Of a DNA stretch of 64,000 bases, positions 1 to 64,000 are shown piece after piece. Each line of letters begins with the position of its first letter. Position 1 is the stretch's first letter. The stretch spans positions 1-64,000 of IMG/VR virus record IMGVR_UViG_3300028490_000005; one strand, 5' to 3'. The DNA is from a virus. The notes beneath the pieces are model-generated. The model was given only the letters and a program-made list of their open reading frames with translations. It was not told the DNA's origin and ran no database searches. Made by a program: the position numbers and the translations under genes.

Positions 1-137
1 ATGAATTGTTTGGTGAATCAGCGAATGATAACATAGCATCCCACTTGGGGAAAGTTGGAATGACTAGGGAGTCTCAGGGTGAAGCAGTAGCTGAGGTAGA
101 AGTAAAAACAACTAGAACATCAGAAAAGGTTGATTAA
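1..137 (+). CDS. C-terminal fragment of an upstream gene
   Basis: An open frame enters from the left edge (codons in phase with position 3) and stops at 135-137, one base before the next ATG. About 44 residues are visible, with an acidic, Thr/Val-rich tail ending SEKVD. Its place just before gp62 would suit the clamp-loader large subunit gp44, but the visible part carries no diagnostic motif, so the product is left unnamed. Confidence 0.6.
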   Translation, partial: ELFGESANDNIASHLGKVGMTRESQGEAVAEVEVKTTRTSEKVD

Positions 138-575
138 ATGGATGAATGGGGTATAGAAGAGACTCCAGAAGTTGTTTTTGATGAATATAAGGCTCCCAAA
201 GGTCGCTCGACTTGGGACGTGATGAATTCTGCAATTAATAAGAAAATTAAACCAACTCTCGAAGAAAAGAAAAAGATAAATGAGTTTATGTTTCATAAGC
301 TCCTTTCTAGATTCGAACAAACATTGGAATTGGCTTTGATGTTCACTACAAAAAACATACCAATAGAGAATCAATATGATATCATAGATTCCCTTGTACC
401 AAAGGGCTTTGTTCCTTTCGAAAAGGGGAAAAAGAAAGTCAGTAACTCAACAATAACAAATATTTCGAATCATTATAGGTGTTCAGAAACATTAGCAGAA
501 CGATATGTTCAAATGATGCCTGAACACGAAATTGAGCGAATTAATATCAAATACAATAAAAAAGGTAAAATATGA
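138..575 (+). CDS. 62: Clamp-loader small subunit, gp62-like
   Basis: A 145-residue protein resembling T4 gp62, the small subunit of the gp44/62 clamp loader that opens the gp45 ring on DNA. The visible likeness is in the second half: a 'SLVPKG' segment, a Lys-rich stretch, then a helix with 'LAERYVQMM' before a short basic end, in the same order as the gp62 signature. It is shorter than T4 gp62 (187 aa). The ATG directly follows the previous stop, and the stop overlaps the next ATG, which suggests translational coupling. The N-terminal MDEW resembles the C-terminal tails seen elsewhere in this window, but its position differs. Identification is from remembered family pattern, not alignment. 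Confidence 0.65.
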   Translation: MDEWGIEETPEVVFDEYKAPKGRSTWDVMNSAINKKIKPTLEEKKKINEFMFHKLLSRFEQTLELALMFTTKNIPIENQYDIIDSLVPKGFVPFEKGKKKVSNSTITNISNHYRCSETLAERYVQMMPEHEIERINIKYNKKGKI

Positions 576-1558
576 CACAATATATAAATATCAGTCACAA
601 TGATATGGATGGAGCAGGATGTAATATCGTTCTGAGAGAAAAGTTTCCAGATATGGAGACTTATCATGTAAGTTACGGTAATATAGTGGAGACTCTTCAA
701 TCAATTGATGCTGATATTTCTCATCTAACTAAAATTCTTTTTGTTACGGATCTTGCTTTCGATGTCAAAGCGTTTAATGAATTAATGAGAATAGCTGAAT
801 CACACCCAGATTTAAAGATTGTGTATATCGATCATCACCCATATGAAGATGATGTTCAACTAGCGTTCAACGAATTGAATGGGTTTGATAATGTGCACAC
901 AAAACATGCGATTGGTATAAGTGCCACTCAGTTATGTTTCGATATGATAAAAAGTGATAACACGGATCTCAAGAACTTAGTAAAATGGATTAATGCATAT
1001 GATATATATTTGGAACAAGAAGACCCTAACAATTTTAAAATAGGAAGCTTCTTGAATACCATATTCTGGGAAGTGAAGATGTCAGGCTTTAAAATAAATC
1101 TCATTAATGAGAACTATAAAATCCCTAAATTCTTTAAATCTATGTATAAAGATACCATAAATGATAAAAATGAGTATTTCGAGAAACAAATAAAAAATGG
1201 ATTGGTAGTTTTCGATGATGATAATAGTATCCTATTGGCATTTTCTGACAAACATAAGTCTTTTTGGCAAGTTGATTACCCGCAATATGATTACTTGGTA
1301 CTCCCATACCACACAAAAGGTAATAATATGTCTATCAGATTTTCTAGCACATTAACGGACCATGATGCAAAAAACATCAAAGATGATATTCTACAATATA
1401 CAAAACAAAGTCCTTGGTTTGTATCTGGTGGTGGTCACCACCACGCGTTTGGGTTGACATTGGATAATGCTATGCCAAAAGATGAACAATTGGTTCTCAT
1501 TGAAGGAATAGTTGATATTATCGAAGCATGGAATGCAAGTATCAATATGCCATTTTAA
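572..1558 (+). CDS. DHH-family phosphoesterase
   Basis: A 328-residue protein with the DHH superfamily motifs in order: 'HNDMDG' near residue 9, 'TDLAF' near 60, 'IDHHP' near 90 and the DHHA1-type glycine motif 'GGGHHH' near 290. DHH enzymes use Mn2+ to hydrolyse phosphodiester bonds in small nucleotides or single-strand ends (RecJ, NrnA/Orn-like, PDE families). Which substrate applies here cannot be read. It overlaps gp62 by four bases (ATGA) and sits just upstream of the gp41 helicase promoter, so it belongs to the replication block. A nanoRNase or 5'-exonuclease supporting replication is possible. Confidence 0.8.
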   Translation: MTQYINISHNDMDGAGCNIVLREKFPDMETYHVSYGNIVETLQSIDADISHLTKILFVTDLAFDVKAFNELMRIAESHPDLKIVYIDHHPYEDDVQLAFNELNGFDNVHTKHAIGISATQLCFDMIKSDNTDLKNLVKWINAYDIYLEQEDPNNFKIGSFLNTIFWEVKMSGFKINLINENYKIPKFFKSMYKDTINDKNEYFEKQIKNGLVVFDDDNSILLAFSDKHKSFWQVDYPQYDYLVLPYHTKGNNMSIRFSSTLTDHDAKNIKDDILQYTKQSPWFVSGGGHHHAFGLTLDNAMPKDEQLVLIEGIVDIIEAWNASINMPF

Positions 1559-1559
1559 G

Positions 1560-1586
1560 CGACTCTTAATCTTAATGAAGTATAAT
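1560..1586 (+). promoter_or_regulatory. Early-type promoter for the helicase gene
   Basis: A TATAAT -10 at 1581-1586 is preceded by two TTAA elements in the gap between the DHH gene and helicase. An AGAGG ribosome site follows, 9 bases before the ATG. Confidence 0.6.
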
Positions 1587-1600
1587 ATAAAGAGGTAAAA

Positions 1601-2962
1601 ATGGAAAATGTAATATTAAAAAACTTGATGGTGGATGGTGATTTTTTCGCCAAAGTCTTCCCTCATTTAAAAGAAAGTCACTTTGACACATTAGAAAATA
1701 CTGAAATTTTCAAGTCACTAAGTGCATACAACAAACAATATGACGCAGCACCAAACATTAAAGAGCTTGGGTTGTATATAAAAAATTCTGGGGAAATTAC
1801 TGACGCAATCAGAACTAAGGTTATTACACAATATAAAGATGTAATGTTAGAACCCCCAGTGGAAAATAAGGAATTCCTTATAGACCAAACTGAAAAGTGG
1901 ATTCAAAAAGAAGAATTATCTGAAGCAATTTTTAAATCTGCTGACCTCATAGAAAACAATCAACCATTTGCACCAATTATTGGTATGATAGAAAATGCTC
2001 TCAGTGTCAGTTTTGATTATGATACTGGAATGGTGTATAAGGATTCTGAAGCTACAATCAGTAGATATGAATATTATACACAGAGAATTACTGGTCTAAG
2101 TATTGGATTACCATCAGTTGATACGGCACTCGGTATGGGATTAAGGTCAAAGACTCTCAATCTCGTCGTAGCACCGTCTCACGGTGGTAAATCAGCACTA
2201 TTGATGTCGGCAGCAAGCACTGCTTATGTATTGAAAAAGAACGTCCTATTCGTATCCCTCGAAATGACTGATATGGAAATTTCAAGAAGAATAGATGCGA
2301 ATTTACTACACCACCCAGCAAACGAACTTGGGAAAATTAATAAAGCAGAGTTCACTAAAAGATTGGATGATATAGCTGAACTTTCTGGTAACTTAGTCAT
2401 AAAAGACTTTGCCGCAGGAACATTTAGCGTGTTGACATTAAAGTCGTTGATAAATGAATTAAAGGCAAATAATGGATTTGTGCCAGATTTAATCTGTATT
2501 GATTATATTGGTTTAATGACTTCAACTAGGACTACAATCGCACAGAGTGGAGGATATTCATTTTTTAAATCGATTGCTGAAGAACTACATGGTTTTGCCA
2601 AAACTGAAGATACAATAATTTTCACCGCAGCACAACTCAATAGGGGAGCATACGATAATCTAGATTCTGGGTTAGACTCCATAGCAGACTCATTGGGAGT
2701 TATTCAAACAGCTGACTGTGTTATTGCGTTACTTGCAAACCAATCACTTAGAGACCAGAACCAGAGCCTTATTAAGTTTCTTAAAAATAGAAATACTGGG
2801 CGATTAAGTTCTCATCTTGTAGAGGTGGATTTTTCTACAGTTACGTTTGTAGATCTTGAAGATCAAGACCAACAACAAAGATCGGTGGATTCAGTGAACG
2901 CTGGTATCCTCCAAAATACTGTTAATAGAGAAGTCGACACTTCTGTGATACAGTTTAATTAG
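1601..2962 (+). CDS. 41: Replicative DnaB-like helicase, gp41-like
   Basis: A 453-residue hexameric 5'-3' replicative helicase of the DnaB/gp41 family (T4 gp41 is 475 aa). An N-terminal helical region of about 150 residues is followed by a RecA-type core with Walker A 'APSHGGKS' near residue 190, an acidic 'SLEMTD' H1a-like segment near 215, and Walker B 'ICIDYIGLM' near 297. Gln/Asn and Arg residues typical of motif H3/H4 follow ('TAAQLNRG', 'KNRNTGR'). It would unwind the fork and work with primase gp61 at 42.5 kb. It has its own early promoter and an AGAGG ribosome site. Confidence 0.92.
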   Translation: MENVILKNLMVDGDFFAKVFPHLKESHFDTLENTEIFKSLSAYNKQYDAAPNIKELGLYIKNSGEITDAIRTKVITQYKDVMLEPPVENKEFLIDQTEKWIQKEELSEAIFKSADLIENNQPFAPIIGMIENALSVSFDYDTGMVYKDSEATISRYEYYTQRITGLSIGLPSVDTALGMGLRSKTLNLVVAPSHGGKSALLMSAASTAYVLKKNVLFVSLEMTDMEISRRIDANLLHHPANELGKINKAEFTKRLDDIAELSGNLVIKDFAAGTFSVLTLKSLINELKANNGFVPDLICIDYIGLMTSTRTTIAQSGGYSFFKSIAEELHGFAKTEDTIIFTAAQLNRGAYDNLDSGLDSIADSLGVIQTADCVIALLANQSLRDQNQSLIKFLKNRNTGRLSSHLVEVDFSTVTFVDLEDQDQQQRSVDSVNAGILQNTVNREVDTSVIQFN

Positions 2963-2970
2963 GAGATAAT

Positions 2971-3237
2971 ATGGAATTATTAATGATGTATAGAAAAGTA
3001 TCAGCACGTACAAATTCATGGTATGTACTGACTAATTTTTTAAAAATAAAACACGAACTAGAGGTGATACAATATCTGTCAGAAAAATTCGGAGTAATTC
3101 ACCTATACGACAGATGGATAGAACACCCATTCCTCGCAGTACCATACCCAAGAATAGTGTCCACAGTTGCTGAATACGATGCTGGTAGAGGTAAGAATTA
3201 CCAAATTGAATTAAAGAAAATATATGGTGCACTATAA
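2971..3237 (+). CDS. Small protein between helicase and polymerase
   Basis: 88 residues, mixed charge, rich in Tyr and Ile/Leu, no recognisable motif. A good AGGAG ribosome site lies upstream, and the stop overlaps the polymerase start by one base (TAATG), so the two are probably translated together. Some T4-like phages carry small replication accessory genes at this point; none is recognised here. Confidence 0.75.
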   Translation: MELLMMYRKVSARTNSWYVLTNFLKIKHELEVIQYLSEKFGVIHLYDRWIEHPFLAVPYPRIVSTVAEYDAGRGKNYQIELKKIYGAL

Positions 3238-4757
3238 TGTATGATTATGAACAATATGAGAAAGTATGGAGAAGTGGTTTTGAATATTTCTGTCGAACAA
3301 GGAATACTGAGACCAATCAAGTCAGGTTTGAAAAAATAGAACCAACTTGGGAATTTTATGAAAATAACCCGAGTGGTGATATGTCATTTGTCCTAGACCC
3401 AACAGTAAAACTTTCCAAACGTGAATTTTCTGATCCAAAGGAAATGAAGCAATTTAAGGGGTTGATGGATTCTTTGGGTAAGGAAGTTTATGGTGGTCAG
3501 GCTCCTGAATATAAACATATCAGGGATAATTTCTTCCAAAGTGGAAAAGTTAATGATATGAGGATTTGGTTCTTGGATATAGAAACTATGAATGATGATC
3601 CGAATGATAAATCATTCCCAGACCCTCAGTTGGCTGAAAAACCTGTATCTCAAATTCAAATTTACGATAACTATACGGATAAGATTATCATTTTAAGTTT
3701 GGATAAAATGAAAGATGAAAGTAAATTTAAACACCACAAGAATCTGATATTCAAACACTATTATGACGAAAAGGATTTATTTAAAGATTTCATTAAATTG
3801 TTGGGTAAATTGAACCCAACAGTTATTACGGCTTGGAATGGGGATTACTTCGACTTTCCATATCTAACAAATAGAGCCATGGGATTGAGTGGCGTAAATT
3901 ATAGGAAGTTATCACCAATATTAAAAGTGAGAGAAATTAAAACGGTTGATGGTCTTAACTATGACTGGGAAGGTATCTTTTTAATTGATATGATGCAAGC
4001 GTATAAAAAGTTTATCCCAAAACCACAAGTATCGTACTCCCTCGATAACATTTCAAAATCTGAACTTGGTATTGGTGAGGGAAAGGTTGATTATGGTGAA
4101 TTTGATGATATAATTGATTTCTATCACGGTGACATCGATAAATTTCTTGAATATTCTATTCAAGATGTTGTGACATTGAAAAAGCTAGAAGACAAATTGA
4201 AATTGATAGAATTAATGCAAATTCTAGCTACAATGATGGGAATTAACATTGATGATTCCATGGGTACAGTGAAGCCATGGGGTCAGTATCTCACAAATCT
4301 AGCAATGAAAAAAGGTATGGTGATGCCATATGATAGAAAATCACATTTAGATAAAACTATTGTCGGTGGGTATGTTCGACACCCTCAAAAGGGGAAACAC
4401 AATTGGTTAGTTTCTATAGATGTTGACTCAATGTACCCACTACTCGGTATGAGAGCATTTAATATGTCCCCAGAGACATATGTAAATGATTATGAATTAC
4501 CTGATGATTTGATGGAAATTAGGCGAAAATATCACACACATGAAGATGAAGAGGTTTATTTAGATGAAAAGGTTTTATCTGAAATTCGGGAAGTCTGTCA
4601 TAAACACGATGTAGCATTCGGTATGAACGCATTTTTCAGGCGAGAACAAGAGGGAATAATTCCAACTATTGTAGCTGACATTTATGCGACGAGAAAGGAA
4701 GCAAAACGTAAAATGCTTGTTTATAACGCTTTAAAGGCAAAATTAGCATCAATTTAA
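3237..4757 (+). CDS. 43A: DNA polymerase gp43, N-terminal part (exonuclease and motif A)
   Basis: 506 residues carrying the first half of a T4-type family B DNA polymerase. The proofreading exonuclease motifs are intact: Exo I 'FLDIETM' near residue 113, Exo II 'NGDYFDF' near 201, Exo III 'YSIQD' near 305. Polymerase motif A 'DVDSMYP' is near 394. The chain ends in the fingers region after a Lys/Arg-rich helix, before motif B. The remainder is encoded separately at 7533-8699. The two parts sum to about 895 residues, close to intact T4 gp43 (898 aa), so little is missing and the halves probably assemble into an active enzyme. Split gene 43 is known from some Aeromonas T4-like phages; the accessory cargo between the halves here is different. 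Confidence 0.93.
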   Translation: MYDYEQYEKVWRSGFEYFCRTRNTETNQVRFEKIEPTWEFYENNPSGDMSFVLDPTVKLSKREFSDPKEMKQFKGLMDSLGKEVYGGQAPEYKHIRDNFFQSGKVNDMRIWFLDIETMNDDPNDKSFPDPQLAEKPVSQIQIYDNYTDKIIILSLDKMKDESKFKHHKNLIFKHYYDEKDLFKDFIKLLGKLNPTVITAWNGDYFDFPYLTNRAMGLSGVNYRKLSPILKVREIKTVDGLNYDWEGIFLIDMMQAYKKFIPKPQVSYSLDNISKSELGIGEGKVDYGEFDDIIDFYHGDIDKFLEYSIQDVVTLKKLEDKLKLIELMQILATMMGINIDDSMGTVKPWGQYLTNLAMKKGMVMPYDRKSHLDKTIVGGYVRHPQKGKHNWLVSIDVDSMYPLLGMRAFNMSPETYVNDYELPDDLMEIRRKYHTHEDEEVYLDEKVLSEIREVCHKHDVAFGMNAFFRREQEGIIPTIVADIYATRKEAKRKMLVYNALKAKLASI

Positions 4758-4786
4758 GCAAGGTTTAAGCTAACTTACGGTATAAT
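4753..4786 (+). promoter_or_regulatory. Early promoter cassette
   Basis: Two TTTAAGC elements 11 bp apart lead to an extended TACGG-TATAAT -10 (4781-4786). The first element contains the stop codon of the polymerase N-half. The leader (AGTTTGAAAGGCTTAAA) is shared with several other early genes. Confidence 0.8.
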
Positions 4787-4817
4787 AGAGTATATGAAAA
4801 GTTTGAAAGGCTTAAAG

Positions 4818-5066
4818 ATGAAAATAGAAATTTATAAAACAATTGGTGGTGAAAATACTCTTTACACTGCAACTGTCAATGAAATGATTATTATCGATAA
4901 TAATTCAAAACTTCCAATGGTTATTTATACCAATAGTCTTCAAGCAATACTTGACTATTTGGATAGCGTTGAACAAGGTAAATTGAAAATTTCATCTCGA
5001 GAATTATTCGAAGAAGGAAGTGCGGTTGAATACGAATGGGTTGAAACTCTTCAAACTCGACATTAA
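4818..5066 (+). CDS. Small early protein
   Basis: 82 residues from the ATG at 4818. That start is chosen because it follows the shared early leader 'GAAAGGCTTAAA' used by other genes; an in-frame ATG at 4794 would lie inside the leader. The protein is acidic and predicted soluble, with no recognised domain. It is the first cargo gene between the two polymerase halves. Confidence 0.75.
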   Translation: MKIEIYKTIGGENTLYTATVNEMIIIDNNSKLPMVIYTNSLQAILDYLDSVEQGKLKISSRELFEEGSAVEYEWVETLQTRH

Positions 5067-5101
5067 TTTTAAGCAAGGTTTAAGCTACATTACAGTATAA
5101 T
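5067..5101 (+). promoter_or_regulatory. Early promoter cassette
   Basis: Two TTAAGC elements and TATAAT at 5096-5101, starting right after a stop codon; leader ends AAAGGTTTAAAG-ATG. Confidence 0.8.
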
Positions 5102-5134
5102 AGTATATAACAATTAAAACACAAAGGTTTAAAG

Positions 5135-5470
5135 ATGGCAAGATTACCAAAAGTATTTAAAGTTCAAGAAAGTAAATCAGGACGTTTCGGTGGAGAAACT
5201 AGAACATATAACCAAGTAGGAACATTAGAAAGACTTGTGAAAGCATATAGTTATTCATTAGAAGTTGGTCAGTCATGGGAACATGAAAAAGGTAACAAAA
5301 AGATTAATAGAAATCCTAAGTCAATTAAGACTTTGGTATCTAACCTTTATAACGCTAAAAACAATGCTGCGGCAAATGGTTATAGTGGTAGTCGATTTGA
5401 ACAAGTTGAATTGTCTAAAGACGAAGTTGCTGAGTACTGGGAAGAAAATCCAATTGAAGAGGTAGCATAA
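5135..5470 (+). CDS. Small early protein, basic
   Basis: 111 residues. The N-terminal two-thirds is rich in Lys, Asn and Ser ('NKKINRNPKS'), and the last 25 residues are acidic. It has its own promoter and overlaps the next start by one base. No family recognised. Confidence 0.75.
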   Translation: MARLPKVFKVQESKSGRFGGETRTYNQVGTLERLVKAYSYSLEVGQSWEHEKGNKKINRNPKSIKTLVSNLYNAKNNAAANGYSGSRFEQVELSKDEVAEYWEENPIEEVA

Positions 5471-5796
5471 TGTTACTTCTTGAAATTCAATTTAAAGATA
5501 GTCACGGTGACTTTGATAACGAAAATCAAGTTATACTTATAAACTTGGAAAATATGGAAATTACTGGAAATGAAAATGGAGAAGATGTTTGGTCTAAAGT
5601 AGTAGACACAGCAACTTACACGCTCATTTATGATGGTGGGCAAACTGAAATCTCTAATGATTATGTACCAAATTGTATCCCAAATGAGTACGGTGATTAT
5701 TTGGACTTGTGTGTAATGAGTGGAAAGATTACAAATTGGGAAAGTACGTTGGAAGAGATAGAAGAAGAATTCGAAAAAAAGGGAAAAGAGGTATGA
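5470..5796 (+). CDS. Small acidic protein
   Basis: 108 residues, strongly acidic with an E/K-rich C-terminal helix. Starts on the preceding gene's stop (TAATG) and overlaps the next by four bases. No family recognised. Confidence 0.75.
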   Translation: MLLLEIQFKDSHGDFDNENQVILINLENMEITGNENGEDVWSKVVDTATYTLIYDGGQTEISNDYVPNCIPNEYGDYLDLCVMSGKITNWESTLEEIEEEFEKKGKEV

Positions 5797-6086
5797 AAAA
5801 AATGATACCTAGAGAATCGACTGAAGTTGTGTATTTAGAGGACGCGACTTTCCCAAATCACTTTGGTGCAATTTGGGAAGATAAAAAAGTTATGTTGGTT
5901 AGAAATATGGATATGGGAATAGATGAGGATAATCAAAAATGTTTATTTCAATGGCATACCGATAATATGTGTTTCTTACACATAGGAAGACCAAACACGT
6001 TGAACGAAGCATTAACTGAGTGTGGTCTAGATGAAGTTTTCCAATTTGATACTTTGGTTGAACTAGCAACATGGATGGAATCATGA
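5793..6086 (+). CDS. Small hypothetical protein
   Basis: 97 residues from ATG 5793 (preceded by GGGAAAAGAGG). Acidic, with Trp/Phe residues and conserved-looking 'FQWHTDN'. The start is set by the ATGA overlap with the previous stop. No family recognised. Confidence 0.65.
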   Translation: MKKMIPRESTEVVYLEDATFPNHFGAIWEDKKVMLVRNMDMGIDEDNQKCLFQWHTDNMCFLHIGRPNTLNEALTECGLDEVFQFDTLVELATWMES

Positions 6087-6247
6087 TTAGACCAACAGAT
6101 GAAGAATTGACGAAGGACATACAAAACCTTTCACGGTTCTATTCCCAGAGTGAAATAATGGCTCAATACGATGAGATTGGTATTTCATTAACGGCTCAGG
6201 AGTTTATTACTTTAAAATACCCAGATGGGTTACACGAAAAGGCTTAA
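6083..6247 (+). CDS. Very small hypothetical protein
   Basis: 54 residues, ATG overlapping the preceding stop (ATGGAATCATGA). It contains 'TDEELTKDIQ' and ends immediately before a GGCTTAAA-ATG leader. Its compact fit between neighbours is the main support. Confidence 0.6.
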   Translation: MIRPTDEELTKDIQNLSRFYSQSEIMAQYDEIGISLTAQEFITLKYPDGLHEKA

Positions 6248-6248
6248 A

Positions 6249-6452
6249 ATGACTTACGAACAAATTCTCAATGACATAGCTGAAGAAGCGTTTGAAAAGC
6301 GTTTACATGGTTCTGGTGGGTTATATCAAATTGGTAGAATTCCTAACATTGAAAATTTAGATTATGATTACGTTATTAAAGAACTGGATGAGATTATGGT
6401 AACTCTAGAATCAAATTTTGAGATGGGTGAAATATTTTATGATGATTTCTAA
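6249..6452 (+). CDS. Small acidic protein
   Basis: 67 residues starting at ATG 6249, after the leader-like 'AAAAGGCTTAAA'. Acidic helical protein; no recognised domain. Confidence 0.65.
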   Translation: MTYEQILNDIAEEAFEKRLHGSGGLYQIGRIPNIENLDYDYVIKELDEIMVTLESNFEMGEIFYDDF

Positions 6453-6663
6453 TACTACTCCTGGATTGAGTGAAGTATCAAAAGAAGATGCAATATTAGC
6501 ATTATTTACTAGAGGACAATATGTCACTAGGGATAAATGGGATGATGATTATTTCATATATTTAGATGATGGTGCTGTGATGACTACTAAATACAATATT
6601 GAAGTCGAACCAAAATATTTTGCTCACTTTTTACTTGGACAACAATTTTTTATTAGGAATTAA
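6439..6663 (+). CDS. Small hypothetical protein
   Basis: About 74 residues with two consecutive ATGs (6439, 6442) as candidate starts, overlapping the previous gene's end. Contains 'RGQYVTRDKWDDDYF'. Its stop codon overlaps an ATTAAATA late-type box. No family recognised. Confidence 0.6.
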   Translation: MMISNTTPGLSEVSKEDAILALFTRGQYVTRDKWDDDYFIYLDDGAVMTTKYNIEVEPKYFAHFLLGQQFFIRN

Positions 6664-6666
6664 ATA
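6659..6666 (+). promoter_or_regulatory. Late-type promoter box ATTAAATA
   Basis: ATTAAATA-ACT, 23 bases upstream of the fucosyltransferase ATG. It differs by two bases from the T4 late promoter TATAAATA, and the same box precedes other late-type genes in this window. Confidence 0.55.
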
Positions 6667-6688
6667 ACTAAAATGACAAGGAGAAAGT

Positions 6689-7471
6689 ATGTTAAGCGTT
6701 AAAATTTCTGAAGGCTTGGGGAATCAAATGTTCCAATATGCTTATGCTAAGGCTCTTCAAGTAAGGGGATACGACGTTGTTATAAATTTCCATAATTCTC
6801 GTATGCCACATGGTGGGTTTTCACTAGGTAAATATAAAATAGATTTGAATCCCATCAATCACTTAACACCACATAACATAGTTCATGAGGGTAAGTTATC
6901 ATTCCGAGAAAATCTTTTAAACGTTACTGATGGTAGTGAAATAAGTGGGTATTTTCAATCAGAATTATATTTTAAAAATATCCGAGACACTATTGTTAAT
7001 CAATTTACATTAGATGAATACTCACCATATGCGAAAAATATACAAGCCTTCATAGAAACAAACACTTGTACTTGTTCAATACATATCAGGAGAGGTGATT
7101 ACGCACACCATAAACAACTGAAATTGTTACCCATTGATTATTACAATGACGCAATAGAATATATCAATTCAAAATTTAAAGAAGTGAATTTTTTAGTTTT
7201 TTCAGATGATATATTATTTGCTAAGGGATTTTTGAAAAACCAAAATATCACATTCATTAACAGTACGGAAAAAAGACCACCACATGAAGATATTTATTTG
7301 ATGAGTTTATGTGAACACAATATCATAGCAAATAGTAGTTTTTCTTGGTGGGGTGCGTGGTTGAACTCTAATAAAGATAAATTAGTAATTGCACCAGAAC
7401 ATTGGTTTATTGATGAGTATACACATGAAGAACCAACTGATATAGTATGTAAATCATGGGTGAAGATATAG
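6689..7471 (+). CDS. Alpha-1,2-fucosyltransferase-like glycosyltransferase (GT11)
   Basis: 260 residues with GT11 hallmarks: the N-terminal 'GLGNQMFQYA' motif near residue 9, the GDP-fucose-binding 'HIRRGDY' near 132, and a C-terminal 'SSFSWWGAW' near 213. GT11 enzymes move fucose from GDP-fucose to a galactose or other sugar acceptor in the cytoplasm. The supply genes (GMD and fucose synthase) lie at 9.6-11.6 kb, so a complete GDP-mannose to fucosylated product route is present. The acceptor could be host surface glycan, a phage structural protein or modified DNA; the sequence does not say. It has a late-type promoter and AGGAG ribosome site, and sits inside the split polymerase locus. Confidence 0.88.
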   Translation: MLSVKISEGLGNQMFQYAYAKALQVRGYDVVINFHNSRMPHGGFSLGKYKIDLNPINHLTPHNIVHEGKLSFRENLLNVTDGSEISGYFQSELYFKNIRDTIVNQFTLDEYSPYAKNIQAFIETNTCTCSIHIRRGDYAHHKQLKLLPIDYYNDAIEYINSKFKEVNFLVFSDDILFAKGFLKNQNITFINSTEKRPPHEDIYLMSLCEHNIIANSSFSWWGAWLNSNKDKLVIAPEHWFIDEYTHEEPTDIVCKSWVKI

Positions 7472-7474
7472 GAG

Positions 7475-7508
7475 TTTTAAGTCGTTCTTAAGGTTATTTT
7501 AGTATAAT
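7475..7508 (+). promoter_or_regulatory. Early-type promoter for polymerase C-half
   Basis: Two TTAAG elements 11 bp apart and TATAAT at 7503-7508, so the detached second half of the polymerase has its own promoter. Confidence 0.75.
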
Positions 7509-7532
7509 TAACCTATAAATATGGAGCGATTA

Positions 7533-8699
7533 ATGACATTAGACGAAATATACGAAAAAATAGAAGACGGGTCTATGACCGTCGATGACATCAATACCAT
7601 GGACTTGTCCCACCTCAAGGGAACTAATTTAGACCACATAGAAGGTCGTTCTGCGTATTGGAATACATACCAATTGGCTCTAAAAATTTCAATTAACTCA
7701 TTATATGGTGCACTTGCAAACACTTACTTCTTATTGTTTAATAGGGACGTTGCTGCGTCAATCACAGGAAATGGTAGAATTTTCATTCAAGGTCTTGCAA
7801 ACTATATCAATGACAAACTGAAAAAAGTTCTAAAGTCAAAGAAAGATTTTGTTGTTTACGGAGACACAGATTCAGTTTACTTCACACTCGGTGATCTAGT
7901 AACTAAATTAGATGTAGACACCAATAAAGAAATTCTCGATAAATTGATTAAATTCGATAAGAAATTCCTAGACGTTTGGACCCAAGAATATATAGAAATA
8001 TACGCTGACAACTTCAATGCATTTAATAAGGATCCTATTGGTGCGAAACTTGAAAAGGTCGCGGACAAAGGTATGTTTGTTGCTAAGAAGAAATACGCTC
8101 TAAGAGCAGTTTGGGATGAAGGTGCGATTCTTTTAGATGACCCAAAAATGGCTGTAACTGGTTTAGAAATTGTTAGAAGTTCAACGCCAGCATTTTGTAG
8201 AAAACACCTCAAAGATATGGTTGATGTTATTCTAGATAACGATGCTAAATTTACAATAGATAAATTAACGGGAATTGAAGAATTATTTTTTGAAGCTCCA
8301 ATTCAGGATATAGCTAGAGTTTCTGGTATTGGTTCACTTGCGTATGAGGGTTCAATAGGTAGATACACGAAATGGAAAAATGATAAAACATTAACTGCAC
8401 CAATGAATGTCCGTGCCGCAATGAATTTTAATTTATTTGTACAAGAAACTGGATTAACTAAATACCCTCAAATATTGGATTCAGATAAAATAAAGTATGT
8501 ATTTCTCAAGAAACCAAACACATTGGGTGATGATGTTGTTGCATTCCTAGACGCTGATTTTATCACTGATTCAGGTTTGGAAAAATACATTGATAGAGAG
8601 CGTATGTGGGAAGACTTCTTTATTTCCCCAATGAAAATTATGCTTGAAGCAGTTGGGTATGATTTAAATCAAAACTTTGATATGGAGGAATGGATGTGA
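7533..8699 (+). CDS. 43B: DNA polymerase gp43, C-terminal part (motifs B and C, thumb)
   Basis: 388 residues carrying the second half of the family B polymerase. After about 50 N-terminal residues comes motif B 'NSLYGAL' near residue 54, then motif C 'YGDTDSVY' near 108 with both catalytic aspartates, the 'KKKYALRA' KxY motif, and the thumb. The last residues (FDMEEWM) align in position and character with the RB69 C-terminal peptide that binds the sliding clamp (FDMFDF). The start at 7533 is chosen because GGAG lies six bases upstream; an in-frame ATG at 7521 overlaps that ribosome site. Expression from its own promoter implies the two halves are made separately and join as proteins. Confidence 0.93.
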   Translation: MTLDEIYEKIEDGSMTVDDINTMDLSHLKGTNLDHIEGRSAYWNTYQLALKISINSLYGALANTYFLLFNRDVAASITGNGRIFIQGLANYINDKLKKVLKSKKDFVVYGDTDSVYFTLGDLVTKLDVDTNKEILDKLIKFDKKFLDVWTQEYIEIYADNFNAFNKDPIGAKLEKVADKGMFVAKKKYALRAVWDEGAILLDDPKMAVTGLEIVRSSTPAFCRKHLKDMVDVILDNDAKFTIDKLTGIEELFFEAPIQDIARVSGIGSLAYEGSIGRYTKWKNDKTLTAPMNVRAAMNFNLFVQETGLTKYPQILDSDKIKYVFLKKPNTLGDDVVAFLDADFITDSGLEKYIDRERMWEDFFISPMKIMLEAVGYDLNQNFDMEEWM

Positions 8700-8896
8700 T
8701 AACTGGAATAGCAATTGAATCGTATTTGACAGATGAAGGGAATTTTATAATTGGGAAGAGATATTTCTTCAAACGTTTTCAACCAAATTTCCTCAAAGAT
8801 GATGAATTGGTTTGGAGCACAACTGATGAATATCAACAAGATATGTCATTTACGAGCGAAAAACACATCTTAAAATATTTTAAGGAAATAGAATGA
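8690..8896 (+). CDS. Small hypothetical protein
   Basis: 68 residues overlapping the end of the polymerase gene by ten bases and the next gene by four. Aromatic-rich ('RYFFKRFQPNF'). Coupled to polymerase translation by position. No family recognised. Confidence 0.65.
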   Translation: MDVITGIAIESYLTDEGNFIIGKRYFFKRFQPNFLKDDELVWSTTDEYQQDMSFTSEKHILKYFKEIE

Positions 8897-9225
8897 CTAA
8901 GAAAGAAAAATTACAAAAGAAATTAGCAAAAATGGAAAGAAAAGAAACTAAGAAGCGTAAAAAATGGGATATGTATTTGGACGCATTTTGTAGTGATTGT
9001 GGTAGTTCTGGTGTATATTATCAATCGGTTGGGCAAGGTGCGATGGCTTATATTAATAGACTTCGATGTAATTGTACATATACACATACAAATCGTTATG
9101 AAAAGGCTCTTAATGCTACTGATATTATGGTCAAGGACTATAATAAAAAACTAAAGAAGTTCAAAGACAATCATTCTCACATCGAAAGTACATTTGGTGA
9201 TGAGTGTGGTCGTTCATGGGATTAA
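8893..9225 (+). CDS. Small Cys-containing basic protein
   Basis: 110 residues with a very Lys-rich N terminus and four cysteines in 'CSDCG' and 'RCNC', a possible zinc-binding site. Overlaps both neighbours. No family recognised. Confidence 0.7.
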   Translation: MTKKEKLQKKLAKMERKETKKRKKWDMYLDAFCSDCGSSGVYYQSVGQGAMAYINRLRCNCTYTHTNRYEKALNATDIMVKDYNKKLKKFKDNHSHIESTFGDECGRSWD

Positions 9226-9632
9226 AAAACAACAATTCTTTAATGAAATGGGTTGATCTACATGAAGTACGGTCATTCATTGAAAAAATGAATATTCCTA
9301 AAATATATAGACCATGGGGTTACTATTCAATTTTAGAGACTGGTGATAATTTCAAAGTGAAATTAATTCATGTAGATCCAGGAGAGATGACATCTTTACA
9401 GTACCATCTATATAGAACGGAATATTGGGAAGTGTTAAAAGGTGAGGCATTCATCACAAAGGGTGATGTGATATTCAACGCTTCAAGTGGGGATCTGGTA
9501 TCAATTCACGTCAAAGAGCTTCATAGGATAGAAAATAAATCGATACAAGGCATCCAACTTATAGAAATTCAAGTTGGTGAAATTTTAGAAGAAACTGATA
9601 TAATTCGCATTTCTGATAAATATGGGAGATAA
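9216..9632 (+). CDS. Cupin, mannose-6-phosphate isomerase type II / ManC C-terminal-like
   Basis: About 138 residues forming one cupin domain like the C-terminal isomerase domain of bifunctional ManC enzymes. It contains 'RPWGYY' near residue 29, the 'SLQYHLYRTEYWEVLKG' metal-site motif near 60 and a second His motif 'HVKELHRIEN' near 98. In these enzymes Gln/His/Glu/His bind the metal for fructose-6-phosphate to mannose-6-phosphate isomerisation. Next to GMD and fucose synthase it would feed GDP-mannose formation. The start is uncertain: GTG 9204, ATG 9216 and ATG 9246 are in frame and none has a strong ribosome site. Confidence 0.8.
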   Translation: MGLKNNNSLMKWVDLHEVRSFIEKMNIPKIYRPWGYYSILETGDNFKVKLIHVDPGEMTSLQYHLYRTEYWEVLKGEAFITKGDVIFNASSGDLVSIHVKELHRIENKSIQGIQLIEIQVGEILEETDIIRISDKYGR

Positions 9633-9634
9633 TA

Positions 9635-10660
9635 ATGAAAATAGCATTTATTACTGGGATCACTGGGCAAGATGGTCAATACCTTTCAGAATTATTAATT
9701 GAAAAAGGTTATGAAGTTCATGGGCTTGTTAGGTATTCTAGTTCTGAATTTGACACAGAACGTATGCACCAAGATGTGAAAATTCATTTAGGCGACATGA
9801 CCGATTCATTACGACTATTTAGTATTTTGAAAGAAGTACAACCAACTGAAATTTATAATCTTGCGGCGATGACACATGTAGGTGTGAGTTTCAACACACC
9901 AAAATATACTTCAGAAGTAAATTCAATGGGTGTGATAAATATCCTTGAATCTATTCGAGTTCTTGGGTTAAACACCAGAATATATCAGGCGTCTACATCG
10001 GAACTATTTGGTAAGGTTATGCAAGTTCCTCAAAGTGAAACGACTCCATTTTATCCAAGAAGTCCCTATGGTGTGTCTAAATTACACGCATATTGGAATA
10101 TAGTCAATTACAGAGAAGCATATGGGATATTTGCTTGTAATGGGATTTTATTTAACCATGAATCACCAATAAGAGGTGAAAACTTTGTAACCAGAAAAAT
10201 TACAAAGGCTATTGCTAAAATGTCATTGGATCAAAGTTGTGTATTAAAGTTAGGCAACCTCAACGCTGAACGCGACTGGGGACATGCAAAGGACTATGTT
10301 TATGCGATGTGGTTAATGTTACAACAACCAGAACCCGAAGATTTCGTAATTGCTTCTGGTAAAAGTCACAGTGTAAGACATTTCTTAGAAACTGCCTTCT
10401 CGGTTGTTGGTGTAAAACTTTCATTTTTAATTGATGATGGTGTAGAAGTAGGTATTGTAAATTCTAGTACCAATGACGCGTTTGTTATTGGGAGAAAAGT
10501 TGTTGAAACAGACGGTCAATTTATCAGACCGTCTGAAGTTGAAACATTATTGGGTGACCCATCAAAGGCTATAAAAATCCTTGGTTGGGAACCAGAATAT
10601 ACATTTGAAGAATTAGTAAATGAAATGATGGAGAAAGATTTAAATGAAATTAGAAAGTAA
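9635..10660 (+). CDS. gmd: GDP-mannose 4,6-dehydratase
   Basis: 341 residues, the usual length for GMD. NAD(P) Rossmann motif 'GITGQDGQYL' at residue 8, catalytic 'YGVSKLHAYW' (Tyr-x3-Lys) near 148, and the 'RDWGHAKDYV' substrate motif near 215. It converts GDP-mannose to GDP-4-keto-6-deoxymannose, the first step to GDP-fucose. It overlaps fucose synthase by 17 bases. One deviation: the usual 'NHESPRRG' appears as NHESPIRG. The region around residues 230-300 is longer and less conserved in character than the core. Confidence 0.93.
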   Translation: MKIAFITGITGQDGQYLSELLIEKGYEVHGLVRYSSSEFDTERMHQDVKIHLGDMTDSLRLFSILKEVQPTEIYNLAAMTHVGVSFNTPKYTSEVNSMGVINILESIRVLGLNTRIYQASTSELFGKVMQVPQSETTPFYPRSPYGVSKLHAYWNIVNYREAYGIFACNGILFNHESPIRGENFVTRKITKAIAKMSLDQSCVLKLGNLNAERDWGHAKDYVYAMWLMLQQPEPEDFVIASGKSHSVRHFLETAFSVVGVKLSFLIDDGVEVGIVNSSTNDAFVIGRKVVETDGQFIRPSEVETLLGDPSKAIKILGWEPEYTFEELVNEMMEKDLNEIRK

Positions 10661-11576
10661 AATTTACATAGCTGGGCATAACGGCTTAGTTGGCTCTGCG
10701 ATTAAGTCTAAATTAATAAATAACGGGTATAATAATATTATAGTTCGTACACATAATGAATTAGATTTAATGAACGCAGAAAAAGTTAGGGAGTTCTTTA
10801 AAAAGGAAAGACCAGATTACGTGTTTCTTGCCGCAGCAAAAGTGGGTGGTATATTGGCCAATTCGGAATACCCCGTTGAGTTTTTGTACAATAACTTACA
10901 AATTCAAAATAACGTGATACATAGTAGTTGGGAATTTGGGGTTAAAAAGCTATTATTTCTTGGAAGCACGTGTATCTATCCAAGAATGTGCCCTCAACCT
11001 ATGAAGGAGAGTTATTTATTAACTTCTGAATTAGAACCAACCAATGAAGCATACGCTATAGCGAAGATCGCTGGTTTGAAACTGTGTGAAAGTTTTAATA
11101 AACAACATGGTACAAATTTCGTATCAGTCATGCCAACAAACTTATATGGGATAAATGATAATTTTGATTTAAAGTCTTCACATGTTTTACCAGCATTAAT
11201 GGTAAAGATTATTGACGCCAAAAAGAACAACACTGACGTTGAAATTTGGGGAGATGGAAGTCCAATTAGGGAATTCTTATTTGTAGATGATATGGCACAA
11301 GCTTGTGTGTTTATTATGGAAACGATAAACTCTGAAGATATGCCTCACTCTTTTGTAAATATTGGTTCTTCGGAAGTGGTATCTATTGCTGAATTAGCTG
11401 AAATAATTAAAGAGGTTGTTGGGTTTAAAGGTGACTTTATTTTTGGGAGTGACACGCTTAACGGTACGCCGATAAAAATGACAGATACATCAGTGCTTTC
11501 AGAACTCGGTTGGGAAAACTCAATGAAATTAAAAGACGGAATTGAATACATATATAAAAATAGGAGTTGGGAATGA
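10644..11576 (+). CDS. fcl: GDP-L-fucose synthase
   Basis: 310 residues, as in the WcaG/Fcl family. N-terminal 'IAGHNGLVGSAI' Rossmann motif, 'LGSTCIYP' near 108, and the Tyr-x3-Lys pair in 'EAYAIAKIAG' near 135. It carries out epimerisation at C3/C5 and NADPH-dependent reduction of the GMD product to GDP-L-fucose, the donor for the fucosyltransferase at 6.7 kb. Located cytoplasmically; overlaps genes on both sides. Confidence 0.93.
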   Translation: MKLESKIYIAGHNGLVGSAIKSKLINNGYNNIIVRTHNELDLMNAEKVREFFKKERPDYVFLAAAKVGGILANSEYPVEFLYNNLQIQNNVIHSSWEFGVKKLLFLGSTCIYPRMCPQPMKESYLLTSELEPTNEAYAIAKIAGLKLCESFNKQHGTNFVSVMPTNLYGINDNFDLKSSHVLPALMVKIIDAKKNNTDVEIWGDGSPIREFLFVDDMAQACVFIMETINSEDMPHSFVNIGSSEVVSIAELAEIIKEVVGFKGDFIFGSDTLNGTPIKMTDTSVLSELGWENSMKLKDGIEYIYKNRSWE

Positions 11577-12085
11577 GATTATACACATTTACACATTACA
11601 TGCTATCACCAATAGCAAAGGGAATACAATCAGGGCACGCAACGACGGAATTATTCGTAAAATACAATGATCCTAAAGAACAAGATACTTCAATCAAAGA
11701 AATTGAAAAAGGTTTAATGGTATTTGATTGGGCAAGAGATCACAAAACCCATATAGCATTAAATGGTGGTACATCACCAGATCTTCAGGAAATAGTAGAT
11801 ATATTAACAGAAATTTGTGATTACCCATGGGCTGATTTCAATGAAGATGAATCCCTCGGTGGTTTGAGAACTAGCATCGCGATGGTTATCCCTGAGAAAA
11901 TATACACCATTGCTGAATTAGTTAGAAATAAAATTCTAATTGATGTTGAATATGGTTATAGAGTTAATTCAGAAGATGATGTAGTTATTTACGACGCTAA
12001 ATTAACTCTGAATAGATTCATTATTTCAGATAAAGATAAAAAATTGATTGACTATATTAACAACTTTAGATTAATGGGAGTTTAA
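11573..12085 (+). CDS. Conserved phage protein with 'LYTFTHYML' N terminus
   Basis: 170 residues from ATG 11573, chosen because AGGAG lies seven bases upstream. The opening 'LYTFTHYMLSPIAKGIQSGH' followed by 'ELFVKY' is a pattern I recall from conserved hypothetical proteins of large phages, sometimes likened to peptidyl-tRNA hydrolase 2. That function is not established by anything visible here. It ends one base before the next ATG, at the head of the hypermodification island. Confidence 0.75.
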   Translation: MRLYTFTHYMLSPIAKGIQSGHATTELFVKYNDPKEQDTSIKEIEKGLMVFDWARDHKTHIALNGGTSPDLQEIVDILTEICDYPWADFNEDESLGGLRTSIAMVIPEKIYTIAELVRNKILIDVEYGYRVNSEDDVVIYDAKLTLNRFIISDKDKKLIDYINNFRLMGV

Positions 12086-13264
12086 ATGAAAACAAAAGAA
12101 GCAGACATACTTTATTGTGGTGTAGACAAAGAAAAGATTAAGAACGCAAATCCGATCTTAAATGAAGAAGTCCTTGGGTATCATCACTCTTACATGACTG
12201 AACGCCATAATATTTATAAGCGTAAAGAAATTGAAAAGTTACCACAAGACGAATGGACTGAAGATGAAGTGTTTAAAAATTATAGGTTCACAAATGTCAG
12301 AAGAGAACTTGACCGTGAGTCAGTGTGGTTAATAGCTCACATTTCAGAAAATCCAAATTTTACCCTTGAAGAAAAAATACTTTGGACTATGTTATTTAGA
12401 ACTTATAATAAATCATCAACTTTCATTAAGCTCGGTTTCCCATTTGATATTGATATTTTGAAATTCGATGATTCTGATAAAGAAAACCTTAGAAAAATCA
12501 TAGAAGACGAAATAGAAAGAGACCCTAAATATGTTTGGTTCACACCCGCATTCAACACTGGTGGTCTCAAGGCTACATGGGCAATGCCTGAAACAAAGGG
12601 TATGTACGAATGTACAAGTTCAAACATAGAAGTTGAAGTTGAGACTGATGACGGTATTGAAAAGATGACTTGGCGTGAAGCTAAAGATCTTCAAAAAGAA
12701 AATCCCAATTATAATATCAAAGGTGTAGAAAAGTCTATGCCTATGCGAATGATTCACTTAATAGACTATGTCAGGAAGACAGATATAGTAGAGCGTATCA
12801 TAAATGCAGAAACTCAAGAAAAGGCTTATGATATTATCAGAGAAATTGACGGGTTTTCCAACTTCTTAGGTTATCAGATATTTGTCGACTTCACTTATAT
12901 AAAAGAATACAAGTTCAGTGAAAACGAATTTACTATTTCCGGACCAGGATGCGACAGAGGACTTGATCTTATGTTTACGGATAAAGATGGAATGGATTCT
13001 TCAGAAGCATTGTTTTGGATTAGAGATAATATTGAAGCAGAGTGGAAGAAACGGGACTTGGAATTTGACGCAGAAGTGTTATTTGACCACCTCGAGCCTG
13101 AAGACCGTTGCATTAACGTGATGATGTTGGAAAATTCATATTGTGAAATCTCAAAATTTGTCAAGGCGAAACGTGGCACAGGAAGACCTCGTAACCGTTA
13201 CCACCCCACAATTGAAAGTGATGTAATTACACCAAATGAATGTTCAATCGACGAGTGGTTATAG
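12086..13264 (+). CDS. 5-hmdU DNA kinase-type helical protein (aGPT-PPlase family)
   Basis: 392 residues. Around residue 65 it has 'YRFTNVRRELDRES', which matches the signature I know from the all-helical alpha-glutamyl/putrescinyl-thymine pyrophosphorylase superfamily, whose 5-hmdU DNA kinase branch works in phages with hypermodified thymine (SP10, phiW-14, ViI type). These proteins act on 5-hydroxymethyluracil in DNA. Here the matching P-loop kinase domain sits in a separate protein at 18.4-20.5 kb. The C terminus is a basic Gly/Arg/Pro linker followed by SIDEWL, the putative clamp-binding tail shared with polymerase. The last 28 codons occur again downstream at 14204-14290. Family assignment is from motif memory; the subfamily is less certain. 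Confidence 0.68.
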   Translation: MKTKEADILYCGVDKEKIKNANPILNEEVLGYHHSYMTERHNIYKRKEIEKLPQDEWTEDEVFKNYRFTNVRRELDRESVWLIAHISENPNFTLEEKILWTMLFRTYNKSSTFIKLGFPFDIDILKFDDSDKENLRKIIEDEIERDPKYVWFTPAFNTGGLKATWAMPETKGMYECTSSNIEVEVETDDGIEKMTWREAKDLQKENPNYNIKGVEKSMPMRMIHLIDYVRKTDIVERIINAETQEKAYDIIREIDGFSNFLGYQIFVDFTYIKEYKFSENEFTISGPGCDRGLDLMFTDKDGMDSSEALFWIRDNIEAEWKKRDLEFDAEVLFDHLEPEDRCINVMMLENSYCEISKFVKAKRGTGRPRNRYHPTIESDVITPNECSIDEWL

Positions 13265-13288
13265 TTCGAGGGGCGTTTTTGCGAACTA
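13262..13288 (+). terminator. Hairpin at the stop codon of the preceding gene
   Basis: Seven-base inverted repeat TAGTTCG / CGAACTA (13262-13268 and 13282-13288) with a 13-base loop containing five T. No T-run follows the stem, so it may be a weak terminator or a processing/insertion boundary. Confidence 0.35.
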
Positions 13289-13292
13289 AGAC

Positions 13293-13300
13293 GTTAAATA
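13293..13300 (+). promoter_or_regulatory. Late-type promoter box GTTAAATA
   Basis: GTTAAATA-CTT just upstream of the HNH endonuclease gene, one base off the ATTAAATA boxes elsewhere in this window. Confidence 0.4.
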
Positions 13301-13316
13301 CTTTTAAGGAGTATTG

Positions 13317-14075
13317 ATGATCTTAGAAAAACTAAAAGAACTTGGTATAGAAAAACCACAACAATTATCAAGGTTCTTTCAAAAGCATTATAGAACTGGG
13401 AAGATGCCAAAGGGGCGTGAAGAATATTATGAAGAATTGTTGGAAGCTACTAAATGGCTTCCGATAAATTCCTCATATACACATCGTTGGTTTGTTCTTG
13501 AAAACGGGCTTAAGGACTATCCTGAGTGTTGTGAGTGTGGTGAACCGATTATTTGGAGACCACAAGCACCAGATGATATTGACCGTGATGTTTGTGGGAA
13601 GAAATGTTCAGCTATAAAAAGACAGCGTGAATATGTTGATGTTTATAAATTGGCTGCCCAGAAAGGTCATAAGTCCAAAGACCAAAAGGTTATTGGTAAA
13701 AAGATTTCAGAAGCTCGGTTATCATGGGATGATGAGTTTAAGAAAGAATTAACCAAACGTGTTTTGAAGACAAAATATGACAAAGGGATTTATAAAACTG
13801 GTAGATATAAAACAGATTGGCAACATTATAAGTCATTAGTCATTGCAATTACGAGAAAGGTAGATGTAACGCAATTTGAAAACTCTGAAAAAAGAGGGAA
13901 ATGTGGTATTGACGGAGCTTACCAATTAGACCATAAAATTAGCATAGATGAGGGGTTCAAACTTGGTTTGCTGCCATATATTGTTGGGAACTCTGAAAAT
14001 TTACAGATGATTCCTTGGTTAGAAAATTCAAGAAAAAAGGCAAAACCATATAAAGAATGGTTAGAAGGAGCTTAA
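13317..14075 (+). CDS. HNH homing-type endonuclease
   Basis: 252 residues. A Cys-rich zinc motif ('CCECGEP', 'VCGKKC') is followed by basic helices and a C-terminal HNH core: 'YQLDHKISIDEG' then 'NSENLQMIPWLEN' and 'RKKAK', the layout of phage HNH nicking/homing enzymes. The ATG at 13317 has AAGGAG five bases upstream (a TTG at 13314 is also in frame). It lies between the intact 392-aa gene and a repeated copy of that gene's tail, which marks it as an inserted mobile gene. Confidence 0.85.
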   Translation: MILEKLKELGIEKPQQLSRFFQKHYRTGKMPKGREEYYEELLEATKWLPINSSYTHRWFVLENGLKDYPECCECGEPIIWRPQAPDDIDRDVCGKKCSAIKRQREYVDVYKLAAQKGHKSKDQKVIGKKISEARLSWDDEFKKELTKRVLKTKYDKGIYKTGRYKTDWQHYKSLVIAITRKVDVTQFENSEKRGKCGIDGAYQLDHKISIDEGFKLGLLPYIVGNSENLQMIPWLENSRKKAKPYKEWLEGA

Positions 14076-14076
14076 A

Positions 14077-14205
14077 ATGTTAAAAGAAGTTTTAGATAAA
14101 ATAAAAGAAGAAAATATTAGTGATCTTGGTAAAAAGTCATCAAAAACCGTGGATGCGAATAAACCAGTTTTAGACAAAAAGGTTAAAGAAAATGCAGATA
14201 AGTAG
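14077..14205 (+). CDS. Tiny protein with MLKEVLD N-terminal tag
   Basis: 42 residues, Lys-rich, with GGAG seven bases before the ATG. The N terminus MLKEVLDKI matches the tag shared by the small late proteins at 32.4-34.2 kb (MLKEILEK, MLREIVEG). It may therefore be a packaged head protein that arrived together with the HNH gene. Confidence 0.6.
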   Translation: MLKEVLDKIKEENISDLGKKSSKTVDANKPVLDKKVKENADK

Positions 14206-14290
14206 AGGTACGGGGCGTCCTAGAAATAGATATACCCCAACAGAAGTTCAAGTCTGTGACAATGAGTGTAGTATAGATGAGTGGTTATAG
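14204..14290 (+). pseudogene. Orphan C-terminal tail of the 5-hmdU kinase-type gene
   Basis: An open stretch with no start codon encodes 28 residues beginning RGTGRPRNRY and ending NECSIDEWL. The intact gene ends in the same way at 13180-13264 (RGTGRPRNRY ... NECSIDEWL), with divergence only in the middle. The repeated copy also keeps the overlap with the following ATG, so it is probably the original 3' end, left behind when the HNH block was inserted. Confidence 0.85.
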
Positions 14291-14693
14291 ATTAGCTGTC
14301 GTTGGCTCCAGATACTTCGATGATTTTGAATTATTTGTCAAGGTCATGGATCGTTTAAGGTTAGTTAAAGATATTAAGGCTATAATATCAGGTGGAGCAC
14401 GGGGTGCTGACGCCATGGCTGAACATTATGCCGAAGTGAATAAAATACCATTAACAGTATTTGAAGCTGAGTGGGGCAAGTACGGAAAAGGTGCTGGTTA
14501 CATTCGCAACAAAGATATATGGGATGCTTCTGACATGGGTATAGCCTTCTGGGACGGTGAATCTAAGGGAACTGAACATTCATTTGAAATTGCTAGAAAA
14601 CAAAATAAACAATTACTTATATTTAATTATAAAAAGAATAGATGGGTAAATGAAAAAGGAGAAGAAATTGAGCAAATTAGACAAAGTAATTGA
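14277..14693 (+). CDS. SLOG/DUF2493-type nucleotide-binding protein
   Basis: 138 residues with an N-terminal 'VVGSRYFDD' strand-turn and 'IISGGARGADAMAEHYA' near residue 40, the signature of DUF2493/YspA-like Rossmannoid proteins of the SLOG superfamily, which bind nucleotide ligands. A further acidic patch 'AFWDGESKGT' near 90 fits the family. Such genes are common in phages with no settled role. Its ATG lies inside the orphan tail above, showing the ancestral gene overlap. Confidence 0.8.
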   Translation: MSGYRLAVVGSRYFDDFELFVKVMDRLRLVKDIKAIISGGARGADAMAEHYAEVNKIPLTVFEAEWGKYGKGAGYIRNKDIWDASDMGIAFWDGESKGTEHSFEIARKQNKQLLIFNYKKNRWVNEKGEEIEQIRQSN

Positions 14694-14907
14694 AACGATT
14701 ATCATTGTAAGAGATGGTAAGTTGGGTGAGGAAGTTCTTCGCAACCCATACCATAGTGCATTTTTCATGAGACAAATGGTTGAGTACGGGTTAGAAGGGT
14801 TTCACATCTCAGTGAAAAGTGGTATTTCAGATGATGAAAAATCAGAGATCATACAAGAAACGATAGATACTTGGGACAATGAACCCACAGAAATTACAGA
14901 CTTATAA
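14668..14907 (+). CDS. Small helical protein
   Basis: 79 residues if started at TTG 14668, which has a perfect AAGGAG six bases upstream; an in-frame ATG at 14650 would add six Lys-rich residues and overlap the ribosome site. Soluble, acidic C terminus; no recognised domain. Confidence 0.7.
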   Translation: MSKLDKVIETIIIVRDGKLGEEVLRNPYHSAFFMRQMVEYGLEGFHISVKSGISDDEKSEIIQETIDTWDNEPTEITDL

Positions 14908-14916
14908 GGAAAAATA

Positions 14917-15594
14917 ATGAAAACAGAAAACACAGAAAAGGCGTTTGAAATATTAACATCAGAACAATTTAATGAAATACTAGATGCACAAATGGAACTG
15001 AATGTAAAATATTCAGGAGAAAATTGGGCAAAAGATATTCCTGATTCACATATGCTCGCAGCAGCATTTGCGGAACTTGGAGAACTACTTGAATCTGGAC
15101 CAAGAGTTGGGGATTCAGACCTTAATGGTTGGAAATGGTGGAGAGAGAATTTAGACAATGATGATAATAATTTGAAAGTAGAAGCAGTGGACATTATTCA
15201 CTTCACTTTCTCTTCACTTGCTAAAAAATATAACGATATTGATTTATTGAAAAAGCATTACGCTGAATGTTCTAATGCATACAGAACTTCTCCAAATGCA
15301 CAAAGTGATGGTGAATCAACTGGTGTAGTTTATGATTTACTCCTTTCACTTAGTGTGTTCACTGTCACGTGTTTAATTGAAGACTCAGAAAAAGAGCAAC
15401 TTATGGATATGATGGTATTCCTTGTTAATGGTTTGTGTAGATTTTCAAACATGACAGCTGATGAAATGTTCGAGTTATATGGAAAGAAAAATAAACTAAA
15501 TCACAAAAGAGTTGAGGGTGGGTACAAAACTGGGGACTATGAAAAAGTAGATTCAGACGGAAATGAAGATAACGTAAAACTTTTTGAAGATTAA
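14917..15594 (+). CDS. dut: Dimeric all-alpha dUTPase
   Basis: 225 residues of the dimeric, MazG-related dUTPase family known from Campylobacter, trypanosomatids and some phages. Visible motifs: 'AAAFAELGELLES' near residue 48 (metal-binding acids), 'WKWWRENLD' near 69, 'EAVDIIHFTFS' near 89, and the C-terminal 'YGKKNKLNHKRVEGGYKTGDY'. It hydrolyses dUTP/dUDP to dUMP, which keeps uracil out of DNA and supplies substrate to the dUMP-acting TS homologue at 22.5 kb. Own ribosome site (AAGG). Strong assignment. Confidence 0.88.
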   Translation: MKTENTEKAFEILTSEQFNEILDAQMELNVKYSGENWAKDIPDSHMLAAAFAELGELLESGPRVGDSDLNGWKWWRENLDNDDNNLKVEAVDIIHFTFSSLAKKYNDIDLLKKHYAECSNAYRTSPNAQSDGESTGVVYDLLLSLSVFTVTCLIEDSEKEQLMDMMVFLVNGLCRFSNMTADEMFELYGKKNKLNHKRVEGGYKTGDYEKVDSDGNEDNVKLFED

Positions 15595-15623
15595 GCTTGT
15601 TTTAAGTGAACTTACGGTATAAT
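15591..15623 (+). promoter_or_regulatory. Early promoter cassette
   Basis: Two TTAAG elements, TTACGG and TATAAT at 15618-15623; the first element includes the dUTPase stop codon. Confidence 0.8.
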
Positions 15624-15649
15624 AGAGTATATTAAAATAAAGGTTCAAA

Positions 15650-15913
15650 ATGGCAAAGTTTTTAGATATAGATGAAGTATTTGTAGCAGAAGGTGATTTA
15701 AGATCAGTTGCGACTGAAGATGGGGAAGCATTCTATCCAGATTTACAGGTGGTTGCAATTGTAGACGATGAATATTTCGCTCACCCAAAAATTTATCCTG
15801 GAGGAGTTGGAGCTTTGGCTGACGCTGAAGACTTTGCGGAAGCTATTGATGACAGAGCTGAGATCAATGCATCCATTTGGGTTAGGGTAGATGAATTCGG
15901 AAGAAGAGCGTAA
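15650..15913 (+). CDS. Small acidic protein
   Basis: 87 residues, very acidic (many Asp/Glu/Ala), with an AAAGGTTCAAA leader. No recognised domain. One-base overlap with the next start. Confidence 0.75.
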   Translation: MAKFLDIDEVFVAEGDLRSVATEDGEAFYPDLQVVAIVDDEYFAHPKIYPGGVGALADAEDFAEAIDDRAEINASIWVRVDEFGRRA

Positions 15914-15999
15914 TGAGTTGTTTCTTGTACGCGATCTTGGCAGTAGCAGTTTCATTTTACCTATTGGCAGTTTTTGCCTACTGGATAAGTGAAAATTAA
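15913..15999 (+). CDS. Tiny membrane protein
   Basis: 28 residues starting on the preceding stop (TAATG), essentially one transmembrane helix (AILAVAVSFYLLAVFAYW) with a short polar end. A good fit for a single-pass inner-membrane peptide. Confidence 0.6.
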   Translation: MSCFLYAILAVAVSFYLLAVFAYWISEN

Positions 16000-16016
16000 G
16001 TTTAAAATAGTATAAT
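15996..16016 (+). promoter_or_regulatory. Early-type promoter
   Basis: TTAAG at the preceding stop codon, TTTAAAA and TATAAT at 16011-16016; spacing is shorter than in the canonical cassette. Confidence 0.5.
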
Positions 16017-16035
16017 AAAATAAAAAGGTGAAAGA

Positions 16036-16251
16036 ATGAAAAAAGAATTAAATTGGGCATGGCAAACTCCGGAGTACAATTCCCCAACATGGGATAAAGT
16101 TGACTCGGTAATTGATAATGGTTTGGCTACAGCGTTTGACAATAAGGCTGGTAATGCATTAGTGAACATTGTTGATTTCGGTATTATGAAATTAGAACAA
16201 TTTGGTGCTAAATTGGAAAATTACTTCAAAAAAGAAAGTGCTGATGTCTAA
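16036..16251 (+). CDS. Small hypothetical protein
   Basis: 71 residues, AAAGG ribosome site upstream, overlapping the HAD gene by eight bases. Begins with Trp-rich 'LNWAWQTPEYNSPTW'. No domain recognised. Confidence 0.7.
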   Translation: MKKELNWAWQTPEYNSPTWDKVDSVIDNGLATAFDNKAGNALVNIVDFGIMKLEQFGAKLENYFKKESADV

Positions 16252-16774
16252 AAAGATAATTGCAATTGACGTTGACTTGACTGTCGTAGACTCAGTCACC
16301 CCTTGGAAAGAGTGGTACACTGGTCTCACTGGGCACGATTTAGGTGAAATTACATCTGAAAATAATGACCTCGAAACTATGATGAAAAATCACAATGACC
16401 CTCTTCAATTCTGGCGAAAGCCTGATTTATATGACACTATGCAACCAATACCTGATGCTGTGAAATATATAAAATTGATTAAAGACCTTGGGTTTGAAGT
16501 GATATTCGTATCGGCTTGTATGGCTGAACATGAACAATCTAAGAGGTATTTTCTTCAAAGACATTTCCCTTACGCTGACGGCTTCATTTCTACTGGAGAT
16601 AAATCATATGTAAGATGTGACTATTTTGTTGATGACTATAAAAAGTATTGTAGACAAATGGTTAATAACGCAACAGTGTTCCAAATAATTACCGAATTGA
16701 ATTCTCCTTGTGATGAATTCCCTTATGTTACTTGGAAGGAAATATACGAAGTTATCGTTTCGGAGAATGAGTAG
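16244..16774 (+). CDS. HAD-family phosphatase, 5'-nucleotidase-like
   Basis: 176 residues from ATG 16244. HAD motif I 'AIDVDLTVVDS' (Asp-x-Asp-x-Thr) at residue 7, motif II Ser in 'IFVSAC' near 88, and an acidic motif IV 'YFVDDYKKY' near 127. Size and layout resemble phage deoxyribonucleotidases that remove 5' phosphates from dNMPs. In this operon it could remove an unwanted nucleotide or act on a modification precursor. Its stop overlaps the start of the glutamine amidotransferase by one base. Confidence 0.82.
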   Translation: MSKKIIAIDVDLTVVDSVTPWKEWYTGLTGHDLGEITSENNDLETMMKNHNDPLQFWRKPDLYDTMQPIPDAVKYIKLIKDLGFEVIFVSACMAEHEQSKRYFLQRHFPYADGFISTGDKSYVRCDYFVDDYKKYCRQMVNNATVFQIITELNSPCDEFPYVTWKEIYEVIVSENE

Positions 16775-17415
16775 TGTGTGGGGTCATTGGTGTTAATATG
16801 AAAGATGTGTCTAAAGAAGATTTAGACACAATCAAACGAGTATTTTTAGAAACTGAAATTAGAGGAAAACACGCAAGTGGTATTGCTTGGTATGACGGTG
16901 AAAAAATTACTTCTCAGAAAGCACCAGTACCCATATCACAATTCATGAAAACATTCGATTTATCTAAATGTTTATATGGAGATAACCAAATAACTCTGAT
17001 AGGGCACATTCGCTACAGTACCTCGGACATAAAGTATAATCAGCCCATAGGTAATGAAGCTGGAAGTTTTATTGTTCATAACGGAGTCGTGACACAATCT
17101 GATCCAGAACATTGGGAAGAACGCTATGGTTATTCTTGTCAGACAAAAAATGATTCAGAACTATTATACCATTGTTTAGAAGAAGGATTGGATATTGAAA
17201 CTAAATTCCCAATGGCTTCATATGCTCTACTTAGGCTTACTAGAGATGGTGAAATTGAATTTGAAAGGAATGGATTACGTCCAATGTGGGAAGCCACTTT
17301 AAGTAATGGTCACATTTTCTCAAGTACAAGAGATATTTTATTCAGATCTGGTGTATCAATTGATTCACTGAAAAGAGTACAAGCCAATAACGACAAACAA
17401 CACAGGACATTCTAA
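16774..17415 (+). CDS. Class II glutamine amidotransferase domain protein
   Basis: 213 residues starting GTG, so that after Met removal Cys2 is N-terminal (MCGVIGVN), as required for Ntn-type glutaminases. Further family motifs: 'RGKHASGIAWYDG' near residue 31, 'GHIRYST' near 76, 'FIVHNGVV' near 97 and 'KNDSELLYH' near 125. It releases ammonia from glutamine for a partner synthetase. Stand-alone GAT-II proteins are known next to amidoligases, and an amidoligase domain is encoded two genes downstream. GTG is supported by CGGAG nine bases upstream. Confidence 0.88.
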   Translation: MCGVIGVNMKDVSKEDLDTIKRVFLETEIRGKHASGIAWYDGEKITSQKAPVPISQFMKTFDLSKCLYGDNQITLIGHIRYSTSDIKYNQPIGNEAGSFIVHNGVVTQSDPEHWEERYGYSCQTKNDSELLYHCLEEGLDIETKFPMASYALLRLTRDGEIEFERNGLRPMWEATLSNGHIFSSTRDILFRSGVSIDSLKRVQANNDKQHRTF

Positions 17416-18407
17416 TGGATAGAAAAGACTTATTTATCGATTATTTCATAAATTCAGATAATGTGAGTGACATCGACCCAAATATTTGGATGGCGAACTA
17501 TGTAGTCGATAGGATGGAACTCAACGATGAACAGATTATATGGTTTTGTTTCTTAAATTCAATTACTTACCAATTCCCAACTTCTTACCTTTTAATTAAC
17601 GAATACCCAGATTTAGAAAATGTTGATATAGACAGATTATCGAATTGGTGGTTAGATGTGCAATCTAGGTGCCCATTTCAAACGGATAAACTCAAACAGA
17701 GGAAATTCCTACCTGAATCGATAGAAAGTTACCAGAAATTGGTGGACGGTTCCCAGAAAGAATATTTTGATAATATTCTTAATAAATCACCACAAGAAAA
17801 TTTTAGACTATTGTGGGAAGAGGTCTATGTACCAATTAGACACTTTGGTAGATTTTCAGTATGGAATTTTGCACAGATGTTAAAGCAAGTGGCTGGATAT
17901 GATATAGAACCAGATACTTTATTTCTAGGTGAAAGTAATTCGGAAAGTCACACACATGGTTTGTGTTATGCATTTGGTAAAGATGAATGGGCAAAGAAAG
18001 AACGCTATAAAGATGAAAATGGAAAGAGAAAAAAGAAAACTCATAAATTCTCAACTGAAGATAAATTGTTTTTAGAAACTGAAGCAGCAGAAATGATGGT
18101 CACTCTTAAATCAAAGGGTGCCAATGTTGATGCTTTTAATATTGAAACTGTAGCGTGTGCATTCAAGAAATTGTTCAGGGAAAGTGATAGTAGGTATGTT
18201 GGTTACTATTTAGATAGACAAGCCGAAGATATTATCAAATTAGAAAAGTTAAAATGGGACGGAGTCGATTGGTCTATTTTATGGGATGCTAGGAAAGAAT
18301 TGTTGGATAATGATTTATTATACACTACAATTCAAAAAGAAAGATTCAAAGAAGAACCAGATTCTAAGAAGTTTTCGAGTAAAAATACAATGTTGGAGTG
18401 GTTTTGA
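17415..18407 (+). CDS. ADDT-type amino acid:DNA transferase (aGPT-PPlase clade 2-like)
   Basis: 330 residues, all-helical in character. The central region has 'HFGRFSVWNFAQML' near residue 142 and, after a spacer, 'LFLGESNSESHTHGLC' near 170. This matches the FGR-x-(A/V)W...ML and S-x-S-H-x-x-GLC pattern I associate with the phage family that displaces the phosphate of phosphomethyl-dU in DNA with an amine or amino acid. The C terminus is SKNTMLEWF, related to the shared tail. It overlaps the next gene. Family call is from memory of the motif and its gene neighbours. Confidence 0.62.
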   Translation: MDRKDLFIDYFINSDNVSDIDPNIWMANYVVDRMELNDEQIIWFCFLNSITYQFPTSYLLINEYPDLENVDIDRLSNWWLDVQSRCPFQTDKLKQRKFLPESIESYQKLVDGSQKEYFDNILNKSPQENFRLLWEEVYVPIRHFGRFSVWNFAQMLKQVAGYDIEPDTLFLGESNSESHTHGLCYAFGKDEWAKKERYKDENGKRKKKTHKFSTEDKLFLETEAAEMMVTLKSKGANVDAFNIETVACAFKKLFRESDSRYVGYYLDRQAEDIIKLEKLKWDGVDWSILWDARKELLDNDLLYTTIQKERFKEEPDSKKFSSKNTMLEWF

Positions 18408-20500
18408 TATTTAAAATAATTAATGAAAGTGATATATTGGGTGCAATGATCCCAAATGATTATAAAAAAGATAGTTTTGCTAGAACTGTAATTAGTAAGT
18501 GCAACACATATGATTTATGGGATAAAACCTATGGATATTATGTCGGTGATGAGTTGGTTGGAATTATGATAACTACATTTACAAAGAGAAATCCAATAAC
18601 TGCTAATTTACAAATTCTATTCACATATTATAGGTATAGAGGAAACGGTTATGCCAAAGCAATGGTTTTAGAAACTATCCGACAAGCACATGAATATGGT
18701 TGTGAATACTATAGGGTGTCATCAGAAGCTAGTGCAGTAGAATTCTATGAAAAAATTGGCTTTAAATTTTTCTGTAAACAAAAAAGTGGGACACAGTTAA
18801 GTATTTTTAAAGTTAATAATAGTATAATAGAGGATAAAGATTTTATCCGAGATGAAAATATGGATAAAATGTATTTCAGAAAAGGTAAAGGTGGTTGTGT
18901 GGAAATTTTAGGTGAATATAAAAAAGAGGATTTATCTTTCGGTACGGAATTGGAATTTTCGAATATACCGAAGAGTAAAGAGGTTCCCAAAGAGTTGGGA
19001 AAATGGGAATATTCTGAACTTGATGTTGTAAATACTAAGGGTGAATATGCATTTAAGTGTGCAGACCCTCGAGGTACAGAAGTTCCAGTCGGTGGGGAAA
19101 TTAATACAATTCCATCAAAAAACTTTGTTGATCAAGTTGATAAAATTATGAATATCATAAAATATTTTAAGGAAGATGATGTTGATGTTGGATTAACCGC
19201 ACACACTCATTTACACGTACATATAGATGGTATCGAAGATGATCCGGAAGCATTAGCAAGGTTAGTGAATTATATCTACGATAATCAGGAAACTACCTTG
19301 CGAGAATGTTATGCGTTCAATGAAGATATAATTCCAAAGGAAAAAAGGTTTTCAAAAATTAAAAGGTATCTGAAATTTGATGGTGGGAGACCTTTACCTG
19401 AATGGTTCAAGGATAACGCAGTTGATAATGTTGACACATTCGACGGCTTCTTAGACGCTATTGGTTGGGGGATTAAAAAAGAACCAATTAGATATCAACG
19501 GTATCACATTAATTTACATGCTTTGAAAAATTCAAAGACAATAGAATTCAGGTGTTTCAGGGGATCTTTGGACGAAACTGAGTATTTGGATATGTTTGCA
19601 TTTGTTCAGGAGTTTATCCTTAATGGGTTGAACGGTGGTGACTCTGTTCAGGAAATATTAAACAAACGAGACTATAAATTTCCTCGGATGCAATTTAACG
19701 AAGATCAGGCGATTGGTTGGCAAGATACGAAATATGATTCAAATAGATGTGGTAAGAAGAATAGAGAATATTGGCAAGCAGATAAAGCTTCTGAAAAAAT
19801 ATATGAAATGAAGAAAAAGGAGAAAATTATGGGAAATTTACATTTAATAAATTATATGGGTGCAAACGGTGTCGGGAAGTCTACTAGAACTTTTCATTTA
19901 GTGGATTACATGAAAAATACCATGGATTTTACTGAATTCAAATATGGCATTACACGTAAAGGTAATGATGAAAAGGAAGAAACTATCGGGTTGTTATTTG
20001 AAAATGGTTGGTTAGTTCTTGGTAAATTTTCTAAAGAGAATACTCAATGGGTTTCACTTGATTCAGCCATTTTAAGCAAGTGGGAACATCGTATTGCCTT
20101 CATAGAAGACATGTCCAAAAGGGGTGAAATTAAGGTAGTGTTCATGGAAGGGTATTTCAATAACAGAAGTCGCCAATCATCCCCTGAGAATTTAAAGGCT
20201 CACGGGGTTTCCAAAGTGGAAATTCTAACTTCATATTATAATGATATATCAGAATTTATTGACAGAACTAATGGTAGAACTGGAAAGAATAGAGGGATGG
20301 AATGGGCTGAACAATCTCCTGGATGGAATGATAATAAATTATTCGACAAACTATACAATGAATTTATAGAAGAGGTTAATGAGTCTGCTATAGTCGAAAG
20401 AATTGATATAAACTCACCCCGTGACACATTGGTCAATAGGTTTTTTGATAAGAGTTATGTCAAGAAAGAAGAAGTAAATGTAATGGATGAATGGTTGTAA
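18404..20500 (+). CDS. Fusion: GNAT acetyltransferase - amidoligase - P-loop (5-hmdU-type) kinase
   Basis: About 698 residues in one frame. Residues 1-140: GNAT fold with 'YRYRGNGYAKAMV' acetyl-CoA loop near 75 and 'EFYEKIGFKF' near 110. Residues 155-455: COOH-NH2 amidoligase with 'FGTELEF' near 179, 'VGGEINTIPS' near 228, 'HTHLHVHID' near 267 and 'TIEFRCFRGSLD' near 379. Residues 475-698: P-loop kinase with 'GANGVGKST' near 486 and catalytic-looking 'VFMEGYFNNRSRQ'. The tail is VMDEWL. TTG 18404 has GGAG five bases upstream (GTG 18398 also in frame). A promoter-like element (18796-18828) and an internal AAGGAG-ATG (19817-19831) lie at the domain junctions. Likely role: making and attaching an amine/amino acid group on hydroxymethyl-dU in DNA. 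Confidence 0.8.
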   Translation: MIFKIINESDILGAMIPNDYKKDSFARTVISKCNTYDLWDKTYGYYVGDELVGIMITTFTKRNPITANLQILFTYYRYRGNGYAKAMVLETIRQAHEYGCEYYRVSSEASAVEFYEKIGFKFFCKQKSGTQLSIFKVNNSIIEDKDFIRDENMDKMYFRKGKGGCVEILGEYKKEDLSFGTELEFSNIPKSKEVPKELGKWEYSELDVVNTKGEYAFKCADPRGTEVPVGGEINTIPSKNFVDQVDKIMNIIKYFKEDDVDVGLTAHTHLHVHIDGIEDDPEALARLVNYIYDNQETTLRECYAFNEDIIPKEKRFSKIKRYLKFDGGRPLPEWFKDNAVDNVDTFDGFLDAIGWGIKKEPIRYQRYHINLHALKNSKTIEFRCFRGSLDETEYLDMFAFVQEFILNGLNGGDSVQEILNKRDYKFPRMQFNEDQAIGWQDTKYDSNRCGKKNREYWQADKASEKIYEMKKKEKIMGNLHLINYMGANGVGKSTRTFHLVDYMKNTMDFTEFKYGITRKGNDEKEETIGLLFENGWLVLGKFSKENTQWVSLDSAILSKWEHRIAFIEDMSKRGEIKVVFMEGYFNNRSRQSSPENLKAHGVSKVEILTSYYNDISEFIDRTNGRTGKNRGMEWAEQSPGWNDNKLFDKLYNEFIEEVNESAIVERIDINSPRDTLVNRFFDKSYVKKEEVNVMDEWL
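18796..18828 (+). promoter_or_regulatory. Relict or active promoter inside the fusion gene
   Basis: TTAAG at 18797, a second TTTAAAG about 11 bp on, and AGTATAATAGAGG with TATAAT at 18823-18828: the same spacing as the early cassettes, placed exactly between the GNAT and amidoligase domains. Confidence 0.55.
19817..19831 (+). promoter_or_regulatory. Internal ribosome site and in-frame ATG for the kinase domain
   Basis: AAGGAG at 19817-19822, six bases, then ATG 19829-19831 in frame with the fusion. Initiation here would yield a stand-alone kinase of about 223 residues keeping the MDEWL tail. Confidence 0.6.
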
Positions 20501-21075
20501 TGGATATATTTGATCTACTGAGAACTGAAGTAATTGTACACGACGACGAAATTTCAGAACATGTTGCATTCAAGGTAAAAGAAATTCAGGGTAACAACCA
20601 AACATTTGGTCGTGACCAAATGACAATGGAAAACCATGTGAAAAGTGGTTCAATTCTCGAGATAGGGCTTGCTAAGTTAATTGATGGAGTTGTTAATCCA
20701 AATCTATTCGATTCAAGTGATCCTGAAAGCTTTGCTTGGGATGTTGAAAAAGGTGGTGTTAGGTTTGAAGTCAAATCATCACCAAAGGCAGATTCTTGGT
20801 TTAATTTTAATCTCCATGGTGTTGAGAATAGTTCTAATGAAACACTAACCAGAGTTAATTTAACAACTTTTCTGAAATATTCATCATATTCTAATTTCAT
20901 TATCGCTGGGTATTATACTGAAAGTGGTAGTGGTTATGTTGTGAAGTTTAAGTGGTTGATGAAATCACTCACATTTCAAAATTATGTTAAAAAGTCTAGA
21001 GCTTCTGGAAAGGGGACTACTAATTATTATGATATCGTCAGTTCGAAGAGAAATTTGGATTGTTTCGAACTTTAA
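20500..21075 (+). CDS. PD-(D/E)xK-like nuclease candidate
   Basis: 191 residues from ATG 20500, which overlaps the preceding stop (TAATG); ATG 20491 is also in frame. A helix with 'SILEIGLAKLIDG' is followed by 'FAWDVEKGGVRFEVKSSPK', the Asp...Glu-x-Lys spacing of the PD-(D/E)xK nuclease core. No DNA-binding motif is recognisable. Translationally coupled to the fusion enzyme, so it may act on the same DNA, for instance on unmodified DNA. The motif alone is not proof. Confidence 0.55.
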   Translation: MDIFDLLRTEVIVHDDEISEHVAFKVKEIQGNNQTFGRDQMTMENHVKSGSILEIGLAKLIDGVVNPNLFDSSDPESFAWDVEKGGVRFEVKSSPKADSWFNFNLHGVENSSNETLTRVNLTTFLKYSSYSNFIIAGYYTESGSGYVVKFKWLMKSLTFQNYVKKSRASGKGTTNYYDIVSSKRNLDCFEL

Positions 21076-21104
21076 GATTGTTTTAAGTTAAATTACGCTA
21101 TAAT
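21071..21104 (+). promoter_or_regulatory. Early promoter cassette
   Basis: TTTAAGATTG / TTTTAAG repeat, TTACGC and TATAAT at 21099-21104, starting at the preceding stop codon. Confidence 0.75.
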
Positions 21105-21128
21105 ATACGAAATAAAGAAGGGTAAATT

Positions 21129-22286
21129 ATGATAAGAGAACTAGACGCAAAATCCGAGAAAAATAAGAAAAGATTAATAAAGTTACTCAATGACGATATT
21201 GTATTGGTTGCCGATGAAAATAAAATTTGTAGGTTGAGAACTAAGGATTTAGAATGTGTTGATGGTGAAATTTCCACAGCTGAATTCCATAAACAAAAAT
21301 CACATGATATTTTTATTAATGAATCACTTTGGTACATATACTTCATCAATAAAGACAAAAAAGAATTTGGTATTAAATTCAACAGCCAATCAGACGCAGT
21401 TTCCTTTTGGTATAAAGAAGTATTCAATGTAGATGATGCGACTTTTGTGACTGTAGTTGCTACAGAGACAGCTAATGAAGAGAGAGTGAAAATAGTTTTG
21501 GAAAACAACAAATCATATTCATTCACTGAAAGATTGATGTCAAATAGTGGTGAAGAAGCTAGAGCATATAAATTCTATTCACATAAATTGGATGAGTACG
21601 CTATAATTTCGAAAGATAATTTAAAAGATAATTGTGAGACATTGGATTTAGATGATCATTTACCAGCTGAATATCTATTTTGTGTGGAATATGAAAGAAT
21701 TTTTAACATAAGCCTTGATTATAGAAATATCATCTCACTTGAATATGTCAATAAAGATGGTCAAAAATTGGCTACTTTTAAGGACGGTTCTTCATATAAA
21801 TATAACCAGTCTCAATTACATCGAAATAATAACTTTCCAATTATGTCATATATGAATTTTGGCTCAGAAGAATTTAAATCTCTTGTTTGTAGAATTACTG
21901 GACATAGATTTTTCAATGACAGTAAAATCCTAAAACATCAAAATTATTCTGCTAAATTTAGTGCTGATTTTCACCACATGTTAGTTATTGATGGTGCAAG
22001 CGTACATAAGATTAGTAAAGAACCTTCTGCACTATTAAACGGTAAAATGAATGACCAAATATTCTTTGAATTGTTGTTTTGTACTATGATTTCTGGTTAC
22101 GCTCATAAAGATTACCATTCAAAAGCTAGGAATATGAAGTTAAGTGATTACTATGAAGAACATTTACCGTTACACGTAGTGAGTGAGAGCCACTACTACA
22201 TTACTCATAAGAAATATGGATTTGTACCGAGACTTACTTGGCACGAGTTTAGACAAGCATTGGAAGGGGTATTAACAATTGATTAA
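21129..22286 (+). CDS. Large hypothetical protein in the modification island
   Basis: 385 residues, soluble, mixed alpha/beta character, with its own promoter and an AAGG ribosome site. Several Tyr/His-rich segments near the C terminus ('SESHYYITHKKYGF') but no known catalytic motif that I recognise. Being alone with a strong promoter amid modification genes makes it a candidate for an uncharacterised pathway step. Confidence 0.75.
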   Translation: MIRELDAKSEKNKKRLIKLLNDDIVLVADENKICRLRTKDLECVDGEISTAEFHKQKSHDIFINESLWYIYFINKDKKEFGIKFNSQSDAVSFWYKEVFNVDDATFVTVVATETANEERVKIVLENNKSYSFTERLMSNSGEEARAYKFYSHKLDEYAIISKDNLKDNCETLDLDDHLPAEYLFCVEYERIFNISLDYRNIISLEYVNKDGQKLATFKDGSSYKYNQSQLHRNNNFPIMSYMNFGSEEFKSLVCRITGHRFFNDSKILKHQNYSAKFSADFHHMLVIDGASVHKISKEPSALLNGKMNDQIFFELLFCTMISGYAHKDYHSKARNMKLSDYYEEHLPLHVVSESHYYITHKKYGFVPRLTWHEFRQALEGVLTID

Positions 22287-22485
22287 TTTACTTGGGCAAA
22301 AGGATTGGGGTGTTGGATACATAAAGCAATGTAGGAATGATCAAGTGAAGGTGGAAATCGAAGATTACATAAACAAATTGTCATCTGGGTTTAAATATGA
22401 TTATGATATATCTGATATACAAATACATAAGATTAACGATTCTATGTATTGTTCAGTTTGGTTTTCATATTCTAGAACCAAATAA
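22279..22485 (+). CDS. Small hypothetical protein
   Basis: 68 residues from TTG 22279, overlapping the preceding stop; GGGG upstream is the only ribosome-site candidate. No domain recognised. Confidence 0.55.
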   Translation: MINLLGQKDWGVGYIKQCRNDQVKVEIEDYINKLSSGFKYDYDISDIQIHKINDSMYCSVWFSYSRTK

Positions 22486-22517
22486 TTAAGTCTCCTTTAA
22501 GGTTTTACAGATATAAT
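22484..22517 (+). promoter_or_regulatory. Early-type promoter for dUMP hydroxymethylase gene
   Basis: TTAAG and TTTAAGG 11 bp apart, TATAAT at 22512-22517. Confidence 0.7.
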
Positions 22518-22538
22518 AAAACAAAAAGGAGACTATGT

Positions 22539-23648
22539 TTGAAACCAACATTAATAAACGGAAAAAGTATAAATGAGGTCGTATTCAATTCACTGGATAG
22601 ACTTATTCATAACGGATACCGAACAAAATCAAGAAACGGTGATATTAACACCGTGTATAACGCATTTGTCACTCTAGACAATCCCAAGGCAAGACACCTT
22701 TCATTAGAAGGGCGTAAAAACAACATATTCGCAACAATAGCCGAGACTTTCTGGGTATTCGCTGGTTCTAATGATATAGACCCTTATTTGAGCTTCTTTC
22801 TACCAAGAGCTAAAGACTTTTCAGATGACGGTAAAACATGGCGTGGTGGTTATCCTGAGCGTATTTTCGCGAATGAACAAATCGACGATGTCATTGAACA
22901 ATTTAGAAACGAGGGTATTCATACCAGACGAGCAGTTATGGTAATTTCAGACCCAAGCCTTGATACAAGGGTGGCACTTGATAAGGTGTATGGACTTGAA
23001 ACAACTAAAGATAGACCATGCAATATGATTATTGACTTCTTTATTACACCAGACAAACGATTACACATGAACGTGAAATCAAGATCAGGTGATGTAATTT
23101 GGGGATTTGGATCAATTAATATTTTTGAATGGACTTTCCTTCAAGAAATGATTTTAGGTTATATCCAAGATGAAATTGACCCTGATGTAACACTCGGAGA
23201 ATACAACCATCACGTGACGAATTTACACCTTTATGACTTCAATGGCTCACAAGGTTACGATGTAGTAAGAAATAAGCTTGAACAGAAGTTAGGGTTAAAT
23301 GCTGATGACAAAATTGAATTCCCAGTTATTGAAGAAGTACATGAGTTCTTTAAAGAACTTGTAAATATGTATAGTAAATGTATCACCTCTCCGGAGTTAC
23401 CAGATTTTGGTAGAGATATACTTGATATGAACTTCATTTTCGATAAATATAGAGTTCCTCAAACAGATAATATCTTGTATGAATATGCTTGTTTGGTTTT
23501 AGCGTATATTATGCAAAAACGCCATAAGTTAGCAGAAGAAGATTTCTTCCTCTTAATAGACCTCAAAGCATCTGACGAATTCTTCCATTGTATAGAAAGT
23601 TCACCGTTCAAGAAGTTTGAAATTGAAAGAGTAACGGGGAATCATTAA
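22539..23648 (+). CDS. Thymidylate synthase homologue, probable dUMP hydroxymethylase
   Basis: 369 residues starting TTG with AGGAG eight bases upstream. TS-fold motifs: catalytic Cys in 'RPCN' near residue 160, phosphate-binding 'SRSGD' near 182, 'SINIFEW' near 193 and 'NLHLYD' near 227. Asn in the SINI motif corresponds to E. coli TS Asn177, which selects uracil; dCMP hydroxymethylases have Asp there. It is longer than housekeeping TS (about 264 aa), as phage dNMP hydroxymethylases are. With a dUTPase, a dNMP kinase and 5-hmdU-DNA enzymes nearby, production of 5-hydroxymethyl-dUMP is the best reading. Ordinary dTMP synthesis cannot be excluded from sequence. Confidence 0.82.
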   Translation: MKPTLINGKSINEVVFNSLDRLIHNGYRTKSRNGDINTVYNAFVTLDNPKARHLSLEGRKNNIFATIAETFWVFAGSNDIDPYLSFFLPRAKDFSDDGKTWRGGYPERIFANEQIDDVIEQFRNEGIHTRRAVMVISDPSLDTRVALDKVYGLETTKDRPCNMIIDFFITPDKRLHMNVKSRSGDVIWGFGSINIFEWTFLQEMILGYIQDEIDPDVTLGEYNHHVTNLHLYDFNGSQGYDVVRNKLEQKLGLNADDKIEFPVIEEVHEFFKELVNMYSKCITSPELPDFGRDILDMNFIFDKYRVPQTDNILYEYACLVLAYIMQKRHKLAEEDFFLLIDLKASDEFFHCIESSPFKKFEIERVTGNH

Positions 23649-23863
23649 TGGAAATTTATGAAATCACAATTAATGATGAAGTTTTTGTTAGTATGGATAC
23701 GGATTACGAAGGCACAATCGATACTGTAATTCTTGAGAATAATCTATATGGTAAGAATAAATTCCTAAGAAAAGAATTCTTTCATAGATTTACTGAAGAT
23801 GGACCAGAAAAAATAACACGGATAGAAATGTCTAAAATTTTAATTCACAGTGAGGATAATTAG
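23648..23863 (+). CDS. Small acidic protein
   Basis: 71 residues, one-base overlap with the TS homologue stop. Acidic, beta-rich looking; no recognised domain. Confidence 0.7.
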   Translation: MEIYEITINDEVFVSMDTDYEGTIDTVILENNLYGKNKFLRKEFFHRFTEDGPEKITRIEMSKILIHSEDN

Positions 23864-24685
23864 ATGACAAGTTGGGAAATGATTGAACGAAACGCAAAAG
23901 AAGTTAGAGAGAACGGGTATTATATTCAAAGAGGTATGCTTTCAAATTTAGATATTGAATGTATCCTTGACGTAACAATTCCTGCAATAGCTAATAATTA
24001 TACAGAAGAATATGTAGAAAAGCGTTTGTATAGAAAACGCGAGAATACTGAAGGGAGACAAGGCGATGCTGTATTAATGTCTATTGGTACACCAGATACA
24101 GCACCATTCATGTCGCTAGATGATAGATTCCCTTGTATTGGTGGGTTGTACTTAAGTTACGTGAACACATTAAGTCAACTCCTTTATGGTGATTTTAGAC
24201 TTGAAGATAATACAAAAGTTCTTGTAAATTATCAACAATACAAAGAAGGGGCAAGTAATTCTTTACCTTTCCACTTTGACGCTGAGATTTTCAAGGGTGA
24301 TTGGAACAAAGACTACATTAAGCTTGAAGAAGGGCTTATCCCTAGAATGGTAATGGTGGTTGTGCTTGAAAATGAAAATGATGGTAAGGGCTTACAAATC
24401 ATGACACCAAAGGGTGACATCATTGATTTAGACCTTGTTCCTGGAGACATTTTATATTTCGATAATACGGCTGTTCTACATGGTGTACCAGATGATCTTG
24501 ATAAAAAGCGTACAATGATTGGTTTCAGAAGTTTTGAAACTGAACCACTTTTATTCAATAAACTTGGGTTTATGGATGGAACGGGTGTTATTGAGATTGA
24601 TACACCATATGTCAAGGGTGAAGCGATTGAACTTACTACTGAAAACGCAAAAGAAGAACTAATAAGAGAAGGATGGTATTATTAA
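23864..24685 (+). CDS. 2-oxoglutarate/Fe(II) oxygenase-like protein
   Basis: 273 residues with a double-stranded beta-helix signature: 'LPFHFDAEIF' (His-x-Asp) near residue 137, 'LVPGDILYFDNTAVLHGVP' near 195 with the distal iron His, and 'KKRTMIGFR' near 217 supplying the oxoglutarate Arg. These enzymes hydroxylate or oxidise substrates using O2 and 2-oxoglutarate. Position directly after the dUMP hydroxymethylase makes a nucleotide, a DNA base or a modification precursor plausible substrates. It could also act on a small molecule. The overlap TAATG couples it to the next gene. Confidence 0.78.
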   Translation: MTSWEMIERNAKEVRENGYYIQRGMLSNLDIECILDVTIPAIANNYTEEYVEKRLYRKRENTEGRQGDAVLMSIGTPDTAPFMSLDDRFPCIGGLYLSYVNTLSQLLYGDFRLEDNTKVLVNYQQYKEGASNSLPFHFDAEIFKGDWNKDYIKLEEGLIPRMVMVVVLENENDGKGLQIMTPKGDIIDLDLVPGDILYFDNTAVLHGVPDDLDKKRTMIGFRSFETEPLLFNKLGFMDGTGVIEIDTPYVKGEAIELTTENAKEELIREGWYY

Positions 24686-24867
24686 TGAAAAAGTATAAAT
24701 ATTCAAAGTTGGTAGAGAAGGACATTGTTAAGAGATGTCCTTCTTGTGAGGGTTCTGGGCGTTGGTATGGTCATGGAGCATTCGGTGAACCAGAAAGTGA
24801 TACGTGTGGCAGATGTCGTGGTGAAGGTGTTATATTAAATTGGGATAATATTAATCGGGAAAAATGA
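24685..24867 (+). CDS. DnaJ-type zinc-ribbon protein
   Basis: 60 residues from ATG 24685. Two CxxCxGxG-like repeats, 'CPSCEGSGRW' and 'CGRCRGEGV', form a DnaJ-central-domain-like zinc site. Probably a small protein-interaction or nucleic-acid-binding module; no J domain present. Confidence 0.75.
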   Translation: MKKYKYSKLVEKDIVKRCPSCEGSGRWYGHGAFGEPESDTCGRCRGEGVILNWDNINREK

Positions 24868-25064
24868 TGATTGAAATTAATGATGTGAGACAACTTGACC
24901 AATTAAAAATCGGTGCTGATTTTAAGCTAGTCAGTGGGTTGAATATCCTCATCACCGATACGGGAATGAATTTAATCTTCATAGAAACTGAACATCTAAC
25001 CATAAAGGCGTTCCCACTTGGGGAAGGCATGTATAGATTTAAAGATAAACAAATAAACATTTAG
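24864..25064 (+). CDS. Small hypothetical protein
   Basis: 66 residues, four-base overlap with the zinc-ribbon gene. Hydrophobic beta-strand pattern, no recognised domain. Confidence 0.65.
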   Translation: MMIEINDVRQLDQLKIGADFKLVSGLNILITDTGMNLIFIETEHLTIKAFPLGEGMYRFKDKQINI

Positions 25065-25072
25065 GAAAAATA

Positions 25073-25615
25073 ATGATAAATATAAATTTTTTTGGTGGAC
25101 CTGGAACGGGAAAATCAACAACATCAACTGGAGTTTTCCATGCTATGAAAAAAGAAGGGTATAGTGTCGAATACGTTTCGGAATATGCTAAAGACCTTGT
25201 TTACAGTAAAGATTATTTCAAACTCAAAGATCAATTAATGATTTTGGCTAACCAATCTCATCCTTGGTTCAAATTAGAAGAACAAGTGGACTTTACTATT
25301 AATGATGGACCATTTCTTCTTGGGTTAGTATATTTACAAGACAACCCGCATATGCCAACTGAAGAGTTTAAAGCGTTCTTGGTAGCGATGTGGAATTCAT
25401 ATACCCACATTAACATATTCATTGAAAGAGACGTAGAAGCTCACGGTTATCAAGAATATGGGCGTGGTCAAACATTAGCAGAAGCTGTTGAAAAAGATAA
25501 CGAAATCAAACAAATCCTTTATGATAACAATATACCGTTCTTTTCAGTTGTGATGGGTGATGACACGGTTCAATATGCTCTTGATATTATTAAAGATTTG
25601 AAAAGGGGTAAATAA
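25073..25615 (+). CDS. P-loop ATPase/kinase, NadR/AAA_28-like
   Basis: 180 residues with Walker A 'FFGGPGTGKSTTS' at residue 5, 'YVSEYAKDLV' near 37, 'DGPFLLGLVY' near 84 (Asp of the Walker B region) and 'VEAHGYQEYGRGQ' lid-like arginine near 128. The layout is that of NadR-type kinases found in large phages. It could phosphorylate a nucleoside, an RNA/DNA end or a modification intermediate. Upstream of a dNMP kinase in the same operon. Confidence 0.78.
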   Translation: MININFFGGPGTGKSTTSTGVFHAMKKEGYSVEYVSEYAKDLVYSKDYFKLKDQLMILANQSHPWFKLEEQVDFTINDGPFLLGLVYLQDNPHMPTEEFKAFLVAMWNSYTHINIFIERDVEAHGYQEYGRGQTLAEAVEKDNEIKQILYDNNIPFFSVVMGDDTVQYALDIIKDLKRGK

Positions 25616-26167
25616 ATGGAAACAATTAAAATAGCGTTCATGGGTGTCAGTGGTAGTGGTAAAGATTACATTGTAGATGTAGCAAAAAAGAATTTCGAAT
25701 TCACGAGGTTCAGTTTCTCTGACCAACTAAAGAAATTGGGTGCTAAAATATACCCATGGTTGGAAAGTGATTATCCACCAGAAGAAAAGGAAAAGTCACT
25801 TAATATTAAGATTCCTGAGACTGGTGAAGTAATTACTAAATCACCAAGGGAAATTTGGCTAGAACTTAATAAAATGAGAAATGTAGAAGATAACTTATTT
25901 GTCAGGATGTTGGCTCATGAAATTTGGTTGACACAAGTTGACCGTCTAGTAATATCTGATATTAGAACGCAAAATGAATATGATTGGTGTGTGGAAAATG
26001 ATTTTACTATCATCGCCATAAAAGGGGATGCCAAACACCCTGAAAACTCATTTGATGACTGGGTTAGAGACATGATAGACATGGGTGAATATGATTTTGA
26101 ATTTACTAATGAATTTGATGGTCATGAAAAGATTGAGACTTTCTTTACAAGTTGCTTCGACCTTTAA
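25616..26167 (+). CDS. Deoxynucleoside monophosphate kinase, gp1-like
   Basis: 183 residues with Walker A 'GVSGSGKDY' at residue 10 and 'FSFSDQLKKLG' near 34, as in T4 gp1 and related dNMP kinases, then 'LVISDIRTQNEYDWC' near 109, the family's second conserved region. It would phosphorylate dNMPs, including hydroxymethyl-dUMP made by the TS homologue. It ends in an early promoter cassette, whose first TTTAAG contains its stop. Confidence 0.82.
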   Translation: METIKIAFMGVSGSGKDYIVDVAKKNFEFTRFSFSDQLKKLGAKIYPWLESDYPPEEKEKSLNIKIPETGEVITKSPREIWLELNKMRNVEDNLFVRMLAHEIWLTQVDRLVISDIRTQNEYDWCVENDFTIIAIKGDAKHPENSFDDWVRDMIDMGEYDFEFTNEFDGHEKIETFFTSCFDL

Positions 26168-26196
26168 GCAAGGTTTAAGTTACATTACGGTATAAT
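26163..26196 (+). promoter_or_regulatory. Early promoter cassette
   Basis: TTTAAGC / TTTAAGT, TTACGG, TATAAT at 26191-26196, followed by the shared leader. Confidence 0.85.
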
Positions 26197-26222
26197 AGAG
26201 TATAAAGTTTGAAAGGCTTAAA

Positions 26223-26438
26223 ATGGAAATATTAAATTTTATTTTACTGTTTGTTACAGTAACTTACGGTATCGTGTATGGAGTTAGAAATTGGGCATTA
26301 GGATTTATTGGTTTATTTGGAAGTGGTACTAGACAAAGCACTTTAGGTAATATTCTAGATGGTCTTTTTATGACAGCAGTTCTTTACTTCTTGACATACG
26401 GTAAAACGTTTATAGCAACTGTAATAGCAGGAGCTTAG
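26223..26438 (+). CDS. Small membrane protein
   Basis: 71 residues with two hydrophobic helices (residues 5-20 and 48-70) and a Gly/Ser/Arg loop. Strong early promoter. Inner-membrane location inferred; function unknown. Confidence 0.75.
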   Translation: MEILNFILLFVTVTYGIVYGVRNWALGFIGLFGSGTRQSTLGNILDGLFMTAVLYFLTYGKTFIATVIAGA

Positions 26439-26439
26439 T

Positions 26440-26703
26440 ATGAATTCTAACCAAACCATATCAGAACTTATAGATACAGTGATTTGTGGGAATAAAATTG
26501 CTGGAGATGTAACTTATACAAAAATGGCAAACTCTGTCACATTTAAAGAAATCAAACAATATTGTGACGAATACGAATATAATCTTGTTGGTTCATATTG
26601 GGCTCCAAGGGGTGACCATCAAATATACCCTAAACAAATGGGTACTGGGAACACAATCAGTAAATTGGATTTTTTCGATAAAATAATTAAACAATCTTTT
26701 TAA
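26440..26703 (+). CDS. Small hypothetical protein
   Basis: 87 residues, follows the membrane gene by one base. Contains 'DEYEYNLVGSYWAPRGDHQ'. Stop lies in the next promoter cassette. No domain recognised. Confidence 0.7.
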   Translation: MNSNQTISELIDTVICGNKIAGDVTYTKMANSVTFKEIKQYCDEYEYNLVGSYWAPRGDHQIYPKQMGTGNTISKLDFFDKIIKQSF

Positions 26704-26732
26704 GCAAGGTTTAAGCGAAGTTACGGTATAAT
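26699..26732 (+). promoter_or_regulatory. Early promoter cassette
   Basis: Overlaps the preceding stop; TATAAT at 26727-26732; shared leader follows. Confidence 0.85.
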
Positions 26733-26762
26733 AGAGTATATTAAAAGTTTGAAAGGCTTAAA

Positions 26763-27119
26763 ATGGTTTACACAGAATTAAAGTTTGTTAGATTGATGGA
26801 AGAATTAGATGCAATGAGAGATGAAATGTCAGATTTGGGTGGTGAGTTCAACTCAATTGAAGATAGAGATGCAGATTACGAAACACATGATGAAGAGGGA
26901 GATATTCTACCTGATAGTTTTGACCGTTTAGAAGAAATTGAAATTTTAATCGAAATTCTAGAAGCTAAAGAAACTGATATTGCTAAACAACTTGGTGTTA
27001 CGGCAATGGTTCTCGAAACACATTTCGACTCTTGTATCACCAATAGATGGGAAATTTACGCTCAAGTAATGAGTGCAGATATTGTTCCAATTCACACCAC
27101 TAAAAATAGAAAGGTTTAA
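26763..27119 (+). CDS. Acidic coiled-coil-like protein
   Basis: 118 residues, strongly acidic, heptad-like Glu/Leu patterns in two helices. No recognised domain. Confidence 0.75.
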   Translation: MVYTELKFVRLMEELDAMRDEMSDLGGEFNSIEDRDADYETHDEEGDILPDSFDRLEEIEILIEILEAKETDIAKQLGVTAMVLETHFDSCITNRWEIYAQVMSADIVPIHTTKNRKV

Positions 27120-27120
27120 A

Positions 27121-27420
27121 ATGAAATTATCAGTAAAATTAGACATTGTAACAATAGTTTACAAACCAACCAACGCAGAAATTTTTAAGTGTGTTCAGTT
27201 CAACCAAAGTGAAGATGACACTATCTCAAATATTCCAAATAAAATTGATCACAACTTTACACCATCCCCTGAACATTTAGAGGAACTTGAGCAAAGTATG
27301 GTGATGTATGACGGTGAGCTAAATATCGAAGGGTACGAAGATCTATATAGGTTTTTGAGTAATGTCGAAGGGCACGATTTCTTTGATGTAAATTATTCTT
27401 CTCAAACTGTGGAGTTTTAA
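27121..27420 (+). CDS. Small hypothetical protein
   Basis: 99 residues from ATG 27121, after a GAAAGGTTTAAA leader. Acidic; no recognised domain. Stop lies within the next promoter cassette. Confidence 0.7.
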   Translation: MKLSVKLDIVTIVYKPTNAEIFKCVQFNQSEDDTISNIPNKIDHNFTPSPEHLEELEQSMVMYDGELNIEGYEDLYRFLSNVEGHDFFDVNYSSQTVEF

Positions 27421-27449
27421 GCAAGGTTTAAGCTATATTAGGGTATAAT
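27416..27449 (+). promoter_or_regulatory. Early promoter cassette
   Basis: TTTTAAGC / TTTAAGC and GGGTATAAT (TATAAT 27444-27449). Confidence 0.8.
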
Positions 27450-27474
27450 AGTATATAAAATATAAAGGCTTAAA

Positions 27475-27648
27475 ATGGACATAGATCTTACAGACGGAAA
27501 ACGTTTATTTATAGACACTAAAGGGCTTGGAGAAATCTTAATTAAAGAAACTTCAAAAGGCTTAGAAATCTCTGCTACCAACGCTTCAATTTTAATTAAG
27601 CCACGTGGAGAAAACGCAATCACCATTATCAATCAGGAGATAGAATGA
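27475..27648 (+). CDS. Very small protein before the Thg1-like gene
   Basis: 57 residues, promoter and AAAGGCTTAAA leader immediately upstream, four-base overlap (ATGA) with the Thg1-like gene. No domain recognised. Confidence 0.7.
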   Translation: MDIDLTDGKRLFIDTKGLGEILIKETSKGLEISATNASILIKPRGENAITIINQEIE

Positions 27649-28541
27649 AATCAAAATTTGAAACATTAGGTGATAGACTCAAAGACTATGAAGCTCAATA
27701 TGAATATTATATTTGGTCAGATAAACATATTGTAGTACGAATTGACGGGCACAAGTTCTCAAAGTATACTAAGGGGTTCAAGCGACCATTTGACGAAATT
27801 CTTTCAAAAGCTATGGAACAAACGACTATTGATTTGGTTCAAGAGTTTCAAGCCGTTGTAGGATATACACAAAGCGATGAAATTACATTAGTAATTCCTT
27901 CACCGAAGCCTAAAAAAGTTCATTACAACAAGTTACCTTCACAAGATTTGAAGCACACGTATTCAGGTAGAATTCAGAAGATTGCTTCATTAACTGCGGG
28001 GTTCGCTACTATGGCGTTCAACAGACATTTATTATCTCTTTACAAAGAACAAAAAATATTAGAGAAGGATTTAGATCAAACTCACGGAATAGAATACAGA
28101 AGGGAATTTGGGAAATATATGAATACTATTGAGGGCAAACTTGGCAAGGCTTGGTTTGATTCCCGTGTTTACGCTGTACCAAACGACGTAGAAGCGTTCA
28201 ACTCTGTTCTATGGCGAGTTAGGGATGCAGAAAAGAACAGCCGTTCAATGTTCGCTCAGGCTCATTGTAGTCACAAGGCACTTCAAAACATGTCTGGTAG
28301 AGAGCAAGTAGATTTCTGTAAGGAAACGACGGGTGAAGATTGGGATCTTGTTGATGATAGATATAAGTACGGAATTCTCGTAAAGAAAGAGAAGTACATG
28401 AAAGCTGTTGATTTCGACCAAAATGATACAGTGTATGAAGGTCCAGAAGAAGTTGAAAGAACTCGGTTGGTTTCATTTAGTAAACATCTAGTATTCAGCG
28501 AAGAAAACGTTGAATTGATTATGAGTAAGTATAAAGGATAA
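27645..28541 (+). CDS. thg1: Thg1-like 3'-5' RNA polymerase / tRNA-His guanylyltransferase family
   Basis: 298 residues. N-terminal 'VVRIDGHKFSKYTKGFKRPFD' region near residue 30 and 'YTQSDEITL' near 74 carry the metal-binding aspartates of the Thg1 palm domain. Thg1-like proteins add nucleotides to the 5' end of RNA in the 3'-5' direction, either G-1 on tRNA-His or repair of 5'-truncated tRNA. An Rnl2-type RNA ligase is encoded 400 bases downstream, so an RNA-repair role is attractive. The central 'KLPSQDLKHTYSGRIQKIAS' region suggests a long RNA-binding insertion. Confidence 0.9.
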   Translation: MKSKFETLGDRLKDYEAQYEYYIWSDKHIVVRIDGHKFSKYTKGFKRPFDEILSKAMEQTTIDLVQEFQAVVGYTQSDEITLVIPSPKPKKVHYNKLPSQDLKHTYSGRIQKIASLTAGFATMAFNRHLLSLYKEQKILEKDLDQTHGIEYRREFGKYMNTIEGKLGKAWFDSRVYAVPNDVEAFNSVLWRVRDAEKNSRSMFAQAHCSHKALQNMSGREQVDFCKETTGEDWDLVDDRYKYGILVKKEKYMKAVDFDQNDTVYEGPEEVERTRLVSFSKHLVFSEENVELIMSKYKG

Positions 28542-28543
28542 AT

Positions 28544-28762
28544 GTGAATTATATTACACAGAAGATTAAAGATTATTTTACAAAAGAAAACGCTACTAAG
28601 GTCTTAGAAGTTGGTGTAGACGGAGCGACAGAAGTTGCCCATGGTTTTCTTAATGGGATTTTAATGAAGATAGTTTTTACGGTATTCGTAATAATTTTAC
28701 TCATTGGTGGTGGCTGTGTAGGTACAAATATGGCAATAGATGCTGTAACAACTAAAGGATAA
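28544..28762 (+). CDS. Small single-pass membrane protein
   Basis: 72 residues from GTG 28544, basic N-terminal half and one hydrophobic helix at about 41-62 (KIVFTVFVIILLIGGGCVG). Function unknown. Confidence 0.7.
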   Translation: MNYITQKIKDYFTKENATKVLEVGVDGATEVAHGFLNGILMKIVFTVFVIILLIGGGCVGTNMAIDAVTTKG

Positions 28763-28764
28763 TT

Positions 28765-28947
28765 ATGGAATTCTTAAATGCACATTCATCTACTTGGTGG
28801 ATTAAAGATATGGCAGTTTCGGAGTTGTTTACACATGTATATGAACCAATCAACCCTTTCTACCACAACAGTGGGGAAATAGTTCCATCAAACACAAAAC
28901 GCGTAAATCTTAGAAAGAAACGAAAATTAAAGAATAAAAGGAAATAA
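28765..28947 (+). CDS. Small protein with basic tail
   Basis: 60 residues ending in a Lys/Arg-only stretch, suggesting nucleic-acid contact. Lies directly before the RNA ligase with AAAGG between. Confidence 0.65.
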   Translation: MEFLNAHSSTWWIKDMAVSELFTHVYEPINPFYHNSGEIVPSNTKRVNLRKKRKLKNKRK

Positions 28948-28948
28948 C

Positions 28949-29983
28949 ATGACACCAAAATTAATTAAAATGCCATCAATTGCACAATTCAATCAAGTAA
29001 TTAAAGATATCCAACATGATGCTAGATATGCTGGTCAGGACGTAAATGATGAGCCAATATATAACAGAAATGCAAAACTGCCAACGGTTATATTTTTCGG
29101 TTCAGTTAAGCTGCATGGAACAAATGCATCAATTTGTTATGATGGTGAAAACCTTTGGGCACAATCTAAGGGTAGTGTTTTAACCATCGAAAGCGATAAT
29201 TATGGTTTTGCGTCATTTGTTGAAATGAACAAAGAATATTTGACAAGTGAACTTAAGATTATGCGTGACACATTTAATCTTCAAAAGGTTTGTGTGTATG
29301 GTGAGTGGGCTGGTAAGGGTATCCAAAAGGGTGTAGCAATTTCTGAAATCAATAAAACCTTCTTTGCATTTGGTATTAAATTTCTACGATTAAATTCAGA
29401 AGTGTTTGAGTGGGTGCAAAAACCATCAGTTGTCTTAAAGCACTTCAGTGACGGTAACAGAATTCGCTCAATATTCGAATTTGATACATATTACGTTGAA
29501 ATTGATATCAATAACCCAAAAGCTATGCAAAACGACATGATTAAAATCACTGATGGAATTGATAAAATGTGTCCAGTAGCTCGTGATCTTGGTCATATTG
29601 GTCATGGTGAAGGCGTTGTTTGGGTTGGTTGGTATAATGACAATAAGTACAACTTTAAGATCAAAGGACTAAGTCATGCAAATTCTAATGTTAAGACACT
29701 AAAGCCAGTTGATGAAGAAAAGGAAAATGCTAAAATTGCTTTCGCTAACTATGCTACACCAGCATGGAGACTAGAGCAAATGTACAAAGAAACATTCGGT
29801 GAAGGTCAAGGTGATATCAAGAGAACGGGGGAATTCCTTAAAGCTGTTGTATCTGATGTTATGAAGGAAGAGCTACTGAATATGTCAGAAGCTAACCTTG
29901 AGCCAAAAGAAGTTAATGGTATGATTTCTAAAATTGCTAGAACTTGGTTCATGGAGCAGTTAGATAGAGAGGTTCTTGGATGA
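28949..29983 (+). CDS. rnlB: RNA ligase, Rnl2 (gp24.1)-type
   Basis: 344 residues with nucleotidyltransferase motif I 'VKLHGTNAS' near residue 53 (AMP-accepting Lys), motif III 'VYGEWAGKGIQKG' near 115, motif IV 'EGVVWVG' near 222 and motif V 'NFKIKG' near 236. The KxHGTN form and overall length match T4 RNA ligase 2, which seals nicks in duplex RNA. With the neighbouring Thg1-like polymerase it could form a repair pair for cleaved host or phage tRNA. ATG supported by AAAGGAAAT. Confidence 0.9.
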   Translation: MTPKLIKMPSIAQFNQVIKDIQHDARYAGQDVNDEPIYNRNAKLPTVIFFGSVKLHGTNASICYDGENLWAQSKGSVLTIESDNYGFASFVEMNKEYLTSELKIMRDTFNLQKVCVYGEWAGKGIQKGVAISEINKTFFAFGIKFLRLNSEVFEWVQKPSVVLKHFSDGNRIRSIFEFDTYYVEIDINNPKAMQNDMIKITDGIDKMCPVARDLGHIGHGEGVVWVGWYNDNKYNFKIKGLSHANSNVKTLKPVDEEKENAKIAFANYATPAWRLEQMYKETFGEGQGDIKRTGEFLKAVVSDVMKEELLNMSEANLEPKEVNGMISKIARTWFMEQLDREVLG

Positions 29984-30237
29984 GCCTTGCCCAAACTAGA
30001 TTAGACATAACTCATAATAGAGTTGTCACTGAAAAATACCAAACGATGTTACGAAAAGCTGATGACTACATACAAGCCCATTTACTTGATATCGATGAGG
30101 TTGAAAAGAGAAAAATCCTAGTATGTGATCATATTAGGAAAACGAGAATAAAATTTGTAAATTGGACAGACGAACAGATATTAGACAGATTTGAGAAACT
30201 TAATGAAAAACATGAACGGGAAGAGGAATTAGTATGA
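29980..30237 (+). CDS. Small helical protein
   Basis: 85 residues, charged and helical throughout, four-base overlaps on both sides. No recognised domain; probably co-translated with RNA ligase. Confidence 0.7.
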   Translation: MSLAQTRLDITHNRVVTEKYQTMLRKADDYIQAHLLDIDEVEKRKILVCDHIRKTRIKFVNWTDEQILDRFEKLNEKHEREEELV

Positions 30238-30626
30238 TTAAAATTACGAATAAAGTTAAAAAACACGTGAAAAAGAACCCAACGTCTCAGTATCAGTTAA
30301 TTGTAACTTTCGACGATGGAGACGATATACTACATATGGGTCTAACACCAGAATTGCTAGAAAAATTAACATCAGCTTATGATGCTTTCAGAGAGAGATT
30401 AGATGCTGATTGGAATAAATGGTGTAACCCAGAATCTTATCAAATTAAAGAACTATTTGAAGAATTTGGCGTAATTGAAGAAGATGAGGATGAATATGAT
30501 TTTCTTGAATTAGAATATTGGTCATGGAGTAATGAATATCCTGACCCTATGGCAAGAGTTGATGGTTATACTATCACGTATTGGGATGAAAATGGTATAG
30601 AATGGAATACGGAGGTACAAAAATAA
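30234..30626 (+). CDS. Acidic hypothetical protein
   Basis: 130 residues, basic first 15 residues then very acidic with many Trp/Tyr ('YWSWSNEY'). Four-base overlap with neighbour. No domain recognised. Confidence 0.7.
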   Translation: MIKITNKVKKHVKKNPTSQYQLIVTFDDGDDILHMGLTPELLEKLTSAYDAFRERLDADWNKWCNPESYQIKELFEEFGVIEEDEDEYDFLELEYWSWSNEYPDPMARVDGYTITYWDENGIEWNTEVQK

Positions 30627-30901
30627 TGGACACAAGAAACGCATTAGGTCAACCAATTAATGTTGGTGACTGGTTAGGGCATTCAAATAGGACGGCTGGG
30701 GTTGTAGAGGTTACAACTGGGCAAGTCAAAGAAATTAATGACGGTAAAGTTGTATTGGAAAACGTGCATAGAGGGAGAGCTTCTTATGAAGATGTGATCT
30801 CACAAATTAAAGTAAAACGCTCAGTTGTTACTCTAGTTGCGAATTCACTTTTCCCAATACAATCAGTAATTATGTGGGATGGTATTATTCAAGATGTTTA
30901 A
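30626..30901 (+). CDS. Small hypothetical protein
   Basis: 91 residues from ATG 30626 (one-base overlap with preceding stop, GGAGG upstream). Contains 'GQPINVGDWLGHSNRTAG', an SH3-like barrel pattern seen in small phage proteins. Function unknown. Confidence 0.7.
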   Translation: MDTRNALGQPINVGDWLGHSNRTAGVVEVTTGQVKEINDGKVVLENVHRGRASYEDVISQIKVKRSVVTLVANSLFPIQSVIMWDGIIQDV

Positions 30902-31223
30902 ATTTATTTGTGAGGGTGGACACGTTTATAGTCAAAATGATATGGACGAACATTACATTTCACCCACTGCTGTTGGTGAACTTTATGGTATTAGACCAGC
31001 TAAGTGTATTTGGAAAAAGAGACATATATACTCAGAAACTGGAGCAAGTGAAACAATTTACCTCACGCCAGACAGTAGTGGTAAATATGATTTAGTGGAT
31101 GAAGTTGTACGCCAAATTAATCAACGTATTATACCGAAGGTGTTAAATAGACAAATTACATCTATTGAAAACTTCTCATTCTTCCAAAGACTGAAATTCC
31201 TATTCACTTCGAGATTAGTTTAA
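30894..31223 (+). CDS. Small hypothetical protein
   Basis: 109 residues from ATG 30894, overlapping the preceding gene by eight bases; mixed charge, no recognised domain. Confidence 0.65.
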   Translation: MFKFICEGGHVYSQNDMDEHYISPTAVGELYGIRPAKCIWKKRHIYSETGASETIYLTPDSSGKYDLVDEVVRQINQRIIPKVLNRQITSIENFSFFQRLKFLFTSRLV

Positions 31224-31573
31224 TGGATTGCACTGAATATAAATTCGACTATTGGAAACGCATAGTCATTAAGGATATCATCGGTGCTGAATATAGATGG
31301 TATGTTAATGTAGAAGACGTTTTCCAAGGGGTTGATATTAACCGTTGTGACGATTGTTTGGTTGAAGGCTATGTTTCAATCAGTATTGTTTTTAATATGC
31401 AAGATATGAGTACACATGAACTTGATTGTACTCTACAGTCCATGGGATTGAAAAAGTTAAATTTTACGGATTTAGACCTGATGGGTGAACTAATTACCAC
31501 TGAGAGTGGCTTCTTGTGTGAGCATTGTAATGATATATTAGAAGAGTTTGATATATTGGATTTAAGTCAATAA
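31223..31573 (+). CDS. Small acidic Cys-containing protein
   Basis: 116 residues with 'CDDC' and 'CEHCND', a possible zinc site. One-base overlap with preceding stop. Function unknown. Confidence 0.65.
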   Translation: MDCTEYKFDYWKRIVIKDIIGAEYRWYVNVEDVFQGVDINRCDDCLVEGYVSISIVFNMQDMSTHELDCTLQSMGLKKLNFTDLDLMGELITTESGFLCEHCNDILEEFDILDLSQ

Positions 31574-31593
31574 TAAGGTTACGACGCTATAAT
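31561..31593 (+). promoter_or_regulatory. Early-type promoter
   Basis: TTTAAG, TAAGG, ACGCTATAAT (31588-31593). The -10 ends five bases before the next ATG, implying a leaderless or almost leaderless message. Confidence 0.6.
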
Positions 31594-31598
31594 AAGTT

Positions 31599-32006
31599 AT
31601 GGATATATTTAAAGAACTGGAACTCGCAGAATCAGAGTTGAACACATTAGATCACATTGATATTTGGTTTCACCGAACTTTCGGTGGGTTCATTGACTTC
31701 TTCAGGTATGATTTACCACAAGGGATTAAAAACTTCTGGTATTATAGGAAAGTAATATGGAGACACCGTTGGTATGACTATGGTTTTGCCGATGACGTTG
31801 TTCGTAGGTTGTATGAAGATAGGTCTGAAAATTGGCACAAGAGCCACTATGTAGGATTTGAAAAAGATGCTTTACAACTTGACATAATCGTAGAACTTTT
31901 TAAAAGACTAGAAGATGCCGAATTCTTGACAGTAGAAGATGACCCTGAAGATAAAATCAGAAAAGAAATTTACAGAAGAATAGCGAGGAAACGATATTGG
32001 GATTAA
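31599..32006 (+). CDS. Hypothetical protein before UvsY
   Basis: 135 residues, rich in Arg, Trp and Tyr, with an acidic N terminus. Overlaps UvsY by ten bases. No recognised domain. Confidence 0.7.
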   Translation: MDIFKELELAESELNTLDHIDIWFHRTFGGFIDFFRYDLPQGIKNFWYYRKVIWRHRWYDYGFADDVVRRLYEDRSENWHKSHYVGFEKDALQLDIIVELFKRLEDAEFLTVEDDPEDKIRKEIYRRIARKRYWD

Positions 32007-32398
32007 TAGAAAAATTGTTTGATAAATACAATGAGTTTATAAAATTTGAAACCATTGATATTGAAGATAGGCTCAGACGACACACCGAAATCTTGGGCTT
32101 CTATCAATCAACATTTTACACCATGAAACAAAAACATACTAAATATTCATTTGAATTGGATAGACAATGGCAAGAAAAATACCTCTACTATAAAAACGAA
32201 TTCAATATAGTCTTAAACAACAATGAAATTAAGTCCTTTATTGAAAAGGACTTAGAATATTTAGAAATTAAGAGAAAACTTCAAGAAGTGACTGACATTT
32301 TAGAACAAATAGAATTAATCCTGAAAGGGTTGGATTCAATGAGATGGACTATAAAATCTATAATTGATTGGGAAAAATTTAAGGCTGGTCAGTTCTAA
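31997..32398 (+). CDS. uvsY: Recombination mediator UvsY-like
   Basis: 133 residues, size and helical character of T4 UvsY (137 aa). The C-terminal 'SMRWTIKSIIDWEKFKAGQF' aligns with the T4 ending (KSRGFAIKHIQDMRAFEAGK), and the central coiled region matches in length. UvsY loads UvsX recombinase onto gp32-covered single-stranded DNA. Starts at TTG 31997 with GAGGAA seven bases upstream. It is followed by an ATTAAATA late box overlapping its stop. Confidence 0.75.
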   Translation: MGLIEKLFDKYNEFIKFETIDIEDRLRRHTEILGFYQSTFYTMKQKHTKYSFELDRQWQEKYLYYKNEFNIVLNNNEIKSFIEKDLEYLEIKRKLQEVTDILEQIELILKGLDSMRWTIKSIIDWEKFKAGQF

Positions 32399-32405
32399 TT
32401 AAATA
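32398..32405 (+). promoter_or_regulatory. Late-type promoter box ATTAAATA
   Basis: ATTAAATA-ACT starts the operon of small tagged proteins; 23 bases to the first ATG, same geometry as at 6659. Confidence 0.6.
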
Positions 32406-32427
32406 ACTAAAACAACTAGGAGTTTTA

Positions 32428-32667
32428 ATGTTAAAACAAATCATAGAAAAAATTACAAATGAAGTTATGTGCCCAGAAGCTAGATCTTTTGCATCTAAAT
32501 TGGCAAAGAAGAGTGGTATGGTAACTATTAAGTGTAAAAAGACTGGGGATGAATTTGAAGTTGATTCAGATGCGAGCATTTTAGGTGGTTGGGTTTCAGC
32601 CAAAGGCAGTGATGGTAAATCAACTGATATAGATCTTTGTGGTAATAAAGATTATAAATTCGCATAA
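32428..32667 (+). CDS. Small tagged protein 1 (putative packaged head protein)
   Basis: 79 residues beginning MLKQIIEKITNEVMC. The first seven residues carry the M-L-(K/R)-x-I-(I/V/L)-E tag repeated in the following genes; I-I-E suits T4-type prohead protease cleavage after (I/L)-x-E. The rest is Lys/Asp-rich with two cysteines and a Gly-rich centre. AGGAG ribosome site. Function inferred only from the tag. Confidence 0.7.
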   Translation: MLKQIIEKITNEVMCPEARSFASKLAKKSGMVTIKCKKTGDEFEVDSDASILGGWVSAKGSDGKSTDIDLCGNKDYKFA

Positions 32668-32676
32668 GGTATTGTA

Positions 32677-32937
32677 ATGTTAAAAGAAATCTTAGAAAAA
32701 TCAAATGAAGTGAAAGATAAGAAAGCTTACGAAAAGATTTATAAAGACATCATTGAATACATGGAAGAAGTGATTGCATATAGAGAAAAGATGAAATCTC
32801 GTGGTGATAAATTGGATGAATTATATAAAGAACAAACTGGGAAGTCTATTTTGTTCCAAAGTCTCTATAATGGTAGTGTTATCACTAAAGATGATATTGA
32901 TAATTTGAAAAAATTATCTAAGAAGAGGTTATCGTAA
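32677..32937 (+). CDS. Small tagged protein 2
   Basis: 86 residues beginning MLKEILEKSNEVK, then a strongly helical, Lys/Glu-rich coiled-coil-like region. One-base overlap with the next gene. Tag ends I-L-E, a protease-type site. Confidence 0.7.
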   Translation: MLKEILEKSNEVKDKKAYEKIYKDIIEYMEEVIAYREKMKSRGDKLDELYKEQTGKSILFQSLYNGSVITKDDIDNLKKLSKKRLS

Positions 32938-33128
32938 TGTTAAGAGAAATAGTAGAAGCCATTTCTTACGGTAACGTTAAGCAAAGACACGGGGCGTATA
33001 TCTTTCATTTTGATGGAGATACAATTACTATGGTAGATAAAGCTGGTAAGGTGATGGGCACTAAAAAATCCCCTTCTTTAGCATCAGTCCATACTAAAGC
33101 TATGACAAAAGAATTTGGTGGTAAGTAA
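32937..33128 (+). CDS. Small tagged protein 3
   Basis: 63 residues beginning MLREIVEAIS, followed by a beta-rich basic body (KQRHGAYIFHFDGD). TAATG overlaps at both ends show tight coupling. Confidence 0.7.
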   Translation: MLREIVEAISYGNVKQRHGAYIFHFDGDTITMVDKAGKVMGTKKSPSLASVHTKAMTKEFGGK

Positions 33129-33310
33129 TGTTAAGAGAAATAGTAGAGGGTGCAGACTGGGGTGAAGATGCTGAATTAACATTTTCAAAAATCATGAAGA
33201 TAGTTGATGACATTAATTCTAAGATAAGTTCTGCTAAATTAGACGCAAGAACTTACCAAACACTAGAAAAAGCTAAACAAGAGCTTGAGAAAGCGTTAAG
33301 GAGAATGTAA
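33128..33310 (+). CDS. Small tagged protein 4
   Basis: 60 residues beginning MLREIVEGADWG, then an amphipathic helix pair with many Lys/Glu. One-base overlaps on both sides. Confidence 0.7.
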   Translation: MLREIVEGADWGEDAELTFSKIMKIVDDINSKISSAKLDARTYQTLEKAKQELEKALRRM

Positions 33311-33609
33311 TGATTAGAGAAATAGTAGAAGGGTTGGGATTAGCTTCTGGTTCTAATTATTCGTACTTGAGTGGGAATAAAGATAACCGTCCAACTGGGA
33401 TTTTAGTTCACACAAAAAGTGAGCGTGGTTCAATAAAGATCGCGTCAGAAGTAGAGAAAAGAGGACTTAAGTCTGAAATTCGTGACGGTAAGAAACAAAT
33501 TGAAATATACGCAAGTCATTATAGTGATGAGGAAAAATCTTATTTATCTAATATCATCGCTGGAGATGAATTAGATAAATTAATTAAAAAGATAGAAATA
33601 TTAAACTAA
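33310..33609 (+). CDS. Small tagged protein 5
   Basis: 99 residues beginning MIREIVEGLGLASG. The basic body includes 'GILVHTKSERGSIKIAS' and ends in a helical 'DKLIKKIEIL'. One-base overlap with the preceding stop. Confidence 0.7.
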   Translation: MIREIVEGLGLASGSNYSYLSGNKDNRPTGILVHTKSERGSIKIASEVEKRGLKSEIRDGKKQIEIYASHYSDEEKSYLSNIIAGDELDKLIKKIEILN

Positions 33610-33627
33610 AAATTCAAGGAGAATGTA

Positions 33628-33684
33628 ATGAGAGATATAGTATTTTGTGGTGAAGAAATCTTAAAAGAAGGAGGAGACGCATAA
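33628..33684 (+). CDS. Mini-gene of 18 codons
   Basis: MRDIVFCGEEILKEGGDA, preceded by AAGGAG six bases before its ATG and overlapping the next gene by one base. Its start resembles a shortened tag. The strong ribosome site argues that it is translated, either as a peptide or to couple the next gene. Confidence 0.5.
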   Translation: MRDIVFCGEEILKEGGDA

Positions 33685-33899
33685 TGTTAAAAGAAATTAT
33701 AGAAAAAATCGAAGAAAAAGATATGATCAATCTTGGTGATTTTGAAAACCAAAAACATAAGAAATTGATTGATGAAGATTCAGATTATCAAAAATTCTTT
33801 CAGAAAAAGCTTAAGTCTTGGGGTGTAAAATCACCAGCTGAACTTGATAAAGAAAAGAGAAAGAAATTCTTTACTGAAATCGAAAAGGATTGGAAGTAA
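33684..33899 (+). CDS. Small tagged protein 6, 'KSPAELD...FF' family
   Basis: 71 residues beginning MLKEIIEKIEEKD. The C-terminal 'WGVKSPAELDKEKRKKFF' resembles a short motif I recall at the ends of head/scaffold-associated proteins of other T4-like phages. GGAGG ribosome site. Confidence 0.7.
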   Translation: MLKEIIEKIEEKDMINLGDFENQKHKKLIDEDSDYQKFFQKKLKSWGVKSPAELDKEKRKKFFTEIEKDWK

Positions 33900-33900
33900 A

Positions 33901-34194
33901 GTGTTAAGAGAAATTTTAGAGGAGCTTGAAATTGATGAGCTTAAGGGAAATATTGACCCAAAGGCTAAGAAACATGCTAAGATAGTTTCAAAAGCTAGAG
34001 CGAAAGTAAAATGCTCCGGAAATAATACTCCCTCTAAAATTAAAGACACTGGGACATCTGTTCGTTTCAAGTGTACTCCCAAAGACAAAACAAAGGCTAG
34101 AAAGATGGTAAAGGTTAGGAAGAAATTCAATAAGACCTCTGCAGGAAAGAAAGCCGTGAAAGTATCAAAACTTACAAAGAAATTTAGAAAATAG
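33901..34194 (+). CDS. Small tagged protein 7, very basic (DNA-condensing candidate)
   Basis: 97 residues from GTG 33901 (GGAAG upstream), beginning MLREILEELEIDEL, so the same tag. After it the chain is extremely Lys-rich with 'KAKKHAKIVSKARAKVK' and 'KKFNKTSAGKKAVK' runs. An in-frame ATG at 33844 is disfavoured because it would bury the tag. The charge suggests binding packaged DNA, like T4 internal proteins. Confidence 0.72.
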   Translation: MLREILEELEIDELKGNIDPKAKKHAKIVSKARAKVKCSGNNTPSKIKDTGTSVRFKCTPKDKTKARKMVKVRKKFNKTSAGKKAVKVSKLTKKFRK

Positions 34195-34200
34195 TCCATA

Positions 34201-34234
34201 TTTAAGCAAGGTTTAAGCCAACTTACGGTATAAT
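34201..34234 (+). promoter_or_regulatory. Early promoter cassette
   Basis: TTTAAGC / TTTAAGC, TTACGG, TATAAT 34229-34234, shared leader up to ATG 34261. Confidence 0.85.
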
Positions 34235-34260
34235 AGAGTATAAAGTTTGAAAGGCTTGAT

Positions 34261-34992
34261 ATGACTATCCAACTACCAAAATTCACATTACTAGAGAAGT
34301 TATCTACTTCTGACGCAATATCTTGTTGCGATCGTTGTGAACGTGAAATCAAAAACTCATACATTATTAGAAATAACGAAGATAACTCTGTACACAACTA
34401 TGGTTCTGGATGTGCTAAGCACGTTATGGGAATTTCAATTACAGAAGTTGTTGAGCAAAATAAAGCTTATGACGAAGACCAAAAAAGAATAGCACGTGAA
34501 GCCGATCAAGAAGCTATGGGTAGAACTTACATACAATCGTTTAATGAAGCTAATCCTAAAATGCTTAAGTTTATTGCTGAAGGTGCTACTGACAACAATT
34601 TCCTTTCTGACATGAAGAAGCGTATAGAGGAAACGGGTTCATTGACTGATGGGCAGTTTCACGCTGTGTATCGTATGATGTTACCTTTCGCTCAACTTGA
34701 CGACAAAGTTAAGGACATGAAAGTGTACCCTTCAAAGATTAATGCTCAAGAGGGTCAATGGGGTTGGTCTTATACAGTAACATGTATTACTGAAAACGAT
34801 GAGAAAGTTCGTATATTCTTTTCATCATTGAATTTGGCTAACGGTGACCTCCTTGAAAAATGTGGTGTGATAGATGGTGATTTATTCCCTTCAAGAATTG
34901 ACAAAGAAAATCCTATATTGGTTTCTGGTTCATTCGATGGGTATAAAATCAAAAGAGCTAAGTTGGCAACTATTAAGCAAGATTTAAACTAA
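34261..34992 (+). CDS. Zinc-finger-like early protein
   Basis: 243 residues; an N-terminal 'CCDRCEREI' plus 'GSGCAKHVMG' about 25 residues later gives a Cys/His zinc site, followed by helical and beta regions. Strong early promoter and leader. A similar N terminus is common among uncharacterised phage proteins. Function unknown. Confidence 0.75.
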   Translation: MTIQLPKFTLLEKLSTSDAISCCDRCEREIKNSYIIRNNEDNSVHNYGSGCAKHVMGISITEVVEQNKAYDEDQKRIAREADQEAMGRTYIQSFNEANPKMLKFIAEGATDNNFLSDMKKRIEETGSLTDGQFHAVYRMMLPFAQLDDKVKDMKVYPSKINAQEGQWGWSYTVTCITENDEKVRIFFSSLNLANGDLLEKCGVIDGDLFPSRIDKENPILVSGSFDGYKIKRAKLATIKQDLN

Positions 34993-35005
34993 CTTAGGGT
35001 ATAAT
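34973..35005 (+). promoter_or_regulatory. Early-type promoter
   Basis: TTAAGC / TTTAAAC, TTAGGG, TATAAT at 35000-35005, overlapping the end of the preceding gene. Confidence 0.65.
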
Positions 35006-35028
35006 GAATAAAATTGGTAAGGAATGAA

Positions 35029-35364
35029 ATGATTAAATTGATAAAGGCTAAATATTCTGGTCACAGTGTGGTATCTAAATTGGAACTGTTAATTGGAACC
35101 GAAGGATTATCGTATTTTAAAGAAGATATAGTTAATTTCGAAGATTACGACGCCACAAAAACGAATGTCTTGGTATTCGACTATTCACCAATTAAACAAG
35201 GTAAAATATTAATTAAAGTACCAAATGGTGTGTGGGAAGTTTTAAAAATGAATTCTAAGATTTTCAATAGACTTAAAAAATTGGTAGATTATAAAGAACC
35301 ACATTCTTCTGTAAAAAGTAATTGGTTGAGTTCAATTCGCTCATCATCAGTCACCGAGTTTTAA
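35029..35364 (+). CDS. Small basic protein upstream of UvsW
   Basis: 111 residues from ATG 35029 (AAGGA upstream). Lys-rich with aromatic residues; no recognised domain. Confidence 0.65.
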   Translation: MIKLIKAKYSGHSVVSKLELLIGTEGLSYFKEDIVNFEDYDATKTNVLVFDYSPIKQGKILIKVPNGVWEVLKMNSKIFNRLKKLVDYKEPHSSVKSNWLSSIRSSSVTEF

Positions 35365-35392
35365 GTCAATCTTAAGGTAAATTTAATATAAT
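35360..35392 (+). promoter_or_regulatory. Early-type promoter for uvsW
   Basis: TTTAAG / CTTAAGG and TATAAT at 35387-35392; the first element contains the preceding stop. Confidence 0.65.
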
Positions 35393-35421
35393 AGTTCATA
35401 AATTAATGAAAGGACTATTAT

Positions 35422-37116
35422 GTGTTAATAAAAGATAGAGATGAAAGTTACTCGATTTTATCATTCGAAAATCACTCAAACAGTGAAGCTATAGAGCTGA
35501 GAGTTAAGCTTATGGATGACTTATCAGTATTTGTTGATGGATATAAATTCAGTCCTAAATTCAGAGCTGGTGTGTGGGACGGAAAGAAATACTACTTCAA
35601 GATGCAAGTAGATATGTCAATGCAAATACCAAAAGGCTTGGCGGAAACTATATCGAAACGGTATGCTCAGCACTTAGATGAACCATATGAACCAATCAAC
35701 AAACCAACACCATACCCAAAGGAAGTTGTCGAAAGTCACATAGAATCATTAAAATTACCATTTGAACCATACGATTATCAAATTGATTCGCTCTATGAAG
35801 TATTAGAAAATCCTAGAAGGATTTTGGTGGCAGCGACTGGTGCGGGTAAATCACTAATAATATACATAATAATGACATTTTTTGAAGCTCAAAATATGAA
35901 AGGATTATTGATTGTTCCAAATGTTGGTTTGGCTGAACAAATGCGGACGGATTTTATAAGTTATGGAATGAGTGATGAAGAAGTAGATAAACGACTTCAT
36001 ACAATATTCGCTGGTAAAGAAAAAACATTCAGAAAACCGATGACAGTAACTACTTGGCAATCAGCCGTCCTTATGGATTCATCACATTTCGATCAATTAA
36101 ATTATGTGATTGTCGATGAAGCTCACCTAGCAACTGGGGAAAGTTTACAAAAATTATTAGCAGTGTCAAGGAATTGTACATATAAAATTGGATTAACTGG
36201 AACTCTACCAAAAACTTATGAAGGTAGGTTCACACTATCAGCTACTCTTGGTAAAAGTGCTAAGATGATTACTCCTCAAGGTTTAATTGAAAGAGGGTTG
36301 GCTACACCAGTTACAATCATTACTGCTTATTTGAATTACAGTATCGCTGATAAAAAGAAAGTTAAGGTATTAAAAAATTACCAAAAGGAAATAAAATTTC
36401 TCGAGGAACATCAAGGTCGTAACGACTTTATTGCCAAACTAGCAATTCAAGCAACCAAGAAATATGGAAATACATTGATGATGTATAGTTCAATTCAACA
36501 TGGAACGAATTTGTTAGGATTTGTCCTTTCCAATAAATTCAACATAGACACACCAACAATTCTAGAAAAGGTTACTCCGAAAAGAGTTGCGGAAGCTAAG
36601 GAAGCTTGTTCAGACGCCGAAGGATTGTTTGTATTGACTAAGCTCACACCAAAGGATATCAAAACTCTGAGTAAATACTATTCAGGCTCCGAAATAACCA
36701 ATATAAAAGTCCTGAGTGATTATCACATATACTTGATAAAAGGAAGTATTGAGGGAGAGGTGAGAAATGAAATCAGGGCATTGTTGGAGAAGGTTGATGA
36801 TGCTATTTTAATTGGTTCAGCACAAACTGTTTCCACTGGTATGAATATTAAGAGATTGCACAACATATTCCTGACAAGCAGTACAAAATCATCGATTAGA
36901 TTGAATCAAACTATTGGACGTGGTATGAGATTACATGGTGAAAAGAAAATGATGAGATTCTTTGACTTTATTGATGATTTTAGTACAAAGACGAAAAGAG
37001 GTAAGGTCACTAACAAAAACTATACTCTGAAACACAGTTATGAAAGATTGAACGAATACCTGGAACACGGGTATCCAATTAAAGAATTAGAAATAAATAT
37101 AAAGGAAGACGATTGA
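35422..37116 (+). CDS. uvsW: UvsW-type SF2 helicase
   Basis: 564 residues from GTG 35422. N-terminal UvsW DNA-binding domain ('KFSPKFRAGVWDGK' near residue 42), Q-like 'PYDYQIDSLYE' near 115, Walker A 'AATGAGKS' near 137, DEAH box near 232, motif III 'GLTGTLP' near 255 and motif VI 'TIGRGMRLHG' near 495. UvsW unwinds R-loops and branch-migrates recombination intermediates, moving T4 from origin-dependent to recombination-dependent replication. Between motifs Ia-IV of the second domain there is an extra segment (about residues 375-445) not present in T4 UvsW as I recall it. Confidence 0.92.
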   Translation: MLIKDRDESYSILSFENHSNSEAIELRVKLMDDLSVFVDGYKFSPKFRAGVWDGKKYYFKMQVDMSMQIPKGLAETISKRYAQHLDEPYEPINKPTPYPKEVVESHIESLKLPFEPYDYQIDSLYEVLENPRRILVAATGAGKSLIIYIIMTFFEAQNMKGLLIVPNVGLAEQMRTDFISYGMSDEEVDKRLHTIFAGKEKTFRKPMTVTTWQSAVLMDSSHFDQLNYVIVDEAHLATGESLQKLLAVSRNCTYKIGLTGTLPKTYEGRFTLSATLGKSAKMITPQGLIERGLATPVTIITAYLNYSIADKKKVKVLKNYQKEIKFLEEHQGRNDFIAKLAIQATKKYGNTLMMYSSIQHGTNLLGFVLSNKFNIDTPTILEKVTPKRVAEAKEACSDAEGLFVLTKLTPKDIKTLSKYYSGSEITNIKVLSDYHIYLIKGSIEGEVRNEIRALLEKVDDAILIGSAQTVSTGMNIKRLHNIFLTSSTKSSIRLNQTIGRGMRLHGEKKMMRFFDFIDDFSTKTKRGKVTNKNYTLKHSYERLNEYLEHGYPIKELEINIKEDD

Positions 37117-37721
37117 GAATTAAAAAACAACAACGTGGGCTGATATTGTGGGAAAATAAATATCAACATTATATATGGGAAATTTTAATGAAAGATGAAA
37201 TTGATTGTGGTTTCTGGTCAAATGCTAAATTCGATACATTCCCATATATGACAGCAAATAGTTTTGTATTTCCTAAAAAACCAGGAATTTCATTCCCACC
37301 AAGTATGACCAGCTTCAATTTCATTAGTAAAGTGTTCATTGAAGATAAGGGATATTTTGTTGCCATGTTAGTGAAATTAATTGAAAGATATGATCTTTCA
37401 ATAGAGGACATGAAACGACTATCATTTCATGCAGATTCTTTTATATCAATAGATTTTATGGATAACAATTCAGACTATCGTAGAGTTCAGGTGTCGTATT
37501 TTGACCCCATGGATAGAAACATAACTGATTCACATAGAGAAATGATGCTCACTGAATACGCTTATTTTAAGAATTTAGGTGTTGATATGAAAGAAGTGGC
37601 TGATGTTATTAAACATGAACCATTAACAGTCCTACAAACTCGTAAGATTTTATTGAGAATGGGAGAAATCACCAGAAAAAGCGTAGACCTGAATGAAGTG
37701 GCTGAATTAAGTCAATCTTAA
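37113..37721 (+). CDS. Hypothetical protein between uvsW and the clamp gene
   Basis: 202 residues from TTG 37113, overlapping uvsW by four bases. Aromatic-rich N-terminal half ('GFWSNAKFDTFPYMTANSF') and a helical C-terminal part. Conserved position in the replication block suggests a DNA-transaction role, but no domain is recognised. Confidence 0.7.
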   Translation: MRIKKQQRGLILWENKYQHYIWEILMKDEIDCGFWSNAKFDTFPYMTANSFVFPKKPGISFPPSMTSFNFISKVFIEDKGYFVAMLVKLIERYDLSIEDMKRLSFHADSFISIDFMDNNSDYRRVQVSYFDPMDRNITDSHREMMLTEYAYFKNLGVDMKEVADVIKHEPLTVLQTRKILLRMGEITRKSVDLNEVAELSQS

Positions 37722-37738
37722 GGTTATAATATTATAAT
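37707..37738 (+). promoter_or_regulatory. Early-type promoter for the clamp gene
   Basis: TTAAG / CTTAAGG and TATAAT at 37733-37738. Confidence 0.65.
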
Positions 37739-37762
37739 AACAAATACAAAAGGAGAAATAAA

Positions 37763-38464
37763 TTGTTAAACACACAAACTAGAAAGGGTCTTAAGACCTT
37801 AACAACCGTTGGAAATACTGCTATCGTACGATATCCTTGGACATCTGTACTACAAAAGAATAAATCATTAATTGCTTTCATTAATATGGAAGAATATGGT
37901 GAAGAACCATTTGAGGAATTTGGGTTAGAAAGTATGAGCGAATTCTTAAGCTTAGTCGACTTCTATAACGACCCTGAAATTTCAGAGGAAGATGGTATTA
38001 TATCTATCGAATCTGGTAAATATCACCAAAAATATGGTACTTCTGATTTAGATACTATGAAATCATTTGATGTTAAGATTACTACTCTAGAAAAAATGTC
38101 TGCTGCTCCGGAAGTAATTGCATTCGATATATCACAAGATGAACTTGTTAGATTTAAGAAAATTGCATCTCTTACTAAGGCAACAAACTTAGTTGTTTCT
38201 GGTAACACGGAAGGTGAGAGTACGCTTACAATTTGTAAGTTGGATAGATCTAAGAATATGTCCGATGAGAGTACGTCCGAATTCCCTATGTCAGTATCTA
38301 AAAATATTAATATATCATTTGATGTACAAAACTTCATGAAATTACCAGATAAAACTTATTCAGTTAGTATCAAACAATCAGAAACTACTGGGAATTGTAT
38401 ATCGATTTGGGAAGTAGATGACGAACCAATTAGTATCGTCGTAAGCGTTTCGGATGTTTACTAA
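37763..38464 (+). CDS. 45: Sliding clamp, gp45-like
   Basis: 233 residues, close to T4 gp45 (228 aa), with the alternating beta-strand pattern of a PCNA-type clamp and an acidic surface. Recognisable segments include 'LSLVDFYNDPEI' (T4 has a similar FLSVVSL-type stretch) near residue 54 and the terminal 'EVDDEPISIVVSVSDVY'. It encircles DNA and tethers polymerase; in T4 it also activates late transcription. Starts at TTG 37763 with AGGAG seven bases upstream. It is the expected partner of the shared DEWL-type tails described below. Confidence 0.82.
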   Translation: MLNTQTRKGLKTLTTVGNTAIVRYPWTSVLQKNKSLIAFINMEEYGEEPFEEFGLESMSEFLSLVDFYNDPEISEEDGIISIESGKYHQKYGTSDLDTMKSFDVKITTLEKMSAAPEVIAFDISQDELVRFKKIASLTKATNLVVSGNTEGESTLTICKLDRSKNMSDESTSEFPMSVSKNINISFDVQNFMKLPDKTYSVSIKQSETTGNCISIWEVDDEPISIVVSVSDVY

Positions 38465-38485
38465 ATATTGTTAAATATTTGGTAA

Positions 38486-38507
38486 AAAGACCATTTTTAT
38501 GGTCTTT
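38486..38507 (+). terminator. Hairpin terminator between clamp and SSB genes
   Basis: Perfect nine-base stem AAAGACCAT / ATGGTCTTT with a TTTT loop, 21 bases after the clamp stop. Only the three T of the stem follow, so termination may be partial. Confidence 0.65.
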
Positions 38508-38511
38508 CCAC

Positions 38512-38519
38512 ATTAAATA
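38512..38519 (+). promoter_or_regulatory. Late-type promoter box ATTAAATA
   Basis: ATTAAATA-GTA directly after the terminator, the likely promoter for the SSB transcript with its repeat-rich leader. Confidence 0.55.
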
Positions 38520-38534
38520 GTAATGTAACTCATA

Positions 38535-38555
38535 ATGGAGGATATCGAAATGTAA
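38535..38555 (+). other. Minicistron MEDIEM in the SSB leader
   Basis: ATG GAG GAT ATC GAA ATG TAA, six codons plus stop, at the head of the repeat array. It may be incidental; a GGAG overlaps its second codon. Confidence 0.25.
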
Positions 38556-38645
38556 CGAGAAATACGAAAAAACGAAAAACACGAAAAACGGAAAAGAGTC
38601 ATACGAAAAATACGAAAAATACGAAAAAATACGGAGAAACGAAAA
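38554..38645 (+). repeat. ACGAAAAA tandem array, candidate gp32 translational operator
   Basis: About nine imperfect copies of (T)ACGAAAA(A) fill the 90 bases before the SSB start codon and include its ribosome site (CGGAG). The array lacks G/C pairing potential, so the RNA would be unstructured. T4 gp32 represses its own message by binding cooperatively to such an unstructured leader. Confidence 0.7.
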
Positions 38646-39713
38646 ATGGGAAAATATAACTGGGATAACCTGAAAGGAAATTTACAAAAAGGTGTTGGTG
38701 AAAAAACACAAAACGACTTCAATGATCCACGAGAGTGGAAACTACAAAGAGATGAAAATGATAACGGTACAGCAGTAATTAGATTGCTTCCAGGTAAAGG
38801 TGGAGACACTCCTGCAGTAGTACGAGTTTACGAACATTCACTCAGATTCTTCAACAAACAATCAAACAAATATAGATGGTTCATCGAATCTTCCCCATCA
38901 AGTATCAAAAAAGACTGTCCTGTAAGTCAAGCATGGTATGAATTAGGTGATGTTGGTACGGATGAAGCTAAGAAAATGCAAGAAGCATTTAAGCGTTCTA
39001 CAAAATTTGTGTCTAATATTCTTGTGGTGAATGACCCTATGAATCCAGAAAACAATGGTAAAATCTTCTATTGGAAGTACGGTGTTAAATTATTCGATAA
39101 GTTCCAGTCTGTTCTTGAACTAACTGAACAACAAATTAAGGTTGGTAAGAAGCCAATTCAATTATTCGACCCTGAAGACGGTGCTGATATCATACTTGAA
39201 ATAGCAAAAGTTGGTAACTTCTTGAACTATGACGGTACTACAATTGAAACTCCTTCAAGAGCATTCGATACAGACGAAGAAATGGATGAAGCAGTGCTTG
39301 AAAAATGTTTCGACTTAACTGAATTTATCAGCGAAGATTACTACAAACCATACAGTGAATTGAAAAAGAAACTTGCGTGGGTAATTGAAAAGCAACCAAT
39401 CGAATCTTTCTTAATTGAAAATGGTTCACAAGTGATTACTGAACTTTATAAAAAGAATGCATCAACAGACAACTCATCTTCTGAAGATAGAGAAACTTCT
39501 AGTATGCCCAGCACTTCTTATACACCAAAAACTAAAAAAGCTCCAGAGCCCACAGTTGAAGTGAACGAAGATCCTGCAGTAGAGGAAACTCCTGAAGCAG
39601 TTGAAAAGCCAGTAGTAAAGAAGCCAACAGTTGAGAAAAAAGCTACTAAAGCAAAACCTCAAGGTGAAACAGAAGAAGATATGGACATACTAGCAATGCT
39701 AGATGATATGTAA
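38646..39713 (+). CDS. 32: Single-stranded DNA-binding protein, gp32-like
   Basis: 355 residues (T4 gp32 is 301). Basic N-terminal domain with 'NDNGTAVIRLLPGKG' near residue 37, a core with 'SPSSIKKDCPVSQAW' near 85 (the T4 core has a His-Cys3 zinc site; here one Cys is clear), 'NPENNGKIFYWKYGVKLFDK' near 137, and a long Pro/Glu/Lys-rich linker ending in an acidic tip MDILAMLDDM. The acidic tail recruits replication proteins. The gene is preceded by a terminator, late-type box and the ACGAAAA array. Confidence 0.88.
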   Translation: MGKYNWDNLKGNLQKGVGEKTQNDFNDPREWKLQRDENDNGTAVIRLLPGKGGDTPAVVRVYEHSLRFFNKQSNKYRWFIESSPSSIKKDCPVSQAWYELGDVGTDEAKKMQEAFKRSTKFVSNILVVNDPMNPENNGKIFYWKYGVKLFDKFQSVLELTEQQIKVGKKPIQLFDPEDGADIILEIAKVGNFLNYDGTTIETPSRAFDTDEEMDEAVLEKCFDLTEFISEDYYKPYSELKKKLAWVIEKQPIESFLIENGSQVITELYKKNASTDNSSSEDRETSSMPSTSYTPKTKKAPEPTVEVNEDPAVEETPEAVEKPVVKKPTVEKKATKAKPQGETEEDMDILAMLDDM

Positions 39714-39715
39714 TT

Positions 39716-40516
39716 CTAGACTGACACCAATTTATAACCACAGAACTTAGAACGTCCTTGGTTGTGAATTCGTTTAAAAATTCCTTGGTTTGTGATGTCA
39801 CTATATACTCTACAAGAGTCAATGTATTTGCATGCATTCTTAGGCAGTCCAACATCGACTAAAGTTTCATACATTGCACCCTGAGCGACAATTTCACCAA
39901 GTAAATCATAAATTATTATCTCCCTAGCCATAGGGTTATCGGTGCCAAGTCGTTTTCCTTTTCTAACATTAGACATTTTGTTCTTTGTTTCTTGAGAAAG
40001 AACTTTACCTAAATTTGCTTGTCTTAATTTTTCAAGGTGTTCTTTTGATTTTTGTTTTCCTTTTAATGAATTAGATATTTTTTGACGGTGTTCAGGTGGT
40101 AAATTTTTACCCCTGAACGCAGAGCCATTTTTATATCTAGTTTCATCGGAAGGGTTTCTGTGACCTTCACTTATTCTTTTTCTAGTTTCTTTTGAAAAAA
40201 TTATACCTGATTGGTCGAATCCAGAAGAAGTTTGTTTAGCTTTATTAATGAATTTTTCATTTTTCGCAACATCAAACTTCTCATGTAGGAATATTTCATA
40301 TTCAATTGCAGATTCTCTATCTACAAATGTTTCAATGATAAAATATAAGTATTCTTCTGGGTTTGAAATTTGTCTTTGTTTAAAATTTTTATCAGTTGAA
40401 GAAGTACGGTATTTTGTGATATCGACTTCTGGTTCGATATCACTTGAACGTGCACCTATGTAGTATCTATCAGTTGGTATTTCAAAAACTATATATACAT
40501 AATTATATTTTTTCAT
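39716..40516 (-). CDS. GIY-YIG homing endonuclease with NUMOD3 repeats
   Basis: 266 residues, the only gene on the reverse strand. N-terminal GIY-YIG module with 'YVYIVFE' at residue 6, 'YYIGARSS' at 18 and the catalytic-Glu helix 'AIEYEIFLHEKF' near 87. Then three NUMOD3 DNA-binding units ('SKETRKRISEGHRN', 'PPEHRQKISNSLKGK', 'SQETKNKMSNVRKGK') and a C-terminal NUMOD1-like helix-turn-helix ('GEIVAQGAMYETLVDVGL'). It is a free-standing T4 Seg/Mob-style homing enzyme placed between SSB and RNase H genes; it starts two bases after the SSB stop, tail to tail. Confidence 0.93.
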   Translation of the reverse strand: MKKYNYVYIVFEIPTDRYYIGARSSDIEPEVDITKYRTSSTDKNFKQRQISNPEEYLYFIIETFVDRESAIEYEIFLHEKFDVAKNEKFINKAKQTSSGFDQSGIIFSKETRKRISEGHRNPSDETRYKNGSAFRGKNLPPEHRQKISNSLKGKQKSKEHLEKLRQANLGKVLSQETKNKMSNVRKGKRLGTDNPMAREIIIYDLLGEIVAQGAMYETLVDVGLPKNACKYIDSCRVYSDITNQGIFKRIHNQGRSKFCGYKLVSV

Positions 40517-40546
40517 TTATATCTTCCTATGTGCTATTTATATAGT

Positions 40547-40554
40547 TATTTAAT
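40547..40554 (-). promoter_or_regulatory. Late-type promoter box for the homing endonuclease
   Basis: On the minus strand CATTAAATA-ACT, with an exact TATAAATA (40535-40542) just downstream; either could drive the endonuclease gene. Confidence 0.55.
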
Positions 40555-40556
40555 GA

Positions 40557-40588
40557 TTAAGTTAAAATTAAGAAGTAATAGATATAAT
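40557..40588 (+). promoter_or_regulatory. Early-type promoter
   Basis: TTAAG / ATTAAG 11 bp apart and TATAAT at 40583-40588. Confidence 0.65.
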
Positions 40589-40608
40589 AGAGTTTCAAAG
40601 GAGTTAAA

Positions 40609-40830
40609 ATGGAACAAATTCAAGAATCTTTTGATTCAATGAAGTGTGGGATGAAATATTTCATCCTTCAAGAGGGGTCTAGTGTAGAACTAGGTAAATT
40701 TCAAGTCGATGAAAAGACAGATAATGTTATTCTGTTCAGTAACATGAATAAGAAAGTTGAGTTCGGACTTTCGATTTTCAAGGAAGATTTTGGAAATTAT
40801 GAAGTATACAAAATAAAGGAGAATGATTAA
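40609..40830 (+). CDS. Small hypothetical protein
   Basis: 73 residues with AAAGGAG ribosome site. Mixed charge, beta-rich; no domain recognised. Ends within the RNase H leader. Confidence 0.7.
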   Translation: MEQIQESFDSMKCGMKYFILQEGSSVELGKFQVDEKTDNVILFSNMNKKVEFGLSIFKEDFGNYEVYKIKEND

Positions 40831-40831
40831 T

Positions 40832-41917
40832 ATGGTACTAATTGATTTTTCCCATATGTCGATGCGTAACTTATATGTCGCCCTTTCTCAAGCTAGACCG
40901 AGAAAGGTCGAGGGAGAGTACATTACGAGTGAATTCATAACATTTTATTACCACTTGATGCTACAATCTTTGAGACATATATCAGATAAATTTGATAATT
41001 ACGGTGAAATTGTCCTTGCTTTAGATAGTAAGGACAATTGGCGTAAAGATATCTATCCAGAATACAAGGGTCACAGAAAGAAAGATCGTGATAAGAGTGA
41101 AGTGAATTTCAGTGAATTCTTTGAATATGTTGAATCTTTCACTGATGTATTGAATGCTAATTTTCCTTATAAGGTGATACGAGTTCATAGAGCCGAAGCA
41201 GATGATATTATTGGTATTTTAGCTGAAAGATATGCTGATTATGAAAAGGTCATAGCCGTTTCCAGTGATAAAGACTTTAAACAAATCCTTGAAGTTGGTG
41301 CTGAATTATATGACCCAATTAAAAAGGCAAAGATTAGAATGTCCACTGAAGAATTGAAGAAATGGAAAATTGTACACATATTATGTGGTGATTCTGCTGA
41401 TAATATTCCTCATGTTAAAAGAGGTACGGAATTCACGCCAACATTTATTTCATACTTAAAAGAAAATGAAATTCACGTGAAAGACCCAGCAACTTTTAAT
41501 AAATTGACAATATCAGAGAAATTATATTCTGATTTCAATGTTTATAAAGTCAATAAAAAGGGAGAAGTGCTTGATGAATTGGACATATTCAAAGCAACAC
41601 CATTCGGTCCAAAGACGGCTGAAAAGTTTGCAGATGATTTGAAATCAAATCTAAAATTAAATCCTATATATGCGTCTAATTTTAGGCGAAATATGGACTT
41701 GGTATTATTTAGTAAGATACCTCAAGATATTCAAGACACTATCATTAATGATTTTAAGGGTATTGAAGTTCAATATGACCCGAATGGTATTTTCAAGTTT
41801 CTTTCTGAAAACCATTTAAGTCAACAATTAATGAATGTTACTGACTTCTATATAGATTCTAAAAAATCTCAGGATAGAACTTCATCTCCTGCTGAAGCAA
41901 TGGATGAATGGATTTAA
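40832..41917 (+). CDS. rnh: RNase H / 5'-3' exonuclease of the FEN family
   Basis: 361 residues from ATG 40832, placed 11 bases after AGGAG (the in-frame ATG 40823 is too close). T4 Rnh is 305 aa. FEN metal-site residues: Asp in 'VLIDFSHM' at 5, 'LALDSKDNWRK' near 66, 'RAEADDIIG' near 121, 'SSDKDFKQI' near 146 and 'CGDSADNIP' near 190. It removes RNA primers and flaps behind the fork. The extra C-terminal region ends AMDEWI, the shared putative clamp-binding tail. Confidence 0.92.
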   Translation: MVLIDFSHMSMRNLYVALSQARPRKVEGEYITSEFITFYYHLMLQSLRHISDKFDNYGEIVLALDSKDNWRKDIYPEYKGHRKKDRDKSEVNFSEFFEYVESFTDVLNANFPYKVIRVHRAEADDIIGILAERYADYEKVIAVSSDKDFKQILEVGAELYDPIKKAKIRMSTEELKKWKIVHILCGDSADNIPHVKRGTEFTPTFISYLKENEIHVKDPATFNKLTISEKLYSDFNVYKVNKKGEVLDELDIFKATPFGPKTAEKFADDLKSNLKLNPIYASNFRRNMDLVLFSKIPQDIQDTIINDFKGIEVQYDPNGIFKFLSENHLSQQLMNVTDFYIDSKKSQDRTSSPAEAMDEWI

Positions 41918-41945
41918 GTGAGTTGTAAGAAACTCACGCTATAAT
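41913..41945 (+). promoter_or_regulatory. Early-type promoter
   Basis: TTTAAG at the RNase H stop, TGTAAG, CACGC and TATAAT at 41940-41945. Confidence 0.6.
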
Positions 41946-41961
41946 TGGTAAAGGATTAATA

Positions 41962-42180
41962 ATGGTACATAACGCATTTAAATCTGCTTTGAAAAAAGCA
42001 GGATTATTGGAATCAAGTGCTTCTTTCGATAGAGCAGAAAATTACTACACTGTCATCAAGGTGACAACTAAAGAAGTGGCTGACAAGTTTCTATTCGAAG
42101 CAAAGAAGCTCGGTATTAAACACAAAGCAAGTCTATACGCTGGATCAGATCAGATCTGGGTATTCAAAGCATATAATTAA
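41962..42180 (+). CDS. Small basic protein
   Basis: 72 residues, Lys/Ala-rich, AAAGG ribosome site. Small alpha/beta fold likely; no family recognised. Confidence 0.7.
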   Translation: MVHNAFKSALKKAGLLESSASFDRAENYYTVIKVTTKEVADKFLFEAKKLGIKHKASLYAGSDQIWVFKAYN

Positions 42181-42190
42181 AGGGATAAAA

Positions 42191-42529
42191 ATGAAAATAG
42201 AATTAAATCATGAATTGGATGACATCGAACAAATTATAGAAGAAGCATTAATCACAGATGATACTTCTGATATCAATGAAGTTAAGGAATCTTTACGAAG
42301 ATTCAATACCGCATTTCAGGCGTTTGAAGTAGGAATATTTGTAGGGTATGTTGGAATTGTAAAAGGTGAACCAATTACAAAGATGTCAGAAATCATACAA
42401 GAAATTATCAACCGTGATGGATACCAAGTATTCACTGAATTACTCGAAATGATAGAGGTTCCATACTTAAAAGAAGTTGAACTTATAAGAGAACTTGCTG
42501 AAGATGGTAACGAAGATACGATAGATTAA
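42191..42529 (+). CDS. Small acidic helical protein
   Basis: 112 residues, Glu/Ile-rich helices throughout; precedes primase with AAGGAG between. No family recognised. Confidence 0.7.
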   Translation: MKIELNHELDDIEQIIEEALITDDTSDINEVKESLRRFNTAFQAFEVGIFVGYVGIVKGEPITKMSEIIQEIINRDGYQVFTELLEMIEVPYLKEVELIRELAEDGNEDTID

Positions 42530-42538
42530 GGAGATAAT

Positions 42539-43549
42539 TTGCTAGATCCTATAAATACAAAATATTTTAGATATGCTGTAGGTTCGGATGTTGGCAAGGA
42601 AACTCCTAATGACATTTCCGCGAAATGTGTAATCTGTGGGGACTCTGATAAAGATTCCCGACAAAAAAGACTACACCTATATCGAAAAGAAAGATATGAT
42701 GATGATGCTATACATTGTTTTAATTGTGAATTTTCTGGGAATATGTATAGTTTCCTTAAAGAAGTGAACTCAAACCTATTTGAACAATATAAGAAAGAAA
42801 AAAGAGAGTCTAGTTTTGCTAACTTGAAAAGTAAAAGGGAAAATACTCAAACTGACATTGATGAAGTGCCATCATTCATATATAAGAAGAAAGAAGCTCC
42901 GAAATTTAAGACATTCAAATTACCACCAGAATTATCACCAGCAATCGAAAGTGAAAGGGCAACCGAGTATCTTAATGGTAGGATGATAGACCCGTTGGAA
43001 ATGTTTTATTCTGAGACAAGCTTTAAGTACAATGGGAAAATATTACCAATAAAAGACTGTGTGGTAATCCCTCTATGGTACAAACGTGAAGATGAATTGG
43101 TATATGGATTTCAAGCCAGAAGTATAGAAGGAAAGACATTCTATACATATATTCCAGATGAAAATAGTGGGATGAAAATATGGCTCGGTATTGATTTTGG
43201 TGAACATAGTGACATAGTATTGGTTGCCGAGAGTGCATTTGATGCAATGAGCATGGGTGTGCCAGCAAAATATTCTGGTGCAATTTTAGGTGCTTCTGAA
43301 AATGATTATTTCAAACAACACTATAAGAAGGTTGTTTGGTGTCTAGACAATCAGAGATTAGACCATACCGCAAAGAGTAAGACAAAAGATTTACTAAAAA
43401 TGGGTGAATATGTATTCATTTGGCCAAAGGGTGTGAAGGAGAAGGATTTCAATAAAATGAAGACTTCCGGAGCCACTGATGAGGAGATAAAGAAAATGAT
43501 TATAGAGAACACTTATCAAGGTTTAATTGGTATATCCAAATTACTGTGA
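42539..43549 (+). CDS. 61: DNA primase, gp61-like
   Basis: 336 residues (T4 gp61 342). N-terminal zinc ribbon with 'CVICGD' near 31 and 'CFNCEFSG' near 60; a Toprim catalytic region with 'VLVAESAFDAM' near 227 (motif Glu) and 'VVWCLDNQRLD' near 263 (DxD-like aspartates). It makes RNA primers at the fork together with gp41. Starts TTG 42539 with AAGGAG six bases upstream. Confidence 0.88.
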   Translation: MLDPINTKYFRYAVGSDVGKETPNDISAKCVICGDSDKDSRQKRLHLYRKERYDDDAIHCFNCEFSGNMYSFLKEVNSNLFEQYKKEKRESSFANLKSKRENTQTDIDEVPSFIYKKKEAPKFKTFKLPPELSPAIESERATEYLNGRMIDPLEMFYSETSFKYNGKILPIKDCVVIPLWYKREDELVYGFQARSIEGKTFYTYIPDENSGMKIWLGIDFGEHSDIVLVAESAFDAMSMGVPAKYSGAILGASENDYFKQHYKKVVWCLDNQRLDHTAKSKTKDLLKMGEYVFIWPKGVKEKDFNKMKTSGATDEEIKKMIIENTYQGLIGISKLL

Positions 43550-43564
43550 TAACAGTATAACTCA

Positions 43565-43572
43565 ATTAAATA
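43565..43572 (+). promoter_or_regulatory. Late-type promoter box ATTAAATA
   Basis: ATTAAATA-ACT, 27 bases before the AAA+ ATPase ATG. Confidence 0.6.
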
Positions 43573-43598
43573 ACTTTATAAAACTCAGGAGAACGTAA

Positions 43599-45089
43599 AT
43601 GGTAGAGATAAGAAAAATTATAGAAAACTTAAGTGACTATGGGCTTATTGAAGGTGAATTGAATGAATCTTCATTCAGTGCTTCAAAAATAAAGAAGGTA
43701 TCAGACCTTCTTGCAGTAGTCCTTGGGCATTCTTTTGGAGAATTTAAACAACTTGGTGGAAGCCTTGGTTTTGAAGAATTCAAGAAGAAAGGGATGGGTG
43801 AAGGAAAGGGATACAAATACATGAACAACAAAGGGTTCATGATTAGATTTGGTTGGCTTAAAAAGTCTAAAAAGTCCAAATACCAAATTAACGTGGTAGA
43901 CTTTTGGAATCCAAAAGATGGTAAGAAAAGATGGGATACACCTTCATTGACAATTAGATTAGCTGATTGGATGAATATTGTGGACGTAGTTTCTGAATTG
44001 AAAGATGTACTTATTTCTGGTAATGTTAATTCTATTGTAGAATCACATTCAGATAAGAAATCACTGTCACTATTAGAATCAAAAGAACCTGGAAGTAAAT
44101 TAATCCAATACGCAGCATTTAAAGGTGTTGAATATGTTGGTCCAATGACACCTTACAAATTCATACAAACTCTTAAAGACGGTGGTCACTGGGATGAAGA
44201 TGAATATAAAGGTTATGCAATCACTAAACATGAGAAAGAAAGTAACTCAACTGGAGAAGTTTTCAAAGCAGCAGACAAGAAATTGGCTGAAAAGAAATGG
44301 TCAGATCCTGAATTAGTATTTGATGACATCGAAAAGTTGACTAAGATTGTAGCAACTGGTGGAGCAAACGGACTAATTGTAGCTGGAATGGCTGGTATGG
44401 GTAAAACTTTCCACGTTGAAAAAACTATGAAGGCTTTACTTGGTACGTCACAAGGTGCTGATGCTAAGTGGAGACACAGAAAAGGTGCTAAATTATCACC
44501 ATTCGGTCTATATATGGACTTGTTCATGAATAGAAATGATATGACTATTGTATATGATGACTCTGACTCAGTATGGAATGATAAAGATTCAGTGAATATT
44601 CTTAAGTCAGCAATTGATACATATAAGGTGAGACAAGTATCTTGGCCATCTAAAGCAACTGTGAACCTTGAGCTTATGGGTGTGGAAGAAAAAGAAGAAT
44701 ACCTTGAAAAATTGTATGATGCAATGGTGAATAACCCAGAAGCTGTTGGTACAAGTATTAAACTTCCTTCTGCGTTCGACTTTACATCAAGAATTATTTT
44801 CATATCAAATATGCCCGCAGCAAAATTTGATAAAGATGCTAACATGTCTGCTATTAAGTCGAGAACATTCTTCATGGACGTTCAACTTAAGCGTGAGGAT
44901 GTCATTAATAGAATTAGATCCATTCTACCATTCATTGAACCAGAAGTAGATATCAATATGAAAGAAGAAATTCTTGCTCAATTAGCAGAATCGGATCACA
45001 CACTAACTATGAGAGCCGTTGTTGCCGCAATAGCAATTAGAAAAGCTGGTCTTACAGACTGGGACAGATTGGTTAAAGAGTACGCGTAA
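43599..45089 (+). CDS. AAA+ ATPase with capsid-targeting-like N terminus
   Basis: 496 residues. The N terminus MVEIRKIIENLSDYGLIEG resembles the tag of the small late proteins and contains two (I/L)-x-E sites (IIE, LIE). The middle third is a basic beta-rich domain (residues 60-190). The ATPase has Walker A 'AGMAGMGKT' near 264, Walker B 'MTIVYDDSDS' near 310, sensor 1 'IIFISNMP' near 400 and an arginine-rich sensor-2 helix near 475. A late-type box and AGGAG precede it. It might be a packaged or injected ATPase; otherwise a late-stage DNA or protein remodeller. Confidence 0.75.
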   Translation: MVEIRKIIENLSDYGLIEGELNESSFSASKIKKVSDLLAVVLGHSFGEFKQLGGSLGFEEFKKKGMGEGKGYKYMNNKGFMIRFGWLKKSKKSKYQINVVDFWNPKDGKKRWDTPSLTIRLADWMNIVDVVSELKDVLISGNVNSIVESHSDKKSLSLLESKEPGSKLIQYAAFKGVEYVGPMTPYKFIQTLKDGGHWDEDEYKGYAITKHEKESNSTGEVFKAADKKLAEKKWSDPELVFDDIEKLTKIVATGGANGLIVAGMAGMGKTFHVEKTMKALLGTSQGADAKWRHRKGAKLSPFGLYMDLFMNRNDMTIVYDDSDSVWNDKDSVNILKSAIDTYKVRQVSWPSKATVNLELMGVEEKEEYLEKLYDAMVNNPEAVGTSIKLPSAFDFTSRIIFISNMPAAKFDKDANMSAIKSRTFFMDVQLKREDVINRIRSILPFIEPEVDINMKEEILAQLAESDHTLTMRAVVAAIAIRKAGLTDWDRLVKEYA

Positions 45090-45117
45090 TGGAGTCTTGG
45101 CCACCAGTATTATAGAG

Positions 45118-45151
45118 TTTTAAGTTAATCTTAAGACTCTTTTAATATAAT
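45118..45151 (+). promoter_or_regulatory. Early-type promoter
   Basis: TTTTAAG / CTTAAG 11 bp apart, TATAAT at 45146-45151. Confidence 0.65.
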
Positions 45152-45176
45152 TAAGTTTAAAAAGGAGAAAATGTAA

Positions 45177-45413
45177 ATGGAAAAAGTAATGAGTTATTTA
45201 TCAACATTTGATTGGTATAGCGTCGGTATACATACTGGTGAGTTTTTAATTCAATTTTTATTCTTCCTATTCACAATACAAATCACAACCATAGTTTTCA
45301 GTAAGATAGTATTCACTACAGCAAAGGTCTCAGAAGTCACACAAGATTTCTATTCAAATGTTACAGTGATGTCTTTCATGTGGGCACTTGGAATTGTGAC
45401 TTATATTAATTAA
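45177..45413 (+). CDS. Small membrane protein
   Basis: 78 residues with two hydrophobic helices (about 25-45 and 60-77). AAGGAG ribosome site, with an ATG-TAA pair just before the ATG. Function unknown. Confidence 0.7.
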   Translation: MEKVMSYLSTFDWYSVGIHTGEFLIQFLFFLFTIQITTIVFSKIVFTTAKVSEVTQDFYSNVTVMSFMWALGIVTYIN

Positions 45414-45424
45414 TAGGATATGAA

Positions 45425-45895
45425 ATGTTAAAAGGATTAAGAAAAGCTGGAACTGATAAAACAATTTTATTGAAAAATGTTTCGGTAGTATCTCTCGACG
45501 AAGAGAGAAATAGGATAGTGTTTAACTTCATGAACAATATATTTGTGTTCGGAAGATGGACGCCAGATTATCATTATGCACCTTATGGTTCTCTTTTAGA
45601 AGCCAAGGAAGCATTTACGAAGATTAAGAATATGCCATACTTTCAATTGAACTTCTTTATATCAGAAAGTGAAGATAACCTTCACCTCGTGAATAGAGAT
45701 TCAGTTACCTCATTAAGTGTGAAAGAAGACGAATTAAAAGTAATTTTTAATTTAAACTTCTCAATCACTTCATATAAGGAAAACCAACCAATTGAAATTA
45801 GTAAGTTCATATTCTGGAATTACGATAATGAAGATGTGTTCGACGACGATAGATTTGAAATAATCGAGTTGTTGGGTGAAATAGAAGAAATTTAA
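45425..45895 (+). CDS. Hypothetical protein
   Basis: 156 residues, soluble, aromatic and acidic ('FGRWTPDYHYAPYGS'). Ends with an acidic tail; AAGGAG for the next gene overlaps its stop. No domain recognised. Confidence 0.7.
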   Translation: MLKGLRKAGTDKTILLKNVSVVSLDEERNRIVFNFMNNIFVFGRWTPDYHYAPYGSLLEAKEAFTKIKNMPYFQLNFFISESEDNLHLVNRDSVTSLSVKEDELKVIFNLNFSITSYKENQPIEISKFIFWNYDNEDVFDDDRFEIIELLGEIEEI

Positions 45896-45907
45896 GGAGA
45901 AATTGAA

Positions 45908-46213
45908 ATGGAAATATACGAAGAAGTAGAAATGGTAGACGCAGACGGTAAAGAGCAAACAATGGACGTATTGGATTACGCAGCATCAATTATTGCTTGT
46001 CAAATTGAAATGAAGGCAATTCAAGACGATATAAAGACAATCAAGGGTGAAGCGAAAGAAAACGGTGTACTTGTAAAAGAAATCGACTCAGCTATTAAAG
46101 AGATTAAGAAAGAGTTGAAGACTAATCCTGCAGACCTTGCACTAGAAGTTGAAATCACTGATATGCTTAGAAACAACCAAGATATTATGGACTCAATTGC
46201 AATGACTATCTAG
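45908..46213 (+). CDS. DsbA/GapR-like coiled-coil DNA-binding candidate
   Basis: 101 residues. Residues 38-75 ('IQDDIKTIKGEAKENGVLVK...') match the pattern 'I-x-x-x-I-K...AK-x-x-G' shared by T4 DsbA and the GapR/DUF2312 coiled-coil proteins that bind AT-rich or overtwisted DNA. The assignment rests on that one pattern. The stop codon lies in a 12-base inverted repeat. Confidence 0.5.
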   Translation: MEIYEEVEMVDADGKEQTMDVLDYAASIIACQIEMKAIQDDIKTIKGEAKENGVLVKEIDSAIKEIKKELKTNPADLALEVEITDMLRNNQDIMDSIAMTI

Positions 46214-46222
46214 TCATTGCAA
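46197..46222 (+). terminator. Perfect 12-base inverted repeat at a gene end
   Basis: TTGCAATGACTA and its complement TAGTCATTGCAA separated by TC, overlapping the stop codon. Followed by AAAATAG, not a T-run, so it could be a terminator without tail, an RNA-stabilising hairpin or a binding site. Confidence 0.45.
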
Positions 46223-46248
46223 AATAGATTCGAAAAGGAAACAAAAAT

Positions 46249-46611
46249 ATGAAAGTAGGAATTCTAATAAAAGACTCAATGGTTTGGCGTCCAGCTAACC
46301 GTTTCTTTAAATTATTCAGGGACGGAATTGAAGCTCAGGACCACCAGTACCTTCCCCCAAAGGAAGTTTTGGTACAAACATATAATTCAATGGTTGGTAA
46401 TATATACCTACTATTGAACACTGCCCTCGAACCAACCGAGTACGATTTAAAAACATTGGAAATCGAAACAAAGGATGTTTTCTACAACGATGAACTAGAT
46501 GAATTGATGGAAAGTCATAGAAGATTTCAGGTAGATGATGAATCTTATGTGAATTTAAATCAACACTTAATTATTTATGATGAAAACAAAAGTGGAATTA
46601 GAATTTATTAA
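46249..46611 (+). CDS. Hypothetical protein
   Basis: 120 residues, acidic C-terminal half, no recognised motif. AAGGA upstream. Overlaps the next gene by 35 bases. Confidence 0.65.
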   Translation: MKVGILIKDSMVWRPANRFFKLFRDGIEAQDHQYLPPKEVLVQTYNSMVGNIYLLLNTALEPTEYDLKTLEIETKDVFYNDELDELMESHRRFQVDDESYVNLNQHLIIYDENKSGIRIY

Positions 46612-46894
46612 AGTCTTCTCTTATGGTACTCTTATACACAAGTATCCAAATAGTATCATCAGTGAAGACGCTGAATTGATAGGAAACTTCACACTAGACG
46701 ATAGTGGTTGGTATCCTTGTTTATTCAGATATGGAAACAAAACAACAATACATGGTCATTTACTCAATTTGACCAAAGAAGAATTATATGAAGCAGACAA
46801 ATACGAAGATGAAGGTGGACTTTACTTCAGAAGAGAAGCTGAAGTAAAGGTAGGGAACTCAATCTATAAATCATGGGTATATTTTTCAAACTAG
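46577..46894 (+). CDS. Gamma-glutamylcyclotransferase/AIG2-like protein
   Basis: 105 residues with the AIG2/GGCT fold signature: 'VFSYGTLIHKYPN' near residue 12 (YGTL substrate loop) and 'LYEADKYEDEGGLYFRR' near 70 containing the general-base Glu/Asp helix. Members cleave gamma-glutamyl amides or amines, releasing 5-oxoproline. An amidoligase elsewhere in this window could make gamma-glutamyl compounds, but any link is speculation. Confidence 0.75.
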   Translation: MMKTKVELEFIKVFSYGTLIHKYPNSIISEDAELIGNFTLDDSGWYPCLFRYGNKTTIHGHLLNLTKEELYEADKYEDEGGLYFRREAEVKVGNSIYKSWVYFSN

Positions 46895-46901
46895 ACTCCC
46901 A

Positions 46902-46936
46902 AATTAAGATTGTTTTAAGCTAATCTACGCTATAAT
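46902..46936 (+). promoter_or_regulatory. Early promoter cassette
   Basis: TTAAGATTGT / TTTTAAGC, TACGC, TATAAT 46931-46936, AAAGGCTTAAA leader. Confidence 0.75.
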
Positions 46937-46954
46937 ATAGTATAAAGGCTTAAA

Positions 46955-47287
46955 ATGAAAACTAGACAAGAACTATTAACTATTGCAACTGGTGCACAAA
47001 TTCTAAGAAACACCAATTCACTTACAGAAGTTGTTATCAGAGCAACGGATAAATTCCTAAATCAACAAGTGAATTCATATGGCAATTTATCCGTTGAATG
47101 TAATATAGGTAAATCTTCATTGAATAAATTCATCCAAATTGAAGATATCCGTGATAGCAAACACCTTGATGAAATTGCAATTAGAAGATATTTCACGAAC
47201 TTGGGAATATTTATAACTTTCAAAAACATAGGTTCCATTGAAGATAAGTCAATTATTGTTAGTCTTGTACAAGAAGGTATTGAATGA
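46955..47287 (+). CDS. Small hypothetical protein
   Basis: 110 residues, soluble; no domain recognised. Four-base overlap with the lipoprotein gene. Confidence 0.7.
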   Translation: MKTRQELLTIATGAQILRNTNSLTEVVIRATDKFLNQQVNSYGNLSVECNIGKSSLNKFIQIEDIRDSKHLDEIAIRRYFTNLGIFITFKNIGSIEDKSIIVSLVQEGIE

Positions 47288-47616
47288 AACACCTAAAATC
47301 ATTTTTACTATTATCAATATTAATTCTAAATGGTTGTACCCATTACGAAAGTCAGGTAGCACTCGGAGCAATAGCTGGAGCATCTACTGGAGCGTTAATA
47401 GTTGATAGGAATTATAACAACTATCCTCGAGCTTCCTATGACCGTTATTCAAGAGGTTACGGTTACGGTCAGCAACGGACTATGTACACTCAACCAATAA
47501 GACAATCAACGTACTATGTACCATACCACCCAGCGTATAGAGATGCGTATGGTGGATACCATCCTGGGAATGGTAATACTTACGGCTATAAAACAATCAC
47601 ACATCCCCAATATTAA
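47284..47616 (+). CDS. Lipoprotein with glycine-zipper
   Basis: 110 residues. Signal peptide with lipobox 'ILNGC' (Cys at 18), followed by a glycine-zipper-like 'ALGAIAGASTGALIV' and a Tyr/Gly/Pro-rich extracellular tail. Would be lipid-anchored in the host envelope; phage lipoproteins of this type often block superinfection, but no direct evidence exists here. Confidence 0.78.
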   Translation: MKHLKSFLLLSILILNGCTHYESQVALGAIAGASTGALIVDRNYNNYPRASYDRYSRGYGYGQQRTMYTQPIRQSTYYVPYHPAYRDAYGGYHPGNGNTYGYKTITHPQY

Positions 47617-47645
47617 GATTGTTTTAAGGTTGTTTACGCTATAAT
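47611..47645 (+). promoter_or_regulatory. Early promoter cassette
   Basis: TTAAGATTGT / TTTTAAGG, TTACGC, TATAAT 47640-47645; begins in the lipoprotein stop. Confidence 0.75.
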
Positions 47646-47670
47646 ATATAAATTAAAATAAAGGTTTAAA

Positions 47671-47889
47671 ATGTTAATACTAGAAACGGGTGAATATGGG
47701 ATTCAAAGAATGAATAACACTCATACAAATAATTTGAGAAAAAAGATAGTTGTATACAAAGGCATGGATTTAACTGGAGTAATCAGTGTATCAGAAAACA
47801 TTGTTAATCTCGGGTATAATGAAATTATCACATGTGAAACTGATGTCCAAGCTGGTTATTTATTTTATAAAATTGCAGAGGAGCTTTAA
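47671..47889 (+). CDS. Small hypothetical protein
   Basis: 72 residues, AAAGGTTTAAA leader; no domain recognised. One-base overlap with next gene. Confidence 0.7.
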   Translation: MLILETGEYGIQRMNNTHTNNLRKKIVVYKGMDLTGVISVSENIVNLGYNEIITCETDVQAGYLFYKIAEEL

Positions 47890-48068
47890 TGAAAGTTGTA
47901 TTAATGAATGTTGTATTCTATTCGTTCTTAGGATTAACTGCGTATTTCGTAACTCCACACGTGCTGTGGGTGTTAGCATTCATTCAAGGTTATACGGAAA
48001 CAAAAGAAACTAAAACACTTAAGGGTGTAGAAACTCTTGACGCTATTAAGGAAGTAATGAATGATTAA
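47889..48068 (+). CDS. Small single-pass membrane protein
   Basis: 59 residues, hydrophobic residues 3-32 then a charged tail ('GYTETKETKTLKG'). Begins on the preceding stop (TAATG), overlaps the next gene by eight bases. Confidence 0.65.
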   Translation: MKVVLMNVVFYSFLGLTAYFVTPHVLWVLAFIQGYTETKETKTLKGVETLDAIKEVMND

Positions 48069-48426
48069 AGGTGACGAGTTCTTAACTGAAGGACAACGAA
48101 GTTGGACAATGGCTAGAGTAAGAAAAGAAATTGAAAAAGTAGAAAACTTACACGGTCAATCCATCAGTAGACCATTAAGAGCGATGAAGCTTAAGGAACT
48201 GAGACTTGTATTAAAGGTAAAATTATTACAAGATAGAATGTTATTGGAAGATAAGGTTCGAAAGGTTCTTAAGCAAGACAAGGTCGGTGGTAATTATCAA
48301 CCTCATCAAGTTGCATTGGTAATAGGTGAAACTGAAAGACAAGCTGTCGTGATTGAGCGTAAAGCTCTTGCGAAACTAAAATCACCAACACTAGGTAAAC
48401 GGATTAGAGGAGCAATGTATGCGTAA
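48061..48426 (+). CDS. Basic helical protein
   Basis: 121 residues, Lys/Arg/Leu-rich helices ('RAMKLKELRLVLKVKLL'). Possibly nucleic-acid or membrane associated. No domain recognised. Confidence 0.7.
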   Translation: MIKGDEFLTEGQRSWTMARVRKEIEKVENLHGQSISRPLRAMKLKELRLVLKVKLLQDRMLLEDKVRKVLKQDKVGGNYQPHQVALVIGETERQAVVIERKALAKLKSPTLGKRIRGAMYA

Positions 48427-48715
48427 TTTTAAATTTGACAAACCAGATGCAAATAAGACTAAGTTCAAATCAATAAGAATTTTTGTAATTTCATTTATTG
48501 TATTGGTATTTGTTATTATAGTTGCTTCTTGTATTAATAGAGATTATGATTATTCTGTAATCTCAAATGAAAAGGTTATCGGATACACATTTACACCTTA
48601 CGCGACTGAAGGTTGTGTTGTATATTACACTAAAGATGGAGTAATGAAGGGAACTACTTGTGGTAACTTCACTATTCAAAAAGGCTATAAAGCCAAAGTG
48701 AATCAGGATTATTAA
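48419..48715 (+). CDS. Membrane-anchored or lipoprotein, paralogue A
   Basis: 98 residues. Basic N terminus, hydrophobic helix (22-38) ending in 'VASC', a possible lipobox, then an exported domain. The exported part ('VIGYTF...GCVVYYTKDGVMKGTTCGNF') matches that of the lipoprotein at 49780-50052 residue pattern for residue pattern, including two cysteines. Confidence 0.7.
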   Translation: MRNFKFDKPDANKTKFKSIRIFVISFIVLVFVIIVASCINRDYDYSVISNEKVIGYTFTPYATEGCVVYYTKDGVMKGTTCGNFTIQKGYKAKVNQDY

Positions 48716-48918
48716 TGGGTGAATTTACTAGAAGACTTGAGTTAATGAAAGAGTCAGGTGATCGAGCTACACTTACTGACCTCTGGGAATTGAAAATCAT
48801 GAAGGGTCGTGAGAAACAAAAGGTCGATGTAGAAGTAGACGCTATTGCCACTGCTATTATAGTGGTACAGAATAATATCCTAAGAGAAGAGAAAAGGCTC
48901 GCAGATGCAGAATTTTGA
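48715..48918 (+). CDS. Small helical protein
   Basis: 67 residues, charged amphipathic helix. One-base overlap upstream, 14-base overlap downstream. No domain recognised. Confidence 0.65.
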   Translation: MGEFTRRLELMKESGDRATLTDLWELKIMKGREKQKVDVEVDAIATAIIVVQNNILREEKRLADAEF

Positions 48919-49324
48919 TGATATTTGCCCCGAAGACTTTATTGACTACATTGATATCACTTCTGACGAACAAGAAGTAATTGATCAAACTATTCATATG
49001 CAACGTATGATGACAGCGAAAATGTCTGTGAATTTATTGATGGCAAAGCCAATAATCATAGATACACCTTGTTCAGCAGATACTTCACAACTCATCAATA
49101 ACATAACTGAAGGTGGAATTGTAGTGGCATCACCAAGTGGCTTTATGTTACATGACCCACACATGAGACCAGCAGAGAGTGGGAAGACTTGGTACGCTCT
49201 ATCTGAAAGAGATTTAATGTACCCTGATAACTTTGAAGATTCTGTAAAGTGTAATAGGGATAGCAAACCATTATTTGGCTTAGACCCGAATGATGTATTT
49301 AGAAAGGGTAGAAAGAAATGGTAG
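48905..49324 (+). CDS. Hypothetical protein
   Basis: 139 residues, acidic N terminus, Met-rich middle; no recognised domain. Confidence 0.65.
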   Translation: MQNFDDICPEDFIDYIDITSDEQEVIDQTIHMQRMMTAKMSVNLLMAKPIIIDTPCSADTSQLINNITEGGIVVASPSGFMLHDPHMRPAESGKTWYALSERDLMYPDNFEDSVKCNRDSKPLFGLDPNDVFRKGRKKW

Positions 49325-49425
49325 ATTTTGAAACTGTTTCAATTATTATATTTGGTGTCGCGTTGGCGATGAACATGGTTCTCATATGCTTAGTTATATA
49401 TGATGACATTACATCTTTCAGATAG
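49318..49425 (+). CDS. Tiny membrane protein
   Basis: 35 residues, essentially one transmembrane helix (VSIIIFGVALAMNMVLICLV). Overlaps the preceding gene; GAAAGAAATG start region. Confidence 0.55.
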   Translation: MVDFETVSIIIFGVALAMNMVLICLVIYDDITSFR

Positions 49426-49435
49426 GAAAAAATAA

Positions 49436-49783
49436 ATGAAATTATTACAATACCCAAATTATTTCGACGATGAATTAGATGTTAGGCTAATAATCGTCGA
49501 AAAGGAAACTGGTAAAATCAATTACCCAGTAGTTAGATGTGTAGGAAGCTATACTGATTATATTGTCGTTGGTTTAATGATGATTCATGGAGATTGGGAA
49601 ACGTATATTGTATATGCGACGGATAATTTACCAAAAGAGGAATTCACGGTGACTCACTCAGCTCAAGTTGTCGGGACTCCAGGAAATAAAACTACTTGGG
49701 TCGATGATATCAAATTCATCGAAAAGAGTATAACAGCGAGAGCTAAAGATAGATTACTTAATTTTAAAGGGGAAAAGAAATGA
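49436..49783 (+). CDS. Hypothetical protein
   Basis: 115 residues, beta-rich, four-base overlap with the lipoprotein gene. No domain recognised. Confidence 0.7.
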   Translation: MKLLQYPNYFDDELDVRLIIVEKETGKINYPVVRCVGSYTDYIVVGLMMIHGDWETYIVYATDNLPKEEFTVTHSAQVVGTPGNKTTWVDDIKFIEKSITARAKDRLLNFKGEKK

Positions 49784-50052
49784 AACAAATGAAACAATTA
49801 ATTGCAATGACATTAATATTCGTGGGTATATTATTGAGTGGGTGTAATTCAGGGAAGATTGAAAACTTCAGGGCGAAATATACTATAATAAAAGATGGTA
49901 AGATCATCGGATATTCTGAAAGACGTGGTTCGTATGATTCTGGTTGTAAGGAAGTTTATACAGCACAAGGCGATTTCTCTGGTAAAATTTGCGGTGATTA
50001 TTTCATCAAAAACGGTGTGAAGATGGAGTTTGATAATGGTTCAGTTAAGTAG
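49780..50052 (+). CDS. Lipoprotein, paralogue B
   Basis: 90 residues. Signal peptide with lipobox 'LLSGC' (Cys at 22). Exported domain 'IIGYSE...GCKEVYTAQGDFSGKICGDYF' is clearly related to the 48419-48715 product. Lipid-anchored envelope protein; role unknown. Confidence 0.75.
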   Translation: MKQMKQLIAMTLIFVGILLSGCNSGKIENFRAKYTIIKDGKIIGYSERRGSYDSGCKEVYTAQGDFSGKICGDYFIKNGVKMEFDNGSVK

Positions 50053-50221
50053 TGGATTAGAACACAATACTGTAATGAAAATATTTGAGTTAGAAGGCAA
50101 TGTGGCAATTATAAGTTCTCCACTATGGGGTGATTATCTAACCACATTAATGTTGTTTGATCATGAAGAGGAAGAACTCCTCGAATATTTACTAAAAAGA
50201 AAAATGGAAAGGGAAAAATAA
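50036..50221 (+). CDS. Small acidic protein
   Basis: 61 residues from ATG 50036, selected because GGAG lies eight bases upstream; it overlaps the lipoprotein end by 17 bases. No domain recognised. Confidence 0.55.
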   Translation: MVQLSSGLEHNTVMKIFELEGNVAIISSPLWGDYLTTLMLFDHEEEELLEYLLKRKMEREK

Positions 50222-50637
50222 TGTATTTTGAAAAGGTAAATGTAGGGGACGAAGTATATGGCTTCGTCTATGGAAAAGGTAAAGTGAGTTATGTCATTGA
50301 CGACAAATTCGATATGGATGGTTTTTATTCGTTCGAAGTGTTATATGATAACGGCGAAAGTGTGTTTTACACTAGAGAGGGTGTTCCGAATTGGTGTAAC
50401 GCTGATGGTTGTATCCAAACCGTGTATTGGGCTGATGATATTGACTTGATGGAAGAAGACTTCAGTCCATCAGAGGGGTCATTGACACCAAAGAAGATTA
50501 TGAAGTTAAGAGTGAAAGGTACGCTTGAAATGAAATGCCCATCAGGTATTTGGAGAAGCGTTGATAATTGTCCCGATAATGTATTTCTCGGAGCAATAAC
50601 AAAAGAACAATATTTCTTATTTAGGAGAGCAGTATGA
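50221..50637 (+). CDS. Hypothetical protein with SH3-like N terminus
   Basis: 138 residues; 'VNVGDEVYGFVYGKGKVSYV' near residue 5 resembles an SH3-like barrel. One-base overlap with the preceding stop. Function unknown. Confidence 0.7.
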   Translation: MYFEKVNVGDEVYGFVYGKGKVSYVIDDKFDMDGFYSFEVLYDNGESVFYTREGVPNWCNADGCIQTVYWADDIDLMEEDFSPSEGSLTPKKIMKLRVKGTLEMKCPSGIWRSVDNCPDNVFLGAITKEQYFLFRRAV

Positions 50638-50831
50638 GAATACCAAAATTGAGTGACGATGTATCTGTAGCATTTACCACAATGCTAGTTATAGGTTATA
50701 TGGGTGGAATGTTGACATATATTTTTGAAGGGTTGCAATCAGGACACATCAGGTTCTTAACTGTGTTTATTCCATTAACAATAATCTGGGTATTCACTTC
50801 GAGCCATGTAGTTAAGGGTTCATTGAAATGA
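50634..50831 (+). CDS. Small two-pass membrane protein
   Basis: 65 residues with two hydrophobic helices (13-31 and 40-58). AGGAG ribosome site. Function unknown. Confidence 0.7.
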   Translation: MRIPKLSDDVSVAFTTMLVIGYMGGMLTYIFEGLQSGHIRFLTVFIPLTIIWVFTSSHVVKGSLK

Positions 50832-50911
50832 CATATTCAAGAGAGGGAAATAACCACTTAGGTAAAATCCTTCAACATCAAAAGTTGGAAAATATATTAA
50901 GCTTCTTTTAA
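50828..50911 (+). CDS. Very short possible gene
   Basis: 27 codons, ATGA overlap with the preceding stop; its own stop lies in the promoter cassette as for several genes here. Weak support beyond arrangement. Confidence 0.35.
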   Translation: MTYSREGNNHLGKILQHQKLENILSFF

Positions 50912-50929
50912 GCAACATTACGGTATAAT
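50896..50929 (+). promoter_or_regulatory. Early promoter cassette
   Basis: TTAAGC / TTTTAAGC, TTACGG, TATAAT 50924-50929. Confidence 0.8.
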
Positions 50930-50955
50930 AGAACAACTTAAAAGATTGGAGACTT

Positions 50956-51183
50956 ATGAAACCTTTAGGATACGATAAAATGATAAACTTCGGGTATGAG
51001 GACTGTGCTGACATATTACAATATGGTTCTCCCAGTGCTAAATCTCACATCAAAGGTAAAGGTGGGGTTATTAGAAACTCTATGAACCCTAAATCAAAAG
51101 CATCTTCACGCAGAATATATAAAAGAGTATCTCGCAACGAGGGCAAAGAAACTTGTAAAAACTACAAAAAGGATTACGAATGA
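50956..51183 (+). CDS. Small basic protein
   Basis: 75 residues, Lys/Arg-rich C-terminal half ('SKASSRRIYKRVSR'). GGAG upstream. No domain recognised. Confidence 0.7.
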   Translation: MKPLGYDKMINFGYEDCADILQYGSPSAKSHIKGKGGVIRNSMNPKSKASSRRIYKRVSRNEGKETCKNYKKDYE

Positions 51184-51404
51184 GAAAAATTAAAGAAATG
51201 AAGAATAAAGCAATGAGAAAAGCGTCAACGATAGTTGAACTGATTTTTGTGATATTGAGTATTGGTGCATTAGTCGGTTGGGTAATGAATATCATGGCTG
51301 TAATTCAATTAGCAATGGCTAACTCAGAATTGACAACTATGTTTATATTGAGAATAGCAGGAATCTTTGTAGCACCACTTGGTATTATCTTAGGTTATAT
51401 GTAA
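51180..51404 (+). CDS. Small two-pass membrane protein
   Basis: 74 residues, basic N terminus, two hydrophobic helices (16-38 and 52-73). Four-base overlap upstream, one-base downstream. Confidence 0.7.
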   Translation: MRKIKEMKNKAMRKASTIVELIFVILSIGALVGWVMNIMAVIQLAMANSELTTMFILRIAGIFVAPLGIILGYM

Positions 51405-51664
51405 TGTTTTCAATAGCTACAATTATCACCCTAGTGATTTTGCTAGTGTTTGTCTGTGCTATGTATAGGAACGAAAGAATTTGGTCAACGAGAAACGATT
51501 TATTAAATGCAGCAAGAATTGCCATTAGTGAAAAGGATCTCGAACGTTATGATACTATCATGGAGTCGTATCATAAATATTCTTATACAGAGATGTTATA
51601 TAAACACCTGACCAAATTTTCAGTGAAAGATTTTTATCCTGAATTAAATGGGATGAAGATTTAG
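51404..51664 (+). CDS. Small membrane-anchored protein
   Basis: 86 residues, N-terminal hydrophobic helix (2-20) then a charged soluble part. Coupled to neighbours. Confidence 0.7.
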   Translation: MFSIATIITLVILLVFVCAMYRNERIWSTRNDLLNAARIAISEKDLERYDTIMESYHKYSYTEMLYKHLTKFSVKDFYPELNGMKI

Positions 51665-51892
51665 ATGTTTACGTTTAATAATTGTGACGACTTAATGAAT
51701 TGTTCTAAGGCTGAATTCCAAATGAGGGTTATAAATACCATTTTAGCTTTTCTCATCTTGGTTGATTTAGTTTTTGGTAATATGGACTTAATGTTCATTG
51801 AAATACCAACTCTTATTTTAGGGTTATGGTACAACAAAATACTCCACGACAACCTATTGAAGTCGATGAAGAAATACATACTTAAGGATTAA
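51665..51892 (+). CDS. Small two-pass membrane protein
   Basis: 75 residues with two hydrophobic helices (about 20-36 and 40-56) and a Lys-rich end. Adjacent to the preceding stop without gap. Confidence 0.65.
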   Translation: MFTFNNCDDLMNCSKAEFQMRVINTILAFLILVDLVFGNMDLMFIEIPTLILGLWYNKILHDNLLKSMKKYILKD

Positions 51893-51893
51893 T

Positions 51894-52106
51894 ATGAATA
51901 ATGTTTTAGACCCTGATTTTAAGCAATGGATTGAGAAATCCTTTAAGCGTGGTGGTGTAACTACTTCAGCTGGTAATCCAGAAGAGTATCTATTGGTTCG
52001 CTTAGATACAAAGGCTATTGCGATTAATAGAATAGATTCAACAGTTTGGAACGTATTTTATAATTGGGAAAATGAGCTTAAGGTCACACTGGACAGAAAG
52101 TTCTAA
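51894..52106 (+). CDS. Small hypothetical protein
   Basis: 70 residues; 'SAGNPEEYLLVRLDTKAIAINR' suggests a compact beta fold. AAGGA upstream. Function unknown. Confidence 0.7.
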   Translation: MNNVLDPDFKQWIEKSFKRGGVTTSAGNPEEYLLVRLDTKAIAINRIDSTVWNVFYNWENELKVTLDRKF

Positions 52107-52138
52107 TTAAGTTTGATTTAAGATAAATCTAGTATAAT
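52105..52138 (+). promoter_or_regulatory. Early-type promoter
   Basis: ATTAAG / ATTTAAG 11 bp apart, TATAAT 52133-52138. Confidence 0.65.
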
Positions 52139-52156
52139 AATCAAAAAGGAAAAAGT

Positions 52157-52816
52157 ATGAACAAAGAAAGTAATGAATTTGCGTCAGAAATAGTTTGGCA
52201 GTCTACTGAAACAACACCAGACGGGAAGCCGTTTATGTCAGTTAAAAAAGCTAGAGGGTATTACTACTATGCCGAAAGAGGTGGTAGAGATTCTATAGCA
52301 TTTATCCTATATGATGAGGAAACTGGATCACTTGGACTTATTAAGGAGTCTAAGCCACCAATGGATGAAGAATTTAATCAAAAACACATGAAGGTGACAG
52401 CGTTCGGTGGTTCTATTGATATGGACAAAACACCTGAAGAAATTTGTCAAATTGAAGTTCTTGAAGAAGCTGGTTACAATATCCCGATGGAAAATATAGT
52501 ATATATTGGTAAAACTATGGTATCAACTCAAATGAACCAAAGTTGTTTCGGATATATGGTAAATGTTACAGGTTTCACTCCAGGAAAAACGGAAGCTGAT
52601 ATCCACAATGAAGCTCAAATTGCTAAAGATGCTGATGAGTTCAGCCACAATGAAGTTGTTTGGGTAACTGAAAACGAAATTATGGACAACAACGATTGGA
52701 AGTCTATTTGGATATACAGTAAAATGTATTTTGCAAGTGTTAGACATATCATAGAAAAAGAGAAAGCTACTAAGAAAGCTGAAGACCCAAATTATCACCC
52801 AAAGAAGGAAGTGTAA
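52157..52816 (+). CDS. Nudix-fold hydrolase-like protein with altered Nudix box
   Basis: 219 residues, layout of an ADP-ribose pyrophosphatase-type Nudix protein. The box region 'GGSIDMDKTPEEICQIEVLEEAGY' near residue 84 keeps the Gly, first Glu and E-x-x-E-E-x-G, but the canonical Arg before the Glu is Ile. The extended C terminus is Lys/Glu-rich. It may have reduced or changed activity. One-base overlap with next gene. Confidence 0.75.
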   Translation: MNKESNEFASEIVWQSTETTPDGKPFMSVKKARGYYYYAERGGRDSIAFILYDEETGSLGLIKESKPPMDEEFNQKHMKVTAFGGSIDMDKTPEEICQIEVLEEAGYNIPMENIVYIGKTMVSTQMNQSCFGYMVNVTGFTPGKTEADIHNEAQIAKDADEFSHNEVVWVTENEIMDNNDWKSIWIYSKMYFASVRHIIEKEKATKKAEDPNYHPKKEV

Positions 52817-53124
52817 TGATTAAAATTGAAAACGACGAAATAACACTGAACGCAAGTTCATTAACAGAACTATTAACAGAGATTAGTGCCCTTATCTCAG
52901 CAGTATCAAAACAAGTGGTAGAAAGCTCAGGTGGTACAGATGCGGATATAGAAATTATCGAAAGGGATATATTTGACTCTTTGAGATTTACGAGACTTGT
53001 AAATGGTGGAATGTCGGGTGAAGAAGCGTTCAATACTATCAACCCAGAACTAAATAGATCTGATGATACAGATACTACTGACTCGGCTGGTACACCAGAT
53101 AAAGAAGAATCTAAGGAAGCTTAG
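52816..53124 (+). CDS. Acidic helical protein
   Basis: 102 residues, acidic Asp/Thr/Ser-rich C-terminal tail. Coupled to the Nudix gene; no domain recognised. Confidence 0.7.
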   Translation: MIKIENDEITLNASSLTELLTEISALISAVSKQVVESSGGTDADIEIIERDIFDSLRFTRLVNGGMSGEEAFNTINPELNRSDDTDTTDSAGTPDKEESKEA

Positions 53125-53310
53125 ATGGTAATCATAGTTCAATCAACTACATATGAAGACTTCAACTCAATTGAAGAGGGGTTGTACTTCACAAGTAGAT
53201 ACAACGCAACTATTTATATTGGGGACAAGGTATCCAAGCTCCCAAAAGAGTTAAGGGAAAATTTCAATGTTGATGAGGTATTCATCAACGAATTAGAAAC
53301 AAATCAATAA
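53125..53310 (+). CDS. Small hypothetical protein
   Basis: 61 residues immediately after the preceding stop. Alpha/beta pattern, no recognised domain. Confidence 0.65.
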   Translation: MVIIVQSTTYEDFNSIEEGLYFTSRYNATIYIGDKVSKLPKELRENFNVDEVFINELETNQ

Positions 53311-53319
53311 AGGTAATAA

Positions 53320-53997
53320 ATGTATTTATTAATTTCATTAGTAATCATCGCAGTAATAGTGTACTTTATATTCATCAACCACGCAAAAACAATCATTATA
53401 GAGAATATTGAAGAATATCAGTATAATCAGGGGCTTGGATATAAGGCATTAAAGAGTAGAGAAACCTTTCTCAAAAGTAAGGAAGTTCAAAAGGTCGGTG
53501 ATAAAGATAAAATTATATTCGCATTAACGGCTATTCAACGAAGAAGATTCTCACTAAATGATATCAAAAAACACGGGTTCATTCTAAATGGTGGAAAAAC
53601 ATATATCAGTCTTGGTCACAACAGTGTTGAAGTCTCTGATATGGTTAAGCTTCTCATTGAACAAATTGGCGTCAAAGAAACTGTGTTTTCTAGTAGACTA
53701 GGGAACCACACTGATCTATGTGTAAAAATACTAAATGATGGTACATTTTTAGAGCCAATATTAGTTAGACATAAGGATTATGACGGTCAAGAAGATTCAT
53801 CATACATTGAACAACATTTCAAGGTAGCTATTATCAACGAAGAAAAGGGTTGGGATTATGTAATTGACCAACTTAAATCACCAGCACCCAAAGAGGGACA
53901 AGGGAAAGATTGGTACTACAGTTCATCAATTATCCAATGGAACCTTACTCAAATCGGTGACTTCTTAAGTGTACTTTGGAAACATGATGACATATAA
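53320..53997 (+). CDS. Membrane-anchored protein
   Basis: 225 residues. N-terminal hydrophobic anchor (2-18) and a large soluble region with 'SLGHNSVEVSDMVKLL' and a Trp-rich end. AAAGG upstream. Function unknown. Confidence 0.7.
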   Translation: MYLLISLVIIAVIVYFIFINHAKTIIIENIEEYQYNQGLGYKALKSRETFLKSKEVQKVGDKDKIIFALTAIQRRRFSLNDIKKHGFILNGGKTYISLGHNSVEVSDMVKLLIEQIGVKETVFSSRLGNHTDLCVKILNDGTFLEPILVRHKDYDGQEDSSYIEQHFKVAIINEEKGWDYVIDQLKSPAPKEGQGKDWYYSSSIIQWNLTQIGDFLSVLWKHDDI

Positions 53998-54006
53998 GAA
54001 TCTATA

Positions 54007-54150
54007 ATGACTCCACAAGAATTTACTGAACTTATGGCTGAACTCGAAAAGGAATATGAGTACTATATTTCAATCGGGGATCAAATTAGTGTTGATATAT
54101 TAATTGGCCAAATGAACTCCCTTGAGGCAGATTACGGGAGAGGTGGTTGA
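54007..54150 (+). CDS. Very small acidic protein
   Basis: 47 residues (MTPQEFTELMAELEKE...), ends one base into the next promoter cassette. Fits tightly between its neighbours. Confidence 0.55.
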   Translation: MTPQEFTELMAELEKEYEYYISIGDQISVDILIGQMNSLEADYGRGG

Positions 54151-54184
54151 ATTAAGTTTGTTTTAAGCGAATATACGGTATAAT
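54150..54184 (+). promoter_or_regulatory. Early promoter cassette
   Basis: ATTAAGTTTG / TTTTAAGC, ATACGG, TATAAT 54179-54184, shared AGTTTGAAAGGC leader. Confidence 0.85.
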
Positions 54185-54210
54185 AGAGTATAAAGTTTGA
54201 AAGGCTTAAA

Positions 54211-54537
54211 ATGAAATTAACAAATTATGTATTAACGTTCACGGACAACAAAGGCAATTCAGTATTATGTAAAAACGACGGGTCATCAGTCGACATTTCT
54301 GAAAAGCCATTCTACAAATCAAGAGACAACGCCGAAAAGGCTATTTCTAAAATCAATAACACTTTAAAAACATTACAAGAGAAAAGACTATTCTGGTACG
54401 AAAAAGTTCAGAATGCTGGACTATACTCTCAAGATGATTCCCAAAGAAATCTTATAGTGGACAGCTATGAGAACGGTGAATTGATTTTAGCAAACGGACT
54501 TGAAATTAAAGAAGTTATTATTGAAATTAATCTTTAA
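54211..54537 (+). CDS. Small hypothetical protein
   Basis: 108 residues, Lys/Asn-rich, beta then helical. Strong promoter; no domain recognised. Confidence 0.75.
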   Translation: MKLTNYVLTFTDNKGNSVLCKNDGSSVDISEKPFYKSRDNAEKAISKINNTLKTLQEKRLFWYEKVQNAGLYSQDDSQRNLIVDSYENGELILANGLEIKEVIIEINL

Positions 54538-54571
54538 ATTAAGCAAGGTTTAAGCTAACTTACGGTATAAT
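54536..54571 (+). promoter_or_regulatory. Early promoter cassette
   Basis: ATTAAGC / TTTAAGC, TTACGG, TATAAT 54566-54571. Confidence 0.85.
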
Positions 54572-54596
54572 ACAATATAAAATATAAAGGTTCAAA

Positions 54597-54806
54597 ATGA
54601 CAAAAGAAATTGAAGTAGGAAGTGAAGTTCAGATATTGGACATGGATCCATGTCTAAGAAACGACGGTGACTATGAAGTTGGTCAAATTTGTTTAGTGAA
54701 GGATATCACTGAAGTTTATGGTAGAGCTAAAAAATACACAGTTTGGACAGAAGATCGTTCAGGGTATTGGTTCTTCGTAGAGCCACAGTTAAAGTTGGTG
54801 TCGTAA
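54597..54806 (+). CDS. Small SH3-like protein
   Basis: 69 residues; 'EVGSEVQILDMDPC' and 'VGQICLVKDITE' fit a small beta barrel. One-base overlap with next gene. Confidence 0.7.
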   Translation: MTKEIEVGSEVQILDMDPCLRNDGDYEVGQICLVKDITEVYGRAKKYTVWTEDRSGYWFFVEPQLKLVS

Positions 54807-55057
54807 TGCCTAAAATTATCACGAACGAAACTAGAGAAATCATCTATGGTTATTCTACATATGGTGCCGATGGGTCACCAATGTCAGTTGGGGACGGGTC
54901 ATTTCAAATTCATGGACAATATGAAGTAGGTGAATTAGTGAAAGCCGTGAGAGAAGCTATTGTTGAGTCGATTAACAACCCTAATATTACGTCAAAAAAC
55001 ATCATCCTCACATTCATGTTTGAAAATATAGTTTATAAGGAAGTTGACAATGGATAA
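54806..55057 (+). CDS. Small hypothetical protein
   Basis: 83 residues from ATG 54806 (TAATG coupling). No recognised domain. Confidence 0.65.
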   Translation: MPKIITNETREIIYGYSTYGADGSPMSVGDGSFQIHGQYEVGELVKAVREAIVESINNPNITSKNIILTFMFENIVYKEVDNG

Positions 55058-55160
55058 TTTAGGACAAGCTATGGTTGGAGCCATACTAGGAATTGCAGTT
55101 GCAGTTGGATTGATAGGATTGGTCATAGGAACCATCGTCGGTGCTCTGATAGGGTCATAA
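55050..55160 (+). CDS. Tiny glycine-zipper membrane protein
   Basis: 36 residues, almost entirely Gly/Ala/Val/Ile (GAILGIAVAVGLIGLVIG), a single glycine-zipper membrane helix. Eight-base overlap with the preceding gene. Confidence 0.6.
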   Translation: MDNLGQAMVGAILGIAVAVGLIGLVIGTIVGALIGS

Positions 55161-55196
55161 ACTCTTTCATTGAGAAATAAATTATAAAGGTTTAAA

Positions 55197-55814
55197 ATGA
55201 AATATAATGTCGGGAACAGAGTTCATATAAAGAAAGATTATCATGACATCACTGTATCTAAAGATAGTATTAGAGTAATAAGTTCTAGAGTAGGATTGAA
55301 CTATGATCTTACTGATGCTAAATTAGAAGAAACTTATGAAATTTCACGCATTGATGATGATGGTGATTTGTGGATATATTCAATTAATGAAAGTGAAGAC
55401 TCTTCATTTGCAGTACATGTAGAAGTAGTTACTATCATCGAAGCTTTTAATTTGAAAAACTCACGTCACATATATAATAGAAATGATATGGATGATATCG
55501 GTATGGCAGTTTCAAGCTTTATCTATGAGCACGAGTTACCGTCATATTCGTACCCAGAAGTGTATGCGTACTTCGTTGAAAGAATAGACGGAATAGACGT
55601 GGCACGGTACGGTCACTCAGAAAGATTCCTAGTCAATGGAGAACCTCTGAAAGAATGGGACACACTAGCTGATCAAATCAGACACATGCATAAAACTTTT
55701 AAATTATTTTTTCAACGAAAGAACAAAGAGGTTTCGGTGATTAGAAATGAGATAATCGAACTTCAAATGAAATTGGAAAACGCTATAAGAAAATCAAAGA
55801 AGGTAATTGAATAA
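55197..55814 (+). CDS. Hypothetical protein, tandem paralogue 1
   Basis: 205 residues. Shares with the next gene: 'ISRIDDDGDLWI', 'SSFAVHVEVVT', 'IYNRNDMDD', 'ELPSYSYPEVYAYFV' and 'FFQRKNKEV' in the same order. N-terminal SH3-like barrel ('VGNRVHIKKDYHD') and C-terminal helix. AAAGGTTTAAA leader. Function unknown. Confidence 0.75.
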   Translation: MKYNVGNRVHIKKDYHDITVSKDSIRVISSRVGLNYDLTDAKLEETYEISRIDDDGDLWIYSINESEDSSFAVHVEVVTIIEAFNLKNSRHIYNRNDMDDIGMAVSSFIYEHELPSYSYPEVYAYFVERIDGIDVARYGHSERFLVNGEPLKEWDTLADQIRHMHKTFKLFFQRKNKEVSVIRNEIIELQMKLENAIRKSKKVIE

Positions 55815-56458
55815 TGAAGTCAAGAAGAATTAGAGAAGATGATGTCGTTACTATATCAAAGGATTATGAAGAGTTGACTAGGGAGGTAGATTCACGAAGA
55901 CAAGTTAATGATCAACCATTATGTGGTGTGAGTGAAAGATTAATGGTTTATTTAAAGAGTCGGAAAGATCCGCATGAACAATTCATAGTTAAAAGATTGG
56001 ATGGTGATGGTGACGTATGGATCCGCACTTCGGGTGATAGCTCATTTGTAGTGTATCCCGAAGTCCTGACATTAGTGACGGAAGCTCCAGTAGAATCAGA
56101 TATTGCAGATATCGATGAATGTTATTCAAGTGATTTCAATTTAGATTTGAAAAACACTTCAAAAATATATTCACAAGATGAAATGGGTGATGAGAGGGAT
56201 GCTATAGTAGACTTTATCACACAAAATGAACTTCCGATATATGCGTACCCAGAAGCTTATGAATATTTTGTGACAAGAGGTAATGTATATGATAGTAATG
56301 ACAATGAGCTTATTTCGGAAATAATCAACATGAAAGAGCAAGAAACTCTGTTCTTCCAGAGAAAGAACATTGGTGTTCGTAGAGCAAAGAACCTATTTGA
56401 AAAGGCTAAAAATGACTTACGAATAGAAATTGATAAATCAAGAAAGGTGTTAATTTAA
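55814..56458 (+). CDS. Hypothetical protein, tandem paralogue 2
   Basis: 214 residues, homologous to the previous product ('VKRLDGDGDVWI', 'SSFVVYPEVLT', 'IYSQDEMGD', 'ELPIYAYPEAYEYFV', 'FFQRKNIGV'). One-base overlap. Tandem duplication with divergence. Confidence 0.75.
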   Translation: MKSRRIREDDVVTISKDYEELTREVDSRRQVNDQPLCGVSERLMVYLKSRKDPHEQFIVKRLDGDGDVWIRTSGDSSFVVYPEVLTLVTEAPVESDIADIDECYSSDFNLDLKNTSKIYSQDEMGDERDAIVDFITQNELPIYAYPEAYEYFVTRGNVYDSNDNELISEIINMKEQETLFFQRKNIGVRRAKNLFEKAKNDLRIEIDKSRKVLI

Positions 56459-56829
56459 TGTTTAAATGTAAATATAAATTGAAAGATGAATCTAAGGCTG
56501 AATTGTATGAATTCATGATAGGTATGTTAATGTTCATGATCACTATGTTCGTGATATTTCTTGTGGGTTATTTCGGGGATAATTGGTTTGGGTTACTTAC
56601 GGCAGAACAAAATGACCACTTTGTATTCAGTGAATATTGGGATGCGGTGTTTGTGCATTTCTTGGCTGGTGTAGCTTTAATTGGTGGATTTCTCATATTT
56701 ATACTTTTCCTTAATGGGGTACTCATTGGGATCAGTGATTTAATTGAACACCTTAAAGATCAAGTGGAGTGTCGTGAAGATTACGAAGCCGTTAAAAAAC
56801 GTGAAGCTCGCGAAAATAGGGATAATTAA
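56458..56829 (+). CDS. Two-pass membrane protein
   Basis: 123 residues with two hydrophobic helices (about 20-42 and 68-92) and charged ends. Coupled by one-base overlaps. Confidence 0.7.
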   Translation: MFKCKYKLKDESKAELYEFMIGMLMFMITMFVIFLVGYFGDNWFGLLTAEQNDHFVFSEYWDAVFVHFLAGVALIGGFLIFILFLNGVLIGISDLIEHLKDQVECREDYEAVKKREARENRDN

Positions 56830-57149
56830 TGATAAGAACATTAAGAAAATTCAGAAACAAATATTCTGAAAAGGTAGACGGGTTAATAGACACAGCTGAA
56901 CTAGCGTACAAGTACAAAATGGATTTCAAAGTCGATATGGGTTCTATTTTAAGTATGGAACATTATGTCGAACTCATTGGAAATTTAGATAAAGCTATTG
57001 AAGATGTGTATGATGAGGCAGATAGAGTCAGTGAGAACGGTGAAAACGGTGAAAAGAAGCGAAAGATTTCTAATATACATGATATAATTAAAATACAAGA
57101 AGCTCAATTAAATTCTTCAAAAGAAATTCTTAGAAATTTAACAATTTAA
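56829..57149 (+). CDS. Helical hypothetical protein
   Basis: 106 residues, charged coiled-coil-like. Stop lies in the next promoter cassette. No domain recognised. Confidence 0.7.
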   Translation: MIRTLRKFRNKYSEKVDGLIDTAELAYKYKMDFKVDMGSILSMEHYVELIGNLDKAIEDVYDEADRVSENGENGEKKRKISNIHDIIKIQEAQLNSSKEILRNLTI

Positions 57150-57178
57150 GCAAGGTTTAAGCTACATTACGGTATAAT
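57144..57178 (+). promoter_or_regulatory. Early promoter cassette
   Basis: TTTAAGC / TTTAAGC, TTACGG, TATAAT 57173-57178. Confidence 0.85.
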
Positions 57179-57203
57179 AGTATATAAAATATAAAGGTTC
57201 TAA

Positions 57204-57374
57204 ATGAAAACATTATTTATTTGTAATAATTGCGGTGACGAAGCCAACTCGGAACATTGTCAAGGTTGTGGGTCAACAGACACTACAGAACTAGACACTG
57301 AAGAAGTTACATTAGAACAACTAGATGACTTCTATTCAGAAGAAGATTTGGCATCATTTGAAGAGGAAAATTAA
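57204..57374 (+). CDS. Small zinc-ribbon protein
   Basis: 56 residues: 'CNNCGDE' and 'CQGCGS' form a four-Cys zinc ribbon, followed by a very acidic tail (EEDLASFEEE). Own early promoter. Possibly a transcription or protein-interaction module. Confidence 0.7.
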   Translation: MKTLFICNNCGDEANSEHCQGCGSTDTTELDTEEVTLEQLDDFYSEEDLASFEEEN

Positions 57375-57401
57375 TATGTGGGCAAGAAAAACAATAAGAT
57401 A

Positions 57402-57435
57402 GTTAAGCTTCTTTTAAGGAAGTTTACGCTATAAT
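57402..57435 (+). promoter_or_regulatory. Early promoter driving a structured RNA
   Basis: TTAAGC / TTTTAAGG, TTACGC, TATAAT at 57430-57435. It ends 8 bases before the RNA's 5' stem, so transcription would start at or next to the RNA end. Confidence 0.75.
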
Positions 57436-57442
57436 ATAGATA

Positions 57443-57692
57443 TGCTCCGACTGGTTTGGGGGAAGCATTTAGGCGAAAACCTAGAATAATTAAGGAAAAC
57501 GAGAAAAGTGTTCAGACGGGTTAGTTCCCTTTCTGTCCCCGATTCAAGTTATAATAGATAATTTACTGATTCCCACTGTGGTTTCAGATGAAATGAATCT
57601 GAAGATATGAACTATAAGCTTCAGATAATTTCGGGTTATTTATTGGAATCCTTGCAGTCCCTTTCGTGGTTCGATTCCTCGACGGAGCACCA
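57443..57692 (+). ncRNA. Structured RNA with tRNA-like ends (tmRNA-like or intron-bearing tRNA-like)
   Basis: Seven-base acceptor TGCTCCG (57443-57449) pairs with CGGAGCA (57683-57689) directly before CCA (57690-57692). A T-arm with canonical loop TTCGATT (57670-57676) has a five-base stem with one T-T mismatch. Further long-range pairs: GACTG/CAGTC (57449-57453, 57655-57659), TTGGGG/CCCCGA (57456-57461, 57537-57542), GTTCA/TGAAC (57510-57514, 57608-57612). A hairpin TTCAGAT/ATCTGAA precedes TGAAC. The order TTCAGAT hairpin, AGATA, TGAAC resembles group I intron P8, J8/7, P7, but a P4-P6 region is not evident. No normal D or anticodon arm is seen. This 250-base RNA fills most of the only gene-free stretch over 300 bases (57375-57709). 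Confidence 0.6.
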
Positions 57693-57709
57693 AAAATTAA
57701 AGGCTAGAA

Positions 57710-58135
57710 ATGAACACTGAAAAACAATATACAATCTTATTTGGTAAGAATAATAACTCAGATAAAATCGAAGTTGGTAGCTTTTATCTTTACTTAACAA
57801 GATTCTTTGTTGAATGGGAAGAATTTCAAAATTGGGGAAGAGAAAGATTTCGCCAAAAGTATTTATCTGAAGGAACGAAACAAAATGAAGCTACTTCTTA
57901 TGAAGGGTTTAGACAACATACTACAGAAGACGATCTTTATTACTTCACTTTAGAAGAAGCAGAAAGAATTTTGAAGAAACTTCGAAAGAAGGCGTTCAAA
58001 ATTAACAAAACACGAAGAGAAGCATTTCGCGATTATAAATATGGTAAAGCTAGAGCGAACGAATTATATGCATATGGTAAAGAGCCGTTCATTGTTAAGA
58101 AAACTAAAATTAAACAATACTTAAAGAAAGGTTAA
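57710..58135 (+). CDS. Basic hypothetical protein
   Basis: 141 residues, Lys/Arg-rich and aromatic, helical C-terminal half ('ILKKLRKKAFKINKTRREA'). Follows the structured RNA by 17 bases with AAAGGC leader, so RNA and protein may share a transcript. RNA binding is conceivable, not shown. Confidence 0.7.
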   Translation: MNTEKQYTILFGKNNNSDKIEVGSFYLYLTRFFVEWEEFQNWGRERFRQKYLSEGTKQNEATSYEGFRQHTTEDDLYYFTLEEAERILKKLRKKAFKINKTRREAFRDYKYGKARANELYAYGKEPFIVKKTKIKQYLKKG

Positions 58136-58136
58136 T

Positions 58137-58358
58137 GTGGAAAAGAAATATTTTGAAAGAAAAGATGGTAAGATTTTCAAACTCGTTTCAATGAAAGTTT
58201 ATGAAAAAGGTTCTGGTTTGGAGAAATGGCAAACTGTTGCTTGGCATGAATCAAATGAAATAGGTTGTTCAACAAACTTCTACAAGGAACTATGTATAAC
58301 TGAATGTGAATATATTTGTAAAGCATTTAAGCAAGGTTTAAGCGAACTTACGGTATAA
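58137..58358 (+). CDS. Small hypothetical protein
   Basis: 73 residues from GTG 58137 (AAAGG upstream). Ends inside the next promoter cassette. No domain recognised. Confidence 0.65.
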   Translation: MEKKYFERKDGKIFKLVSMKVYEKGSGLEKWQTVAWHESNEIGCSTNFYKELCITECEYICKAFKQGLSELTV

Positions 58359-58359
58359 T
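58326..58359 (+). promoter_or_regulatory. Early promoter cassette
   Basis: TTTAAGC / TTTAAGC, TTACGG, TATAAT 58354-58359, lying within the 3' end of the preceding gene; shared leader follows. Confidence 0.85.
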
Positions 58360-58385
58360 ACAGTATAAAGTTTGAAAGGCTTAAA

Positions 58386-59102
58386 ATGAAACGCAAGATT
58401 ATAACAGCGACATTAATGCTCGGAGTTTCACTATCTCTCTTAAGTGCTAACGTATGCCAAGAGACTGAGGTTCACGTTGGTTCAATAAAACAAATGGACC
58501 TCCTTATAGAGAAGTGTGAGAAGTTAGAAAGTGTTTCTAAAACAGTAGATTTAAATGTATCAACTGCTAGTGCTTCACAATTAGAAAATATATTAGTTGT
58601 GAGTAAATTGGTAAGCGTTTATCCTAATGAGCCAGAAGCTAAAACTCAGATCATAAAGTCCGTCTTGAAGTATTCAGAGGAATATGATATTGACCCACTT
58701 ACATTGACAGCGTTGATTGCTAAAGAGTCTAGTATGAATAAGGGTGCAAAACACGGTTCAGTATTTGTAAAAATTCCTACTGCCCCTCATTGGACTAAGA
58801 TTAAATCAGCTAGAGTAACAGCCGTTGGTATGGGTGGCGTCATATTTGAAATTTGGAAGTATGAGCTTGCCGAAATAGGGATTACAAGTAGAGAAGAACT
58901 ATTCGGTATCGAAACAAATATTAAGGCATCAGCATTTATCCTCAGTATCTATACACATGAACGTAAACAACTCAAACATACAGATTCAAGAGAACAGTCA
59001 GCCTTACTTAGATATTACGGTGTAACAAGAAACAAATGGGGTGTGCCAAACAAAACGTATAGCACACAAGTATATAAAATTAAAAATTCAATTGAAGGGT
59101 AG
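58386..59102 (+). CDS. Exported lytic transglycosylase-like protein
   Basis: 238 residues with a Sec signal peptide (residues 1-21, 'TLMLGVSLSLLSA'). The SLT-like domain has 'DPLTLTALIAKESSMNKGA' near residue 102 with catalytic Glu near 114, 'AVGMGGVIFEIW' near 145 and 'IKASAFILSIYTHE' near 180, the GLMQ and N-terminal-helix equivalents of the family. It would cut peptidoglycan glycan strands in the periplasm, either for lysis or envelope remodelling. Strong early promoter argues for use before final lysis. Confidence 0.82.
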   Translation: MKRKIITATLMLGVSLSLLSANVCQETEVHVGSIKQMDLLIEKCEKLESVSKTVDLNVSTASASQLENILVVSKLVSVYPNEPEAKTQIIKSVLKYSEEYDIDPLTLTALIAKESSMNKGAKHGSVFVKIPTAPHWTKIKSARVTAVGMGGVIFEIWKYELAEIGITSREELFGIETNIKASAFILSIYTHERKQLKHTDSREQSALLRYYGVTRNKWGVPNKTYSTQVYKIKNSIEG

Positions 59103-59104
59103 AC

Positions 59105-59539
59105 ATGAGCGTATTAGACATATTTAACTATTTGAGATTAGAGAGTATTGGGTTGTGGTTTGAAAACTTACTATTGAATCATTTTGGTATGTTATTTTTA
59201 GTGATTTCAGTTATAGCGTTATTCATCGTAATAGTGCTAGAAACCAGTCCTCGTGATATATTCACAAACGGTGGTTGGGTAATTGATTATACTGAAATTC
59301 AGAGTAAGAGTTTAAGACCTGAGGCAATTTTGGCAACTGTTGGAAGAACTATATCTCTGACGTTTGTATTATTGGTGGTATTCGGATTATTGGTGGTATT
59401 CACGGAATTCATTTTCTTATTACTTGGTGCATTGACATTTTTGGCAACAATTTACGGTGTACTGTACGGTTTGAAGAAAGTTTCAATCTCAATACAAAAT
59501 AAACGTTTAGAAAACAAGAAGGAAAAAGATGAAAGATAA
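59105..59539 (+). CDS. Multi-pass membrane protein (holin candidate)
   Basis: 144 residues with about three hydrophobic helices (28-46, 78-98, 100-120) and a Lys/Glu-rich C terminus. Directly follows the exported transglycosylase-like gene. Holin or antiholin is one possibility, based only on position and topology. Confidence 0.65.
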   Translation: MSVLDIFNYLRLESIGLWFENLLLNHFGMLFLVISVIALFIVIVLETSPRDIFTNGGWVIDYTEIQSKSLRPEAILATVGRTISLTFVLLVVFGLLVVFTEFIFLLLGALTFLATIYGVLYGLKKVSISIQNKRLENKKEKDER

Positions 59540-59621
59540 AATTTTATACGGTCTATTAATGGTAGGAATATTGGTAGTTTGGTTATGGGGAATGTCAGTG
59601 GTTTCTTGGAGGGTATTTTAA
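59529..59621 (+). CDS. Tiny membrane protein
   Basis: 30 residues, one transmembrane helix (YGLLMVGILVVWLWGM). Overlaps both neighbours (11 and 1 bases). Confidence 0.55.
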   Translation: MKDKILYGLLMVGILVVWLWGMSVVSWRVF

Positions 59622-59989
59622 TGAATAGAGTACTCATCATGTCTGAAATTTTAGGAGTTGAGGTTGAATCTATTTCAGATACCTTAAGCCCATCAGTGCC
59701 ATTTATTAATGACGGGTTTTCTTATAACCTATTGGGTGATGAAAACCATGTTCATCATGTCGTAAATCCAGATAGTTTCTATGATTTAGTTTCTGAATAT
59801 ATGATTAAAAATAAAGTCGATATTCATTTAGTAAATGCTCACAGCATTTTAATTTATAAAGAATATGCTGGTGTATTAAATCCAGAAACGTGTGATTTAG
59901 AAGTATATTTTGAAACTAGGGACAAGAAGATAGATGCTTTATTTAAAGCATCTGAATTTGTAATTCAAATAGGAAAAGAAAATGAATAG
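59621..59989 (+). CDS. Hypothetical protein
   Basis: 122 residues from ATG 59621 (TAATG, TTGGAGG upstream). Soluble, acidic; no domain recognised. Confidence 0.7.
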   Translation: MNRVLIMSEILGVEVESISDTLSPSVPFINDGFSYNLLGDENHVHHVVNPDSFYDLVSEYMIKNKVDIHLVNAHSILIYKEYAGVLNPETCDLEVYFETRDKKIDALFKASEFVIQIGKENE

Positions 59990-60341
59990 AACGGTCGCAG
60001 CAGAACTCAAGCACTTAGAGATGCTTCAGAAAGAGCAAGATAAGATAGTTTCATTAATGGTGTCTGATATTAATGAGCGTGACGAAATTCTTCATAAAGA
60101 ACGCCTTCAGTCTCAAAAGATTAGTAAACAAATTAGAGATCTTAAAAATATGAATAAAGAGGTTATTGTTAGTGAACATGCTACTCTAAGATACATCACA
60201 AGAGTAATGGGAATTGACGTAGAAAAATTACGAACGAAAATCCTACCAAACGGGACAACTGGTATTATCGATGGTAAGTATCCAATCGGTGATGGGTTTG
60301 TATCAGTCGTAAAGAACAACGTTGTTGTTACAGTTGAATAG
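59982..60341 (+). CDS. Coiled-coil plus RelE/DUF4258-like domain protein
   Basis: 119 residues: N-terminal coiled coil (1-60), then 'SEHATLRYITRVMGIDVEKL', a His/Ala/Arg pattern shared by small phage domains related to DUF4258. Function unknown; eight-base overlap with preceding gene. Confidence 0.65.
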   Translation: MNRTVAAELKHLEMLQKEQDKIVSLMVSDINERDEILHKERLQSQKISKQIRDLKNMNKEVIVSEHATLRYITRVMGIDVEKLRTKILPNGTTGIIDGKYPIGDGFVSVVKNNVVVTVE

Positions 60342-60349
60342 GGGATAAT

Positions 60350-60487
60350 ATGAACTTATATGTAGTTACAGTAATAGTGATAATCACTTTAGGATTTCTT
60401 TATGTGTTTAGAGACATAAAGAAAAGAGTACAAAATGGCGAAAGCTATGAGATAGATTCAGATGTTGCTAACTCTGGTGGCTTCTAA
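60350..60487 (+). CDS. Small membrane protein
   Basis: 45 residues, N-terminal transmembrane helix (3-19) and a charged tail. GGGGATAAT upstream. Confidence 0.6.
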   Translation: MNLYVVTVIVIITLGFLYVFRDIKKRVQNGESYEIDSDVANSGGF

Positions 60488-60506
60488 AATAACATACTCC
60501 TAACAC

Positions 60507-60514
60507 ATTAAATA
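60507..60514 (+). promoter_or_regulatory. Late-type promoter box ATTAAATA
   Basis: ATTAAATA-CTT, 32 bases upstream of the first structural gene; AAAGGA ribosome site follows. Confidence 0.6.
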
Positions 60515-60545
60515 CTTTAAATATTAAAATTTAAAGGAATGTTAT

Positions 60546-61370
60546 ATGGCATTAGGAATAAAATTCAGAGGAAACTTGAAACAAAATTTAAGTCCTCACC
60601 ATGAAGGAGAAATACTTCATGCAGCAGATACAAATGAATGGGGTCTTGTTTTCTCGAACAATGGTGCCCTTGACATTATCTGGCGTCAAAACGAGAGTAC
60701 TCAACACATATTTTCAGGTGACGATACTCCAAATCTAGATGTTGGTCAAAATTATGATTACTACATCGACAATACATCAAACATATTATATAGAAAAAAT
60801 GGGCATTGGGCACAAGTTGAATATCCAGCAGGACTAGCTTTCTTTACTAAATTCTTACCAATCCCAGGAATTGCAGATTACACTAAAACTCTCAGAACAG
60901 ACGGGTCAGTCTTAATAGACGGCGTCACAACTCTCCCAAATGAAGTTTCAACATATGAATACCTATTGAGTAGATCTACTATATCATCTGATGGCGATAG
61001 AAAGTTTCTTGATAATATGGTTACTGATAAATTCGGTGCCATTTTCAGGAATGCGAATGTTGTTCCCGCAGTTGAAAGAAGCGTTGAATGGGAAGAATAT
61101 GTTGGTAGTAGAAGTGGTATGGGTGGTTTAGAAATTGTAGTTAAGAATTCTGATGATGCTACAGTTTTCCATAATGACCAATGGTTAAGGAAAGAATTGA
61201 AGTTTGACATTTTAGTAACTACACCAGAAAGACCAAAGTTAAAAGGGGTACAAGGTGGAGAGATTGACATCATAGATAATTGTGATGGAACATATTCACT
61301 ACAAAGCAGTGATGATATCACCCACTTTCAAATAGTCGGTGCAGATTATATATATCAAGAAAGTCAATAA
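60546..61370 (+). CDS. Tail-fibre or capsid-decoration-type structural protein
   Basis: 274 residues, Gly/Asn/Asp-rich beta pattern. The opening 'LGIKFRGNLKQNL...GEILHAADTNEWGLVFSNN' resembles the short N-terminal module repeated at the start of the gene at 63390 ('GTVVLATDTNEVGVISS'). C-terminal domain ('KGVQGGEIDIIDN..YSLQSSDDITHFQIVG') beta-rich. First gene after a late-type promoter. Exact virion location unknown. Confidence 0.65.
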   Translation: MALGIKFRGNLKQNLSPHHEGEILHAADTNEWGLVFSNNGALDIIWRQNESTQHIFSGDDTPNLDVGQNYDYYIDNTSNILYRKNGHWAQVEYPAGLAFFTKFLPIPGIADYTKTLRTDGSVLIDGVTTLPNEVSTYEYLLSRSTISSDGDRKFLDNMVTDKFGAIFRNANVVPAVERSVEWEEYVGSRSGMGGLEIVVKNSDDATVFHNDQWLRKELKFDILVTTPERPKLKGVQGGEIDIIDNCDGTYSLQSSDDITHFQIVGADYIYQESQ

Positions 61371-61429
61371 GATGTACTTTAATTACTCAGATTACAATAA
61401 TAATTTATTAAGATTAAAAGGAGAATAAT

Positions 61430-62272
61430 ATGGCAGCAATAGCACCAAACGACTGGTTCTTATATGGAGACCACTCACCAATTACAAAAATAGAAATTAA
61501 AAAAATGAAAACGGTAAATAATCTATATGATTCTTTTAGAGGGTTGGATAGATTATCTGAGTTTATTTGTGACTTCGATCAAATGGAAAATGTGGTTGTA
61601 CTTGATCACACTTGGCATCTTTGTCTTAATTTAGATTCAATACCATTAATAGATACATCGAAAGTAATAAACTTCAATAATGCATTCTTTGGTTGTCGAT
61701 CATTGACTTCATTTCCTTTAATAGATACATCGAAAGTGACTCACATGGGGGCAGCATGGAACTATTGTGACTCATTAACTTCATTCCCTTTAATAGATAC
61801 ATCAGAAGTAATAAGAATGGGTAGTACTTGGTCTAATTGCCGATCATTGACTTCATTCCCTTTAATAGATACATCGAAAGTAACTTTTATGACAGCAACA
61901 TGGAACTATTGTGACTCATTAACTTCATTCCCTTTAATAGATACATCAGAAGTAACATCCATAGATATCGCTTGGGCTAATTGTCAATCATTGACTTCAT
62001 TTCCTTTAATAGATACATCGAAAGTGATAACAATGGGTAGCACTTGGTCGAATTGTAAAAAAATAACTTCATTTCCTTTAATAGATACATCGAAAGTTGA
62101 GGCATTCGGATACACTTGGGCTAATTGTGACTTATTGACTTCATTTCCAACACTTGATGTGTCAAGTGGTACAAATTTTTATGGTACTTGGTCATTCAAC
62201 ACTCCAGTGTGTCCGCGAGATGATGGTTCAATTACATTCCCAGTTGGTGCTGATGTCGGTTCGGCGTGTTAA
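61430..62272 (+). CDS. BspA/DUF285-type repeat protein (adhesin or fibre tip)
   Basis: 280 residues. After about 70 N-terminal residues come seven to eight units of 24 residues with 'LTSFPLIDTSKV' followed by a Trp/Asn/Cys segment ('TWSNCRS'), the pattern of DUF285/BspA-like surface repeats. It ends with 'FPVGADVGSAC', a conserved closing module also seen in the next gene. AAAGGAG upstream. Likely receptor-contacting structural protein. Confidence 0.8.
   Translation: MAAIAPNDWFLYGDHSPITKIEIKKMKTVNNLYDSFRGLDRLSEFICDFDQMENVVVLDHTWHLCLNLDSIPLIDTSKVINFNNAFFGCRSLTSFPLIDTSKVTHMGAAWNYCDSLTSFPLIDTSEVIRMGSTWSNCRSLTSFPLIDTSKVTFMTATWNYCDSLTSFPLIDTSEVTSIDIAWANCQSLTSFPLIDTSKVITMGSTWSNCKKITSFPLIDTSKVEAFGYTWANCDLLTSFPTLDVSSGTNFYGTWSFNTPVCPRDDGSITFPVGADVGSAC
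61630..62170 (+). repeat. Tandem 72-bp coding repeat (DUF285 units)
   Basis: Eight 72-bp units, each containing TTAATAGATACATC, near-identical at the DNA level, at about 61640, 61711, 61783, 61855, 61927, 61999, 62071, with a diverged last unit near 62143. Alternate units are most alike, so recombination between units is likely. Confidence 0.85.
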
Positions 62273-62288
62273 ATGAAAAGGAGATAAT

Positions 62289-63371
62289 ATGATAGGAAAA
62301 ATAATTTTAAGAACGGGTGTAGAGCCCACAGATAGAGAAATTACATTCAAAAATGATAAGATTGCTACCAAAGAAAAGGGTATCACAACTTCTAGAGGGA
62401 TTTTCAACTGGACTACAGTAACTGGTGGTCCACTCGATACTGTACAAGGAATAATAGACGATTTGAATACATCTGATCTAACTAATGTTTTATTATACAA
62501 TAGTTTCAAAGATAAAAAATTCAATAGATATTTTAGAATTAACGGTACATTTGTAAAATTCCCTAGTGGATTAAATGAAACAAATGCACTAGCTACATAT
62601 GTAGCAAAGGTTGACTCATCTATATATTTGAGAAAGGATCTTCAAAATGGTATATTAGAAAGCTATACTGCCACAGATCCTCAAGGAATAGTTGCGAAAA
62701 GACAAGCTGACCCACTATTTGTGAAGTCTACTGAGTTGTTGATGGATGATGATTTCGTTAATACTAAAGAATTTGAACCTCACGTTGTTGATGATGAAGC
62801 CATGTATGTTAGGTTGGATACAACCGAACCTACTGGAATGGGATTACTTTGGAATGACAAAGGTGAAATTAGAAGAACTCAAGAAGTTAAATTTGAGCTT
62901 GAGGTGACTACATTACAACCAGGAAAAGACGCTGATAGATACATACCAAAAATAAGAGCCCTTCAATCTTTCACACCAAAAGTGTATATAATCAGGAATT
63001 CAGTAATTTCATTTACGATACGTTCATATTCGAAGGTGGAAAAATTCAGACTAATTGGGGAAGGTATAACAACAGTTGAAGTGAAAAAGTTGGGTGTTGA
63101 TTCCCTCTCAAATTCGTTTAACGGTCTCCATGAGCTTACTGAATTCATTTGCCCGTTCGAAGCAACTGCGAACATTACTAATTTCTACAGTGCTTGGGAG
63201 GACTGTCCTAAACTTCACGAGAACACATTCCCGTCCATTGATGTTAGTTCTGCAAATCAACTTTCTCGAGCTTGGTTTGGAACATTCACTTCAATTAATT
63301 GTCCAGGAACTAACGGGATTGTCACGGTGCCAGCTGGTGCATATACACATGACATGTGTTCTCCAACATAA
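62289..63371 (+). CDS. Structural fibre protein with C-terminal DUF285-like module
   Basis: 360 residues. Residues 1-245 form a beta-rich fibre-like region opening 'IGKIILRTGVEPTDREITF'. The last 100 residues ('DSLSNSFNGLHELTEFICPF...AWEDCPKL...VTVPAGAYTHDMC') mirror the first and last parts of the preceding repeat protein ('NLYDSFRGLDRLSEFICDF', 'TFPVGADVGSAC'). AAAGGAG upstream. Probably interacts with or replaces that protein at a fibre tip. Confidence 0.7.
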   Translation: MIGKIILRTGVEPTDREITFKNDKIATKEKGITTSRGIFNWTTVTGGPLDTVQGIIDDLNTSDLTNVLLYNSFKDKKFNRYFRINGTFVKFPSGLNETNALATYVAKVDSSIYLRKDLQNGILESYTATDPQGIVAKRQADPLFVKSTELLMDDDFVNTKEFEPHVVDDEAMYVRLDTTEPTGMGLLWNDKGEIRRTQEVKFELEVTTLQPGKDADRYIPKIRALQSFTPKVYIIRNSVISFTIRSYSKVEKFRLIGEGITTVEVKKLGVDSLSNSFNGLHELTEFICPFEATANITNFYSAWEDCPKLHENTFPSIDVSSANQLSRAWFGTFTSINCPGTNGIVTVPAGAYTHDMCSPT

Positions 63372-63389
63372 TAAATATAAGGAATATAA

Positions 63390-64000
63390 ATGAAAGGAAT
63401 AATTTTAAGTAAAGGAACAAAGAGTGAGTTTGAATCAATGAACATCACTGATAGAATTTCGGGAACTGTTGTTCTCGCTACTGATACAAACGAAGTAGGA
63501 GTTATATCCTCTGAAAAACTCTATATATGGAGAAAATGGCAAGAAGGTGATTCAAATTCACTTAAACATGATGGGGAACTGATTACTCTAGACGACGGTG
63601 GGTTATTCGTTGACAGTGATGGTAATGAACATTATCTAGATAACGGAGAGTTGTTACCAGTTGAAATTGGAATCAGTGAACAAAGAGCTAATGAAATTCT
63701 AGAACCTAATTGGCATAATGCTCAGGACTTCCCGTTTATTGGTCAATATGACAATTTAGTAACTGCAACAGTTACTAAAGATGAAGATATCATTACAAAT
63801 ACTTATGTTGATGATGTATTGGTTGCCGATAATATTCAACAAAAAGGAAAAGTGATTGGAAACATAGACTTTTCAGAAGCTGGAATCAACTCAAAGACTA
63901 TAGTGAATTTAAACTACCTTATGGAACACCCAGAAAAATTCCCTAATGAAGATCCTTGTGACAAAGGAATGGCTGGAGTGTTGTGGACACCAAACGGTGG
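63390..64000 (+). CDS. Structural protein, truncated by the window edge
   Basis: At least 203 residues, open at the right edge. Starts 'KGIILSKGTKSEFESMNITDRISGTVVLATDTNEVG', related to the N termini of the two preceding structural genes. Acidic, Asn/Asp-rich. TAAGGAAT upstream. Confidence 0.7.
   Translation, partial: MKGIILSKGTKSEFESMNITDRISGTVVLATDTNEVGVISSEKLYIWRKWQEGDSNSLKHDGELITLDDGGLFVDSDGNEHYLDNGELLPVEIGISEQRANEILEPNWHNAQDFPFIGQYDNLVTATVTKDEDIITNTYVDDVLVADNIQQKGKVIGNIDFSEAGINSKTIVNLNYLMEHPEKFPNEDPCDKGMAGVLWTPNG

What the first reader, a model, noticed from the sequence alone, without database searches (positions are those of the whole stretch)
12086..26167. A candidate thymidine-hypermodification pathway with an unusual enzyme set
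Within 14 kb lie a dimeric dUTPase, a TS homologue with uracil-type Asn, a dNMP kinase, a 5-hmdU-kinase-type helical protein, an ADDT-type transferase, a GAT-II glutaminase, a GNAT-amidoligase-kinase fusion and a 2OG-Fe(II) oxygenase. Together they would make hydroxymethyl-dU in DNA, phosphorylate it, replace the phosphate with an amine or amino acid and elaborate it further with ammonia, an amide bond, an acyl group or oxidation. Known thymidine hypermodifications use the first steps; the amidoligase/GAT-II/GNAT additions predict a larger side chain that I cannot match to a described base. Seen: motifs. Known: family roles. Inferred: the combined pathway.
Basis: partly seen in the sequence, partly recalled or inferred. 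Interest (0 to 1): 0.92.

Follow-up and report, generated by a model that had tools for sequence, protein, structure and literature searches.

The report
Phage thymine-decorating pathway with ammonia-feeding enzyme
This uncultured phage encodes a full set of enzymes that appear to replace thymine in its DNA with a large, undescribed decorated base, and the enzymes that touch DNA end in the same short tail as the phage's own DNA polymerase, as if they ride along with the copying machinery.

Summary
The set is not a one-off. A module GAT-II > amidoligase > GNAT > ADDT > kinase recurs in about 75 viral contigs, usually beside a TET/JBP oxygenase. About nine contigs use a dUMP-hydroxymethylase homologue and/or HMUDK_hel/HMUD2 instead, as the window does. 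On the ADDT tree GAT-II presence changes once and amidoligase presence 8 times. GAT-II is therefore tied to ADDT, and the best reading is that it feeds ammonia to ADDT (5-aminomethyl-dU), after which the ligase and GNAT build an amide side chain. This resembles T4 sliding-clamp-binding tails and suggests modification coupled to replication. The chemistry of the base is not shown. No cultured phage with the full module was found. Iyer et al. 2013 could not be read and may describe part of this.

The parts
12086..13264 (+). HMUDK_hel protein (392 aa), 5-hmdU DNA kinase helical family; C-terminal tail ..SIDEWL
   Evidence: Pfam PF18723 1.2e-58; 40% identical to Ackermannviridae homologues; tail
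14917..15594 (+). dimeric dUTPase / NTP pyrophosphohydrolase
   Evidence: PF08761 6.8e-17
16202..16774 (+). NT5C-like deoxynucleotidase, possibly removing dTMP
   Evidence: PF06941 7.7e-13; role inferred
16774..17415 (+). stand-alone class II glutamine amidotransferase (ammonia donor); Cys2, R80, N103, G104, D127 invariant
   Evidence: PF13522 1.6e-7; alignment A2; PurF match in PDB
17415..18407 (+). ADDT, amino acid:DNA transferase family; tail ..TMLEWF
   Evidence: PF18724 2e-16; ADDT in all 8 records tested
18398..18880 (+). GNAT domain of the 700-aa fusion
   Evidence: PF13673 5e-9; separate gene in class-B loci
18881..19837 (+). amidoligase (GS/GCS-fold carboxylate-amine ligase) domain of the fusion
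   Evidence: Amidoligase_2 1.2e-3; AF2 pLDDT 89.9, Foldseek hits GCS, YbdK, GS; GxExE, GGExN, HxH, TxEFR motifs
19838..20500 (+). HMUD2-type P-loop 5-hmdU DNA kinase domain of the fusion; Walker A intact; tail ..VMDEWL
   Evidence: PF18747 4.9e-7; separate gene in L005
20491..21075 (+). DenB-like endonuclease IV; may attack unmodified DNA (role not tested)
   Evidence: phrog_1360 8.2e-11
22539..23648 (+). TS homologue, probable dUMP hydroxymethylase (Asn retained)
   Evidence: phrog_3676 1.3e-85; MilA alignment
23864..24685 (+). 2OG-Fe(II) oxygenase, prolyl-hydroxylase-like, not TET/JBP
   Evidence: HxD..H..R; model and Foldseek
25073..25615 (+). P-loop nucleotide kinase (phrog_2107)
   Evidence: 1.9e-18
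25616..26167 (+). dNMP kinase, likely hm-dUMP to hm-dUDP
   Evidence: phrog_139 5.5e-28
7521..8699 (+). C-terminal half of the split T4-type DNA polymerase; tail ..DMEEWM shared with the modification enzymes
   Evidence: phrog_262 2.8e-86; tail
37763..38464 (+). gp45-like sliding clamp, predicted docking site of the shared tails
   Evidence: HMM 9.8e-14 to a family whose member L088:12207-12896 matches gp45-slide_C PF09116
40823..41917 (+). 5'-exonuclease/RNase H-like; fifth protein with the tail (..AMDEWI)
   Evidence: phrog_107 6.7e-48
138..575 (+). gp62-like clamp loader subunit (replisome is T4-like)
   Evidence: phrog_225 3.2e-16

Best explanation
The region encodes a thymidine hypermodification pathway coupled to replication. 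(1) dUTPase makes dUMP, the TS homologue makes hydroxymethyl-dUMP, dNMP kinases raise it to the triphosphate and the NT5C-like enzyme drains dTMP, so 5-hmdU enters DNA (steps inferred from families). (2) HMUDK_hel with a P-loop kinase, most simply the HMUD2 domain of the fusion, phosphorylates 5-hmdU in DNA (inferred from ViI/M6/W-14 homologues). (3) ADDT replaces the phosphate. Because GAT-II is tied to ADDT, the nucleophile is most likely ammonia from glutamine, giving 5-aminomethyl-dU (inferred; the weakest step). (4) The GS/GCS-fold amidoligase joins that amine to a carboxylate, such as the gamma-carboxyl of Glu by analogy with GmaS, or beta-alanine where PanD is present. The GNAT then acylates the result and the 2OG oxygenase may hydroxylate it (order inferred). 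(5) HMUDK_hel, ADDT and the fused kinase bind the gp45-like sliding clamp through their C-terminal EW[LFIM] tails, as the polymerase is predicted to, so new DNA is modified behind the fork. The shared tail is shown; clamp binding is inferred. The confidence given is for the pathway as a clamp-tethered thymidine hypermodification system; I put about 0.45 on the ammonia reading of step 3.
For: Family matches. Shared core genes in ViI, M6 and W-14. Same operon with kinase and ligase as separate genes in L005, and a partial fusion in L142: the fusion itself ties ligase and GNAT to a 5-hmdU kinase family. GAT-II, amidoligase, GNAT and ADDT are neighbours in most of the 80 loci fetched by the amidoligase alone. 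GAT-II changes once and amidoligase 8 times on the ADDT tree. No amidoligase in 61.7, 46.8, 44 and 39 kb contigs that have GAT-II with ADDT. Tails: exactly 5 of 318 window ORFs end this way (expected about 0.04 per 100 genes) and exactly 4 of 256 in 50 kb of Vibrio K469, namely polymerase, HMUDK_hel, HMUD2-like and ADDT; 5 of 279 in about 70 kb of ViI. Enzyme tails match the polymerase tail of their own lineage (group mean scores 19-22.5) and not those of the other tail groups (6-12). T4 precedents: pol, gp55 and gp33 tails bind gp45 (PMC2988020), and alpha-glucosyltransferase binds gp45 (PMC13216743).
Against: No chemistry was seen. Phage Simon has amidoligase and ADDT without this GAT-II. 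GAT-II also adjoins the amidoligase in TET/JBP contigs, which equally fits ammonia for the ligase. ADDT enzymes with known substrates use amino acids or amines, not ammonia (own knowledge). The partner kinase of HMUDK_hel in the window is a guess: HMUDK_HMUD1 is absent. PMC13216743 found that clamp binding did not set alpha-glucosylation levels in T4. No tail-clamp complex was modelled.
Confidence: 0.72

Rival explanations
1. ADDT attaches a whole amino acid through its amine, as in the known ViI/M6/SP10 pathways. GAT-II and the amidoligase then act together as a glutamine-dependent amidating ligase on the free carboxylate, and GNAT caps or acts elsewhere.
For: GAT-II and amidoligase genes overlap or adjoin in nearly all TET/JBP loci. 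A glutaminase-type ligase is suggested for a CmoY cluster in cytosine hypermodification (PMC12783734). Known ADDT members use amino acids (own knowledge).
Against: GAT-II persists with ADDT in at least 9 loci without an amidoligase, including 39-62 kb contigs. Presence of the ligase changes 8 times against once for GAT-II on the ADDT tree.
Confidence: 0.33
2. GAT-II, amidoligase and GNAT are the cell-wall or peptide-tag module proposed for LUZ24-, phiEco32- and Marvin-type phages and only happen to sit in the operon.
For: Such phages carry Amidoligase_2 and GATase genes, and a cell-wall role has been suggested (PMC10580990 citing Iyer 2009; PMC3890496).
Against: The LUZ24-type set has a 385-aa amidoligase, 486-aa GATase, COOH-NH2 ligase and ATP-grasp (PMC3890496). 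None of these companions was seen here, and the class-B amidoligase matched only two phage records, neither LUZ24-like. The window ligase is fused to a 5-hmdU kinase family domain, again in L142.
Confidence: 0.06
3. The phage makes simple 5-hmdU DNA or a short known side chain; the extra enzymes are decaying or act on something else.
For: No direct chemistry; the host and virion are unknown.
Against: Catalytic motifs are intact and conserved, all frames are open, and the module keeps its gene order across dozens of contigs.
Confidence: 0.08
4. The shared tails bind another replisome protein or are a degradation or localisation signal rather than a clamp-binding motif.
For: The KLW tail of Vibrio K469 is basic, unlike the acidic T4 motif. 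No complex was modelled.
Against: T4-type polymerases use the extreme C-terminus to bind gp45 (PMC2988020). The window encodes a gp45-like clamp and clamp loader. The same tail is on the 5'-exonuclease and, in L173, on a Dam-type methyltransferase.
Confidence: 0.15

Closest known systems
Salmonella phage ViI 5-NeOmdU pathway (Lee et al. 2018, roles from own knowledge; genes located here)
   Same: HMUDK_hel (Vi01_130c), HMUD2 (Vi01_196), ADDT (Vi01_199), TS homologue, dUTPase; polymerase and modification enzymes share a C-terminal tail (VNLLxxL)
   Different: ViI has no match to this GAT-II or to Amidoligase_2; its tail sequence differs
Pseudomonas phage M6 (5-NedU) and Delftia phage phiW-14 (putrescinyl-T)
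   Same: HMUDK_hel and ADDT homologues
   Different: no GAT-II or amidoligase match
TET/JBP - aGPT-PPlase - kinase systems such as Rhodococcus phage Tonitrus (PMC11955845)
   Same: class-B relatives of this module sit beside a TET/JBP oxygenase, often a ParB-like/GIY-YIG-like protein, ADDT and a kinase
   Different: the window uses the dUMP-hydroxymethylase route and has no TET/JBP; the five genes listed for Tonitrus include no GAT-II/amidoligase/GNAT
CmoA/CmoX/CmoY carboxymethylcytosine system (PMC12783734)
   Same: amide bond built on a DNA base; one CmoY cluster has a glutamine-hydrolysing domain
   Different: cytosine, asparagine-synthetase-type ligase; here thymine/uracil and a GS/GCS-fold ligase
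Gat-QueC / dG+ modification of phage 9g type
   Same: a class II amidotransferase supplies ammonia for a DNA base (own knowledge; Vibrio 2.275.O has QueC, a GAT-like gene and an amidoligase relative together)
   Different: 7-deazaguanine, not thymine
T4 alpha-glucosyltransferase with gp45 clamp (PMC13216743)
   Same: a base-modifying enzyme that binds the replicative sliding clamp
   Different: one glycosyltransferase; here several successive enzymes carry the polymerase's own tail
LUZ24/phiEco32 amidoligase-GATase-ATP-grasp set (PMC3890496, PMC10580990)
   Same: Amidoligase_2 and GATase families
   Different: larger proteins, with ATP-grasp and COOH-NH2 ligase; no link to ADDT or 5-hmdU kinases found

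Membership tests
Thymidine hypermodification pathway (ViI/M6/W-14 kind) | TS-homologue pyrimidine hydroxymethylase with uracil-type Asn | tested here: met
   phrog_3676 1.3e-85; Asn aligned to MilA Asp
Thymidine hypermodification pathway (ViI/M6/W-14 kind) | 5-hmdU DNA kinase family protein(s) | tested here: met
   HMUDK_hel 1.2e-58, HMUD2 4.9e-7 above cut-off; HMUDK_HMUD1 not found
Thymidine hypermodification pathway (ViI/M6/W-14 kind) | ADDT / aGPT-PPlase family transferase | tested here: met
   PF18724 2e-16; same family in ViI, M6, W-14
Thymidine hypermodification pathway (ViI/M6/W-14 kind) | Hypermodified thymidine in virion DNA | not testable with these tools
   metagenomic contig; needs LC-MS
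Class II glutamine amidotransferase | N-terminal Cys nucleophile, Gln-binding Arg, Asn-Gly oxyanion hole, Asp | tested here: met
   C2, R80, N103-G104, D127 invariant; PurF match
Amidoligase_2 / GS-GCS-fold ligase | GS/GCS fold with conserved Mg-ATP motifs | tested here: met
   Foldseek top hits GCS, YbdK, GS; invariant E23, E25, E73, H110, H112, R207, E222, R224; Pfam score below cut-off for the window itself
2OG-Fe(II) oxygenase | DSBH fold with HxD..H and Arg for 2OG | tested here: met
TET/JBP base oxygenase | Tet_JBP profile match | tested here: not met
   none among the window proteins scanned; the class-B relative L063 matches at 2.7e-22
T4-type sliding-clamp-binding motif | C-terminal tail shared with gp43 | tested here: met
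T4-type sliding-clamp-binding motif | Binding to the cognate clamp | not testable with these tools
   only single chains could be modelled
Cell-wall/peptide amidoligase module (LUZ24 type) | companion ATP-grasp and COOH-NH2 ligase genes | tested here: inconclusive
   none among the window genes scanned or named among frequent neighbours of relatives; no dedicated profile search was made

The most novel reading that the evidence does not exclude
A GAT-II-dependent branch of the ADDT family makes 5-aminomethyl-deoxyuridine in DNA as a common handle. GS/GCS-fold ligases and GNATs build amide side chains (for example acyl-gamma-glutamyl- or beta-alanyl-aminomethyl-dU) on it. Across T4-like phages, successive hypermodification enzymes are docked on the sliding clamp by copying the C-terminal tail of their own polymerase.
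Probability: 0.38. Interest if true: 0.9.

Novelty: new variant of a known kind. Interest (0 to 1): 0.8.

Why it matters
It predicts a class of thymine side chains with amide bonds, carried by many uncultured phages and not matched here to a described base. It separates a conserved core (ADDT with GAT-II) from a swappable decoration set. It also turns an open question, when and where hypermodification happens relative to the fork, into a direct test: the polymerase-type tails predict clamp-tethered, co-replicative modification, and cultured phages (ViI, Vibrio K469) carry the same feature. It gives a simple rule for finding unknown modification enzymes: look for genes that end like the phage's polymerase.

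Tried and rejected
Megablast against cultured phages: no match. Single-sequence collection scans with the fusion or ADDT found 2 loci each; three-row alignments were needed. Window clamp candidate by PDB sequence: only weak internalin matches, judged spurious; resolved with an HMM from relatives. PDB sequence searches for ADDT, HMUDK_hel and amidoligase found no credible match. Scan of bacterial genomes for the amidoligase: 2 loci, so it is almost confined to phages. The idea that LUZ24-like phages carry the same module was tested and dropped. Looked for HMUDK_HMUD1 in the window record: absent. phiW-14 enzyme tails were printed, but its polymerase lies outside the stretches fetched, so that phage is not counted. 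Key papers (Iyer 2013, Lee 2022) are not in the library, so priority could not be checked.
Full report
Setting. The window is bases 1-64000 of an 82,337-base uncultured virus record from IMG/VR, classed as linear. It has a T4-like replisome: a DNA polymerase split in two genes, clamp loader, single-strand binding protein and 5'-exonuclease, and a gp45-like clamp at 37763-38464. That ORF scores 9.8e-14 against a family from relatives, a member of which matches Pfam gp45-slide_C.

Check of the observation. Pfam places the 392-aa protein in HMUDK_hel (1.2e-58) and the 330-aa protein in ADDT (2e-16), with dUTPase_2, GATase_6, GNAT, HMUD2 kinase and TS matches, and dNMP kinase and TS families in PHROGs. 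Two parts were weak by sequence and were settled by structure. The 2OG protein has an invariant HxD..H..R and an AF2 model of pLDDT 89.3 whose nearest solved structures are 2OG prolyl hydroxylases. The amidoligase domain has pLDDT 89.9 and its best matches are gamma-glutamylcysteine ligases, YbdK and glutamine synthetases, with the GxExE, GGExN, HxH and TxEFR motifs kept in all or nearly all of 29 rows. The TS homologue is closest among solved structures to the CMP hydroxymethylase MilA and has Asn where MilA has Asp.

The set recurs. L005 (a 140-kb contig) has the same gene order, but kinase and ligase are separate genes and a PanD aspartate decarboxylase lies next to GAT-II. L006, L172 and L173 have the same flanks, with an ADDT of another clade and a PLP-enzyme-like gene (named from sequence by eye) in place of GAT-II and the ligase. 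L142 has a two-part fusion of ligase and HMUD2 kinase. The 80 loci fetched with the amidoligase alone (310 relatives in all) show GAT-II > amidoligase > GNAT > ADDT > kinase in almost every locus long enough to tell, most often beside a TET/JBP oxygenase (Tet_JBP 2.7e-22, Ploopntkinase3 4.3e-12 and ADDT 8.7e-20 in L063). The TET/JBP contigs tested, up to 162 kb, had no HMUDK_hel above cut-off and no TS. Two entry routes to 5-hmdU therefore seem to feed the same module: nucleotide-level hydroxymethylation (window) and in-DNA oxidation (TET/JBP). In bacterial genomes the amidoligase was found only twice.

Which enzyme does GAT-II serve? On a tree of 41 ADDT proteins, GAT-II presence needs one change and amidoligase presence eight. 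Several 39-62 kb contigs have GAT-II with ADDT but no amidoligase anywhere. The loci found through ADDT alone all have GAT-II where the contig reaches far enough. This favours ammonia delivery to ADDT, giving 5-aminomethyl-dU, with the ligase and GNAT as later decoration. It is an inference from co-occurrence. The sample was partly collected through GAT-II and the ligase themselves, and the older reading (amino acid first, then amidation) stays open at about one in three.

The shared tail. In the window exactly five of 318 ORFs of 40 aa or more, in six frames, end in EW[LIFM]: the polymerase, HMUDK_hel, ADDT, the GNAT-ligase-kinase fusion and the 5'-exonuclease; about 0.04 per 100 genes are expected. 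The same or a near variant holds in L005, L006, L172 and L173, where a Dam-type methyltransferase in L173 also has it. In TET/JBP phages the polymerase ends LE(D/E)FF and so, nearly, do TET/JBP, ADDT and some GNATs. By a strict pattern the counts are 32 of 60 TET/JBP and 27 of 69 ADDT, against 0 of 69 GAT-II, 0 of 60 amidoligases and 14 of 872 other genes, several of which are the polymerases. In ViI the polymerase, HMUDK_hel, HMUD2 and ADDT share VNLLxxL. In Vibrio phage K469 exactly four of 256 ORFs in 50 kb end [KR]LW: polymerase, HMUDK_hel, HMUD2-like and ADDT. Enzyme tails match the polymerase tail of their own lineage group and not those of others. In T4, polymerase, gp55 and gp33 bind the gp45 clamp by similar interchangeable C-termini (PMC2988020), and alpha-glucosyltransferase binds gp45 (PMC13216743). 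The simplest reading is that the DNA-acting enzymes are docked on the sliding clamp. GAT-II, which needs no DNA contact, lacks the tail. A caution: in T4 the clamp contact did not determine the extent of alpha-glucosylation (PMC13216743).

What is and is not shown. Shown: the genes, their families, modelled folds and intact motifs; the recurrent module; the clade-following of GAT-II; the shared tails. Inferred: that the base is thymine-derived, the ammonia step, the side chain, the order of ligase, GNAT and oxygenase, and clamp binding. No cultured phage with the full module was found. Phage Simon has the amidoligase with ADDT, HMUDK_hel and TS and is the nearest available isolate record.

Verdict. 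A new variant of a known kind: thymidine hypermodification with a GAT-II/amidoligase/GNAT branch and a probable link to the replication clamp. Iyer et al. 2013 and Lee et al. 2022 could not be read here and may describe part of the neighbourhood.

Noticed in passing
6689-7471 and 9204-11576: GT11 fucosyltransferase plus a GDP-fucose synthesis set (mannose-P isomerase domain, GDP-mannose dehydratase, fucose synthase) directly upstream; the last three are also next to the operon in L005. Fucose could be added to the base, capsid or host surface.
   Followed up: partly
3237-4757 and 7521-8699: DNA polymerase is split into two genes about 2.8 kb apart with the GT11 gene between; the split is shared by L005 and L006.
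   Followed up: partly
L005:12835-14907: The TS homologue in L005 is 690 aa, interrupted by an intein-like insert with a likely HNH homing nuclease (judged by eye).
   Followed up: no
L005:8001-8375: Phage-encoded aspartate decarboxylase PanD (1.4e-47) beside GAT-II, suggesting beta-alanine as a side-chain unit.
   Followed up: partly
L175:6866-11126 (Vibrio phage 2.275.O): An amidoligase relative sits next to QueF-like, QueC and a GAT-like gene of a 7-deazaguanine pathway.
   Followed up: partly
L173:4417-5196: D12-class adenine methyltransferase with the same SIDEWL tail as the polymerase group.
   Followed up: partly
L011:30355-30567 (ViI Vi01_049c): A 70-aa protein of unknown function ends in VNLLSLMRK like the ViI polymerase; possible small clamp binder.
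   Followed up: no
L006:8177-9967: PLP-enzyme-like domain fused to an HMUDK_HMUD1 kinase in place of GAT-II and ligase; in L172 and L173 the PLP-like gene is separate.
   Followed up: partly
27645-28541: Thg1-like tRNA-His guanylyltransferase homologue, judged from sequence by eye.
   Followed up: no
L058, L047, L098: Two or three amidoligase genes in one cassette, suggesting several successive ligations.
   Followed up: no
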